From an uncultured Prevotellaceae bacterium (GTDB taxonomy: Bacteria; Bacteroidota; Bacteroidia; Bacteroidales; Bacteroidaceae): a stretch of 42,272 bases of DNA. A model generated the notes under the pieces. The model searched no databases and was not told where the DNA came from. It was given only the letters and a program-made list of their open reading frames with translations. Shown here one piece after another: positions 1 through 42,272 of this stretch. Within the stretch, counting starts at the first letter, position 1, and every line of letters begins with the position of its first letter. Made by a program: the position numbers and the translations under genes. The stretch is taken from assembly GCA_900318995.1 (NCBI GenBank), contig ONMR01000016.1:1-42272 (forward strand), written 5' to 3'.

Positions 1-38
1 ATAAACATACAGAATATTTGAGAATTATTTGCCTTTTG

Positions 39-70
39 TTGATAATCAACAAGATTAATGACTATCTTTG
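39..70 (+). promoter_or_regulatory. Bacteroides-type promoter for the small ORF at 152
   Basis: A perfect -7 box TATCTTTG lies at 63-70. A TTG at 39-41 sits 21 bases upstream, matching the known Bacteroidales arrangement (TTTG, 19-21 bases, TAnnTTTG). Transcription would start near 77, leaving a leader of about 70 bases before the small ORF. Confidence 0.6.
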
Positions 71-151
71 CCGATGAACATAGGTTTTATAGGATAGGTT
101 TGCAATCCATATAAGACTATGTAATTACTAATACTTAAAAACAATATGATT

Positions 152-280
152 ATGAAAAAAGAAACAGAACAAAAATCTGAGACTCCTGAGAAGACTGAAA
201 AAAGGTGTAATCGTACTTGGGAGGCCGCGGGTAGGTATCAGGGCGCATTTACTGTTATCGACCCAAAGTTTGAACTTTGA
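152..280 (+). CDS. Small hydrophilic protein, 42 aa, function unknown
   Basis: This short ORF starts at ATG 152; an in-frame ATG at 146 would add two residues. It encodes about 42 residues: a Lys/Glu-rich N-terminal half, then a conserved-looking tail with RTWEAAGRYQG and ending VIDPKFEL. It has its own promoter at 39-70 and a strong terminator at 368-397, so the locus is a complete monocistronic unit. I recall similar short Bacteroides hypothetical proteins with a WEAA core, but cannot confirm this here. The frame stays open for another 22 codons after the TGA (to TAA at 347-349), so a longer ancestral protein broken by a stop is possible. No function is assigned. Confidence 0.5.
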   Translation: MKKETEQKSETPEKTEKRCNRTWEAAGRYQGAFTVIDPKFEL

Positions 281-367
281 CCCGTGCGTGACAGAAAATT
301 TCAATTCTATAGGAAACAAGGACTGGAACTGATTTATAATGTAAAATAAAGTGATATAAGTAAAAAA

Positions 368-397
368 GAGGGCGGATTTTGATGTCCGCCCTCTTTT
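368..397 (+). terminator. Strong intrinsic terminator
   Basis: GAGGGCGGA (368-376) pairs perfectly with TCCGCCCTC around a short loop and is followed by a T run ending near 397. An A run precedes the stem, so it could also work on the minus strand for the M56 gene that ends at 429. Confidence 0.85.
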
Positions 398-402
398 TCA
401 TG

Positions 403-428
403 CAACTGGGGTCAGGCCCCATTTGTAC
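403..428. repeat. Degenerate REP-like palindrome downstream of the M56 gene
   Basis: The core GGGGTCAGGCCCC (408-420) is flanked by GCAACT and ATTTGTAC, a diverged version of the TGATACAA...TTGTATCA arms seen in the other copies of the window. It starts just past the TAA stop of the minus-strand M56 gene. Confidence 0.6.
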
Positions 429-2942
429 TTATAACATCCAGTTTACCTTCTTGTCGGGATACTTTGCGATGATTTCCTTCACTTTCTTAAGGTTATCCTC
501 CGAATACTGAATAGCAAAAGTATTTCTTTTGCCTTTGAATATATCCTTTACACCCGATTTCAGATTCTTCACAGATTCTAGTTCTGAGATATCACTTACG
601 TGAAACGTATATACCACATACTGCTCAGACGAAGAAAGATTTATGGGTTCTATAGCTATACCATTGGGATCTGCGATTGTCGTTGAGGGTAAATCCAAGA
701 ACCTTACATTATTACGGTTCTGATATTGAACATTGAGTAACTGCTTCTTTCTGAGGACTGTTTTCACCCCATTCAAGGTTTCATCGGGTGTATCGGGCAA
801 AACCACAACAGTCACTTTCTGTATGTCTTCCTTGACTATGTCCTGAAAATCCAGAAAATCTTCTAGCTCGTCAAACTCGTCAAGCCCCAGGCTACGCGGT
901 CCAATAGCAACCAAACACTCATCATTACCATTCACATCATGATGCAATTTTAATTTCTGAGCACTTATACCTTGAGACCGGATTATTATTTCAAACTCAT
1001 TCCAATCATACGTACCGGTACTTGCTGCAGGCAAATTGGACAGGCCGCCAGGAACAGCCTCCGCAGATTCTTTGTAGCTTTCCATGACAAGGTTCAGCAG
1101 CATCCTGTTGCGGATTGTTTCTTTCAGGTCAATGATTGGTCCCATGGGAACATCAGGATGCATTGAAAGACGGACTTTTCGGATTTTCATCCCATCTGAT
1201 ATTGCCTGGTCTATATAATCATCAAGGCCCTCCAGACTGATTTGTATTGGAGTGGTCTCACTCCTGAAACGATCCTGGCCGTTCTCATTATCAAACAATA
1301 CCGTTGATACGTATAACCAGGCAGGGTCGCCCTTAACCCTGATACGCAAATCCTTATTGACTTTGTTGCTCTTTGCCTGTTCGGGATTGGCGGCAGCCGA
1401 CCTGACTTGAGTTTGAATAAGGTTACCTTCAGCATCGTATGATCTGGGGTAAGCCTCACTTATTTTATTCGCATACATGCCACGGGCAAACTGCTGCTGA
1501 CCGTCAGAGCATTGGTCATAATTCTTTCCGAATCTGCTCAAACACAGTTCATCGCGCAGTTCATTATATGCTTTATACAACTCATACCTTACATCATTAC
1601 ATACGGCAGATGATGCGCCACGGTCATACTGTAATGAGAATACATGCTTCACAGTGGTCTTAACAATTCCATAACCTTCGATTTCATAATCTTCTATAAC
1701 AGGGAGCCTGGAGTCATTATCCGGATTCTGAATGAACTGCCTGGCAAGGTCCTTGAGCTCATCAACTGTAACTATTCTTGCCATTATTCCGCTCTTTACA
1801 TATATCTCATTATTTCTGTTGATCTGTATAGTCATGAGGTTCCTTCGGCGTATGATCATTTCCCCATCTTTCCTATCCTCATCACTTATCACTTCATCAT
1901 CTCCGATGACCCTTAATATCTGGGGAAACGGCATGGCGACGAATTTACTTGCAGGTTCAGGTAACCTGACAGACATTTCAGCATCAGCGGAACTGAAACG
2001 TAATTTATCATCCAGATTTACGGCCTTCTCTGTACGCGCAAACAGGACAGATGTCATTCCCAGCAGGGGAATCAGGAGCAAGAGCCACATGAGGCGTCTC
2101 CTCCGGGTTTTGTTCTTGTTCATCATAATGATTCGCTTTTTAATGTTAAGGTTAAAGGAGCTGGCAAGCGCATAGGCCTCTGCGCCGACAGCTTTTATCA
2201 GTAAAAGTCTCTGATAGTCCTGCTCCTGAATGCCGTAACGGTTGATCACTTCGTCATCGGCCTCATATTCGTGGACTATCTTTATCTCCTGGAGTACCAG
2301 CCAGCACACGGGGTTTACTATGGTGCAGGCCAGCAATACAACAAGGTCTATTGAGTGTAAGAGTTTTACGTGCGAGTATTCGTGACGCAGGCTGGCGCGA
2401 CGGGCGAATCCGTTCTCGGAGTCCGATATCACTATGTAGTTCATCCAGCTGAACGGGCCGTACTGCTCGCTGTGCGTGACCAGCCAGACGGTCCGGCTCA
2501 GACGGCGGCGGGGCTTGCCATGCAGGAACCTGCGGGCACGGATTATTCCGCGGCTCCAGCCTATTATTAGGGTAAGCACATAGATTGAATATGTGCCGAT
2601 GAGGAATACCGCCCAGAGGCTGGTCTTGCGTTCGGGTCCAGGCAATGAGGTTGCCAGGTCGGGGGCATCGGCCCACATAGTCTGGGGCTCAGGGGCAAAC
2701 GTGAATGTCCCTGACAGCTCCCGGGCAAATTCCGTCTCCTCAATTGAGAGGCCGGCTGCCGGGGTGCTGTCAGTGATAGTCACGTGAACAAGGGGGAGAA
2801 GGGCCGAGAGCAATGTGGCTCCCAGCAGGTAAAACCGGTTGAATCGGTGCAGAGTGGTTCCGCTGAAGGCTGCCTTGTAGATGGCCAGCAGCACTAGCAG
2901 GGCAAACGCCCACTCTATTATATAAAGGACTATGCTACCCAT
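429..2942 (-). CDS. M56 family (BlaR1/MecR1-like) membrane metallopeptidase with long ExbD-like C-terminal region
   Basis: This 837-residue protein is a probable inner-membrane zinc peptidase that senses a signal and relieves repression by its BlaI partner. N-terminal membrane segments lie at about residues 4-22, 37-55 and 108-128. The HExxH zinc motif is HEYSH at 187-191, and a further HEYEAD motif at 224-229 probably gives the third ligand. Another membrane segment is at about 283-303. The remaining 530 residues are predicted periplasmic. At least two stretches resemble the ExbD periplasmic fold (a VPMG-type segment followed by a short helix and a strand), a combination I associate with Bacteroidetes M56 proteins. 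It is separated by one base from the upstream BlaI gene, so the two form an operon. No beta-lactamase is adjacent, so the signal is unknown. Confidence 0.85.
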   Translation of the reverse strand: MGSIVLYIIEWAFALLVLLAIYKAAFSGTTLHRFNRFYLLGATLLSALLPLVHVTITDSTPAAGLSIEETEFARELSGTFTFAPEPQTMWADAPDLATSLPGPERKTSLWAVFLIGTYSIYVLTLIIGWSRGIIRARRFLHGKPRRRLSRTVWLVTHSEQYGPFSWMNYIVISDSENGFARRASLRHEYSHVKLLHSIDLVVLLACTIVNPVCWLVLQEIKIVHEYEADDEVINRYGIQEQDYQRLLLIKAVGAEAYALASSFNLNIKKRIIMMNKNKTRRRRLMWLLLLIPLLGMTSVLFARTEKAVNLDDKLRFSSADAEMSVRLPEPASKFVAMPFPQILRVIGDDEVISDEDRKDGEMIIRRRNLMTIQINRNNEIYVKSGIMARIVTVDELKDLARQFIQNPDNDSRLPVIEDYEIEGYGIVKTTVKHVFSLQYDRGASSAVCNDVRYELYKAYNELRDELCLSRFGKNYDQCSDGQQQFARGMYANKISEAYPRSYDAEGNLIQTQVRSAAANPEQAKSNKVNKDLRIRVKGDPAWLYVSTVLFDNENGQDRFRSETTPIQISLEGLDDYIDQAISDGMKIRKVRLSMHPDVPMGPIIDLKETIRNRMLLNLVMESYKESAEAVPGGLSNLPAASTGTYDWNEFEIIIRSQGISAQKLKLHHDVNGNDECLVAIGPRSLGLDEFDELEDFLDFQDIVKEDIQKVTVVVLPDTPDETLNGVKTVLRKKQLLNVQYQNRNNVRFLDLPSTTIADPNGIAIEPINLSSSEQYVVYTFHVSDISELESVKNLKSGVKDIFKGKRNTFAIQYSEDNLKKVKEIIAKYPDKKVNWML

Positions 2943-2943
2943 A

Positions 2944-3306
2944 TTACTTCTTCTTTTCTACCATTTTGATCAATTCCTTGAGCTCATCAACGCTCACCTC
3001 CTGCTGCTCTACCAGACAGGAGATGAACTCCATGTAGGATCCGCCGAAAAACTTATTGACGCTCTCCTTATTGACCATCTCGGCGTATTTCTCGCGGCTC
3101 ACTGCCGGCTCATACAAAAAGAATCTGGCACCCAGTTCCTTATGTGTAATCATGCCGCTGCTCTCCAGACGGCGCACAAAAGTTGCCACCGTATTGAAGT
3201 GCGGCTGCGGCTCGGGCAGGCGCTCCAGAATATCCCTCATTGACATTGCTCCACCGTCCCAGAGCACGTTCATGATTGCAATTTCCCTATCTGTCAGTTT
3301 TTTCAT
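2944..3306 (-). CDS. BlaI/MecI/CopY family transcriptional repressor
   Basis: The 120-residue product starts MKKLTDREIAIMNVLW and matches the winged-helix BlaI/MecI family in length and layout: DNA-binding domain in the first 75 residues, then a C-terminal dimerisation helix region rich in Glu and Lys. I chose the ATG at 3304-3306. The open frame runs 54 codons further upstream, but that extension is translated REP sequence and lies beyond the promoter. The gene is the first of a two-gene operon with the M56 peptidase. By family knowledge it represses its own operon and is inactivated when the peptidase is triggered. A TACA-TTT-TGTA dyad upstream fits a BlaI-type operator. Confidence 0.88.
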   Translation of the reverse strand: MKKLTDREIAIMNVLWDGGAMSMRDILERLPEPQPHFNTVATFVRRLESSGMITHKELGARFFLYEPAVSREKYAEMVNKESVNKFFGGSYMEFISCLVEQQEVSVDELKELIKMVEKKK

Positions 3307-3343
3307 ATAGCTGGTTTTATAAAATTTCAAACTAATCTCTGCT

Positions 3344-3366
3344 GCAAATAAACTACATTTTGTAAT
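3344..3366 (-). promoter_or_regulatory. Promoter region and BlaI-type operator of the blaI-M56 operon
   Basis: The dyad TACATTTTGTA (3354-3364, within ACTACATTTTGTAAT) matches the TACA...TGTA half-sites of BlaI/MecI operators. Directly beside it on the minus strand is GTTTATTTGC (3344-3353), a plausible -7 element though not an exact TAnnTTTG. Autorepression by BlaI is the natural inference. Confidence 0.55.
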
Positions 3367-3401
3367 TACCTCCAAACATTTTGCAGTTTTTTTTTGAAAA
3401 A

Positions 3402-3497
3402 TGATACAATTGGGGACAATACAATTGGGGACAGACCCCTTTTGTATCATTTCGCCAAAATAGTACAAAAGGGGTCTGTCCCCAATTGTATCATTTT
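3402..3497. repeat. REPIN-like doublet between the blaI and pfkA promoters
   Basis: Two opposed REP-like palindromes (about 3419-3452 and 3462-3495) with GGGG...CCCC cores and TGATACAA/TTGTATCA arms are joined by a short spacer. The left copy carries an exact 15-base tandem duplication (3404-3418 and 3419-3433). The right edge stops three bases before the pfkA -7 box. Confidence 0.85.
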
Positions 3498-3499
3498 GC

Positions 3500-3507
3500 T
3501 AACTTTG
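3500..3507 (+). promoter_or_regulatory. -7 element of the pfkA promoter
   Basis: TAACTTTG is an exact Bacteroides -7 box, 18 bases before the chosen pfkA ATG. The place expected for the -33 element falls inside the REPIN-like repeat, and no clear TTG is seen at standard spacing. Confidence 0.6.
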
Positions 3508-3524
3508 CTGCAAAATTGGGAGAT

Positions 3525-4499
3525 ATGGCTAAGATCAAGAGTATAGGTGTGCTGACATCGGGCGGTGATGCCCCTGGTATGAATGCTGCAATCCGTGCGG
3601 TCACGCGTTCGGCAATATTTGCAGGCTGGAAGGTTTACGGTATCTATCGCGGCTGGGAGGGCCTGATTGACGGCGAGGTCAAGGAGTTCACCACCGAGAG
3701 CGTATCGGGCATAATCTTTGAGGGCGGCACAATCCTGCGCACAGCCCGCAGCAAGAGGTTCCTTACGGCCGAGGGCCGCGCCCAGGCGTACCAGACCATA
3801 AAGAAGCACAAAATTGACGCCCTTATAGTAATAGGTGGTAACGGATCGCTGTCCGGCGCACAGGAGTTGTCGGCCGAATACGACATCCCGGTAATAGGCC
3901 TGCCCGGCACCATCGATAATGACCTGTACGGGACCGATAACACCATCGGCTACGATACGGCGCTCAACACCATTGTGGAGTGCGTGGATAAGATTCACGA
4001 TACCGCAAACTCGCATAACCGCATATTCTTTATAGAGGTGATGGGGCGCGATGCCGGTTTCCTGGCCATGAACAGCGCCATCGCCGCCGGAGCCGAGGCC
4101 GCCATCATCCCCGAGAAGTTTACCGATATCGACCAGCTGGCCGCCTACATCGAGCGTGGTATCCGCAAGTCCAAACGCAGCTCGATCGTTATTGTATCGG
4201 AGGCCGATGGAGGCGCCATGCACTACGCTGAGCGTATGCACAACGAGTATCCGCAGTTTGATGTGCGCGTATCCATACTGGGTTACGTACAGCGCGGCGG
4301 ACGCCCCAGCGCACTGGACCGCATCCTGGCCAGCCGCATGGGTGTAGCTGCAATCGAGGCCCTCAAGGAGGGGCAGCGCAACATCATGATAGGCGTCATC
4401 AACGACAAGATGGTCAACATTCCTATCGCCCAGGCCGTCAAGAAGGACAAACCTATCGGCGAGGAACTTATCAACGTGCTCTCAGTACTTTCAATCTGA
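3525..4499 (+). CDS. pfkA: ATP-dependent 6-phosphofructokinase
   Basis: The product (324 residues) phosphorylates fructose 6-phosphate to fructose 1,6-bisphosphate in glycolysis, in the cytoplasm. Visible motifs are [13 protein letters not shown] at 13-25, GGNGS at 104-108, PGTIDND at 127-133 (catalytic Asp 131) and EVMGRDAGF at 171-179. The Gly in GGNGS, where PPi-dependent enzymes carry Asp, indicates ATP as donor. Length is normal for the bacterial family (about 320-330). I start at the ATG at 3525 ([15 protein letters not shown]); the 13 upstream codons are REP sequence and overlap the promoter. The LolA-like gene follows after only seven bases, so they are probably cotranscribed. Confidence 0.96.
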
Positions 4500-4506
4500 T
4501 TTTTTC

Positions 4507-5142
4507 ATGAGAAGATTCCTTTGTTTTGCCATTGCTTTTTTATCGGCCACCATAACCTTTGCCCAGACCGGAGCCGAGATCGTAAACAGAATGAACCAGC
4601 GGTTATCTGACCGTAAGGCCGATGGAATTGCCATGTCTGTTGATGTAAAGATACCAATAGTAGGCACTGTAACTACCAAGACCTATTCATTAGGTAAAAA
4701 GACCCGTCTGGAAATTGAGTCGTCAAAGGTAAACACCATTACCTTTATAGACGACACACTCCAATGGACGTATGTTCCCGGCAGCAGTGAGGTGTTATTG
4801 ACCAATATCCGTCCGGGCAATGCCAATGCATCGGACAATCCGGGAATGGACGCAGGGATGTTTGATGATATACCCGAGGGTTACGATATTACAATCAAGA
4901 GCCAGAATTCAGTCAAATGGGAACTTGTCTGTAAAAGAAAGAAATCAAACAAGGACGATGATTCCCCCAAGACCATCAGCCTGGAGGTAAGGAAAGAAAC
5001 CTACGAGCCTATCAGCATGAGCACCAAGATCATGGGCATAAACTGCACCATGCACCACTTTATCTTTGGCGTGACCGAGGACAAAGTCACGTTCAATCCC
5101 GACAATTACCCCGGCATAAAAATCACCGACCAGCGAAAATGA
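4507..5142 (+). CDS. LolA-like outer-membrane lipoprotein carrier family protein
   Basis: This 211-residue exported protein has a signal peptide of about 19 residues (cleavage after TFA). The mature part is mostly beta-strand with the LolA-like pattern: an N-terminal helix (EIVNRMNQRL), then strands that include a TYSLGKKTRLE stretch and a WTYVPG segment. Family members carry lipoproteins across the periplasm, but many Bacteroidetes paralogues have no proven role. It lies seven bases after pfkA. The final codons are CGA AAA TGA, and the TGA is also the first three bases of a REP-like repeat, so the natural C terminus may have been altered. Confidence 0.75.
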   Translation: MRRFLCFAIAFLSATITFAQTGAEIVNRMNQRLSDRKADGIAMSVDVKIPIVGTVTTKTYSLGKKTRLEIESSKVNTITFIDDTLQWTYVPGSSEVLLTNIRPGNANASDNPGMDAGMFDDIPEGYDITIKSQNSVKWELVCKRKKSNKDDDSPKTISLEVRKETYEPISMSTKIMGINCTMHHFIFGVTEDKVTFNPDNYPGIKITDQRK

Positions 5143-5220
5143 TACAATTGGGGACAGACCCCTTTTGTATCATTTTGGAAAAATAGTACAAAAGGGGTCT
5201 GTCCCCAATTGTATCATTTT
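5137..5220. repeat. REPIN-like doublet between convergent lolA-like and ndk genes
   Basis: Two opposed palindromic copies (5140-5174 and 5184-5217) with AAAATGATACAATTGGGG outer ends are separated by a short A-rich spacer. The left TGA is the stop codon of the LolA-like gene. The right end runs into the TAA stop of ndk. Each core (GGGG, loop, CCCC, TTTT) could act as a weak terminator for both genes. Confidence 0.88.
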
Positions 5221-5680
5221 AGAGTTCGTCCTGGGCGTAGAGGTAGTCCAGCAGGGGTGACGGGTAGTCGCAGTAGTCACTGGGACTGAAGAAACGCTCC
5301 AACTCCGTCTGAGCTGTCTCCAATGAGTCCGATGCGTGTATGATGTTCTCCTGATGACTGACGCAAAGGTCACCGCGCACAGTGCCGGGCAGTGCCTTTC
5401 GGCCATTGGTGGCGCCGGCCATCTCGCGTACCACGCTTACGGCGTCAATACCCTCCCAGCAGCACAGAACCACGGGTGCAGCCATCATGGACTTCTCTAT
5501 TATTGGATAAAATGGTTTCTCCACCATATGCGCATAATGACGGCGCAGGATATCGGCATCAAGCTGCTGCATCTTCATGGCCACAAGCTTGAGACCGCGT
5601 TTTTCAAACCGTGATATTACCTCACCGATGAGCCCGCGCTGCACAGTGCAGGGCTTAAGTATTACAAGTGTTCTTTCCAT
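5219..5680 (-). CDS. ndk: Nucleoside diphosphate kinase
   Basis: The 153-residue enzyme transfers the gamma phosphate between nucleoside di- and triphosphates through a phosphohistidine. The N-terminal TLVILKPCTVQRGLIG contains the nucleotide-binding Lys 9. ATNGRKALPGTVRGD (90-104) is the substrate loop, and the catalytic His is 115 in NIIHASDS. Length is that of the usual short form. A sequence CAAAATTA at 5685-5692 (minus-strand -7 box TAATTTTG) lies only four bases before the ATG, so either the transcript is leaderless or another promoter is used. Confidence 0.96.
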   Translation of the reverse strand: MERTLVILKPCTVQRGLIGEVISRFEKRGLKLVAMKMQQLDADILRRHYAHMVEKPFYPIIEKSMMAAPVVLCCWEGIDAVSVVREMAGATNGRKALPGTVRGDLCVSHQENIIHASDSLETAQTELERFFSPSDYCDYPSPLLDYLYAQDEL

Positions 5681-5684
5681 GCCG

Positions 5685-5692
5685 CAAAATTA
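5685..5692 (-). promoter_or_regulatory. Possible -7 element of ndk, very close to the start codon
   Basis: On the minus strand this reads TAATTTTG, an exact TAnnTTTG match, but it lies four bases from the ndk ATG. No TTG is visible at normal -33 spacing. If real, the mRNA would start at or next to the start codon. Confidence 0.35.
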
Positions 5693-5697
5693 GTAAA

Positions 5698-5731
5698 AGT
5701 GACGCAAAGGGGTCGTTTCGTTTTGCGTCAT
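5698..5731. repeat. Second-type REP-like palindrome (TGACGCAAA type)
   Basis: TGACGCAAA (5700-5708) is repeated inverted as TTTGCGTCA (5722-5730), with GGGGTC directly after the first arm. It lies between the divergent ndk and yccF genes. Confidence 0.7.
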
Positions 5732-5748
5732 TTATACCGCAAAATTGC

Positions 5749-5756
5749 TACATTTG
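5749..5756 (+). promoter_or_regulatory. -7 element of yccF promoter
   Basis: TACATTTG is an exact -7 match 25 bases before the yccF ATG. A TTTG at 5722-5725, which is part of the REP-like repeat, lies 23 bases upstream and may serve as a slightly distant -33 element. Confidence 0.55.
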
Positions 5757-5781
5757 TGATATTAATTAAAACCTTGCAATT

Positions 5782-6159
5782 ATGAAGACATTGGGCAATT
5801 TCCTTTGGGTTATTCTGGGCGGCTTTGCAACCGCTTTGGTCTATTATCTGATAGGATTCCTCTATTGTATAACCATAATAGGCATCCCGTTCGGAGTTCA
5901 GATAATCAAAATAGGAACATTCTGCCTGTGGCCGTTTGGTCGTGAGATGGCCGATAAGCCCGGCCAGCCAGGATGCCTAAGCACCGGATTCAACGTTCTG
6001 TGGATTCTGACCGGCTGGTGGGAGATTGCAGCCTTCCATTTTGTTCTGGCACTGCTGTTCACCATCACCATCATCGGCTTCCCGTTCGGCCAGATGCACT
6101 TCAAGATCGCCCTCGGATCAATCTTCCCGTTCGGCAAAGAGATCCGCAGCGTAAAGTGA
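5782..6159 (+). CDS. YccF domain-containing inner membrane protein
   Basis: This 125-residue hydrophobic protein has two related halves. Each half has a membrane segment followed by an ITIIGIPFG or ITIIGFPFG motif and a phenylalanine-glycine motif (WPFGRE, FPFGKE). That duplicated pattern and length are typical of the YccF family (DUF307), whose biochemical role is unknown. It appears to be monocistronic with its own promoter. The stop codon TGA is embedded in the GTGACGCAAA arm of the next palindrome. Confidence 0.85.
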   Translation: MKTLGNFLWVILGGFATALVYYLIGFLYCITIIGIPFGVQIIKIGTFCLWPFGREMADKPGQPGCLSTGFNVLWILTGWWEIAAFHFVLALLFTITIIGFPFGQMHFKIALGSIFPFGKEIRSVK

Positions 6160-6182
6160 CGCAAACGCCCCCTTTGCGTCAC
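6156..6182. repeat. Second-type REP-like perfect palindrome
   Basis: GTGACGCAAA (6156-6165) and TTTGCGTCAC (6173-6182) form a perfect 10-bp inverted repeat around a C-rich loop. The TGA at 6157-6159 is the stop codon of yccF. With no T run directly after the stem, it is not a standard terminator. Confidence 0.75.
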
Positions 6183-6285
6183 TGTCCAAAAATTAGACAC
6201 TTTTGGGCAAAAAAGCACGTTTTTGCATTTTTTTCTTGGAGCGTGGTGCGCGGTGATGCTATTTTTATGGAAAACATATAGTCCT

Positions 6286-8835
6286 ATGTTCAGACATTAC
6301 ATAACCATTGCCCTGCGTAACATCAGGAAATACGCATTGCAGAACGCCGTTTGCTGCATCGGTATGGCAGCCGGACTTGTTTGCCTCAGTTTTTCCGCGC
6401 TGTGGATTCATTTTGAAGAGTCATTTGACAACTTTCACAAAGATTCGGACCGGATTTTCACTTTGCTTGAACACTCTCCCTACTCAAGTAACACTTCCAT
6501 AGAAAAATTCAGTCCGGAATTATTATCCCCGTTACTTGAATTCAGTCAGGTTGAATCATACACCAAATGGAATTACAGGAATCATGGCGATGTTAAGGAA
6601 CTGATTGCCGATACCGCATTTTTCAGTTTCTTTGATTTCAGTCTGCTCCAAGGAAACCCGATGTTCCGGCAAGACACCAACTACGTAGCCCTGTCCCAAG
6701 ACTATTCAAAAAGGCTGTTTCCCGATGGTAACGCAATAGGAAAAGAGTGCTATGGAAAAACCGTATGTGCGGTCATAGCACCTTTCCAAGGACCATCATG
6801 CCTGAGTTTTGACATACTGTGCATGCATATCTTTCCAGATATCACACCAGGGGTGATCGCCGTAATGCCGGACCAGGATGAAAACGCTCCGTTTGCAATT
6901 CCGATGGCCCCAGTTGTCTATTCACATGAGGACAGATACCCCAATGGATTCTTCAAGATTCACAAAGGCACTGATACCAAATGGCTTTCGGACTCATTAA
7001 GCAAGGTAATAGATGGGAGCCGATATTATCTTGACGCTCCCAAATATGAATTGCTGCCAATAAGTGATGTCCACAAACAGGAAGCGGCCGGCCAGATGTA
7101 TATTGGATACAAGCATGCCAGACTGTTTGCCTGGGCCAGCCTCCTGCTCACTCTATGCAGCCTGGTGAATTTCCTGCTGTTCAGCCTTAACAGGATAAGA
7201 AACAGGGAACATGAGATGGCGCTCAGAGTAGTTCATGGTGCAAACGGCAGTTCGATACTAAAGATGATGGCAACAGAGTCCGGTATCATACTGGGTACAG
7301 CATCACTTCTGGGATATCTTGCAATTATCCTGCTTAAGGACAGGTTCCGTGATATGGCTGATGCCGACATGACTGGAGGCTATGTGCTTTGGGGCGGTTT
7401 ATCGGTCATAATCATTGCATTTGCCGTTTCCGTATTAATAAGCATTATATCGCTGGGTATAGTCAGGAAAAGGACAATTCAGAGTTCCATCATCCGTAAA
7501 ACCGGCAAGAGGTTCCGTAACATAAGCATAGGAATCCAGTTGTTTGTCAGTATTCTGTTTCTGTTTGTCATTATCTGCATGCTCCATCAGTTCAGGTTCC
7601 TTAGAAACAACAACTGGGGAATCAGGATAAACGATATGGCGGTTCTTAACATAAGCAATCCCGATCATAATGATATGAATGGTTTTCAAGTGCGCATGAG
7701 TTATTCGCCCACAGATGAACGCATGCCGGATATCGAGAGCCCATCGGCCTTCATTAACCGCATAGACGGACAGTTCGGTATCACATCCCAATTGAACAGT
7801 CTGCCGTTTGTAGAGGGCGTTTACACCGATATGGGTGGATTTGATTATATCTATGAGTCAGTCGATATGATCTGGAAACACCGTGGGACCTGGATTAACG
7901 GCGATGACAACATAAGGACCAACATAGCTGGCATTATAGACACCTCCCTGCTTAAACTGTTCTCCCTGAATGTGATTGACGGAGCAATACCGACCGACAG
8001 GCCTCTCAGGGACGATGAGCTTGTAATTACCAGGAATCTCCAGCGTGAACTGGGACTTGGGGATATAACCCAAGGGCCCACCCTGACTATCAGAAGAGGG
8101 TATCGGACACTATCAAGATTAGAGTGGGTGGACGGACATCCTACAATCACAGAAGGAGAATATGCCGAAGTAACAAACATATTCCAGGTAGTAGCCGTAG
8201 TCAGTGACCTGTATCTGACTGATTTCAACAAGGAACCGGAGAGTTATATCCTATGTGCCCCAAATAACCGCAAACTGTTGGGGCAGATGGGAGGCCAATG
8301 GTCCGAAACCCATGTCAGCATCACATACCAACCTGGAAAAAGGAAAGAGCTCAGCAACAGGATCAATGAAATAATGGAGCCCACCGGACTTTCATACGAA
8401 CTCAATTATTCCGAGGATTTTTTCTATGAGAATCTCACCAAAGACCGCCATCTATCTCTGATAATAGAGATTTTGGGGATACTCTGCATGCTCATATCGC
8501 TGGCCGGCATATACTCCACAGTAGCATTGACCTGCCAGGAGAAGAAACGCGAGATTGCACTGCGCAAGGTACATGGAGCAAAGGTCCGTGACATACTGTC
8601 CATATTTGCCCGTGACTATGGTATAATCCTTGCCCTGGCATCGGCCCTGGCATTCATTATCGGATATATAATAATAGACCGATGGCAGCAGCATTTCCTG
8701 TGCAAGGCTGATATCAGTTGGTGGATATACGCTTGTGTGTTTGCCTTTACGGCAACGGTGATCATTGCCACCGTGCTGAACCGCGTTCTAACGACCGCCC
8801 GCCAGAATCCAGCAGATGTAATCAAGTGCGAATGA
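6286..8835 (+). CDS. ABC transporter permease with two MacB-periplasmic/FtsX units
   Basis: The 849-residue protein has the MacB/FtsX-type permease layout twice. A first transmembrane helix near residue 20 (after LRNIRKYALQNA) is followed by a periplasmic domain, then three helices at about 265-400 that include the HEMALRVVHGA coupling motif. A second helix near 418-440 starts the second unit, with a large periplasmic domain and three final helices after EIALRKVHGA. This is a common Bacteroidetes architecture, usually working with a separate LolD/MacB-like ATPase to export peptides or toxic compounds. No ATPase gene is adjacent. I chose the ATG at 6286 (MFRHYITIALRN) because it begins the family-conserved N terminus; 21 in-frame codons lie upstream. 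The stop codon is the first base triplet of a REP-like repeat. Confidence 0.85.
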   Translation: MFRHYITIALRNIRKYALQNAVCCIGMAAGLVCLSFSALWIHFEESFDNFHKDSDRIFTLLEHSPYSSNTSIEKFSPELLSPLLEFSQVESYTKWNYRNHGDVKELIADTAFFSFFDFSLLQGNPMFRQDTNYVALSQDYSKRLFPDGNAIGKECYGKTVCAVIAPFQGPSCLSFDILCMHIFPDITPGVIAVMPDQDENAPFAIPMAPVVYSHEDRYPNGFFKIHKGTDTKWLSDSLSKVIDGSRYYLDAPKYELLPISDVHKQEAAGQMYIGYKHARLFAWASLLLTLCSLVNFLLFSLNRIRNREHEMALRVVHGANGSSILKMMATESGIILGTASLLGYLAIILLKDRFRDMADADMTGGYVLWGGLSVIIIAFAVSVLISIISLGIVRKRTIQSSIIRKTGKRFRNISIGIQLFVSILFLFVIICMLHQFRFLRNNNWGIRINDMAVLNISNPDHNDMNGFQVRMSYSPTDERMPDIESPSAFINRIDGQFGITSQLNSLPFVEGVYTDMGGFDYIYESVDMIWKHRGTWINGDDNIRTNIAGIIDTSLLKLFSLNVIDGAIPTDRPLRDDELVITRNLQRELGLGDITQGPTLTIRRGYRTLSRLEWVDGHPTITEGEYAEVTNIFQVVAVVSDLYLTDFNKEPESYILCAPNNRKLLGQMGGQWSETHVSITYQPGKRKELSNRINEIMEPTGLSYELNYSEDFFYENLTKDRHLSLIIEILGILCMLISLAGIYSTVALTCQEKKREIALRKVHGAKVRDILSIFARDYGIILALASALAFIIGYIIIDRWQQHFLCKADISWWIYACVFAFTATVIIATVLNRVLTTARQNPADVIKCE

Positions 8836-8868
8836 TACAAAAGGGGACTGTCCCCTTTTGTACCAAAT
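8832..8868. repeat. REP-like palindrome downstream of the permease gene
   Basis: TACAAAAGGGG (8836-8846) is followed by a short loop and CCCCTTTTGTA. It is a fully symmetric variant of the family, with AAAA/TTTT inner arms instead of AATT/TTTT. TGA at 8833-8835 is the permease stop. The GC-rich hairpin followed by TTTT could also terminate transcription. Confidence 0.8.
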
Positions 8869-8900
8869 GTCCGCTTTAACAAACTTTATGTCTTGTTTTG

Positions 8901-8931
8901 TTGTCGCAATGTAATCTATTATTTACATTTG
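8901..8931 (+). promoter_or_regulatory. Promoter of the membrane protein/XRE gene pair
   Basis: TACATTTG at 8924-8931 is an exact -7 box. TTG at 8901-8903 lies 20 bases upstream. The ATG follows 33 bases after the -7 box. Confidence 0.7.
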
Positions 8932-8963
8932 CAGCATCAATAACCTATTAAAGTATCGTAATT

Positions 8964-9449
8964 ATGAAAAAGTATCATTTGCTTGACCACAAGTGGCAGA
9001 AGATTGGATTTGCAATTTTTGCTATCAGTGTCGTAATTTGTATGGTTTTTTGGGAGGCAATAATCTTTGACCTCTTCCCGATGATTAGAGTTGGTACGCC
9101 CATTGAATATTCCCCCGTTGGTCACGGATGGGCAGTTGTTGTTATTTTCTTATTGATTCCGGTATCATTTGTATTCATGGCTCTGTCACAGGAAAAACTG
9201 GAGGATGAAAGAATTGTGGAGACACGGCATCAGATATTGGCAAGGATAGTAATCTTTTTCATCGTGTTGGTATTCATAAAAACCATAGTATTTATATTTC
9301 TGGCCAGATTTCTTTCACCTACTTCCTTAGCTATGTGTAGCAGGATAATAAGCTATTGCACGGGAGTGACCGCATTCATAGGATACTATGTACTGTTTTT
9401 CAAGCTATCTTTGTGGAAACAAAACAGGGAGTTGAGCGATGAAGAATAA
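8964..9449 (+). CDS. Four-helix membrane protein (DUF2975-like), partner of an XRE regulator
   Basis: The 161-residue protein has four hydrophobic segments at about residues 13-35, 52-72, 90-113 and 123-147, separated by short charged loops. A cytoplasmic ALSQEKLEDERIVETRH segment lies between helices 2 and 3. The final codons overlap the start of a small XRE-family regulator by 11 bases. This arrangement, a small multi-pass protein translationally coupled to a YozG-like helix-turn-helix protein, is common for DUF2975 families. I do not recognise a precise function. The coupling suggests the membrane protein modulates, or is controlled by, the regulator. Confidence 0.7.
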   Translation: MKKYHLLDHKWQKIGFAIFAISVVICMVFWEAIIFDLFPMIRVGTPIEYSPVGHGWAVVVIFLLIPVSFVFMALSQEKLEDERIVETRHQILARIVIFFIVLVFIKTIVFIFLARFLSPTSLAMCSRIISYCTGVTAFIGYYVLFFKLSLWKQNRELSDEE

Positions 9450-9639
9450 CCTTAGAGTGGAGCGCGCCCGCATGCGCATGACGCAGCAGGAGCTGGCCGA
9501 TAAGACCGGTGTGACCCGCCAGACTATCGTGGCCATAGAGCAGGGCAAGTTCAATCCCTCAACCGTGCTTGCACTCAAGATGGCCCGCGTGTTCGGCGTC
9601 ACCATCGAGGCCCTGTTTGAGCTTGAGGAGACTGATTAA
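9439..9639 (+). CDS. Small XRE-family (YozG-like) helix-turn-helix regulator
   Basis: This 66-residue protein is essentially one Cro/CI-type helix-turn-helix domain: TQQELADKTGVTRQTIVAIEQGKFNPS holds the two recognition helices, followed by the ALKMARVFGVTIEALFELEE tail typical of the YozG-like group. It lacks a sensor domain. The ATG lies within the last codons of the membrane protein gene, so translation is probably coupled. Base use is richer in GC than the preceding gene. It likely regulates its own operon. Confidence 0.9.
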   Translation: MKNNLRVERARMRMTQQELADKTGVTRQTIVAIEQGKFNPSTVLALKMARVFGVTIEALFELEETD

Positions 9640-9664
9640 AAGAACATAAAAACCTTAAGTTTTC

Positions 9665-9695
9665 TTGTCAACTGCAAAACATAGTCATATATTTG
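9665..9695 (+). promoter_or_regulatory. Promoter of the DUF4424-like/FISUMP gene
   Basis: TATATTTG at 9688-9695 is an exact -7 box, with TTG at 9665-9667 at 20-base spacing. It shows that an in-frame TTG at 9665 cannot be the start codon. Confidence 0.7.
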
Positions 9696-9736
9696 CTGTA
9701 TATGTCTTATCCCTTTGTTCCAATCAAATATTCAAT

Positions 9737-11428
9737 ATGAAGAAAAAGAGCCCTAAACATCTGATTCTCATACTGATTGCCTTACTCATGGTCCTTGAAC
9801 TTAAAGCAAATGACGGTGCATTCTATGTGAACGGCAGCACGCTTGTGCCCGTCAAGGAGACCGACATCTCCATCCTGAAGGAGATTCTGACCATTACAAT
9901 AGGCAATGACGATTACGCCACGGTAGATGTTTACTACGAGTTCTTCAACCCCAAGGCACCAAAGACCATAACGATGGCGTTTGAGGCCGCTCCTCCCGGC
10001 GACTGGAACCCGGAACCCTTCAATCATGACGGAGTACATCCTTTCATTAAGGATTTCTCTGTAAGCATGAACGGCAACTCCCTGCCCCACAGCAATATGG
10101 TGGTACAGAAAGACTATCGCAAGGTGCAGAATTTCAAACCGTTGGACCTCAATGAATGGAAAGGTTACGGCGACACCATCCACTATAAAGGTGAAACTAT
10201 TATCAACTATAGTGAGGAAGATGGGTTATTCTTTGACGGCGGCAATATGGTTTATAGTGAAAAGCTGGACAGTTTTGCTTACTTTGCTTACGGTTATTTC
10301 TTTACTGCATCCTTTAACGAAGGCGTCAATACGGTACACCATACTTACCGTTACCGTACCAGTTTCACCAATTGGTCCAAGTTTGATTTCGTATATTGGC
10401 TCACCCCCGCGTCCCGATGGGCAGGAGGCAGGATCGGTGATTTCACTCTAAGGCTGATGTCCGAATCACCCCGCACGGAGATATACATGGAGAAATGCCC
10501 ATTTGACTGTAAGTATTGGAAAGCGAGTCCCGGTCAGGAACTGGTCACCTGGGCTGAGTATAAGAACGAGTATTATATGCTGGCCGACCTGTATCCTGAC
10601 AAGGTGCTTGAATGGCACAAGACGGCTTTTGTGCCGAACCAGGACTTTTGCATATACTCTCCCGAATACAACCAGCCGGATCCGTTCTTCGGTACTATGG
10701 ATGTGGTTGTGGATGATACTGACGGAAGTGTTTATCAGTATATGGGGCAGGATGACACCTACTATCATATTCTGGCCGATGGTGCCATCGGTCAGACACG
10801 CAAATCAACAAGCCACGTTGAGACCTTCATCAATAAAGGAGAGTACTCAATCAAAAGCAGGGACTCCATCATCATAACGGCAAAAAGCCCGGCCAGGAAG
10901 GCTGTAGATCTGGGGCTCAGTGTCAAGTGGGCCACATGCAACATCGGCGCGGGTGAGCCCTATGAATGCGGTAGCTACTATGCCTGGGGAGAGATCCAGA
11001 CCAAGAAGACCTATGAGAGCAATTATTTTGACCGCGAATTCAGGAAATACAATAAGAACAGCAGAACAGTACTGGATCAGTATGATGATGCTGCCCACAG
11101 GCTATGGGGCGGCGGCTGGCGAATGCCTACCAAAGATGAATTTCAGGAACTGGTTGACAAATGCAAGTGGGAATGGACCACATTGAATGGTGTTTCGGGT
11201 TATAGGGTTACCGGTACTAACGGCAGATCCATCTTTCTGCCCATTACAGGAATGAGACTCGATACCCGTTTACTGTACTCCGACACATCCGCATACTATT
11301 GGTCCGCTTCACTTGGCCCTTCAAGTTCCGAAATGGCCTGGCAACTGTACTTTAAATCAAATGAGATAAATGTCTCCGCTCTGGTCCGTTCCGTTGGCCG
11401 CGTCATCCGCCCGGTTCATCCAAAGTGA
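9737..11428 (+). CDS. Secreted protein with DUF4424-like N-terminal region and C-terminal FISUMP domain
   Basis: The 563-residue protein has a signal peptide (MKKKSPKHLILILIALLMVL, cleavage after the ELKA stretch). The mature N terminus starts NDGAFYVNGSTLVPVKETDI, which resembles DUF4424 extracytoplasmic proteins, and continues as a mainly beta domain to about residue 385. The last 180 residues are a FISUMP domain (Fibrobacter succinogenes major paralogous domain). Its hallmarks are VDLGLSVKWATCNIG, YYAWGE, GWRMPTKDEFQELVDKC, a LPITGMR segment and the final RSVGRVIRPV. FISUMP domains are thought to be surface C-type-lectin-like modules. I set the start at 9737 because the promoter lies just upstream. 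The TGA stop belongs to a GTGAC...TTTGCGTCA half-palindrome. Confidence 0.8.
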   Translation: MKKKSPKHLILILIALLMVLELKANDGAFYVNGSTLVPVKETDISILKEILTITIGNDDYATVDVYYEFFNPKAPKTITMAFEAAPPGDWNPEPFNHDGVHPFIKDFSVSMNGNSLPHSNMVVQKDYRKVQNFKPLDLNEWKGYGDTIHYKGETIINYSEEDGLFFDGGNMVYSEKLDSFAYFAYGYFFTASFNEGVNTVHHTYRYRTSFTNWSKFDFVYWLTPASRWAGGRIGDFTLRLMSESPRTEIYMEKCPFDCKYWKASPGQELVTWAEYKNEYYMLADLYPDKVLEWHKTAFVPNQDFCIYSPEYNQPDPFFGTMDVVVDDTDGSVYQYMGQDDTYYHILADGAIGQTRKSTSHVETFINKGEYSIKSRDSIIITAKSPARKAVDLGLSVKWATCNIGAGEPYECGSYYAWGEIQTKKTYESNYFDREFRKYNKNSRTVLDQYDDAAHRLWGGGWRMPTKDEFQELVDKCKWEWTTLNGVSGYRVTGTNGRSIFLPITGMRLDTRLLYSDTSAYYWSASLGPSSSEMAWQLYFKSNEINVSALVRSVGRVIRPVHPK

Positions 11429-11441
11429 CCCCTTTGCGTCA
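11425..11441. repeat. Partial second-type REP-like element at the FISUMP gene stop
   Basis: GTGACCCCTTTGCGTCA is a shortened form of the GTGACGCAAA...TTTGCGTCAC palindrome. TGA at 11426-11428 is the stop codon of the FISUMP gene. The convergent TIGR02172 gene ends three bases further on. Confidence 0.5.
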
Positions 11442-11443
11442 GA

Positions 11444-12286
11444 TTAAATGAGCATTGAGTCCGACAAGCGGTGAGCAATATCATCGGCCATTGGCTGATG
11501 AAATGCCAGGTAGTACATGTAGGCCGATTTGATGGCGGCAAAAGGCAGGAGTTTGCGTATTATCGTTCCAATCTCCTTTGGAGCGATTCCATAATAGGCC
11601 GGACCAAAGATATTCCAGTGCTGCTGCATCTGCTCAGGTGAAAGATGGAACAGCTGGTCTGTGCGCACCGGATCTGCAATCTGACTGATACGCCAGCACA
11701 GGCTAATATCCCATTCGGGAGCACCGTATGCTGACTGGCCTATATCAATCCACAGGTTACGGTGCCCGTCGGTAATTATATTACCTATCTGCATGTCGCC
11801 ATGCAGACAATAGGGAGTATCAGGTATGGTATCCAGAATAGGCAGCACCTTGTCTCTTAGAAATACTGGCACAACACCATCCTTGTGATAGAAATCCTGC
11901 ATTCTCTTTTTCATGGAGGGCAGCCTGGTGGTATCGGCCTTGACGGCATGAAGCTCGCGGGCCACGCGGGCAAAGGTTAGGCTCACCTCTTCCATCCTGT
12001 CGGGCTCCTGCGATATGATACGCGCAAACGAGCGCTTGCCTTCAATCAGCTCATACTCGGCACCTACCCTCTCGCCATCGGTTACCAGCCTGTAGGGACG
12101 GGGCGTGGGGACTCCCAGATCATACATCGCCTGCGCTGCACCAAACTCCTCCACGGCTACATCGGCCTCAAAACCGGGATTGTATAACTTGGCAAGGCGC
12201 TTTTCGGTCTTGTGGGTATAAGCCACGCCCTGACCGCCCTCACCGGTCTTTACATACTCTTCAAGATTTATCTTCTCGTAGTCCAT
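11444..12286 (-). CDS. TIGR02172 family protein, aminoglycoside-phosphotransferase-like kinase fold
   Basis: The 280-residue protein has an APH/choline-kinase-like fold. The ATP-binding N lobe starts with GEGGQGVAY (16-24) and a Lys in RLAKLY. The catalytic loop is HGDMQIGN at 162-169, with Asp 164 and Asn 169, and the metal-binding Asp is 181 in WIDIG. TIGR02172 is a sporadically distributed family first noted in Fibrobacter, with unknown substrate. It is the last gene of a four-gene operon behind glutamine synthetase, PARG and a tyrosine phosphatase; the gap to the phosphatase gene is eight bases. Small-molecule kinase activity is inference from the motifs. Confidence 0.82.
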   Translation of the reverse strand: MDYEKINLEEYVKTGEGGQGVAYTHKTEKRLAKLYNPGFEADVAVEEFGAAQAMYDLGVPTPRPYRLVTDGERVGAEYELIEGKRSFARIISQEPDRMEEVSLTFARVARELHAVKADTTRLPSMKKRMQDFYHKDGVVPVFLRDKVLPILDTIPDTPYCLHGDMQIGNIITDGHRNLWIDIGQSAYGAPEWDISLCWRISQIADPVRTDQLFHLSPEQMQQHWNIFGPAYYGIAPKEIGTIIRKLLPFAAIKSAYMYYLAFHQPMADDIAHRLSDSMLI

Positions 12287-12294
12287 AATTACAT

Positions 12295-13131
12295 TTACAT
12301 CAAATACCTTTCTCTGAGTATGGCGATGTCAGTGTCTGAGAGGCCAAGCGGACCTTTCAGGTAGTTTTGCATTGATCCGTACTGAGCATCTATCAGGTCC
12401 AGTGTCTTGACAAAATTACCGGTATTGGCGCCGATGAACGCCTGGACCACACTCAGCTCATCCTCGCGGCCGCCCATGAAACGGACGCGGCGTGACAAAC
12501 GCCTTACATCCTTAGCGTAGACTGCATTCGTTGCGTCAAAATCGGCGATTATCGTCTCCCTGTCCACCCCAAGGGCAGCCAGAATGTAGGCCGATGCCAT
12601 ACCGGTGCGATCCTTGCCCTGCGTGCAGTGAAAGAAGGTGGCTCCGCCATCGGATTTTTCAATGAGTATTCGCAGGAATCTGGCAAACCGTTTCTGACAG
12701 GATTCCAGAGTGACCATATTGGGATAGAGGTCACGGGCCACCTGCTGTGCCTTCTTGTTGAAGGCAGCAATCATTATCAGTTTCCTTACATTGAACTGCT
12801 TTTGTTTCTTTATCCCCAAGGCCTCCTCGTCATCCATCGCATTGCCGTTGCTGTTTATGGGAATGCGCACATACTCAGCGCCATCGATTATCCGGTCCTC
12901 ACGTCCCTGGAGTTCAAAATCCTGTCTGAAATCAATGACCCTGGTAACCGGAATCTGCTGCAAGTACTTAAGGTCGGCAGCGGTGGCATCGGCCAGAGAA
13001 GCGGCACGGATCAGCCTGCCGGAGCGCACGGTGCGGCCATCGGCAGTAACATAACCGCCCAGGTCACGCGCATTGATTATTCCCTTAACCGGCAGGAACT
13101 GCAGAGTCTGAATTTCTTTTTGAAACAACAT
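12295..13131 (-). CDS. Tyrosine-protein phosphatase (Y_phosphatase3 family)
   Basis: The 278-residue cytoplasmic phosphatase carries the CX5R signature HCTQGKDRTG at 168-177, with nucleophile Cys 169 and phosphate-binding Arg 175. The N-terminal NARDLGGYVT (20-29) is the family hallmark, and VIDFRQDFE follows the usual DLR-type strand. Such enzymes act on phosphotyrosine or phosphoinositides, and the substrate here is unknown. It is six bases after the PARG gene and eight before the TIGR02172 gene, so all are cotranscribed. A pairing of kinase-like and phosphatase genes suggests opposing reactions on one substrate, which is inference only. Confidence 0.9.
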   Translation of the reverse strand: MLFQKEIQTLQFLPVKGIINARDLGGYVTADGRTVRSGRLIRAASLADATAADLKYLQQIPVTRVIDFRQDFELQGREDRIIDGAEYVRIPINSNGNAMDDEEALGIKKQKQFNVRKLIMIAAFNKKAQQVARDLYPNMVTLESCQKRFARFLRILIEKSDGGATFFHCTQGKDRTGMASAYILAALGVDRETIIADFDATNAVYAKDVRRLSRRVRFMGGREDELSVVQAFIGANTGNFVKTLDLIDAQYGSMQNYLKGPLGLSDTDIAILRERYLM

Positions 13132-13137
13132 AGTCCT

Positions 13138-14097
13138 TTATCTACTGAATTCCTTGAGGAACGGCTTGAAATTGTTGCTTGACGGTGAATCAATGATTGC
13201 AAATACAATCTTTCTGAAACGGTCCACAAACTCCTCCTCGTCCAGAACCTGATGGAACAGACGCGCCATCTGGGCAGGCGGAGTGCAGAACGCCCCGCAA
13301 CCCAATGCGCCCAGCACCAGACTGTCATGCCCTTTGAGTATGCCGATGCGCAGTATGGTGCGTATCTTCTCTTTCAGCACGGGCTTATCGGCCTCCGGGA
13401 TATTGCCGTTGGCATCCAATGAGTTGTGCCCGTGCTTGGGGTTGTAATTTAATGAAGCTACCGATATCACCGCAGCCCGGAAAGGATTGTCCAGCAATAC
13501 ATAGCCCTCATCACGGGTACCTCTGAAGAACGTGATTCCCGGACTGTAGATACCGCCGTAGGTATTGTCCATCGGATACCGCTCTGCACGCCGTTTCACG
13601 CCCACCATATCGGCCAGATCACCGTATCGGCCACCCGGCAGAGAGAACTGGTATAGCGATATTGCCAGCGTGCTGCGACGGCAAAGGTCCTCCTCCTGGG
13701 CACTGGAGCCCTGCAGCACCCCGCCTCCGGGATGATACAGGCTGGCCATATTGAGCAGAGCCGGATTGTACCCCTGCTCCACCAGATCCCGCGTAACCAG
13801 AATGCAATCCTGATTCAAAACCTGAAAATGATACAATTGGGGCCTGACCCCTTTTGTATCATTTTTGATTTCGATAGGCGCGGAGAACATCTCAGAGTCT
13901 TCTACGAACGCTCCGCTGACGGGCAGTGTGACTACGCGGTCTGTCTCTGTGCGGTAGGCGCCATCACGGAAAATGTCCAGATTGTGCGTGAACACCTTGG
14001 CCAGCAACGCCCGCTTGGCATCACCGCCGCGGGATAACGATGCTTTCCACCACCCGCTGAGCCAGATCTGGCTGTTCCACTGCTGCGCCCTTAACAT
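13138..14097 (-). CDS. Microbial-type poly(ADP-ribose) glycohydrolase (TIGR02452 family) with an in-frame REP insertion
   Basis: The 319-residue protein has the PARG signature GGGVLQGSSAQEE: GGG at 124-126 and QEE at 134-136, the second Glu being the expected catalytic acid. It also has the LCRRSTLAISL helix that follows in TIGR02452 proteins and the C-terminal GALGCGAF loop of macro-type folds. It should hydrolyse ADP-ribose links on proteins. A 39-base REP-like repeat (13825-13863) is read in frame as residues 79-91 (NDTKGVRPQLYHF) between two predicted strands before the active site. The frame stays open, so activity may be kept. The start codon overlaps the glutamine synthetase stop by one base, so translation may be coupled. 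Confidence 0.88.
   Translation of the reverse strand: MLRAQQWNSQIWLSGWWKASLSRGGDAKRALLAKVFTHNLDIFRDGAYRTETDRVVTLPVSGAFVEDSEMFSAPIEIKNDTKGVRPQLYHFQVLNQDCILVTRDLVEQGYNPALLNMASLYHPGGGVLQGSSAQEEDLCRRSTLAISLYQFSLPGGRYGDLADMVGVKRRAERYPMDNTYGGIYSPGITFFRGTRDEGYVLLDNPFRAAVISVASLNYNPKHGHNSLDANGNIPEADKPVLKEKIRTILRIGILKGHDSLVLGALGCGAFCTPPAQMARLFHQVLDEEEFVDRFRKIVFAIIDSPSSNNFKPFLKEFSR
13825..13863. repeat. REP-like palindrome inside the PARG coding sequence
   Basis: The element has TGATACAATT and TTTTGTATCA arms around GGGGCCTGACCCC, the same sequence type as the intergenic copies. Its 39 bases are a multiple of three and read without a stop on the minus strand. Confidence 0.9.
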
Positions 14098-15599
14098 CAG
14101 CCTTTGTCTATGCTCTCCTCAACCAGTTTGAGCAGTCCCTTTGAGTCCAGCTGACTGCGCAGGGTCTCGTCATGGAAATCAGTAAGGAACCTGATAAGGT
14201 AATCCACAATGTTGTCCGAGAACACACCGCGTGATGTATAGATGGCGCGGTCTTTCTCAAGTTCCTTTGCAGCCTCAACGCAGCAGCCGGGCAGCTGCTC
14301 CAAAGCCTCCTGTACGGCACGGTTCTTCTCATCGTGAATGTTCACGCCCAGACCCACGTATGTCTTGTCTGCCACTGCCAGGGCATCGGGCATCTCAAAT
14401 CCGTGACGGGCGGCGCAGCAGAGTGCAGCCATGAGCAGATAAGTATCGGCAAAACCGTCGCTGGCACGCCACTCGAATGTCTGCTTGTAGCTGAAATCCT
14501 TATCCTGCGCCTTCTCAAGCGGATTACACTTGGCAGCCATATCCATACGCTTGAGCCAGCCCAGCGGAACGCGCACCAGAGCACTGCGGTTGGAGAATGA
14601 CCAGCAGAGTGATGTGGGAGCCTCCTGATGAGGAACCAGACGCATGAATGACAGCGGATGCGGGTTACCGAATGCAGGCAGTGACGTTCCGGCCACCATG
14701 TAACCGGCAATAGCCTTGCGGCACTCATCGGTCAGCTCTCCGTCACGGGTCATTACAGACTCTCCGTTGCGTGTAAACTTGCAGTGTACGTGCATGCCCG
14801 ATCCGGCCTTACCTACGGTAATCTTGGGAGCAAAGGTCAGGGTTACGCCGTACTGGTAAGCCAGCTGACGCATCACCCACTTGGCCACCACCAACTGGTC
14901 GGCGGCATCCTCTATATCGGTAGGCAGGAACTCAATCTCGTTCTGCTCATAAATCTTGCCGTCCTGGGTAAAGTTACCCACCTCGCTGTGACCGTATTTG
15001 ATAAGACCGCCGCACTGGGCAATAAGCTTCATGGCCTCGGTGCGCAGGTCCTGGAACTTGCAGAACGGAGCGCTCTCGTGATAGCCGCGCTGATCAGGTG
15101 TCAGGTAGAGGTCCTCGGCCTCGGAGATGACGTAGTACTCCAGCTCGCCCATGGCCTGCATCTCCAGGCCGGTCACAGCCTTGAACTCATTGTGAGCCTT
15201 GTGCAGTATGTACTGGGGGCTGCTCTCAAACTGGTTGCCCTCGCGGTCAAAATATGAGCAGAGCAAATCAACCGTGGGAACCTCGGCAAACGGGTTCACG
15301 AATGCGGTCTTGTAACGCGGCAGCACGTAGAGGTCACTCTTGCCTGCTTCGATGAAGGGGAACAGGCTGGAGCCGTCCACACGCTCACCGGCCTGCAGGA
15401 TGTTCTCCAGATGCTCGGCGCTGTTTATTACAAAGTTAAGGGTCTTGAGCTTGCCGTCCCATCCGCAGTAGTGCAGGTTAATGAACTGCACCGCATTCTC
15501 ACGGCAGTAGCGGACTATATCCGCACAGGTAAATTCGGCTGCGGGCTTGCCCAGAAAGCGTACCAGCAGGTTAGGGTTCATTTCAATCTTCTTGTCCAT
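14097..15599 (-). CDS. Glutamine synthetase (type I-like, Bacteroidetes form)
   Basis: The 500-residue enzyme makes glutamine from glutamate, ammonia and ATP. Visible features are GELEYY (151-156) with metal-binding Glu residues, EQNEIEFLP (218-226), the GSGMHVH catalytic loop (266-272), NPHPLSFMRLVPHQEAP with the conserved Arg, and NRSALVRVP. The Tyr loop used for adenylylation in enterobacterial GlnA (NLYDLPPEE) is not visible. It is close to Bacteroides 'glutamine synthetase family' proteins as I recall them; a gamma-glutamyl-amine ligase role cannot be excluded. It is the first gene of the operon with PARG, phosphatase and kinase-like genes. Confidence 0.88.
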   Translation of the reverse strand: MDKKIEMNPNLLVRFLGKPAAEFTCADIVRYCRENAVQFINLHYCGWDGKLKTLNFVINSAEHLENILQAGERVDGSSLFPFIEAGKSDLYVLPRYKTAFVNPFAEVPTVDLLCSYFDREGNQFESSPQYILHKAHNEFKAVTGLEMQAMGELEYYVISEAEDLYLTPDQRGYHESAPFCKFQDLRTEAMKLIAQCGGLIKYGHSEVGNFTQDGKIYEQNEIEFLPTDIEDAADQLVVAKWVMRQLAYQYGVTLTFAPKITVGKAGSGMHVHCKFTRNGESVMTRDGELTDECRKAIAGYMVAGTSLPAFGNPHPLSFMRLVPHQEAPTSLCWSFSNRSALVRVPLGWLKRMDMAAKCNPLEKAQDKDFSYKQTFEWRASDGFADTYLLMAALCCAARHGFEMPDALAVADKTYVGLGVNIHDEKNRAVQEALEQLPGCCVEAAKELEKDRAIYTSRGVFSDNIVDYLIRFLTDFHDETLRSQLDSKGLLKLVEESIDKG

Positions 15600-15670
15600 A
15601 TAATGAGTATTTGATTCGCCTTAAAATGATGGCGAATATACAAATAATAACCGACATTTTATGAAATGAA

Positions 15671-15701
15671 AAGCGCAAAGGAGAATCTCTCCATTGCGCT
15701 T
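15671..15701 (-). terminator. Terminator of the TonB receptor gene
   Basis: A 14-bp stem (AAGCGCAAAGGAGA with TCTCCATTGCGCTT, one mismatch) surrounds a three-base loop and lies just past the stop of the minus-strand receptor gene. On the minus strand it is followed by TTTCATTTC, a short U-rich tail. Confidence 0.7.
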
Positions 15702-15706
15702 CCGAT

Positions 15707-17722
15707 TCAGAAATCAACCGATATACCGGCTATTGTCCAGAAACCCGGTTGAGGTACGCACCCATAATCAAAGTACTGCTTGCCGGTAAGATTATTTCCT
15801 TCAAGAAAGAGTTCATACCGTCCATTTCTCCACTGCAGACGGGCGTCGGCCACGGAGTAAGGCTCGTAATCACGGACTTGACTGTCAGTATCGGTAAACG
15901 ATCCTGTTCGGTCCTGATAACGGAAGTTCACACCCAACTCCATATTGAGCGGCAGATTGAAATGTATCCCGGCAACAGCCTTGTGCTTGAGGTATTCAAG
16001 AGTTGTGCGACTCTGAATATTCGGAACATCCACCTTTTCCTGGTCTATATAATTGTATGCCACATCTATGGATTTAAAGAGACGTTGGCCGGGGAACAGT
16101 GTTTCAAGGCTGATGTTTGCAGTAAATTCAGCACCGAAAGAGTTGATCTCCGTAAAATTCACCGATTCCCAATGACGGTCTTCTTCCGGCTGTGAAATAT
16201 CCATAATCCAGTCAATCATATTTGAGCAACGGTTGTAATAGACCGATGCCGATGCCTGAATACCGCGTGGATCAGCATACTTCAAGCCTAAGTCAAAAGC
16301 TTTCAGTTCCTCTGGTTTGAGATGGCTGTCAGCCTTGTAACCACCTACGCTGTAATAGAGTTCCGTTACTGAAGGCAGGCGCAGGGAGGTGTTATAAGTT
16401 GCAAACAGTTTAAGGTTATCACCCAATCTTGCACTCATATCCACACCGGGATAAAAACGCAGGTCCATACCGTTCCATGAATTACGGACACCCACTACAC
16501 CAGCGCTCATTGAAAACCATTTCAGGTTGAGGTTATGCTCCAGAATAAAGCTCAAATTGGTACGGTTCAGCCCCTTTGTATAGTCACATTCAGTGCCCTT
16601 GATATGTTTAGATTCCGTCAACGGCTCCCCAAGATTGCCGCTTACCAGATTCTCATTCTTCAGTTCGGCGCCCACGGCAGTCCGACCGAGTTTCCAGTCA
16701 AACCAGCTGTTGAACCCTACGCCTGCTACATCCGAGCGGTGGTAATTGAAAGGTACGGTAGCCTCATTGCCACGGATAAGCTCAAAACGGTCCTCGTTGT
16801 GATTCCACCATGCACTGGGATGAATATGTACACGGCCGATACGGTTTTCTGCCTGGATTGCGGTATAGGTCTTAAAGGTATGCTCAAACTGCTCGTCAAA
16901 CTTGGCCGAATAGAATGTATTGCTGCCCCAATCCTTTACGCTGGCACCGGCATGCCAGTTCACCTTGATATCATCATCCGAATAACTGCCTTTGTAGAAA
17001 GCTTTCTTATACTCCATATCGGCATTGAGGTGTCCTGCCTTGCTGCGGCTGTAGCCGTCACTGCATCCATAGTTTACTGACAGCATATTATTCCATCCGT
17101 CACCGACAGCCGCTGCACTTGCACCACTTGCGGCATAGCCCCAACTTCCGGCTTCGGCATGCGCATGACCGGATGTTACGGTAGCCGTCTTGGTCACGAT
17201 ATTTATGGCACCCATAAGTGATGATGAACCATATGCCCTGCCGGCAGGGCCTTCAAGGAGCTCGATATGATCAATATCACTCATGTCTACAGGAAAATCA
17301 AAAGAGTTATGACCCGTCTGAGGATCACATATGTTAATACCGTCCAAAAGTATGGCCACCTGCTCAAAATTTCCGCCACGAATGCCTATATCAGTCTGAG
17401 CTCCCATAGGACCACGCTGACGGACATCCACTCCTACCGCATATTTGAGTATGTCATTGACAGACTGTACAGGATATTCACTAATCTGTTCCTGAGTCAT
17501 TATTCCTATTATGCGTGAAGCCTTGGGCAACGGAGTTCTGATCATCGATGCCGTAACCTCAATCTCCTCAGTCTCAAATCCGACCGAATCGGAAGTCGGA
17601 ATAATTATATCCTTGCCCTCAACATACTGATTAGCACTTACATGTCCGTAAAGTCCGTTTGTAATGGAAAATACAATTGTAAAAAATGCTGTCAAAACAG
17701 CATTAAAACTTCTCCTCAACAT
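15707..17722 (-). CDS. TonB-dependent outer membrane receptor (BtuB/vitamin-siderophore type)
   Basis: The 671-residue protein has a signal peptide (about 1-30), a short TonB-box-like segment (EEIEVTASM), a plug domain (about 65-175, with VNDILKYAVGVDVRQRG, IGIRGGNFEQVAILLDGI and IELLEGPAGRAYGSSSLMGAINIVT) and a 22-strand-type barrel ending in the aromatic VDF terminus. It lacks the CarboxypepD-like N-terminal extension of SusC proteins, so a small ligand such as a metal chelate or cobalamin is likelier than a glycan. No SusD gene is nearby. I see no cobalamin riboswitch upstream, so the ligand is not settled. Confidence 0.85.
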   Translation of the reverse strand: MLRRSFNAVLTAFFTIVFSITNGLYGHVSANQYVEGKDIIIPTSDSVGFETEEIEVTASMIRTPLPKASRIIGIMTQEQISEYPVQSVNDILKYAVGVDVRQRGPMGAQTDIGIRGGNFEQVAILLDGINICDPQTGHNSFDFPVDMSDIDHIELLEGPAGRAYGSSSLMGAINIVTKTATVTSGHAHAEAGSWGYAASGASAAAVGDGWNNMLSVNYGCSDGYSRSKAGHLNADMEYKKAFYKGSYSDDDIKVNWHAGASVKDWGSNTFYSAKFDEQFEHTFKTYTAIQAENRIGRVHIHPSAWWNHNEDRFELIRGNEATVPFNYHRSDVAGVGFNSWFDWKLGRTAVGAELKNENLVSGNLGEPLTESKHIKGTECDYTKGLNRTNLSFILEHNLNLKWFSMSAGVVGVRNSWNGMDLRFYPGVDMSARLGDNLKLFATYNTSLRLPSVTELYYSVGGYKADSHLKPEELKAFDLGLKYADPRGIQASASVYYNRCSNMIDWIMDISQPEEDRHWESVNFTEINSFGAEFTANISLETLFPGQRLFKSIDVAYNYIDQEKVDVPNIQSRTTLEYLKHKAVAGIHFNLPLNMELGVNFRYQDRTGSFTDTDSQVRDYEPYSVADARLQWRNGRYELFLEGNNLTGKQYFDYGCVPQPGFWTIAGISVDF

Positions 17723-17779
17723 ATTCTACACATTATTAATAATTGATTACAACTATAACCCCAAATGGATTTTGGTCGG

Positions 17780-17787
17780 CAAAGGTA
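17780..17787 (-). promoter_or_regulatory. -7 element of the TonB receptor gene
   Basis: On the minus strand this reads TACCTTTG, an exact match, about 57 bases before the ATG. No TTG is present at standard spacing, which may mean an activator is needed. Confidence 0.55.
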
Positions 17788-17892
17788 TAAATTATTCACT
17801 TCAAAACTAACGCCATCCTGATTCTTGGACTAAAAAAACAATCCACTCATGCATCTGCAGGAATGGACTATCAACCGGTTATCGGGCTAAGC

Positions 17893-18438
17893 TTATTTGA
17901 GCAGTTCGGCTACTGCCGCATCAACCTTGTCCATCGAATCTCCGGGTTCGAAGCGCTGAAGCACCTCTCCGTCCTTTGAAATCAGGAACTTGGTAAAGTT
18001 CCAGCGAATATTGGGATTATCTGCGTTACCCTTTTTGGACTTGAGGTAGTTGTAAAGAGGTATGGCGTTTTCGCCGTTAACCTCAATCTTGTCAAACTGC
18101 TTGAACTTAACCTTATAATTGAGGGTGCAGAACTCCTGAATTTCCTGTATGGTTCCGGGAGCCTGCTGACCGAACTGGTTGCATGGGAAATCCAGAATCT
18201 CAAACCCCTTCCCGGAATACTTCTCATACATCTCTTCCAGTTGTGTATACTGGGGAGTGAATCCGCAGCGGGTGGCCGTATTCACAATCAGCAGAACCTT
18301 GCCTTTGTAACCTTCCAGACTTACCTCTGTACCATTGGCATCCTTAACCTTGTATGAGTAGATACTCTCATTCTGTCCGTAAGCGGCCGACACGATTGTA
18401 ACCATCAAAACCGCAATAGTGATAATATACTTCTTCAT
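17893..18438 (-). CDS. Exported glutathione peroxidase-like (thioredoxin-dependent) peroxidase
   Basis: The 181-residue protein starts with a signal peptide (MKKYIITIAVLMVTIVSAAYG), so it acts in the periplasm. The peroxidatic Cys is 58 in NTATRCGFTP. FPCNQF (84-89) and WNFTKF supply the Gln, Trp and Asn of the Gpx catalytic tetrad. Cys 104 in EFCTLN is placed as the resolving Cys of thioredoxin-dependent Gpx enzymes. It is the last gene of a three-gene operon with a MarR/OhrR regulator and a cytoplasmic paralogue. It should reduce organic or hydrogen peroxides at the envelope. Confidence 0.92.
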   Translation of the reverse strand: MKKYIITIAVLMVTIVSAAYGQNESIYSYKVKDANGTEVSLEGYKGKVLLIVNTATRCGFTPQYTQLEEMYEKYSGKGFEILDFPCNQFGQQAPGTIQEIQEFCTLNYKVKFKQFDKIEVNGENAIPLYNYLKSKKGNADNPNIRWNFTKFLISKDGEVLQRFEPGDSMDKVDAAVAELLK

Positions 18439-18460
18439 TCTTATAATAATTAGGTTTTTG

Positions 18461-18895
18461 TTATTTCAATTTATCAATCATTTCATCCAACATCCTGTAC
18501 AGGTCAGGAACAGTTTGCGGATTGATGCTGTCACACATGACAGACTTACCTACCTCAAAAGGAACATCCGACAGGTCTGTCTGGAGTTGTTCGCCTTTGG
18601 GAGTCAGCGAAACTATAATCTGCCGGGCATCCTCCCTGCCCCTGCTGCGACTGATTATACCCTCTTTCTCCATCCGCTGCAAAAGCGGTGTTACGGTATT
18701 TGTTTCAAGGAACAGACGCTTGGCTATGTCATTGACAGGCTGGGCATCTTTTTCCCACAACACCAACAGTACAAGATACTGGGGATAAGTAATCCTATGT
18801 GCCGACAACAACGGATGGTATGCCTGTGTTATCAGTCTCGATGCGGTATAGAGCCTGAAACAGAGCTGGTTTTCCAGTTTGAATTCCTCTTTCAT
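18461..18895 (-). CDS. MarR family regulator, OhrR type
   Basis: The 144-residue winged-helix protein has the OhrR hallmark LENQLCFRLYTASR at residues 7-20 with the redox-sensing Cys 12. DIAKRLFLETNTVTPLLQRMEKEG is the recognition helix region, and RGREDARQIIVSLTPKG is the wing. OhrR repressors are inactivated when this Cys is oxidised by organic peroxides. Its gene lies between two Gpx paralogues (four-base overlap with the upstream one), which fits peroxide-induced control. Two palindromes flank the operon promoter (19454-19503) and are good operator candidates. Confidence 0.92.
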   Translation of the reverse strand: MKEEFKLENQLCFRLYTASRLITQAYHPLLSAHRITYPQYLVLLVLWEKDAQPVNDIAKRLFLETNTVTPLLQRMEKEGIISRSRGREDARQIIVSLTPKGEQLQTDLSDVPFEVGKSVMCDSINPQTVPDLYRMLDEMIDKLK

Positions 18896-19437
18896 CCCAG
18901 AAAAGCCTTTATGTCGGCCTCCATCTCTTCAGGAGTGGTTGTAGGAGCATAACGCTTTATCTCCGTACCGTCACGGTTGATCAGGAATTTGGTGAAATTC
19001 CATTTTATGTCATTATCCTTTTCAACACTCTTGCTGATGCTCTTGAACAGTTTTTCCGCAGCCTTGGCCTTGAGGCCTTTGTACTCCTCGGAGGGAGCCT
19101 GGGTCTTGAGATACTCAAAAACGGGATGCGCATCGGCTCCGTTAACATCGGTCTTGGCCATAAGCAGGAATGTTACTCCATGGTTGACACGGCAAAACTC
19201 TTCAATCTCCTCATTAGAGCCCGGCTCCTGATGCGCGAACTGGTCACACGGGAAACCCACTATATCCAGACCCTGACCCTTATATTTCTGATAAAGAGCC
19301 TCCAGACCATCATATTGGGGCGTAAAACCACACTTGGAAGCTGTATTGACCACCATCAGGACCTTACCCTGATACTGTCCAAGATCCACTTCCTTACCCT
19401 TTCCGGTAATTGCTTTAAAATCATAAATCTTAGTCAT
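18892..19437 (-). CDS. Cytoplasmic glutathione peroxidase-like peroxidase
   Basis: The 181-residue protein has no signal peptide. The peroxidatic Cys is 36 (NTASKCGFTP) and the expected resolving Cys is 82 (EEFCRVN). FPCDQF and WNFTKF complete the Gpx catalytic residues. The Cys positions match the thioredoxin-linked Gpx type rather than a selenoenzyme. It is the first gene of the operon. Its last four bases overlap the MarR/OhrR gene. Compared with the exported paralogue it has an insertion (about residues 111-134, Lys/Ala-rich) before the WNFTKF motif. Confidence 0.93.
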   Translation of the reverse strand: MTKIYDFKAITGKGKEVDLGQYQGKVLMVVNTASKCGFTPQYDGLEALYQKYKGQGLDIVGFPCDQFAHQEPGSNEEIEEFCRVNHGVTFLLMAKTDVNGADAHPVFEYLKTQAPSEEYKGLKAKAAEKLFKSISKSVEKDNDIKWNFTKFLINRDGTEIKRYAPTTTPEEMEADIKAFLG

Positions 19438-19453
19438 ATCCTTTTATATTTAT

Positions 19454-19525
19454 ATCGTTCACGATGCAAATTTAAGTATTGTATTTTATATCGCAAGCGA
19501 TATTCTTGTTTTTTTTGTATTTTTG
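19454..19525. promoter_or_regulatory. Divergent promoter region with two palindromic candidate OhrR operators
   Basis: For the gpx operon (minus), TAAATTTG at 19467-19474 is an exact -7 box and a TTG at 19494-19496 sits 19 bases away. The palindrome ATATCGCAAGCGATAT (19488-19503) is centred on that TTG. A second, related one, ATCGTTCACGAT (19454-19465), lies just downstream of the -7 box. Both follow ATCGyNNrCGAT. For the AraC gene (plus), TATTTTTG at 19518-19525 is the -7 box, so the upstream palindrome may also affect it. Confidence 0.65.
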
Positions 19526-19558
19526 TATCGGAATATCAATAATGACAACTTCTGTAAT

Positions 19559-20317
19559 ATGTTTTCCATCCGCCAAGTGAGATTTACGGCCGAAAGGAAG
19601 TCAAATCAGCCATCGGTCACCAGCACTTCTGTATTCAGTTTCATCTACCTGACTGGAGGAGAGCTGACCGTACAGTCCGACGGCAACTGTTTCAACTGCT
19701 TTCCCGGGCAGATCCTGCTTATTCCCCAGAACAAGGGTTACTCCTTTACCGATATCAATGAGGCCAAAGGCTACATCGGGAGTTTCTCCCTGTCAATACT
19801 TCCGGATGTTAATAGTGTAATTACACTCAGGAAACCCTATCTGAAAGTATTCTGGTTTGATGAAGCAATATTTGTAAACGAGTTACTCAAGATGATGACC
19901 CGGGCATACAGAAGCAAAAGGGAAACTCTTGTCTCAAAAGAGCTTGACCTTCTGCTCACAATGGTCGGAGTGTCAGATGAAGGTATTGCCAATCCGCTTG
20001 TGACAGGTTTCCTGAAAGCGATTCAGGACGACAGCCGCCCCATCAGATTTGCTGATGATTATGCCAATGAGTGCGGAGTATCGCTCAATTGGCTGAACAG
20101 GGTTGTCAGACGGGAAAGCGGCAATAGCGTAAGTTCTTGGATAGATCAGGCACGGATAAGCAGGGCCAAAAGCCTGCTTAAGGATACCGAAATGCCTATC
20201 ATTGACATAGCCGTTGCCGTAGGATTGGATGACCAGTCATACTTTGCACGTTTTTTCAAACGTCATTGCGGAACAACCCCGTCGGAATACAGAAGTAGCA
20301 TCGTCAACAAGCACTGA
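19559..20317 (+). CDS. AraC family transcriptional regulator
   Basis: The 252-residue protein has an N-terminal cupin-like sensing region (GQILLIPQNKGYSF and nearby strands) and a C-terminal AraC DNA-binding domain from about residue 155. The two helix-turn-helix units are ADDYANECGVSLNWLNRVVRRESG and IIDIAVAVGLDDQSYFARFFKRHCGTTPSEYR. It lies directly before a TonB receptor gene in the same direction, so it probably activates that gene. I start at ATG 19559; the 12 codons upstream overlap the promoter. Confidence 0.9.
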   Translation: MFSIRQVRFTAERKSNQPSVTSTSVFSFIYLTGGELTVQSDGNCFNCFPGQILLIPQNKGYSFTDINEAKGYIGSFSLSILPDVNSVITLRKPYLKVFWFDEAIFVNELLKMMTRAYRSKRETLVSKELDLLLTMVGVSDEGIANPLVTGFLKAIQDDSRPIRFADDYANECGVSLNWLNRVVRRESGNSVSSWIDQARISRAKSLLKDTEMPIIDIAVAVGLDDQSYFARFFKRHCGTTPSEYRSSIVNKH

Positions 20318-20321
20318 AAAT

Positions 20322-20385
20322 CCTGATTCAATACTTCCGCATCCTAAATAATCAGGCGAAATAAACCGACATTTGCAGCCTGATT
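20322..20385 (+). promoter_or_regulatory. Receptor promoter region with three CCTGATT repeats
   Basis: CCTGATT occurs at 20322-20328, inverted (AATCAGG) at 20350-20356, and again at 20379-20385, 28-29 bases apart. The last two extend to an eight-base perfect inverted repeat (AATCAGGC/GCCTGATT) that brackets a near-consensus -7 box GACATTTG (20368-20375) and touches the receptor ATG. They may be binding sites for the upstream AraC regulator. Confidence 0.4.
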
Positions 20386-22590
20386 ATGAAAATACCTCTT
20401 ATACTTTACATAATATCAGTCTTTCAGGTTGATTATGATACGGCTTATACCATGCCTACTGTCGATGTGACCGAACACCGCCAGGGTATCTCATTGGAAA
20501 AAACCGCTTCGCCGAGTATCACAATCAACGAATACCAGCTGAACAGTCACGGAATAACAAACCAAAAATCACTAAGCGGCATAGTACCAGGATTACATAT
20601 ACCCGATTATGGGGCATCGCTTACATCGACCATATACCTTAGAGGATTCGGATCCAGAATGGAGAATCCTGCACTGGGTATGTACATTGATGATTTTCCG
20701 GTTGCCGACAAAAACATGTATGACTTTGACTGGGAGGGAATAAGGTCTGTCACCCTGCTCCGAGGTCCCCAGGCTATGCTGTATGGCCGGAATGCAATGG
20801 CCGGAGCATTGTCCATCCAGACCTTGTCATCAGCCGACCTGGACGGGATCAGGGTATCGGCGGAGTACGGGACCGCCAATTCCATCAGAACAGGCATCAC
20901 TATACCGGCAGGCAATCATCTTATAAACGCCACCTTCAGGCATACAGACGGATATTTCATGAATGAGTGCAGGAAAAGTCTGTGTGACCCCTACACAGGC
21001 GGCGGACTCAACTGGAAATGGGAGGATTGCACCATCGGCCGTTACCTTGAAAACATTGTCAGGGCCAGTTTCTCCAACGAGGGAGGCTTTGCTTACGGAA
21101 GTTATCGCAACGACAGCATCCTTCCGGTAAACTATAATGACGAAAGCAGTTACCGCAGGTTTTCACTTCTGGAAGGGTTCAAAGTCCGCAAAAATCACAA
21201 TAGGATAACCACTCAGACATCGGCATCATTGCAACTGCTTGCCGACCGTATGCGTATGGATCAGGACTACACGCCACAATCTGTCTTTACCTTAGAGCAG
21301 AAACAGCGCATGGTGACATCCACTTTTGAATTCTCGTTTCGCCCTGTCAGAGAGTATGATCACTGGAAGCCCAAGACCGGTGCATTCTGCTATTTCAAGG
21401 CAAATGACATGTCTGCCCCTGTTGAATTCAGACAGGATGGGATCAACCGGCTCATACTTAACAATGCCAACTCAAACATTCCGGATGACATGGGATATTT
21501 GGAATTTGAGGAAACAGAGTTCCCGGTAACCTCGGATTTTGAGATACTGTCTTGGAACACGGCTCTATATCATGAATCGATTTTCAGTTTAGGACGCTGG
21601 CTGCTGACTGCCGGGCTGAGATTTGATTATGAAGGAGCGTGGATGCGATATGACAGCCATGCTCTGATACACTACCGGTTTGTTCCCAACATGAGTTCAT
21701 TCAAGCCTTTCAGTGAGTCTTACGAGGGTAGCACCGACCGGTGCAGTATTGAGATTTTGCCAAAGATATCGGCCATGTACTCAGTCCCTACAGGCAACGA
21801 TGACAATATGTTAGCCGTATACCTGACCATATCGGAAGGTTTTCGCGCCGGAGGCTTCAATACCCAGATTTTCTCAGACATAATACAGGGACATATGATG
21901 AATGGGCTCATGGCCGACCTGGGCGTATATCTTGACAATCCAATGCCATCGGTAGGAGCAGAGCATACGGTATATGATCCGGAAGAGGCCTGGAACTATG
22001 AACTCGGCATACGGTTCATAAACCGTCAGCACATTCAGGCCCAGGTCAATGCATATTATATGGACGGATACAACCAACAGCTAACGGTTTTTCCTCCAGG
22101 AAAATCCACGGGACGCATGATGACCAATGCCGGCCGGTCACGCAGCATAGGGACTGAAGCTCAACTTTCAATATATGGGGAGCATTTCAGTACACAGTTC
22201 TCATACAGTCTGTGCGATGCCCGTTTTGTCCGGTATGTTGACGGCAACAATGACTATTCAGGCAACAGTGTGCCATTCATACCAAAAAGCACATTCTACG
22301 CTGGAGCTGATTGGCGGATACCGGTCTCCGCCAATTCAGTCGTTCTTCATGCTGATATGCGCGGCTGCGGTCCGATAAGCTGGAATGAGTCCAGCACACT
22401 CAGGGAACCTGCGCATCTTACCATAGGCGGCGGTATCTCGTGGACAACGGATAGAATACGACTCGGCCTTCGCGGTGACAATCTGACCGGCAATCAGCAT
22501 CCTGTATTCTATTTCAAATCTGTAGGCAACGAATTTTTCGCCCTCTCCAAGCCCAGAAGCATCAAGTTAAGTGTAACAATAAACCTTTAA
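20386..22590 (+). CDS. TonB-dependent outer membrane receptor
   Basis: The 734-residue protein starts with a short hydrophobic leader (MKIPLILYIISVFQV), followed by a TonB-box-like segment (TMPTVDVTE) and a plug domain with IYLRGFGSRMENPALGMYIDDFPV and LLRGPQAMLYGRNAMAGALSIQT. The barrel includes FRAGGFNTQ and ELGIRFINRQ strands, and GLRGDNLTGNQHP marks the penultimate strands. The shape is the siderophore/iron-type receptor lacking a SusC extension. The AraC gene upstream and a lipoprotein gene nine bases downstream suggest one uptake unit. The leader is weaker than a normal signal peptide, so the true start could be slightly different. Confidence 0.85.
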   Translation: MKIPLILYIISVFQVDYDTAYTMPTVDVTEHRQGISLEKTASPSITINEYQLNSHGITNQKSLSGIVPGLHIPDYGASLTSTIYLRGFGSRMENPALGMYIDDFPVADKNMYDFDWEGIRSVTLLRGPQAMLYGRNAMAGALSIQTLSSADLDGIRVSAEYGTANSIRTGITIPAGNHLINATFRHTDGYFMNECRKSLCDPYTGGGLNWKWEDCTIGRYLENIVRASFSNEGGFAYGSYRNDSILPVNYNDESSYRRFSLLEGFKVRKNHNRITTQTSASLQLLADRMRMDQDYTPQSVFTLEQKQRMVTSTFEFSFRPVREYDHWKPKTGAFCYFKANDMSAPVEFRQDGINRLILNNANSNIPDDMGYLEFEETEFPVTSDFEILSWNTALYHESIFSLGRWLLTAGLRFDYEGAWMRYDSHALIHYRFVPNMSSFKPFSESYEGSTDRCSIEILPKISAMYSVPTGNDDNMLAVYLTISEGFRAGGFNTQIFSDIIQGHMMNGLMADLGVYLDNPMPSVGAEHTVYDPEEAWNYELGIRFINRQHIQAQVNAYYMDGYNQQLTVFPPGKSTGRMMTNAGRSRSIGTEAQLSIYGEHFSTQFSYSLCDARFVRYVDGNNDYSGNSVPFIPKSTFYAGADWRIPVSANSVVLHADMRGCGPISWNESSTLREPAHLTIGGGISWTTDRIRLGLRGDNLTGNQHPVFYFKSVGNEFFALSKPRSIKLSVTINL

Positions 22591-22598
22591 GAAAAAAA

Positions 22599-23066
22599 AT
22601 GAAAGCAAGAACAATTCTCTTTTCCGTATTGCAGATAGCAGCAATTTCATGCCAGAAGAATGATGACACAAATGACACAAAAGAGACAATGGTCCCGGTT
22701 AAGACTGATTACATTGGTACAGTCACTGTCACCTATCAGGAACAGGATTATGATAATCCAGACATTCTGGTCATCTATGATCCCAGCCAGGACGGAAAGA
22801 CGGTTTCAATCACCCTAAAAAAGATAAAATTCGTACCACAGATGCCTGTGACTATAGACGTGACAATTCCAGACGTCACAACAAGCAGCAAAGATGGTAA
22901 GACAGTGTTAACGTGCGATGAAGAGGACCCCATCTCAATGGGCGGACCGATGTCGCGCTATAAGGTAACCGGATTCGGAGGAGAGATTCAAGGGGATAAT
23001 CTCAGTTTCAGTCTGAACTTCGGATCATACCCCACCCGTTTCAGTGGCATTGAAGTGAAACAATAA
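22599..23066 (+). CDS. Calycin-like lipoprotein, partner of the TonB receptor
   Basis: The 155-residue protein has a lipoprotein signal with lipobox AISC (Cys 18). The mature part is all beta, with TDYIGTVTVTYQEQDY, a central VTIDVTIPDV strand and a C-terminal GGEIQGDNLSFSLNFGSYP segment, resembling the small calycin/lipocalin-like proteins of Bacteroides. It follows the receptor gene by eight bases and ends before a strong terminator. A surface ligand-binding role with the receptor is likely but not shown by the sequence. Confidence 0.7.
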   Translation: MKARTILFSVLQIAAISCQKNDDTNDTKETMVPVKTDYIGTVTVTYQEQDYDNPDILVIYDPSQDGKTVSITLKKIKFVPQMPVTIDVTIPDVTTSSKDGKTVLTCDEEDPISMGGPMSRYKVTGFGGEIQGDNLSFSLNFGSYPTRFSGIEVKQ

Positions 23067-23068
23067 TC

Positions 23069-23100
23069 AAAAAAGGCCCGGATTTTTCCGGGCCTTTTAT
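23069..23100. terminator. Bidirectional intrinsic terminator
   Basis: AAAAGGCCCGG (23071-23081) pairs with CCGGGCCTTTT (23088-23098) around a T-rich loop. The symmetric A and T runs let it end both the receptor-lipoprotein operon and the convergent CE15 gene. Confidence 0.9.
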
Positions 23101-23102
23101 AA

Positions 23103-24329
23103 TCATTTAAAACCTGTATTCGCCCAGGGGATCCACTTCTGAACCTCCTTGTCTTTCAGGGTCTCGTCAACATGCATGATGATGGTGTTGGCATCCTCCT
23201 TGCCCAGCAGGAACTTGTCAATGAACGCCTCAACCTCGGGATACTGGCTCTGCGGCAGCTGGCAGTGACCGTGCTTGCCCTGGATTGAGAATCCCATGCG
23301 GTCTTCGATACCGAACTTTTTCCAAACCTCACGTGCAGCTACGCTAGATACGTAGCCAGCCTCATCGGCAAGCCACTCATAATCCGTGTTGCCAAGTACC
23401 AGCAGGGCACGCGGGCAAACCAGTGCGCAAAGCTCGTGATGATCCATGGGAAGCTTTGATACATTCTCATCCTTCCAGTCCCACATTGACTCCTTGAACC
23501 AGTGGGGATCCGTGTTACCAAGAGTCTCCACATGACCCAGAGTCTCTGAAACACGCCATGCTGCAGCACCGCCGCCACCGGGCTCCTGTGCGATGGTAAG
23601 AGCGATGCGCTCATCGAATGCACCTGACCAGAGAGCCATCTTGCCTGCATATGAGCAACCGGTTACGCCGATATGCTTCATATCAATCTTGCTTGCTGCA
23701 CCTACAATCTCCAGACCGTCAATGATACGGCTTACGCCCCACGGCCACATTGCATATGCGCCATTCTCCACGAGTTCGGGATAAATCTTGTTGATGGGTT
23801 CGCTGCCACGTCTCTGCTGGTGTGCCATAACCTGACCCATGTTGAAGTTCATGGTGGCTATCTTGCGCTCCGGGAAGAAGTTACGCGGCAGGCTTATACC
23901 TGACATTCCTATCATCAGAGGGAACGGACCGTCACCCTCGGGATACGTTATCTTTGAGGTAATGGTCAGAGTCTCACCGTTGCGATGAACAATTACAGTA
24001 AGGGTATTGTCCTCCAGTTTAGCCTCGATATCCTTCTTGTCAACCATAGGCTTCTCTCCCACCTCATAATGATAGAGTTCACGGATAATCTCGGCACGAC
24101 GTTTCTCCCAGTCCTTGAATTTCTTGACCTTTTTCTTGCCGTTTGAGAACTCAAACGGGTTAGGCAGAGTCTCAAGAGACTTTGCTTCGTCAACTGCAGG
24201 GAATACAGGAGCCGGATACTTGGCACCGGTAAACTCCTGGTCATAAACCAGAGGTATTGACTTCTGTGCCATTACTGGCATTGCAGTCAAAGCTGCAACT
24301 GCAACAATAACGGATTTGTATAAATTCAT
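23103..24329 (-). CDS. CE15-like glucuronoyl esterase family protein
   Basis: The 408-residue exported protein has a signal peptide (cleavage after MPVMA) and an alpha/beta-hydrolase fold of CE15 type. The nucleophile elbow is GCSYAGK at 224-230 with Ser 226. AQEPGGGGAAAWR (247-259) and WGVSRIIDGLE (197-207) are typical. The catalytic His is 355 in HGHCQLP. In characterised CE15 enzymes the residue after the Ser is Arg (GCSRxGK) and stabilises the oxyanion; here it is Tyr, so substrate or activity may differ. The gene follows the flotillin gene by only six bases. Confidence 0.82.
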   Translation of the reverse strand: MNLYKSVIVAVAALTAMPVMAQKSIPLVYDQEFTGAKYPAPVFPAVDEAKSLETLPNPFEFSNGKKKVKKFKDWEKRRAEIIRELYHYEVGEKPMVDKKDIEAKLEDNTLTVIVHRNGETLTITSKITYPEGDGPFPLMIGMSGISLPRNFFPERKIATMNFNMGQVMAHQQRRGSEPINKIYPELVENGAYAMWPWGVSRIIDGLEIVGAASKIDMKHIGVTGCSYAGKMALWSGAFDERIALTIAQEPGGGGAAAWRVSETLGHVETLGNTDPHWFKESMWDWKDENVSKLPMDHHELCALVCPRALLVLGNTDYEWLADEAGYVSSVAAREVWKKFGIEDRMGFSIQGKHGHCQLPQSQYPEVEAFIDKFLLGKEDANTIIMHVDETLKDKEVQKWIPWANTGFK

Positions 24330-24335
24330 AAGATA

Positions 24336-25730
24336 TTATTTTTTCTTGTTGTCTTTTACTTCTTCAGCCTGGGTCATCGGTGCATCCTCCTTTTTCTTGG
24401 CAAGATAATCCGGAAGGCTCAAACCTGCCATGTTAAAGAGGTCCGACATAGGAGGAACAGACTTCATGAGTCCGCTCAGGAAGTTTGCGGTCGATCCCTT
24501 TCCGTCGGCGCCGTTGCCTGAATCCCAAACGGTTACGTTGTCGAACTTGATACCCTTGATAGCCTCCACCTGAGTCTTTACCAGCTCCGGCATCTTCTCG
24601 GACATGAGCAGCATGAATGCCTTTGCGGCATCACCGCCTGCTGCCTGTACCATCTTGTCATAACCGGCAGCCTGCTTGGTCAGTATCTCATAGTAACCCT
24701 TAGCCTCGGCCTCCATGCGGGCGAATATGGCATCGGCCTCACCCTTGGCGCTTACGCGGAGTTTCTCAGCCTCAGCCTCAGCGGCTATGATTATACGGTC
24801 CTTCTCAACCTGCTGGGCTACCAGGATGTTGGCCTGCTGGGTTGAACGCTCACGTTCGGCACGGGCGTTTTCGGCGTCACGCTCAGCGATATAAGCATCC
24901 TGCAGAGCCTTGGCCTGCTGAACCTTCTCGGCTGTTACAGCCAGACGGTTGGCCTCGGCCTCCTTCTCACGGCGGAATGCATCAGAATTTGCAATCTCAA
25001 CCTTGGCGTTGTTCTCACCCTGAACGGCTACGGCGTTAGCCTGCGATGTACGGATACGGGTTTCCTTAACGGCCTCAGCCTTACCTATCTCACCGTTACG
25101 GTCCTGCTCAGCCACACTAACCTTAGCCTCGTTAATGGCCTTGGCGGCAGCCTCCTTACCCAGAGCCTGGATATAACCTGACTCATCCTTGATATCGGTC
25201 ACGTTCACGTTGATAAGACGCAGACCTATCTTCTTGAGCTCAACCTCAACGTTCTTGGCAATTTTCTCCAGGAATGTATCACGGTCGCTGTTGATCTCCT
25301 CGATACTCATGGTGGCAATGACCAGACGCAGCTGACCGAACAGGATATCACGTGCCAGTTCCTGAATCTCCTCGGCTGTGAGGCCCAGCAGACGCTCGGC
25401 GGCGTTGTTCATACTGTCGGGTTCGGTCGATATACCTACTGTAAAACGGCAAGGCACATCCACACGGATGTTCTGACGGCTCAGTGCGTTGGTCAGATTT
25501 GCATCTATTGAAATAGGTGTCAGGCTCAGATATGCATAGTCCTGGATAACGGGCCATACAAACTTACCGCCGCCGTGGATACATTTGGCCGATCCGCCGC
25601 CTGTCTTACCGTAAACTACCAGAATCTTGTCCGAAGGGCAACGTCTGTATCTCCTGATAATGGTCGCAAACAGAATGAAAAGGAGGACAACTCCTATCAC
25701 TACGAGAATTGAAATGTTACTTGGATTCAT
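24336..25730 (-). CDS. Flotillin family (SPFH domain) membrane protein
   Basis: The 464-residue protein has one N-terminal membrane segment (about 8-25), an SPFH/prohibitin domain (about 28-210, with VPCRFTVGIS and IGLRLINVNVTDI) and a long Ala/Glu-rich coiled coil with repeated EAEA, AEAK and AEKV heptads to about residue 360. The C-terminal region (MVQAAGGDAAKAFMLLMSEKMPELVKTQ) is a known flotillin signature. It likely assembles in membrane microdomains. NfeD, its usual partner, is encoded immediately upstream, 35 bases away. Confidence 0.93.
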   Translation of the reverse strand: MNPSNISILVVIGVVLLFILFATIIRRYRRCPSDKILVVYGKTGGGSAKCIHGGGKFVWPVIQDYAYLSLTPISIDANLTNALSRQNIRVDVPCRFTVGISTEPDSMNNAAERLLGLTAEEIQELARDILFGQLRLVIATMSIEEINSDRDTFLEKIAKNVEVELKKIGLRLINVNVTDIKDESGYIQALGKEAAAKAINEAKVSVAEQDRNGEIGKAEAVKETRIRTSQANAVAVQGENNAKVEIANSDAFRREKEAEANRLAVTAEKVQQAKALQDAYIAERDAENARAERERSTQQANILVAQQVEKDRIIIAAEAEAEKLRVSAKGEADAIFARMEAEAKGYYEILTKQAAGYDKMVQAAGGDAAKAFMLLMSEKMPELVKTQVEAIKGIKFDNVTVWDSGNGADGKGSTANFLSGLMKSVPPMSDLFNMAGLSLPDYLAKKKEDAPMTQAEEVKDNKKK

Positions 25731-25765
25731 TTTATAAGTGTTAAGTTGTTATTAATTCGGGAAAA

Positions 25766-26341
25766 TCACTTTACCAGCAACAGGTCATCACCCAGGACAT
25801 CAACAATCTGCACCTGTCCGCCTGTGGCTATCTCGGTTTCATTATCCGTCATGGCGTCAATCTCATGGACCGAACCCTTGACGCTTACCTGAACCTTGCC
25901 GCGTCCTGAACGGGCTGCAGGAATACGCAGATAGACATCGGCCTTGAGACCTACAGCCTCCTGCATTTTGAAACTGCCGTCATGTGACAGCTTCATTACC
26001 TGGCGGAACATGAATACGAACGCCAGGACAAAGACCAGACCCACTGCGATGGCAATAAGCTGCAGCAGCCAGCCTTTTTCAATTGAATCATGCAGCAGTA
26101 CGCCTGCCCAACCGTATCCGAGCAGGAAATTGACAAGGTTACGGAATGAGAACACTCCACTCAGTGCTCCGTCTTCCATGGAATCGACGGAACCGTCCAT
26201 GGGACCTGCATCAACATCGGTATCAGTGCCCAGCCCTACAAATGTCATGACAGTCTGGATTATAAACACCAGTGATGCACAACAGGCGATAGTCCAGAAA
26301 AACTTCTGTAATGGTTCCAAAGAATTAAATAAATCCATCAT
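25766..26341 (-). CDS. NfeD-like membrane protein, flotillin partner
   Basis: The 191-residue protein has membrane segments at about residues 14-36, 63-82 and 88-112 and a C-terminal OB-fold of about 60 residues (GLKADVYLRIP, GKVQVSVKGSVHEIDAMTD, QVQIVDVLGDDLLLVK), which is the NfeD pattern. The serine protease domain of long NfeD proteins is absent. It is the first gene in the operon with flotillin. The ATG is followed by another ATG-like start (MMDLF), and the gene has an upstream -7 box at 26409-26416. Confidence 0.88.
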   Translation of the reverse strand: MMDLFNSLEPLQKFFWTIACCASLVFIIQTVMTFVGLGTDTDVDAGPMDGSVDSMEDGALSGVFSFRNLVNFLLGYGWAGVLLHDSIEKGWLLQLIAIAVGLVFVLAFVFMFRQVMKLSHDGSFKMQEAVGLKADVYLRIPAARSGRGKVQVSVKGSVHEIDAMTDNETEIATGGQVQIVDVLGDDLLLVK

Positions 26342-26382
26342 AGGTTAGAAACAATTATTGGTTTGTTAAACAATTTGAACAT

Positions 26383-26466
26383 GTCCTTAAAACAGGACCA
26401 CTTTTGTACAAAAATAGTGATTCCTTCGGATTAATGACACTCAGCAAAGAAAAAAAAGTAACTTTG
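26383..26466. promoter_or_regulatory. Divergent promoters of nfeD-flotillin (minus) and the Crp-like gene (plus)
   Basis: Minus strand: TATTTTTG (26409-26416) is an exact -7 box overlapping the perfect palindrome TTTTGTACAAAA (26402-26413). A GTCCT...AGGAC dyad at 26383-26398 lies in the nfeD leader. Plus strand: TAACTTTG (26459-26466) is an exact -7 box 28 bases before the chosen ATG of the Crp-like gene. Confidence 0.55.
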
Positions 26467-26494
26467 CGTGATTTTAGGAATCAATCCGTGCATT

Positions 26495-27160
26495 ATGGAA
26501 CTCCCGATGTATGACACTCTGCTCAGTCTTCCCCTGTTCCAGGGTATGAGTCAGACTGATTTCAACAGTCTGCTGCAAAAGATCCGTCTGGACTTTGTAC
26601 GGTATGCCCAGGGTGACGTCATAATCGGAAAGGGAGACCACTGCCGCAGTCTGGCATTCCTTATCAACGGAACTGTAGAGAGTTCAAGAAGCGGCATGGA
26701 CGGCCGTTTCACCTTCATGGAGAGCATAGATTCACCATCCCTTATTGAACCTTACTCAATGTTCGGAAGAGCCGGACTGTACCAGCGTACATATACCGCA
26801 GCCTCAGCATGCAGTTTCCTGATGGTGGACAAGCAGTACATATACACGGAACTGGGCAAATACAACATCTGCAGGATGAACCTGCTGAATATACTCAGCG
26901 GCCGAGCCCAGCAGCTTGACAATTACATTTGGAGCATCGACGGCCAGACACTGAGAGGACGCATCATACGTTTCATACAGGGCCTGTCCGACATACAGAA
27001 CGGAGCCAAAAGGCTGAATATAAAAATGAATGACCTGGCTACCGTCATGGATGCCACCAGACTGAACGTATCACGTGAACTGAACGCACTTGAAGCCGAA
27101 GGGCTCATATCCCTTCGCCGGAAAGAGATATATATTCCCGCACTTGAGAACCTGATTTGA
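26495..27160 (+). CDS. Crp/Fnr family transcriptional regulator
   Basis: The 221-residue protein has an N-terminal cyclic-nucleotide-type beta-roll (about 10-120; GDVIIGKGDHCRSLAFLINGTV) and a C-terminal Crp winged helix (about 150-221) with MNDLATVMDATRLNVSRELNALEAEGLI as the recognition helices. No cysteine cluster for an iron-sulfur centre is visible, and the cAMP-contact residues are not conserved, so the ligand is unknown. I start at ATG 26495 because an earlier ATG at 26468 would overlap the promoter. A dCMP deaminase gene follows after two bases. Confidence 0.88.
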   Translation: MELPMYDTLLSLPLFQGMSQTDFNSLLQKIRLDFVRYAQGDVIIGKGDHCRSLAFLINGTVESSRSGMDGRFTFMESIDSPSLIEPYSMFGRAGLYQRTYTAASACSFLMVDKQYIYTELGKYNICRMNLLNILSGRAQQLDNYIWSIDGQTLRGRIIRFIQGLSDIQNGAKRLNIKMNDLATVMDATRLNVSRELNALEAEGLISLRRKEIYIPALENLI

Positions 27161-27162
27161 CA

Positions 27163-27597
27163 ATGGATGAAGCAAAGAAGGCGGCAATAGACCGCCGTTA
27201 CGCAAGAATGGCCTTGATCTGGGCGGAAAACTCCTACTGCATACGGCGCAAGGTAGGTGCTCTCGTCGTAAAGAACAATATGATAATATCCGACGGTTAC
27301 AATGGCACCCCTACCGGATTCGAGAACATATGCGAGGACGACAACAACGTATCCAAGCCATACGTGCTCCATGCCGAGGCCAATGCCATCACCAAACTGG
27401 CCCGTTCATCAAACAGCAGTGAAGGTGCGACACTGTATGTAACCGCATCCCCCTGCATTGAATGCGCCAAACTTATTATCCAATCGGGCATAAAACGTGT
27501 GATATATACCGAGCAATACCGTCTGACAGATGGCGTGGACCTGCTCAAACGTGCAGGAATTGAAGTTGAATATCTGGACTTGAACACTGAAAAATGA
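27163..27597 (+). CDS. dCMP deaminase-like cytidine/deoxycytidylate deaminase
   Basis: The 144-residue zinc enzyme has the HAE motif at 70-72 and PCIEC at 97-101 (Cys 98 and 101), the ligands of the cytidine deaminase fold. The GYNGTP (45-50) segment is typical of the dCMP deaminase/ComEB group, which makes dUMP for thymidylate synthesis. The upstream in-frame TTG at 27157 overlaps the stop of the Crp-like gene; I prefer the ATG at 27163. The last four bases overlap the CtpA gene. Confidence 0.92.
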   Translation: MDEAKKAAIDRRYARMALIWAENSYCIRRKVGALVVKNNMIISDGYNGTPTGFENICEDDNNVSKPYVLHAEANAITKLARSSNSSEGATLYVTASPCIECAKLIIQSGIKRVIYTEQYRLTDGVDLLKRAGIEVEYLDLNTEK

Positions 27598-29198
27598 AGA
27601 CACTCAAAAAGATAATACAAGTAATCTTTGTACTTACCATGGGCTTCTTTCTTGGGATAGAGGTCATGATAGGCATATTCAACCGTCACAAGCCTCAGTT
27701 TGAACGCGGAGGCACTCCCGGTTCCCAGAAAGTTGAGACACTTATCAAAGCTATAGACCGCAAATATGTGGACGAGGTTGACATGGACTCAATCATGGAC
27801 CGCGTCCTGCCCACGATACTGGAGGAACTTGACCCCCATTCCGCATACTATCCCGCCGAGGAGACACAGGTCAGTAACGATGAACTCCACGGAAGTTTCT
27901 CGGGTATAGGAATCCAGTTCTCCGTACAGGACGATACCGTAAGGGTAAACAATGTCATACACGGAGGACCGTCCGAGAAAGTCGGAGTGCTTGCCGGCGA
28001 CCGCATCATCCTTATAAACGATTCTCTGTTTGCAGGAAAGAAAATACCCAGCAACGAGATTGTCAAGAACCTTAAGGGCCCCAAAGGCAGCACCGTCAAG
28101 ATAAGCGTTATGCGCAACGGTGAGCCCAACCTTGTGGACTTTACCATAGAGCGTGGTGACATTCCGGTCAAGAGTGTCGATGCCGCCTACATGGTTTCGC
28201 CGGAGAACGGCATCGGCTACATAATGATAAACAAGTTCGGTGAGACCACTTTTGCCGAAATGATGGTCAGCCTGGCCGAGTTGAGCAGCCAGGGAATGAA
28301 GAAACTCATCGTTGACCTTCGCGGCAACAGCGGCGGATACCTGGGTGCAGCCATACAGATGGCAAACCAATTCCTCCCCAAGAATGACCTTATTGTATAT
28401 ACACAAGGCGCGCACAATCCTATAGCCCGCCAATACGCCGACGGACACGGTCACTACACCGGCATACCGCTTGCCGTAATGATAGACGAATCATCAGCAT
28501 CAGCTGCCGAGATATTTACCGGAGCCATTCAGGATAATGACCGCGGCACCATTGTCGGCCGCCGTTCGTTCGGTAAAGGCCTTGTCCAGGAACCTATAGA
28601 TTTTGACGACGGCTCAAGCATACGCATCACCATAGCACGTTATTACACCCCATCAGGCCGCTGCATACAGAAACCATACGGCGAATCTGACGAGGACTAC
28701 GCCATGGACATAGTCAAGCGATATGAACACGGCGAGTTTTTCAGCGCTGACAGCATAAAGCAGAACGAAGAGGAGGTTTACAAGACAAAGGGCGGACGCA
28801 CCGTATACGGCGGAGGTGGAATTATGCCCGATGTTTTTGTGGCACAGGATACAACCGGATACTCGGATTACTATGCCGCCGTTGTCCGTAAAAGTCTGGT
28901 CAACAAGTTCTCATTCAAGTACGTGGACAGCAACCGGAAGGTATTGTCGGAACTCAAGACATACTCCGACCTTGAAGAGTATCTGGATGCAGACAACGTT
29001 CTGAACAAATTCTATGAGTACGCTTCAAAAAACGGTGTAAAAAGAGACTACAGCATGTCTGCGCCAGCCCGCAAGCAAATGCGCAATGTCCTTTACAGCA
29101 ACATCATATATGATGCCATGGATATGCAGGACTATATCGCATTCATCAACCTGTCAGACCCCGCAGTAAGCAAGGCCATCGAAGTCCTCAAGCAGTAA
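27594..29198 (+). CDS. S41 family C-terminal processing peptidase (CtpA-like)
   Basis: The 534-residue protein has an N-terminal membrane anchor (about 7-29), a PDZ domain (about 95-190, with GSFSGIGIQFS and LAGDRIILIND) and the S41 protease core. Catalytic Ser 303 lies in DESSASAAEIF and Lys 328 in RRSFGKGLVQ, exactly 25 residues apart as in Ctp enzymes. A C-terminal domain of about 150 residues follows. It acts in the periplasm on protein C termini. It overlaps the dCMP deaminase gene by four bases, and this order is common in Bacteroidetes. Confidence 0.94.
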   Translation: MKTLKKIIQVIFVLTMGFFLGIEVMIGIFNRHKPQFERGGTPGSQKVETLIKAIDRKYVDEVDMDSIMDRVLPTILEELDPHSAYYPAEETQVSNDELHGSFSGIGIQFSVQDDTVRVNNVIHGGPSEKVGVLAGDRIILINDSLFAGKKIPSNEIVKNLKGPKGSTVKISVMRNGEPNLVDFTIERGDIPVKSVDAAYMVSPENGIGYIMINKFGETTFAEMMVSLAELSSQGMKKLIVDLRGNSGGYLGAAIQMANQFLPKNDLIVYTQGAHNPIARQYADGHGHYTGIPLAVMIDESSASAAEIFTGAIQDNDRGTIVGRRSFGKGLVQEPIDFDDGSSIRITIARYYTPSGRCIQKPYGESDEDYAMDIVKRYEHGEFFSADSIKQNEEEVYKTKGGRTVYGGGGIMPDVFVAQDTTGYSDYYAAVVRKSLVNKFSFKYVDSNRKVLSELKTYSDLEEYLDADNVLNKFYEYASKNGVKRDYSMSAPARKQMRNVLYSNIIYDAMDMQDYIAFINLSDPAVSKAIEVLKQ

Positions 29199-29207
29199 GC
29201 CGGATTG

Positions 29208-29498
29208 TCAGCGAAGCACAATCTGGGTTATTACCTGCGCTCCAGCCTGTGCGTTCAAACGGGCTACGAGCTCCGTGCGGCGCATCATCAGTTCATTCCT
29301 CAATGCCGCCGATGACACTGTCACAAAAAGCACCTGATTATAGATACGGAGTTCCTTTGTATATCTGGAGACGGCAGGCCCCAGGACCTTATCCCATGCC
29401 TGGATAAGACGATGCTCATACAGCGGTGTCTCCAGACCATACTCACGGAGATACTGCATGATCACGCCTCCTATTTTTTCGGAGTCAGTCTTTCTCAT
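29208..29498 (-). CDS. DciA-family protein (DUF721)
   Basis: The 96-residue protein matches DUF721/DciA, the helicase operator proposed to load the replicative helicase in bacteria lacking DnaC. The conserved WDKVLGPAVSRYTK and the VLFVTVSSAALRNELMMRR segment fit the family KH-like domain. It overlaps the recF gene by four bases, so the two replication-linked genes form an operon. It converges on the CtpA gene with nine bases between. Confidence 0.9.
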   Translation of the reverse strand: MRKTDSEKIGGVIMQYLREYGLETPLYEHRLIQAWDKVLGPAVSRYTKELRIYNQVLFVTVSSAALRNELMMRRTELVARLNAQAGAQVITQIVLR

Positions 29499-30586
29499 AG
29501 TACCTGTCCGTTCTCTACGGTAAACAATCTGTAATCACACCCCAAGCTATCCATGATATAGTCCATGTGATTACGGTCCACATCGGTTATAAAGACCTGA
29601 CCGAACTCTCCGTTGTCCGATACAAGTTTTATGATACGCCCCACCCTGACTGAGTCAAGGCGGTCAAAGATATCATCCAGAAGCAGGATTGGACGTTTCC
29701 CGCAAGACTCCTTGAGCAGTCGGTACTGAGCCAGTTTGAGTGCCACCAGATAGCTTTTGTTCTGTCCCTGCGAGCCTTCACGGCGAATTGCAAAACCGTC
29801 CAGGTTCATTTCCAGTTCATCCTTATGAATACCATGGAGCGAGTATCCGGCATTCCGGTCAAGACTACGTCCGCTTTCAAACTGACCGAGCAGGTCTCCT
29901 CGCTCGGCATGAGATGTATAAGACAGCGATACCTGTTCGGACGAATCACCTATTACAGAATACATTTCCCGGAAATAAGGAACAAGACGGTCAGTCAGAG
30001 CCTTCCTTTTTTCATAGATCCTCCACCCGGTGTCAGCCATGACCTCCTCCCATATCAGGAACAGCTCCCGGTCAGGCATCACCTCCATCTTGAGCAATGC
30101 ATTCCGTTGCTGGACAGCTTTGTTATATGATATCAGGAGTTTCAGATATTCAGTATCATACTGTGATATGATAACATCCATAAAACGTCTCCGTTCATCG
30201 CTGCCGTCCAGGATCAGTGCCGTATCCTGAGGCGATACCATAACCAGGGGCACATATCCTATATGGTCCGAAAAACGTTGGTACTCCTTCCCGTCACGGC
30301 GGAACTGCTTGTTGCCCTTTCTGGACAGACATCCTATGACGGTCTTATCGCCCGACGGAAGTCTGTATGTACCTTGAAGCTGGTAGCATTCGGCACCATG
30401 CCTTACAGTCAGCTGGTCAGTCTGTCCCAATGAACTGCGACAGAAAGAAAGGCAATAGACCGCATCCAGAAGATTGGTCTTACCCATGCCGTTCTTGCCC
30501 ACAAAACAGTTCAGTTTTGGCGAAAACTCAAGATCCGCCTGAACTATATTGCGGTAATCCTGTACAAACAGATGTTCCAGTATCAT
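29495..30586 (-). CDS. recF: DNA replication and repair protein RecF
   Basis: The 363-residue SMC-like ATPase has Walker A GKNGMGKT (30-37), an ABC-type signature region around SQGQNKSYL, Walker B ILLLDDIFDRLD and a late VFITDVDR motif. RecF works with RecO and RecR to load RecA at gapped DNA. The N terminus MILEHLFVQDYRNIVQADLEF is standard. Length is normal (about 360-370). The gene is upstream of the DciA gene. A TAAATTCG sequence (30611-30618, minus) is a likely -7 variant. Confidence 0.97.
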   Translation of the reverse strand: MILEHLFVQDYRNIVQADLEFSPKLNCFVGKNGMGKTNLLDAVYCLSFCRSSLGQTDQLTVRHGAECYQLQGTYRLPSGDKTVIGCLSRKGNKQFRRDGKEYQRFSDHIGYVPLVMVSPQDTALILDGSDERRRFMDVIISQYDTEYLKLLISYNKAVQQRNALLKMEVMPDRELFLIWEEVMADTGWRIYEKRKALTDRLVPYFREMYSVIGDSSEQVSLSYTSHAERGDLLGQFESGRSLDRNAGYSLHGIHKDELEMNLDGFAIRREGSQGQNKSYLVALKLAQYRLLKESCGKRPILLLDDIFDRLDSVRVGRIIKLVSDNGEFGQVFITDVDRNHMDYIMDSLGCDYRLFTVENGQVL

Positions 30587-30610
30587 TCAGTTGATTGCAA
30601 GTTTGATATG

Positions 30611-30689
30611 CGAATTTACTTTCTTTTCCCCGATATCGACTCTTTTTTAAGTCAAATTGTTTACATAAAGTAAAAAATGACTATTTTTG
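30611..30689. promoter_or_regulatory. Divergent promoters of recF (minus) and the TPR gene (plus)
   Basis: Plus strand: TATTTTTG (30682-30689) is an exact -7 box, with TTG at 30657-30659 at 22-base spacing. Minus strand: TAAATTCG (30611-30618) is a near match 24 bases before the recF ATG. The rest of the 125-base gap shows nothing else. Confidence 0.5.
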
Positions 30690-30711
30690 CACCCGCTAAC
30701 AAAAAGACGAA

Positions 30712-31401
30712 ATGGCAAAGAAAACAGTAACCCCTGCACCCAAGCAGGAACAGAAGGGCCTTGAAGAGGCATTAAGCAAGTCAGAACAGTTTTTTGAGAA
30801 CAACAAGAAGACTATCTTCGGTGCTCTCATAGCAATCATAGTAATCATTGCAGGCTGCATGCTTTACAGTGCAAAAGTAGCTCAGCCGCGTCAGTTAAGG
30901 GCTTCAGAGGCAATTTATCCCGGTGAGGCATATTTTGTCAACGGAGATTACCAGACCGCCCTAAACGGTGATGCTTACGGATTTGAAGGTTTCATATCCC
31001 TGTCAGAGCAGTACAAGAGTACCAAGGCCGGAAAGCTGGCAGGTCTTTATGCAGGTCTCTGCTACGCTCAGCTTGACAGCATGAGCATTGCCGAGAAATA
31101 CCTGGCCAAGTTCAGCGGAAAGGATCAGATGGTTGCTCCTGCAGCTGTCGGCGCGCTCGCCAACTGCTATGCTACAAACGGCCAGTTAGACAAGGCCGCC
31201 GCCACTTTTGAGAAAGCCGCAAAGCAGGCAAACAACAACCTGCTCTCACCCAATTTCTATTTCCAGGCAGGTCTCATCTATGAGTCTATGGGTAAGACCT
31301 CACAGGCCCTTAAGCTTTACAATCTGGTCAAGACCAGCTATCCTGCATCTTTTGAATCACAGGATATTGACAAATATATTTCCCGACTTTCAAGCAAATA
31401 A
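30712..31401 (+). CDS. Membrane-anchored tetratricopeptide repeat protein (YfgM-like)
   Basis: The 229-residue protein has a cytoplasmic tail of about 35 residues, one membrane segment (about 36-53, FGALIAIIVIIAGCMLYS) and a periplasmic TPR region of four or so repeats (AGKLAGLYAGLCYAQLDSMSIAEKYLAKF; VGALANCYATNGQLDKAAATFEKAA; FYFQAGLIYESMGKTSQALKLYNLV). The layout matches YfgM-type chaperone-associated proteins. In Bacteroides it commonly lies beside the recF-DUF721 pair. A tRNA-Tyr gene follows. Confidence 0.85.
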   Translation: MAKKTVTPAPKQEQKGLEEALSKSEQFFENNKKTIFGALIAIIVIIAGCMLYSAKVAQPRQLRASEAIYPGEAYFVNGDYQTALNGDAYGFEGFISLSEQYKSTKAGKLAGLYAGLCYAQLDSMSIAEKYLAKFSGKDQMVAPAAVGALANCYATNGQLDKAAATFEKAAKQANNNLLSPNFYFQAGLIYESMGKTSQALKLYNLVKTSYPASFESQDIDKYISRLSSK

Positions 31402-31420
31402 AGCCTTGACAGGTCAGGCC

Positions 31421-31503
31421 GGGTGAATTCCAGAGTGGCCAAATGGGGCAGACTGTAAATCTGCTGTCTTTCGACTTCGGTGGTTCGAATCCATCTTCAC
31501 CCA
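31421..31503 (+). tRNA. tRNA-Tyr (anticodon GUA)
   Basis: A seven-base acceptor stem pairs GGGTGAA (31421-31427) with TTCACCC (31496-31502), with discriminator A at 31503. The anticodon GTA is at 31455-31457. The long variable arm marks a class II tRNA. The T-arm GGTTCGAATCC is canonical. No CCA is encoded. Confidence 0.95.
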
Positions 31504-31510
31504 CAAAAAC

Positions 31511-31535
31511 AGGCGTCCAAGCGGGCGCCTTTTTT
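31511..31535 (+). terminator. Terminator of tRNA-Tyr
   Basis: AGGCGTCC pairs with GGGCGCCT around AAGC (one G-T pair), and T runs follow. It starts eight bases after the tRNA. Confidence 0.85.
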
Positions 31536-31578
31536 GTGTGGGCAGAGATGGATTCGGTCAAACCATTTAAAAAAACAC

Positions 31579-31586
31579 TACCTTTG
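31579..31586 (+). promoter_or_regulatory. -7 element of the proC promoter
   Basis: TACCTTTG is an exact -7 box 22 bases before the proC ATG. No clear -33 TTG is seen. Confidence 0.6.
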
Positions 31587-31608
31587 CACAACCAAACATT
31601 TCAATGAT

Positions 31609-32397
31609 ATGAAGATCACGATTATCGGCGCCGGAAACATGGGAGGCGCAATTGCCAGAGGATTTGCAGCTAAAAAGGTTTTTGCAGCCAAGGATATTAC
31701 CTGCTGCGACCGTAGTGATGCCACACTTGAAGGTCTCAGGAAGGATGTTCCGGGTATCGGAATATCAAAGGAGAACGCAAAGGCCGTCAAGGGTGCCGAC
31801 ATTGTCCTGTTTGCCGTAAAGCCATGGATATTGCCATCGGCCGTAGAGGAGGTAAAAGAAGCACTTGATTACAAGAAGCAGCTTATCATATCAATTGCTG
31901 CAGGTGTTGGCCTGGACAAACTTGCAGAGCTATTTGAGAAAGGCTCCGACAAGGCACAGGTAGTTTACCTTATCCCCAACATAGCTGTTGAGGTTGGCGC
32001 AGGCGTGTTCTTCTATTGCTCAAACACCGCCACAAAGAAGAATCTGGACCTGATACAGAAACTCTTTGGCCAGGTAGGTTTTGCCAAGCAGGTTGAGGAG
32101 AAGCAGATGACCGCAGGTACAGCACTTGCATCATGCGGTATAGCATATGTATTCCGATACATCCGCGCCAACGTTGAGGGCGGCGTAGAGATGGGATTCT
32201 ACCCCAAGGATGCTCAGGAGATTGTTCTGGGAACCATCAAGGGTGCTGTTGAACTGCTGCTTGCACACGGTTCACATCCCGAGCAGGAGGTTGACAAGGT
32301 AACCACCCCCGGCGGTATCACCATCAAGGGTCTTAACGCCATGGAGGAGGCCGGATTCACCAACGCCGTAATCAAGGGTCTTAAGGCCGGCAAGTAA
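31609..32397 (+). CDS. proC: Pyrroline-5-carboxylate reductase
   Basis: The 262-residue enzyme performs the last step of proline synthesis. MKITIIGAGNMGGAIARGF (NADPH-binding Rossmann motif GAGNMG at 7-12) marks the start. VVYLIPNIAVEVGAG is the family core, and a PGGITIKGLNAMEEAGF segment near the C terminus is the P5CR signature. The open frame extends 43 codons upstream through the tRNA and terminator, so ATG 31609 is the real start. The next gene overlaps the stop by one base. Confidence 0.96.
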   Translation: MKITIIGAGNMGGAIARGFAAKKVFAAKDITCCDRSDATLEGLRKDVPGIGISKENAKAVKGADIVLFAVKPWILPSAVEEVKEALDYKKQLIISIAAGVGLDKLAELFEKGSDKAQVVYLIPNIAVEVGAGVFFYCSNTATKKNLDLIQKLFGQVGFAKQVEEKQMTAGTALASCGIAYVFRYIRANVEGGVEMGFYPKDAQEIVLGTIKGAVELLLAHGSHPEQEVDKVTTPGGITIKGLNAMEEAGFTNAVIKGLKAGK

Positions 32398-32981
32398 TGA
32401 AGCTGGTATACTTTCACGGATTCATGTCATCAGGGGCAAGCGGGACTGTAGAGAGTCTCCGCCATATGCTCCCCGAGCTCGAGGTCGTAGCCCCCGATAT
32501 TCCGGTCGATCCCGCCGAAGCCCTGCCCTATCTCAGGCAGTTCGTAGAGGAACAGAAGCCCGATATCATTGTGGGTACGTCAATGGGAGCAATGTATGCC
32601 CAGCAGATGTTCGGCTACAGGAAGATATGCGTGAACCCATCCTTCAACATGTCCACCATGTCAAAGGTTATGAAGGCTAACACCACCTACCCTTTCCAGA
32701 ACGGACGCAAGGACGGAGCCAAGACATTCAAGATTACCGGACAGATTGTAAAGAATTTCAATATGATGGAGCGCCAACAGTTCAAGGGTATCACTGATTT
32801 TGACCGCGAGAACACCTATGGCCTCTTCGGCAACCACGACACCACCGTAAACTGCTACGACCTGTTCAAGAAGCACTACCCCAACGCCCAGCACTTTGAA
32901 GGAGAGCACCGCCTCAACGACAAATCCCTAAAGACAGCGGTAGTTCCCCTAATCAAACAAATCCTGGGAATCAGCAAATGA
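32397..32981 (+). CDS. YqiA/YcfP-like alpha/beta hydrolase
   Basis: The 194-residue protein belongs to the small UPF0227/YqiA-type esterase group. The N-terminal YFHGFMSSG matches the HGF start of these proteins, the nucleophile motif is GTSMGA (60-65, Ser 62), and FEGEHRLND near the C terminus holds the likely catalytic His. The substrate is unknown; thioester or ester hydrolysis is the family expectation. It overlaps proC by one base. The last codons are AGC AAA TGA, and the TGA is the start of a REP-like repeat. Confidence 0.82.
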   Translation: MKLVYFHGFMSSGASGTVESLRHMLPELEVVAPDIPVDPAEALPYLRQFVEEQKPDIIVGTSMGAMYAQQMFGYRKICVNPSFNMSTMSKVMKANTTYPFQNGRKDGAKTFKITGQIVKNFNMMERQQFKGITDFDRENTYGLFGNHDTTVNCYDLFKKHYPNAQHFEGEHRLNDKSLKTAVVPLIKQILGISK

Positions 32982-33125
32982 TACAATTGGGGACAGACCC
33001 CTTTTGTACCATTTTCAGCCCAAGTTAGATTAGAATCAAAATGCAAATAGCCTCCAGAGCATAATCTAGAGGCTATTTTTACAAAATAGTACAAAAGGGG
33101 TCTGTCCCCAATTGTATCATATTTT
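32976..33125. repeat. REPIN-like doublet with an enclosed terminator
   Basis: Opposed REP-like copies (32979-33014 and 33086-33122) share the TGATACAATT/GGGG core with the other loci. The left TGA is the stop codon of the hydrolase gene. The 70-base spacer is longer than in the other doublets and holds a perfect hairpin. Confidence 0.88.
33045..33080 (+). terminator. Intrinsic terminator inside the REPIN-like doublet
   Basis: AAATAGCCTC (33045-33054) pairs perfectly with GAGGCTATTT (33069-33078), followed by more T residues. It would end the proC-hydrolase transcript. Confidence 0.75.
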
Positions 33126-33131
33126 GTTGTG

Positions 33132-33165
33132 GGAGGGCATTCTCCCTAATACCCTGAGAGGGTCC
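33132..33165 (-). terminator. Possible hairpin downstream of the acyl-CoA ligase gene
   Basis: GGGAGGGCATTCTCCC and ACCCTGAGAGGGT form two short GC-rich hairpins just past the ligase stop codon. There is no T run in either direction, so termination is uncertain. Confidence 0.35.
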
Positions 33166-33186
33166 TATTTTTTCAATCCAGTCAGA

Positions 33187-34872
33187 TTACTTGTAGAGGC
33201 CGCGGCGGATGCTGCGCTTGGGAGTCTTCTCAAACTCCTCGGTGCGGATCTCAAGTTTGGAAATCTGTGAGTAGCCGGGAAGCATTTCGTTTATCTTCTT
33301 GCGGTCATCCTCAAGGTGTGCCAGAACCTGCTGCTGGTTAAGACCTGCAGACTTGCCCGCATCATAATCAGGATATACCAGAGCCACAAGCTTGCGTTCA
33401 CGCTCTACAACCAGCACCTCGGATACCAGAGGGAGGTTCATATACATATCCTCAATCTCCTCGGGATAGATGTTCTGGCCCGACGGACCCAGGATCATAT
33501 TCTTGCTGCGGCCCTTGATATAGATGTAACCCTGCTTGTCGATAGTACCCAGGTCACCGGTATGGAACCAGCCCTCGGGGTCGATGACATCGCGTGTGGC
33601 ATTGGGGTTCTTGTAGTAACCCAGCATCACGTTGTCACCCTTGACCAGCAGCTCACCCACATTTCCGGGAGCATCGCTGAATACCTGAACGGGGCAACCG
33701 GGAACTGCTATACCGCATGAACCGGCCTTGTACTTCTCCCAATCAACATATGAAATCAGAGGAGCACACTCGGTGCTGCCGTAACCTACGGTGTACGGGA
33801 AGTGAATCTTGCGCAGAATCTTCTCAACATCGGCATTCAGGGCAGCGCCACCAACGATGAGGCAATCCATCTCGCCGCCGAATGCGTCAATGATCTTATT
33901 GCGTATCTTACCGCCTATTATGCGGTTAATGCCGGGAATAGCCATCAGGATCTTCATCATGGGCTTTTCCATAACAGGCTGTATCTTCTGCTTGATAACC
34001 TTCTCAATTACAAGAGGTACGGTAATAATCAACTTGGGTTTCTCCTCGGCGAATGCATCGAACAGGATCTTGGGTGAAGGCATCTTGCCCAGATAGCAGA
34101 TGCTGGCGCCCAGCAGCAGCTCAAACATGAGCTGGAATGCCAGACCGAACATATGAGCCATAGGCAGTATTGAAACCACTGTCTCGCCCTTGGTAAGCGG
34201 AAGCACGCCGCATGCGAACTTAAGGTTTACAAGCATTGCACGGTAAGGAACCATAACACCCTTGGGATCACCGGTTGTGCCGGATGTATAATTCAGCACG
34301 GCCAGATCATTGGTGTCCTTCTCGGCCTCATACTTGATGTCATCCTTGGTGAATCCGTTAGGATATTTCTTGTCAAAGCACTCATCGAGAGTAGCCATGG
34401 CGTTTTCAAGTTCCTTTGAACGGCAGGCCTTAAGCGACAAGTCGTTGAGCAGGATCATACCCAAAATTTCGGGCATCTCATCGAATACCATACCAGCCAG
34501 TACCACATCACCGACCATGAGCAGTTTTGCCTCGGAGTGGTTGACCAGAGTGTGGACGTTACCTGGTTTGAAATCATTCAGTATAGGAACGGGTATTGCT
34601 CCGTATGTGTAGACTCCAAAGAATGCGACACCCCATGCCAGAGTGTTCTTGCCGCACAAGGCTACTTTATCACCACGCTTGATGCCTGCGTTTTCAAGTA
34701 AAATATGTACGCGGGCAACGCGCTTGGCCAACTCGGCATAAGTGATTCTCTCGCCGCGGAAATCGGCCAGGGCCTCATTGTCCCAGTGACGGCGGAAACT
34801 GTCTTCATACATTTTGATGACGCTTGTGGCGTTCATGTCACAATCAGGAGTTCTGTAAATTAGTCTTGCCAT
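33187..34872 (-). CDS. Long-chain acyl-CoA synthetase-like AMP-binding ligase
   Basis: The 561-residue enzyme adenylates a carboxylic acid and transfers it to CoA (or ACP). The P-loop is LNYTSGTTGDPKGV (193-206). GYGSTECAP is the A5-type motif, and GWFHTGDLG is the adenylate-binding A7 motif. KGRSKNMILGPSGQNIYPEEIE is the hinge region. The C-terminal Lys motif is EKTPKRSIRR. I start at ATG 34872 (MARLIYRTPDCDMNATSV); the longer open frame upstream would pass through the promoter. It stands alone, so the substrate length is not known. Confidence 0.9.
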   Translation of the reverse strand: MARLIYRTPDCDMNATSVIKMYEDSFRRHWDNEALADFRGERITYAELAKRVARVHILLENAGIKRGDKVALCGKNTLAWGVAFFGVYTYGAIPVPILNDFKPGNVHTLVNHSEAKLLMVGDVVLAGMVFDEMPEILGMILLNDLSLKACRSKELENAMATLDECFDKKYPNGFTKDDIKYEAEKDTNDLAVLNYTSGTTGDPKGVMVPYRAMLVNLKFACGVLPLTKGETVVSILPMAHMFGLAFQLMFELLLGASICYLGKMPSPKILFDAFAEEKPKLIITVPLVIEKVIKQKIQPVMEKPMMKILMAIPGINRIIGGKIRNKIIDAFGGEMDCLIVGGAALNADVEKILRKIHFPYTVGYGSTECAPLISYVDWEKYKAGSCGIAVPGCPVQVFSDAPGNVGELLVKGDNVMLGYYKNPNATRDVIDPEGWFHTGDLGTIDKQGYIYIKGRSKNMILGPSGQNIYPEEIEDMYMNLPLVSEVLVVERERKLVALVYPDYDAGKSAGLNQQQVLAHLEDDRKKINEMLPGYSQISKLEIRTEEFEKTPKRSIRRGLYK

Positions 34873-34898
34873 AAATATTACTATTATATTATTGGCTG

Positions 34899-34906
34899 CA
34901 AAGATA
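34899..34906 (-). promoter_or_regulatory. -7 element of the acyl-CoA ligase gene
   Basis: On the minus strand this is TATCTTTG, an exact match, 26 bases before the chosen ATG. It decides against the longer N terminus. Confidence 0.65.
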
Positions 34907-35040
34907 CCCCATGATACCACCATATTAATAACGATAGTGCCTTTTGGGGTATTTTGAAGGGGAGATGTGGCGAAATGCCGACAATAGGCCGGCGGCAGTT
35001 CACCCCACCGCACAGATTTGTAAGGTATGAGAAAAAAACT

Positions 35041-35048
35041 TATCTTCG
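35041..35048 (+). promoter_or_regulatory. -7 variant of the LytTR gene promoter
   Basis: TATCTTCG differs from TAnnTTTG by one base. The same TATCTTCG is found before the aminotransferase gene at 39263. It lies between two possible ATG starts and supports the downstream one at 35072. Confidence 0.45.
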
Positions 35049-35071
35049 CGCGGAGCAAACAAGTTGGACCT

Positions 35072-35887
35072 ATGAACAAACTGCCGGATTATATGTTTAC
35101 CAGGAGATTCCTATTCTCCACGGTGTTGTTTATTGTGGCTTTCTCCGTCCTGTTCCTTCAGCTTTACTCTCCGTTTTCATCAACATACTGGTTTACACTA
35201 AGAGAGAGTTACAAGTTGTTGGGAACAATAACCATGTATGCTTTCTCCGTTCTTTTCCTGATATCAAGCAAAATACTTCTGATGGACCTGAACCGACGAT
35301 ACGGAGTGGGAGTATGGGGACTGATATTATTCTCGCTTTCTGAAGTTTTGATAGTATCCATAATCTACATAGCAATATCACTTCTTGTACGGCAGAATGA
35401 AGTATCTCTCAAGGACCTGTTTCCCAGAGCCATATTCTGTATATTACTGATCCTGGTGATACCATATGTCATAGCATACCTTTACGGATATGCCCACGGA
35501 TTGAAGATCCAGTCAGGTAGCAGTCCGTCAAAACCCAAAGGTGCGCTGATAGTATCAATTCATGACAACAAGGGCAATGTCAAGCTTTCGCTCAGAATAA
35601 TGGACATCCTTTATGCAGTATCCGAGGATAACTATGTGAAGATTTTCTACGAACAGGACGGAACAGTAAGGAACTCAATGATAAGGACCACTGCAAAAAA
35701 CATTGAGGACGACCTGGAGGGAATGATAACCCGATGTCACCGGTCATACCTGATCAACATCGCCAAGGTCAAATTCTTCAATAATGACCGTGACAACCTT
35801 TTTGTTATTCTGGATCAGGAAGGCATTAACCCTATTCCAGTATCCCGTTCATATCGGGATGCCATCGCCAAACTGCTTTCCCAATAG
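35072..35887 (+). CDS. LytTR-domain transcriptional regulator with membrane domain
   Basis: The 271-residue protein has four hydrophobic segments (about 10-28, 46-66, 78-98 and 113-138) and a C-terminal LytTR DNA-binding domain (about 165-271). The latter is marked by ILYAVSEDNYVKIFYEQDG, TTAKNIEDDLEGMITRCHRSYLINIAKV and NPIPVSRSYRDAI. No receiver domain is present, so it senses directly through the membrane part, like other Bacteroidetes membrane-LytTR proteins. An earlier ATG at 35027 is possible but overlaps the promoter. No histidine kinase is adjacent. Confidence 0.88.
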   Translation: MNKLPDYMFTRRFLFSTVLFIVAFSVLFLQLYSPFSSTYWFTLRESYKLLGTITMYAFSVLFLISSKILLMDLNRRYGVGVWGLILFSLSEVLIVSIIYIAISLLVRQNEVSLKDLFPRAIFCILLILVIPYVIAYLYGYAHGLKIQSGSSPSKPKGALIVSIHDNKGNVKLSLRIMDILYAVSEDNYVKIFYEQDGTVRNSMIRTTAKNIEDDLEGMITRCHRSYLINIAKVKFFNNDRDNLFVILDQEGINPIPVSRSYRDAIAKLLSQ

Positions 35888-36193
35888 GCAAAAAAAAAAT
35901 GAATTCACTCGCGTGAACTCAATTTTTTCAATTTCCTCCGCAGGGACCTTTTCCCCTTGGAGTGGGCCTTGCAATTTTCACAAATTCTCGGGTCCGAACC
36001 TAATTACTAACCTAATTACTAACCAATTAATGCTTATGAGAATTATCCTTTGTTTTCGACCGCAAAGGTCGGTACTTTTTAAATACGTTGTTACTTAAAA
36101 TATTTAAAAGCAAACAAAACAAAGTTAACAATTCTCACAGGCATCAATTAGCTGATTTTCAATAAATTAGTTGCAATTTCAACCTTAAGGAGA
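35888..36193. other. 306-base intergenic region with hairpins, direct repeats and a possible minus-strand small RNA
   Basis: No convincing gene. Contents: a hairpin (GAATTCAC, TCGC, GTGAACTC at 35901-35920) with T runs on the plus side and A runs (T on minus) on the left; a 5-bp GGACC/GGTCC pairing (about 35943 and 35990); an exact 12-13 base direct repeat of AACCTAATTACT (35998-36022); a CGACC-GCAAA-GGTCG hairpin (36057-36071) followed by TACTTTTT; and long inverted arms GAGAATT..CTTTGTTTT (36038-36056) and AAAACAAAG..AATTCTC (36115-36137). A minus-strand TAACTTTG (about 36119-36126) is an exact -7 box pointing into the region. Confidence 0.5.
35901..35928. terminator. Bidirectional hairpin after the LytTR gene
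   Basis: GAATTCAC pairs with GTGAACTC (one G-T pair) around TCGC. Plus strand: AATTTTTT follows. Minus strand: ATTTTTTTTT follows. It can end the LytTR mRNA and any minus-strand RNA entering from the intergenic region. Confidence 0.7.
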
Positions 36194-37057
36194 TCATTTT
36201 TTAATTTTAACCCCCTGAAGTTCAAGCATCTTGTAAGCATAGCGACGGCCCATTTCACGATAGCCGGCTGCATCAAAATGCAGATGATCGAATCCCGTAG
36301 AGGCGCCTGCCGATGAAATCACATATGAGTTCGGAAGGGTTTCGGGCAGCTTGGCTATTATCTCGTTCATCGAAGCGCTTCGGCCCTGGACATCGGCATT
36401 GACCACCTCACCTGCCAGCAGAGGTACATCCTTGGCATTCAGCCCCAGATCCTCAATAAGACAGTCATAAACATATTTAACCTTCTCCGGCCAATCCTCT
36501 TCATTGATGTTTGACTCACCCTGATGCATCAGGAATCCCTTGATGACACCATACTTCTGAGCCTCCTTGGCGCACTCCACCAGACGCTTGTAGCAGTTAT
36601 TGTCATAAGGGGCAATCCAGTTTTTCATCCATGCTGCGGCATTGTCGCCGTACTCCTGGGCGCGGTCTTTCATGAACGCCTCAATCTTACATCCGCCTAC
36701 AGCTACCATAACGACACCTACCCTGACCTTTTCAGGGAGGTTATCCACCATTGTCCTGCCGAAATAATCAACCGGGGTAAGACCGTTATTCTCACGGCAC
36801 AGGGGCGGAACGGCAGTATACCATTCGCCTTTCTTTCGGCCCATCTTTTCAAAATCAACGGCAGCCATCATCTGCCAACGATCACTGATACCCTCACGGT
36901 CCTGATCCTCTATGCGGGCATTACCCTCCATATTGGATTGTCCGAAAGCAAGATAAATATAGAAATTCTTGTCAGGTTTTGGTGATTTGGTCCCATTCTG
37001 GGAACCGCAGGCAACGGCTGAAAACAGTGCGATTGCAATGAATAATCTCTTAAGCAT
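36194..37057 (-). CDS. SASA-domain (CE6/sialate O-acetylesterase-like) lipoprotein esterase
   Basis: The 287-residue lipoprotein has lipobox AVAC (Cys 17) and an SGNH-type fold. Ser 41 lies in FGQSNMEG, HQGESN is block III, and FDHLHFDAAGY holds the catalytic Asp/His pair. This is the PF03629 type found in carbohydrate acetyl esterases of family CE6 and sialate O-acetylesterases. It probably removes acetyl groups from glycans on the cell surface or in the periplasm. No hydrolase operon is directly joined, although a GH43-like gene lies 1 kb further on. Confidence 0.85.
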   Translation of the reverse strand: MLKRLFIAIALFSAVACGSQNGTKSPKPDKNFYIYLAFGQSNMEGNARIEDQDREGISDRWQMMAAVDFEKMGRKKGEWYTAVPPLCRENNGLTPVDYFGRTMVDNLPEKVRVGVVMVAVGGCKIEAFMKDRAQEYGDNAAAWMKNWIAPYDNNCYKRLVECAKEAQKYGVIKGFLMHQGESNINEEDWPEKVKYVYDCLIEDLGLNAKDVPLLAGEVVNADVQGRSASMNEIIAKLPETLPNSYVISSAGASTGFDHLHFDAAGYREMGRRYAYKMLELQGVKIKK

Positions 37058-37093
37058 AATGGAATTGTTTATGGTTTATACCTATTCTAAGCG

Positions 37094-37101
37094 CAAAGAT
37101 A
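37094..37101 (-). promoter_or_regulatory. -7 element of the SASA esterase gene
   Basis: On the minus strand this is TATCTTTG, an exact match, 36 bases before the ATG. Confidence 0.6.
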
Positions 37102-37115
37102 AACCAATTTGTCGG

Positions 37116-37156
37116 CAAATAAAAAGTGCAGGACATAAACATGCCCTGCACCTTTT
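37116..37156 (-). terminator. Terminator of the OmpA lipoprotein gene
   Basis: GTGCAGG (37126-37132) pairs with CCTGCAC (37145-37151) around a 12-base loop. On the minus strand it is followed by TTTTTATTTG. Confidence 0.8.
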
Positions 37157-37177
37157 ATCATTTTAACTTATTCAGGA

Positions 37178-37864
37178 TCAGATCTGGGCAGCAGCCTCCT
37201 TGATCATCTCCTCATTAGCTGTGATGTAGATCTCAACGCGACGGTTCTGTGCACGACCCTCCTCGGTATCATTGCTGGCTACCGGCATTGTGAATGACAT
37301 ACCTCTGGTGATGAGGCGATCCTTGCTCATACCGCACTTCTTGAGATAATCGGCAACAGCCTCTGCACGCTTGGCAGAAACTTTCTCATTGGCCTGCTCT
37401 GTACCAACGTTGTCGGTATGACCGTATACGGTGATGTCTGTCATCTCCATATCCTTCATTGTCTCGGCAAACTTGGCCAATGTCTCTTTTGATTCATCAC
37501 TGAGTTTTGTGCTATTGAAACCAAACAGGATACCACTGTCAAATGTAACCTTAATACCCTCAAGACCGTTTACATCCTCAATCTTCTCAACCTTGGCTGC
37601 CTCAAGAGCTGCAAGCTCCTCAGCCTTCTTATCCATACGGTTTCCGATGATGGCACCTGCGCCACCGCCTACACCTGCACCTATGGCAGCACCAATAGCG
37701 GCACTCTCTGCATCACCGCCCAGAAGAACGCCGATACCTGCACCGATAGCGGCACCTGCGCCACCTCCGATAAGACCGCCGTTAGCTGTCTTTGACCATG
37801 ATGAACAACCTACAACTGAGAAAACCAGTGTTGCAGCAAGAATAATTGATAATACCTTTTTCAT
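37178..37864 (-). CDS. OmpA-family lipoprotein with glycine-zipper region
   Basis: The 228-residue lipoprotein has lipobox VVGC (Cys 20), then a glycine-zipper stretch (about 29-75, with GGGAGAAIGAGIG and repeated GAGVGGGAGA runs) that may insert in the membrane. The C-terminal OmpA peptidoglycan-binding domain (about 105-215) contains DITVYGHTDNVGTEQANEKVSAKRA and AQNRRVEI. It should tie the outer membrane to peptidoglycan. It is preceded by an exact -7 box (37905-37912). Confidence 0.93.
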   Translation of the reverse strand: MKKVLSIILAATLVFSVVGCSSWSKTANGGLIGGGAGAAIGAGIGVLLGGDAESAAIGAAIGAGVGGGAGAIIGNRMDKKAEELAALEAAKVEKIEDVNGLEGIKVTFDSGILFGFNSTKLSDESKETLAKFAETMKDMEMTDITVYGHTDNVGTEQANEKVSAKRAEAVADYLKKCGMSKDRLITRGMSFTMPVASNDTEEGRAQNRRVEIYITANEEMIKEAAAQI

Positions 37865-37904
37865 AATAAATAAGTGTTTATTGAATGTCCTTTTATTTAT
37901 GTCG

Positions 37905-37912
37905 CAAAAATA
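37905..37912 (-). promoter_or_regulatory. -7 element of the OmpA lipoprotein gene
   Basis: On the minus strand this is TATTTTTG, an exact match, 40 bases before the ATG. Confidence 0.6.
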
Positions 37913-38005
37913 AACTATTTTTTTGATTTGTTTCAGATTGTAAAAAAATAATTGTGATATTTGTAATCAGACAAGATTCAAGTAATAAACCCATAAACAT
38001 CCAAA

Positions 38006-39205
38006 ATGAAAACAATCAGAATTACTATTGCCTTAGCAATCAGCGCAATGCTGATCATTTCATGCAAGAGCAAAAGCAGTTGTTCCGGCGATGAATGCCA
38101 GGAATGCGCCACCAAGACAGTCATCCCGAACGTACCCCGTGGAGAGCAGGCTCCCCCTGCCAATCCCGGTCAGAGGAACTTTGGAGGCATGATTCCTCCC
38201 GCAGGCGCCACAGCACGTCCGCGTCCGCAGGGACAGGCTCAGCGCCCGCCAATGAATATGAATATGCAGCGTCCGGCACCCCAGGTCCGCACCGTATCCC
38301 TTAAGGAGCTCTCCATGAGCGACCCGTTCATTTATCCGGATCCCGAGACCAAGACCTACTGGCTCACCGGAACCGGCGGTTCTCTCTACAAGAGCACCGA
38401 CCTTGAGATGTGGACCGGACCGTACAGCGTGATTGACCTTTCCGGCACCTGGATGCAGGGTAACTTCGTAGCTGCCGCCGAAATCCATAAATTCAACGGA
38501 AAGTTCTACTATGCAGGCACTTGGAACAACCATGGCGTTTGCATCGAGCAGGTTCCGCGCCGTTACAACGTGCCCCTGAACCAGACCCAGCTTCTGGTTT
38601 CCGACAAGGTTGACGGACCGTATCTGCCTCTTGTCAAGGACTCCACATTCTGCCTTGGTCCGGTTGACTGGGATATCATTGACGGTACTCTTTATGAAGA
38701 GAATGACACCGTATATATGGTATTCGTGCATGAGTGGACACAGCTCATTGACGGAACTATGGCATACATGCCTCTGTCAAAGGACCTCACACACCGTCTT
38801 GCAGAGCCCACCACAATCTTCCGTGCATCCGAGGCCGCATGGTCCAAGGAGATGAACTCAATCGGCGAGGCCACATTCGGTATGAAGATGCCGGGTTGGG
38901 TAACCGACGGACCGCAGATGTTCCGCACCGAAACAGGTCGTCTGGGTATGCTCTGGTCAAGTTGGGGAGAGAACCGCTATGCACAGGGTATAGCATGGTC
39001 CACCAGCGGCAGCATCAAGGGCCCGTGGATTCAGGAGGAGAAGGCATTCAGAGGCGACAACTCCGGTCACGGCATGCTGTTCAAGACATTCGAAGGCCAG
39101 CTGCTCTACTCGGTTCACCACGACGGTGGCACCGGACGCAAGCCTGAGATCTGGACTGTCGATGCATCAGGCGACAACCTGATTCTGGGCAAGAGGATTC
39201 ATTAA
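38006..39205 (+). CDS. GH43-like glycoside hydrolase lipoprotein
   Basis: The 399-residue protein has lipobox IISC (Cys 20), then an unusual 75-residue linker rich in Cys, Pro, Gln and Met (SCSGDECQEC at 25-34; RPPMNMNMQRP at 80-90) and a five-bladed propeller domain from about residue 97. The GH43 general base is probably Asp 106 in SDPFIYPD; WDIIDGTLY supplies the pKa-modulating Asp, and the acid is likely the Glu in VFVHEW. Such enzymes remove arabinose, xylose or related sugars from glycans. GATATTTG upstream is a near -7 match. Confidence 0.82.
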   Translation: MKTIRITIALAISAMLIISCKSKSSCSGDECQECATKTVIPNVPRGEQAPPANPGQRNFGGMIPPAGATARPRPQGQAQRPPMNMNMQRPAPQVRTVSLKELSMSDPFIYPDPETKTYWLTGTGGSLYKSTDLEMWTGPYSVIDLSGTWMQGNFVAAAEIHKFNGKFYYAGTWNNHGVCIEQVPRRYNVPLNQTQLLVSDKVDGPYLPLVKDSTFCLGPVDWDIIDGTLYEENDTVYMVFVHEWTQLIDGTMAYMPLSKDLTHRLAEPTTIFRASEAAWSKEMNSIGEATFGMKMPGWVTDGPQMFRTETGRLGMLWSSWGENRYAQGIAWSTSGSIKGPWIQEEKAFRGDNSGHGMLFKTFEGQLLYSVHHDGGTGRKPEIWTVDASGDNLILGKRIH

Positions 39206-39230
39206 TCCCCTCCTTTTATAAAAAAGTACG

Positions 39231-39262
39231 CAAACCGTGGGTATTAAGCCCGCGGTTTGTTG
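39231..39262 (+). terminator. Terminator of the GH43-like gene
   Basis: CAAACCGTGGG (39231-39241) pairs with CCCGCGGTTTG (39249-39259), with a single G-T pair, around a seven-base loop. TTG and TATC follow, so the T tail is short. Confidence 0.75.
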
Positions 39263-39270
39263 TATCTTCG
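39263..39270 (+). promoter_or_regulatory. -7 variant of the aminotransferase promoter
   Basis: TATCTTCG lies three bases after the terminator stem and 36 bases before the ATG. It differs by one base from the consensus and matches the LytTR gene element. Confidence 0.45.
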
Positions 39271-39306
39271 CACTTTAAATAAAGCAAACAGAACACATTC
39301 AGTACA

Positions 39307-40509
39307 ATGAAAATCTCCAACCGCGCTGAGATAATGCCCAGTTCGCCTATCCGCAAACTGTCAGGCATTGCACAGAAAATTGAGGCCGAAGGCATCAAGG
39401 TTTATCATCTTAACATCGGTCAGCCCGACCTGCCCACTCCGCAGATTGGCCTTGACACGCTCAAGAAGATTGACCGCAAGGTGCTGGAATACACCCCATC
39501 ACAGGGATTCCTGAGCCTGCGCAAGAAGCTGTGCGACTATTACGAGCAGTATCAGATCAAGTTTGACCCCGATGACATCATCGTAACAAGCGGAGGATCC
39601 GAGGCGGTTCTGTTTGCGTTTATGACCTGCCTTAACCCCGGTGATGAGATTATAGTTCCGGAGCCTGCCTACGCCAACTACATGGCATTCGCAGTTTCGG
39701 CCGGCGCCGTAATCAAGCCTATCGTGTCAACCATTGAGGACGGATTCGCACTGCCCCCGGTCGAAAAGTTCGAAGAACTCATCCCCGAGCGCACCAAGGG
39801 CATCCTCATCTGCAACCCCAACAACCCCACCGGTTATCTGTACACCCGCAAGGAGATGCTCCAACTGCGAGACCTGGTCAAGAAGTATGACCTATACCTT
39901 TTCTCGGATGAGGTTTACCGCGAGTTCATCTACACAGGCTCACCTTACATCTCAGCCTGCCACCTTGAGGGCATTGAGGATCACGTAATCCTGATAGACT
40001 CAGTTTCAAAGCGTTACTCGGAGTGCGGAATCCGCATCGGCGCCATCGCCACCAAGAACCAGGAGGTACGCAACGCCGTAATGAAGTTCTGCCAGGCACG
40101 TCTCTGTCCGCCGCTTATCGGTCAGGTTATAGCCGAGGCATCGATATCGGCCCCGCGTGAATACATGACCAACACATACGAGGAGTTCATTACCCGCCGC
40201 AAATACCTGATCGACGGACTTAACAAGATACCTGGAGTATATTCGCCCATCCCCATGGGCGCATTCTACACCACGGCAAAACTGCCTATCGATGATTGCG
40301 AGAAGTTCTGCAAGTGGTGTCTTACCGATTTCCGCCGTGACGGCAAGACCATAATGATGGCCCCCGGAACCGGCTTCTACTCCGACCCGCAGTACGGACG
40401 CGACCAGGTGCGTCTGGCTTATGTGCTAAATATCGAAGACCTCAAGGATGCGCTCAAGCTGTTAGCCGAGGCACTTGAAGAGTACAACAGCCTGCCCAAG
40501 AAACAATGA
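39307..40509 (+). CDS. Class I/II pyridoxal-phosphate aminotransferase (aspartate-type)
   Basis: The 400-residue enzyme has the fold-type I AAT pattern. Conserved segments are LNIGQPDLPTP (35-45), SGGSEA (95-100), CNPNNPTG (169-176), FSDEVYREF (199-207) and the PLP Lys 235 in DSVSKRYSECGIRIG (231-245). The C-terminal Arg region is RDQVRLAY. The DEVY motif and the length fit the aspartate aminotransferase-like group; the amino-acid specificity cannot be read. It overlaps the GHL10 gene by four bases (ATGA). Confidence 0.92.
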   Translation: MKISNRAEIMPSSPIRKLSGIAQKIEAEGIKVYHLNIGQPDLPTPQIGLDTLKKIDRKVLEYTPSQGFLSLRKKLCDYYEQYQIKFDPDDIIVTSGGSEAVLFAFMTCLNPGDEIIVPEPAYANYMAFAVSAGAVIKPIVSTIEDGFALPPVEKFEELIPERTKGILICNPNNPTGYLYTRKEMLQLRDLVKKYDLYLFSDEVYREFIYTGSPYISACHLEGIEDHVILIDSVSKRYSECGIRIGAIATKNQEVRNAVMKFCQARLCPPLIGQVIAEASISAPREYMTNTYEEFITRRKYLIDGLNKIPGVYSPIPMGAFYTTAKLPIDDCEKFCKWCLTDFRRDGKTIMMAPGTGFYSDPQYGRDQVRLAYVLNIEDLKDALKLLAEALEEYNSLPKKQ

Positions 40510-41996
40510 AAAGACTGGCTCTCCTGCTCCTGACTCTGTCGGTGGTGCTGCTTTGCAGTGCCGCCGCGCCCAAGCGCGAGTTCCGCGGAGCATGGATTCA
40601 GGCCGTCAACCATCAGTTTGAAGGCATACCCACAGCCGAACTCAAGACAGAACTCTCTCGCCAGCTTGACTCATTGGCATCTTGCGGAATCAACACCATA
40701 CTCTTTCAGGTACGCGTTGAGGCCGACGCTCTCTATAAGTCTGACCTGGAGCCCTGGAGCGCATTCCTGACCGGATTCCAGGGCGAAGCACCTGATGAGG
40801 ACTGGGACCCCCTGCAGTTCATGATTGACCAGTGCCACTCACGTTGCATGGAACTGCACGCCTGGATAAACCCCTTCCGAGCCAAGACAGCAGCCACAAC
40901 CGAGTTTGCTGACAACCACCAGATAAAAGTTCATCCCGAGCGTATCATAAGATACGGTGACCTGGCACTGTTTGACCCGGCTCTTAAGGAGAACCGTGAC
41001 TATATATGTAAGGTGGCAGCAGATATCGTAACGCGTTATGATATTGACGGATTCCACATAGACGACTACTTTTATCCCTACCCTGACGGCAACCGGAAAT
41101 TTCAGGACGACGCTTCATTCCGTAAAGACCCGCGCGGATTCAAGGATAAGGATGACTGGCGCAGAGATAATGTAAACCTGTTTGTTGAACAGCTCTACCA
41201 CACCGTAAAGGAGATTAAGCCATGGGTAAAATTCGGAATATCACCATTCGGCATTTACCGTAACAAATCTTCGGAGTACCCTCAGGGCAGCGAAACAACC
41301 GGTTTTGAGAACTACAGCGGACTATATGCCGATGTCCTATACTGGATAGAGAAGGGATGGATGGACTACTGCATCCCTCAGACTTACTGGAACACAGGCT
41401 ACAAAGCGGCCGATTACGCTATTCTGGCGAAATGGTGGTCTGACCATGCAGGAGGCTGTCTGATGTATTTGGGACAGGATGTGGAACGCACTGTCACAGG
41501 CAAGGACCCCAACCATCCCGAAAGCAACCAGCAGCGTCACAAGCTCAATCTGGAACGCATACTTGGAGGTTTGCAGGGCAACTGCTTCTGGCCCGCCAAG
41601 TCAGTAGTCGATAATCCCGATGATTACCGTTCAGTTCTGGCATCGGAATACTACACCACACCGGCACTTCAGCCTTTGGCCGTATATCTGCCTTCAAATA
41701 CTCCGGGCAAGGTGCGCAAGCTCATGCGCGTAGAGACTAAAGACGGTCCGGTACTGTTTTGGACAGCTCCTAAGGCAAAGAAAGAACTGGACAAAGCAAT
41801 CCAGTATGTGGTATACCGTTTTGAGAAAGGCCAGCAAATCGACCTGGATGACCCTCGCAACATCGTAGCCATTACCCGACGCTCATTCCTTAACCTACCC
41901 TTCCGCGACGGCTCAACTCAGTACATCTATGTTGTCACCGCACTCAATCGTATTCAGCGCGAATCAACACCTGCCAAGTGTAAAGTAAACCTTTGA
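40506..41996 (+). CDS. GHL10 family (DUF187) glycosyl hydrolase, exported
   Basis: The 496-residue protein has a signal peptide (cleavage near CSAAA). The body starts REFRGAWIQAV, the GHL10/DUF187 hallmark, with INTILFQVRVEADALYKSDLEPWS and HAWINPFRA as the following barrel strands. DIDGFHIDDYFYPYP carries the catalytic-type Asp residues, and FGISPFGIYRNK and DYCIPQTYWN are later conserved segments. The C-terminal 100 residues resemble a fibronectin-like module. Relatives are described as YngK-type lipoproteins, possibly acting on peptidoglycan-linked sugars; here the leader is not a clear lipobox. It overlaps the aminotransferase gene by four bases. Confidence 0.88.
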   Translation: MKRLALLLLTLSVVLLCSAAAPKREFRGAWIQAVNHQFEGIPTAELKTELSRQLDSLASCGINTILFQVRVEADALYKSDLEPWSAFLTGFQGEAPDEDWDPLQFMIDQCHSRCMELHAWINPFRAKTAATTEFADNHQIKVHPERIIRYGDLALFDPALKENRDYICKVAADIVTRYDIDGFHIDDYFYPYPDGNRKFQDDASFRKDPRGFKDKDDWRRDNVNLFVEQLYHTVKEIKPWVKFGISPFGIYRNKSSEYPQGSETTGFENYSGLYADVLYWIEKGWMDYCIPQTYWNTGYKAADYAILAKWWSDHAGGCLMYLGQDVERTVTGKDPNHPESNQQRHKLNLERILGGLQGNCFWPAKSVVDNPDDYRSVLASEYYTTPALQPLAVYLPSNTPGKVRKLMRVETKDGPVLFWTAPKAKKELDKAIQYVVYRFEKGQQIDLDDPRNIVAITRRSFLNLPFRDGSTQYIYVVTALNRIQRESTPAKCKVNL

Positions 41997-42272
41997 ATTT
42001 AACTTTCGTCCACCTTATATACTATTACATGTGAACGCTGCAGAAAAAGCAGCACAGCGCCAAAAGACAAACTTCATAAATAAATAACTTAAAGTTAATA
42101 GAACAATCAGCGGTAAATTTTGTTTATCGCTGATTTTCTTTATGTTAACCATGTTTTCAAAATTATCAATTTGTTAAGCGTTATGTTAACGAAGGATAAA
42201 TAATTAACTTCCCACTTAACTTCCGCCCGCTTTTTGACTCTTATATCCGAAAGCTGGTTGAAACAGCATTCA
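41997..42272. other. Terminal intergenic region with hairpins and GTTAAC repeats
   Basis: No gene seen to the window edge. Contents: a GCTGC...GCAGC hairpin (42037-42053); the palindrome TAACTTAAAGTTA (42085-42097); a terminator-like hairpin AATCAGCG/CGCTGATT (42105-42135) followed by TTCTTTA; an exact direct repeat TTATGTTAAC (42140-42149, 42181-42190); and two TTAACTTCC (42204 and 42216). It may hold the promoter and operators of a gene to the right. Confidence 0.5.
42105..42140 (+). terminator. Terminator downstream of the GHL10 gene
   Basis: AATCAGCG (42105-42112) and CGCTGATT (42128-42135) form a perfect eight-base stem that can extend through GTAAA/TTTAT. TTCTTTA follows. Confidence 0.65.

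Follow-up and report, generated by a model that had tools for sequence, protein, structure and literature searches.

Stop codons supplied to neighbouring genes by short palindromic repeats in an uncultured Bacteroidales genome

Short palindromic repeats that accompany RAYT transposases, occur as monomers and inverted dimers and lie near gene 3' ends have been described as GTAG REPs (PMC3733652, PMC2817692). Their termini often give a TAG stop to flanking open reading frames (PMC3733652), and REPs lie directly behind the rayt stop or very close to it (PMC2817692). In the TIRYT or TIRtron arrangement a Y1 HUH transposase gene lies between GGGGWSAS inverted repeats, with further copies scattered and paired (PMC3733652, PMC6006769); flanking repeats that overlap transposase 3' ends are marked in the legends to figures 8 and 9 of PMC3733652 and this overlap is thus known already, while in the accessible parts of that paper it is GTAG REPs, and not TIRYT, that are described as providing other genes with stops. 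The inverted doublets called REPINs look like a mobile unit (PMC3116915), and E. coli REPs located at most 15 nt from a stop place a hairpin against it (PMC12306157).

The repeats reported here resemble GTAG REPs in form and placement and likewise supply stops to flanking reading frames, but they lack the GTAG tag outside the stem at one end, carry TGA or TAG at both edges, so that both genes of a convergent pair can be served, and have an A-run that provides Lys and a split TAA; the distances given below are moreover base-exact and set beside a simulation and orthologues. They share the inverted repeats of TIRYT (GGGGACAG and GGGGTCAG here), although the present family comes from an uncultured Bacteroidales. 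Dimers of 79–86 bp, found at many sites in several genomes, are comparable in form to the REPIN doublets, from which they differ in sequence. Whereas the E. coli REPs are described as downstream of the stop, the present hairpin contains it. REP repeats supplying stops were therefore already known in other bacteria; here the supply is strong and two-sided. A literature search in which subscription papers were thinly covered returned no report of the present family.

The window, a stretch of 42,272 nucleotides, contains the following features, in which d is the distance between the repeat's stop triplet and the gene's stop (d = 0 when they coincide).

404..430: decayed type A-like element where an 837-aa minus-strand gene has its 3' end
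3402..3497: type A dimer, upstream of a PFK gene and not at a gene 3' end
4507..5142, plus strand: LolA-like gene with its TGA from the repeat (NCBIfam LolA1_Flavo at 28 bits, below the cut-off of 100; no Pfam match)
5136..5220: type A inverted dimer; the TGA of its left edge (5140) is the stop of the LolA-like gene, and the A-run on the right completes the TAA of ndk
5219..5680, minus strand: ndk, nucleoside diphosphate kinase (PF00334); its TAA joins a T to AA from the A-run at the repeat edge, d = 5
5697..5733: type B element, between the starts of ndk and yccF
5782..6159, plus strand: yccF-like gene (PF03733), ending on a type B TGA
6154..6184: type B element supplying TGA 6157-6159 to yccF; fold -15.5 kcal/mol
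6286..8835, plus strand: FtsX/MacB-like permease gene (PF02687, PF12704), last codon GAA; start from our own gene calling
8830..8867: type A monomer supplying TGA 8833-8835 to the permease gene
9737..11428, plus strand: gene called FISUMP (Lcl_C-like, below the Pfam cut-off), AAG TGA on the repeat; start from our own gene calling
11423..11444: shortened type B element (TGACCCCTTTGCGTCA) supplying TGA 11426-11428 to the gene called FISUMP
13825..13865: type A element inside a PARG-domain gene (PF10021), read through in frame
32397..32981, plus strand: UPF0227/YqiA-like gene (PF05728), AAA TGA on the repeat
32976..33015: type A element supplying TGA 32979-32981 to the YqiA-like gene
33083..33123: another type A element, with an AMP-binding gene facing its edge, d = 70 (33119)

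A sequence-only reading had reported that in five plus-strand genes the stop is the first triplet of a repeat, and all five were re-read base-exactly: AAA TGA (stop at 5140-5142), AAG TGA (6157-6159), GAA TGA (8833-8835), AAG TGA (11426-11428) and AAA TGA (32979-32981). As it had also stated, Lys precedes the repeat TGA in four of the five, the permease being the exception, and both repeat types are involved, type A at 5140, 8833 and 32979 and type B at 6157 and, in shortened form, 11426. Its restriction of the pattern to the plus strand was an accident of the window, as d = 0 occurs on both strands elsewhere in the genome. Minus-strand gene ends facing repeats within the window are those of ndk and a 280-aa gene (both d = 5), the 837-aa gene (d = 1, at the decayed copy) and the one at d = 70 (33119). 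The other edge of the 11423..11444 element lies 5 nt beyond a minus-strand gene stop; in L064 both edges of this short type B form serve as stops. In four of six relatives that have the LolA-like gene it ends at a clear repeat edge, and in the other two (L080, L090) the sequence at its end looks by eye like another repeat family. The 5136..5220 dimer folds at -61.6 kcal/mol.

The observation holds beyond the window, and random repeat-to-stop distances, which would have spoken against it, were not found in the genome-wide tally. In the 2.5 Mb genome (G000), 42 of 90 type A outer edges facing a gene end supply its stop base-exactly, as do 13 of 31 type B edges; roughly half of the gene ends that meet a repeat take their stop from it. 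Elements were collected by the patterns TGATACAAWWGGGG (89 matches), GTACAAWWGGGG (78), TGACGCAAA (70) and about 100 of 182 matches to TACAANNGGGG; the tally leaves out diverged copies, such as the dimers at C24:36078 and C14:30252, and the shortened type B copy at 11426 falls outside its pattern. The last codon before the repeat stop is Lys in 34/42 type A and 9/13 type B cases, compared with 74/313 control genes (Fisher p = 6e-13 and 9e-4, respectively). Genes that enter a repeat near their 3' end are in the stop frame in 42 cases and read through in two, a frame bias with p = 4e-17 when computed with three read-through genes counted. Past the stop, the counts are 11 at d = 5, seven at d = 6 and one each at d = 7 and d = 8.

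One could argue that such coincidences come easily, since Lys-TGA ends are common and convergent genes are tightly packed: TGA makes up 147 of the 313 control stops, Lys is the last residue in 74 of the same 313 genes, and repeat-free convergent gaps have a median of only 18 bp (n = 111, in the related genome G035). A simulation based on these G035 gaps, in which random insertion tolerated small tail losses, nevertheless gave d = 0 in 1–7% of cases depending on position, and in up to 23% for convergent pairs when each junction was weighted equally. The observed shares are 26/57 for convergent pairs and 15/29 for tandem pairs, where 1.5–7% was expected. The earlier judgement that chance is a poor explanation thus stands, and compact packing combined with coincidence, which we regard as extremely improbable, was rejected on this ground.

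The stop triplet belongs to the repeat itself, because it is present on edges that end no gene (60 of 84 type A edges, comprising 32/40 inner and 28/44 outer non-facing ones) and because the RAYT gene ends in its own flanking repeat. The usual edges are AAAATGATACAA and AAAATAGTACAA, both inside the paired stem. The genome has a single Y1_Tnp match, the RAYT gene (PF01797 at 45 bits, cut-off 23; NCBIfam REP_Tyr_transpos at 56 bits, below its cut-off of 80), which is positioned among the type A copies, has type A elements on both sides and ends on a repeat TAG. Like the TIRYT/TIRtron genes, it encodes an IS200-like Y1 transposase with an HUH motif and a catalytic Tyr (NHVH and YVHQNP, located by eye in the translation), and it is flanked by GGGGWSAS inverted repeats, with GGGGACAG on both sides and 89 exact TGATACAAWWGGGG ends genome-wide. 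Among 80 of 423 loci, eight RAYT relatives have at least 71% identity; five of these end exactly on the repeat edge, two inside the repeat core and one just before it.

We suggest that the repeats are probably solo copies of transposase repeats that carry their own stops, and that genes hit near their end survive through an in-frame stop or a completed split stop. The copies, monomers and inverted dimers, would derive from the terminal inverted repeats belonging to a RAYT/TIRYT-type single-strand transposase (HUH/Y1), which presumably moves them. Each edge has an A-run and then a stop triplet (TGA or TAG), so an element brings a stop on both strands, and the transposase gene itself ends on such an edge stop. 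A gene whose end is hit to within a few bases would survive when the edge stop falls in its frame (d = 0) or, alternatively, when the A-run completes a split TAA or TGA (d = 5–6), with purifying selection likely acting as the frame filter; host genes would thus gain a rewritten end, typically Lys-stop. The hairpins may in addition have a terminator-like role.

In-frame rescue of genes by repeat stops is supported. The further proposal that only stop-restoring insertions survive holds for the frame, given the ratio of 42 to 2, but insertions just after the stop, expected to be equally harmless, are rarer than those at or inside it, and survival of stop-restoring insertions is therefore not the whole story. 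A frame filter alone is likewise insufficient, because simulated random insertion cannot give the peak. To account for a peak on the stop and not in the 3' flank, one must add either an insertion preference or selection for hairpins that abut a stop.

A preference of the transposase, or of its single-stranded DNA, for sites at gene 3' ends no more than about 10 nt from the stop, trimmed afterwards by frame selection, is possible though not the likelier account. The per-base density peaks at or inside the stop codon and falls right after it, in this genome and likewise for an arm variant (A') in G035; tandem pairs show the excess described above; and the same base-exact slot is held by different families in different species. 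Slot sharing is, however, explicable by inheritance, A-runs blur the exact junction by a few bases, native stops are not always TGA, and by eye no common target sequence appears at the corresponding places in orthologues. We are more doubtful of a gene-end-seeking element that favours stop codons as insertion sites and rebuilds them; its two-way edge stops would let one insertion re-terminate two convergent genes, and dimers can, on that reading, catch a second frame.

TGA or A-TGA had been put forward as the insertion site, which is not supported, and TGA as a required target was rejected, by the 11 type A d = 0 genes whose orthologue has no element of type A, A' or B at its stop: these orthologues end in TAA (seven), TGA (three) and TAG (one). 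In six of the 11 the orthologue stop lies one or two codons away, and the terminal Lys is missing from the orthologue in 6/10 Lys-ending cases. The shift differs from that in repeat-bearing genes at d ≥ 5 (0/8, p = 0.018; both sets, of 11 and eight genes, were hand-picked), but not significantly from the 20/62 repeat-free control pairs (p = 0.18), where, of the 20 shifts, the ones spanning tens to hundreds of codons resemble contig-end or alignment cases. Stop shifts were accordingly dropped as proof of stop replacement. Earlier counts made by hand, 7/12 and 0/12, fell to 6/11 and 0/8 once loci with another repeat were left out.

It is conceivable, but on balance doubtful, that the hairpin is a terminator or a translation-coupled 3' signal and that copies are kept only where they abut a stop. 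Five monomers fold at -14.6 to -23.8 kcal/mol (shuffle z -4.2 to -7.0), type A hairpins have an A-run before and a T-run after, outer type A edges face a gene end in 94 cases as opposed to 44, and in one G035 orthologue (C15:140729) what looks by eye like a terminator-like hairpin fills the slot. Ribosomes are reported to stall at E. coli REPs that lie no more than 15 nt from a stop (PMC12306157), but stalling would more likely be harmful, and orthologues manage without repeats. Also counting against functional selection, a terminator consensus scan of positions 3000–15000 flagged no repeat and gave no excess (11 hits, 10.0 expected).

Copies might instead have landed anywhere in the 3' flank, with later deletions bringing the repeat stop to the gene. 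At C33:129626/129703 the copy in a related species (G003) lies at d = 6 and d = 10 while that in G000 has d = 0 on both sides, but the reverse change is seen at C26:126045 (d = 0 in G003, d = 10 in G000 through an apparent small duplication), and nine of 17 G000 type A gene ends whose G035 orthologue lacks such a repeat are already at d = 0. We consider such erosion improbable.

The preferred reading, of solo copies bringing their own stops, suggests how an abundant non-coding repeat could stay nearly harmless in a packed genome; the stops were perhaps inherited from the end of the transposase gene. As the last residues of many unrelated proteins are rewritten, the pattern bears on C-terminal annotation and orthologue comparison. 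The peak at the stop, together with species that have different arms at the same slots, offers a testable system for distinguishing RAYT-type transposases that choose gene ends from selection.

Across 37 genomes of the genus, exact ends range from 0 to 90 per genome. In G003, d = 0 in 14/30, and as at least eight of these 14 slots also hold a repeat in G000, this replication is mostly not independent. In G035, the A' variant gives d = 0 at 8/38 edges, equal to 8/16 of the edges with a stop triplet; at 14 of the 22 edges without one (14 of which read GAG) the gene end is at d = 6–7, where the A-run completes TAA or TGA. The A' counts are ten at d = 6, five at d = 7 and one at d = 8. The same gene end is often occupied by different repeat families in different species, so some of the pattern may reflect repeats replacing one another in long-standing slots and not new insertion. 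Convergent pairs in which both sides are at d = 0 had raised the suspicion that whole intergenic regions were replaced; this was set aside, as short repeat-free gaps let plain insertion suffice for many. Some convergent pairs differ by hundreds of bases between species.

According to the sequence-only reading, five plus-strand genes of the window end on the first TGA of a repeat. All five stops were recovered, each forming the opening triplet of a palindromic repeat:

5140, plus strand, stop of the LolA-like gene
6157, plus strand, stop of yccF
8833, plus strand, stop of the permease gene
11426, plus strand, stop of the FISUMP gene, in a short type B form (~16 bp) that recurs in locus L064
32979, plus strand, stop of the YqiA-like hydrolase gene

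A Lys codon precedes the stop in four of the five, as had also been noted. Type A repeats have the consensus AAAATGATACAA(NN)GGGG...CCCC(NN)TTGTATCATTTT, with TAG (TAGTAC) instead of TGA at many edges; they are found either singly, as monomers, or as inverted dimers of ~79–86 bp. The type B consensus is TGACGCAAA...TTTGCGTCA, with several core lengths; long forms at C13:127, C21:26431 and C22:123340 of the source genome, G000, have the inner segment CAGTCGCTTCGCTTGGTAAAAGCGTCCCTTCGGGCCGAGCGC or one close to it in sequence. Arms in G035, another genome of the genus, form a distinct variant, A' (TACCATTGGGG). Across 37 genomes of the genus, exact matches to the type A end motif number from 0 to 90, and 23 genomes have at least one. 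The hairpins are stable as RNA, and a consensus terminator scan over 3000–15000 of the window flagged none of the repeats there. At 13825–13865 of the window, a type A repeat falls inside the coding region of a PARG-domain gene (PF10021) and contributes residues ~79–90 in frame.

Distances were tallied over the source genome, a 2.50 Mb draft that is 86.8% complete and has the window as its contig C35. Repeats were located by sequence patterns, 75 stretches were taken around the matches listed, and genes (434 in 530 kb, the window included) were called with our own codon-usage caller. The distance d, which separates the stop codon of a gene from the repeat's edge triplet (zero where that triplet is itself the stop), was measured for each outermost edge facing a same-strand gene; inner dimer edges, edges facing no gene, edges beyond the distance range and type B matches lacking a B-like edge were set aside. 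Among the matches listed, this tally, which the sequence-only reading had proposed as a check, shows an excess at d = 0, with 42 of 90 type A edges (d from -60 to 400) and 13 of 31 type B edges. Type A edges listed also include 11 at d = 5, 7 at d = 6 and two genes reading through at d = -44, the remainder being scattered. Genes at d = 0 end in a Lys codon in 34 of 42 type A and 9 of 13 type B cases, versus 74 of 313 control genes. That repeat edges supply gene stops base-exactly is confirmed, and the effect is strong.

In the related species G003 (20 stretches), d is zero at 14 of 30 facing edges; for at least 8 of the 14, the gene end holds a repeat in G000 too (C40:27893 does not), so that this replication is mostly not independent. 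Among A' repeats of G035, 22 of 38 facing edges have no stop triplet (14 are GAG), and at 14 of those 22 the gene ends at d = 6–7, where the A-run completes TAA or TGA; edges with TGA or TAG have d = 0 in 8 of 16 cases.

Repeat-free convergent genes are packed tightly (median gap 18 bp in G035, n = 111), and insertion was therefore simulated at every position, with the G035 gaps, keeping outcomes with an in-frame stop and at most 1, 2, 3 or 5 codons lost, tolerances that were our own choice. Convergent pairs had d = 0 in 26 of 57 cases versus 1–6% simulated (9–23% with equal weight per junction), and tandem pairs in 15 of 29 versus 1.5–7%; four further edges at contig or stretch ends, one at d = 0, stood outside the comparison. 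The repeat was entered in the stop frame by 42 genes, versus 2 that read through near their ends (p = 4e-17 against a one-third expectation, adding one read-through case at d = -158). In-frame rescue accounts for this frame bias, but does not explain why type A density in G000 drops just past the stop, to one edge each at d = 7 and d = 8 versus the 11 and 7 before them. As insertions past the stop should be harmless, the drop calls for more than rescue, and a site preference, a position-dependent function, or both are needed besides. Slow erosion of the DNA between stop and repeat is not favoured as the source of the peak, since type A gene ends without that repeat in the G035 orthologue are already at d = 0 in 9 of 17 cases.

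Two mechanisms had been proposed from the sequence, insertion at a TGA target and survival of stop-restoring insertions, and this interpretation is supported in part. We hand-picked 11 type A genes at d = 0 with an orthologue (nine from G035, two from G029/G030; 65–98% amino acid identity) whose stop carries no element of type A, A' or B. The native stops are TAA in 7, TGA in 3 and TAG in 1, which argues against a fixed TGA target, while survival of in-frame stops is supported by the 42-to-2 frame count. The G000 stop coincides with the orthologue's in 5 of 11; in 2 genes it lies one codon further on, in 3 it comes one codon sooner and in 1 two codons sooner. Stops were also shifted in 20 of 62 repeat-free control pairs, the d = 0 set being not higher (p = 0.18), and in 0 of 8 repeat-bearing genes at d ≥ 5 with a comparable orthologue; the shift rate does not exceed ordinary variation, and the orthologues alone are thus no proof of stop replacement. 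The terminal Lys is absent from the orthologue in 6 of 10 Lys-ending G000 genes, so that it is often an imprint of the A-run. Two of the G035 ends in this set, at C9 and C12, have another GGGAC-containing hairpin a little downstream.

The stop belongs to the element, because edges that end no gene carry a stop triplet too (32 of 40 inner edges, 28 of 44 outer edges facing no gene). The sole Y1_Tnp/RAYT-like transposase gene found, on C6 of G000, has type A repeats on either side and terminates at a repeat TAG, with d = 0. Eight relatives (≥71% identity) are among the 80 of 423 loci kept; judged by eye, the gene end falls exactly on a repeat edge in five, within the core of the repeat in two and immediately ahead of it in one. 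We suggest that the stop may have evolved where the transposase ORF ends inside its own terminal repeat, and that solo copies would then have carried it along, a heritage that is plausible, not proven. In Prevotella-type RAYT loci (L217–L220, L225, L249), the genes enter a downstream palindrome and end at a TGA in its distal arm (GTCCCCTGATC). The inner edge of a dimer catches a second frame, as in two convergent G000 genes at C22 and a G035 gene at the same slot; a G003 gene end at d = -44 likewise uses an inner edge and gains a repeat-encoded tail.

Prior REP and TIRYT reports make the phenomenon already known in kind. According to excerpts of PMC3733652, the ends of GTAG REPs often give neighbouring ORFs their TAG stop. 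The excerpts also describe TIRYT transposases whose flanking inverted repeats have GGGGWSAS, a motif matched by the repeats here, and figure legends among them show repeats that overlap transposase genes at their 3' ends, which lessens the novelty of a transposase gene ending on a repeat. Excerpts of PMC2817692 place REPs very near or immediately downstream of rayt stops, and, in those of PMC12306157, E. coli REPs ≤15 nt from a stop can stall ribosomes. As far as literature searches show, what is new is that a TIR family in Bacteroidales bears TGA or TAG at both edges, that distances have been tallied to the base and set against a null model, and that the A-run offers a route to TAA. What makes these repeats interesting is above all their peak at the stop codon, which in-frame rescue does not explain.

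One gene end is often occupied by different repeat families in different species. Across species, the LolA-like gene end holds A, A' or one of at least three further variants; at C33:44997 the repeat placed base-exactly at the stop is B in G000 and A' in G035, and C6:13145 has A' in G000 versus A in G003. Either the repeats in old slots were converted where they stood, or certain gene ends receive insertions again and again. Junction differences run both ways, with d = 0 and 0 in G000 and 6 and 10 in G003 at C33:129626/129703, and d = 10 in G000 and 0 in G003 at C26:126045. At slots common to G035 and G000/G003 (L155 14263 with L007; L160 621 and 4611 with L003; L164 12428 with L034; L117 with L043; L132 with L020; L182 with L003), arms vary by species, TACAATT/TACAAAA versus TACCATT, as if the repeat at each slot had been made over to match the family that prevails in the species. 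At C14:19075 of G000 (L011), the gene's stop is a type B TGA; its G003 orthologue (L178) reads out of frame through a type A repeat, adding a repeat-encoded tail. Some species have the LolA-like gene itself (window 4507–5142, between PFK and ndk; loci L079–L096) and others lack it; in the latter, PFK and ndk meet over one repeat (L083, L085) or their stops abut (L096).
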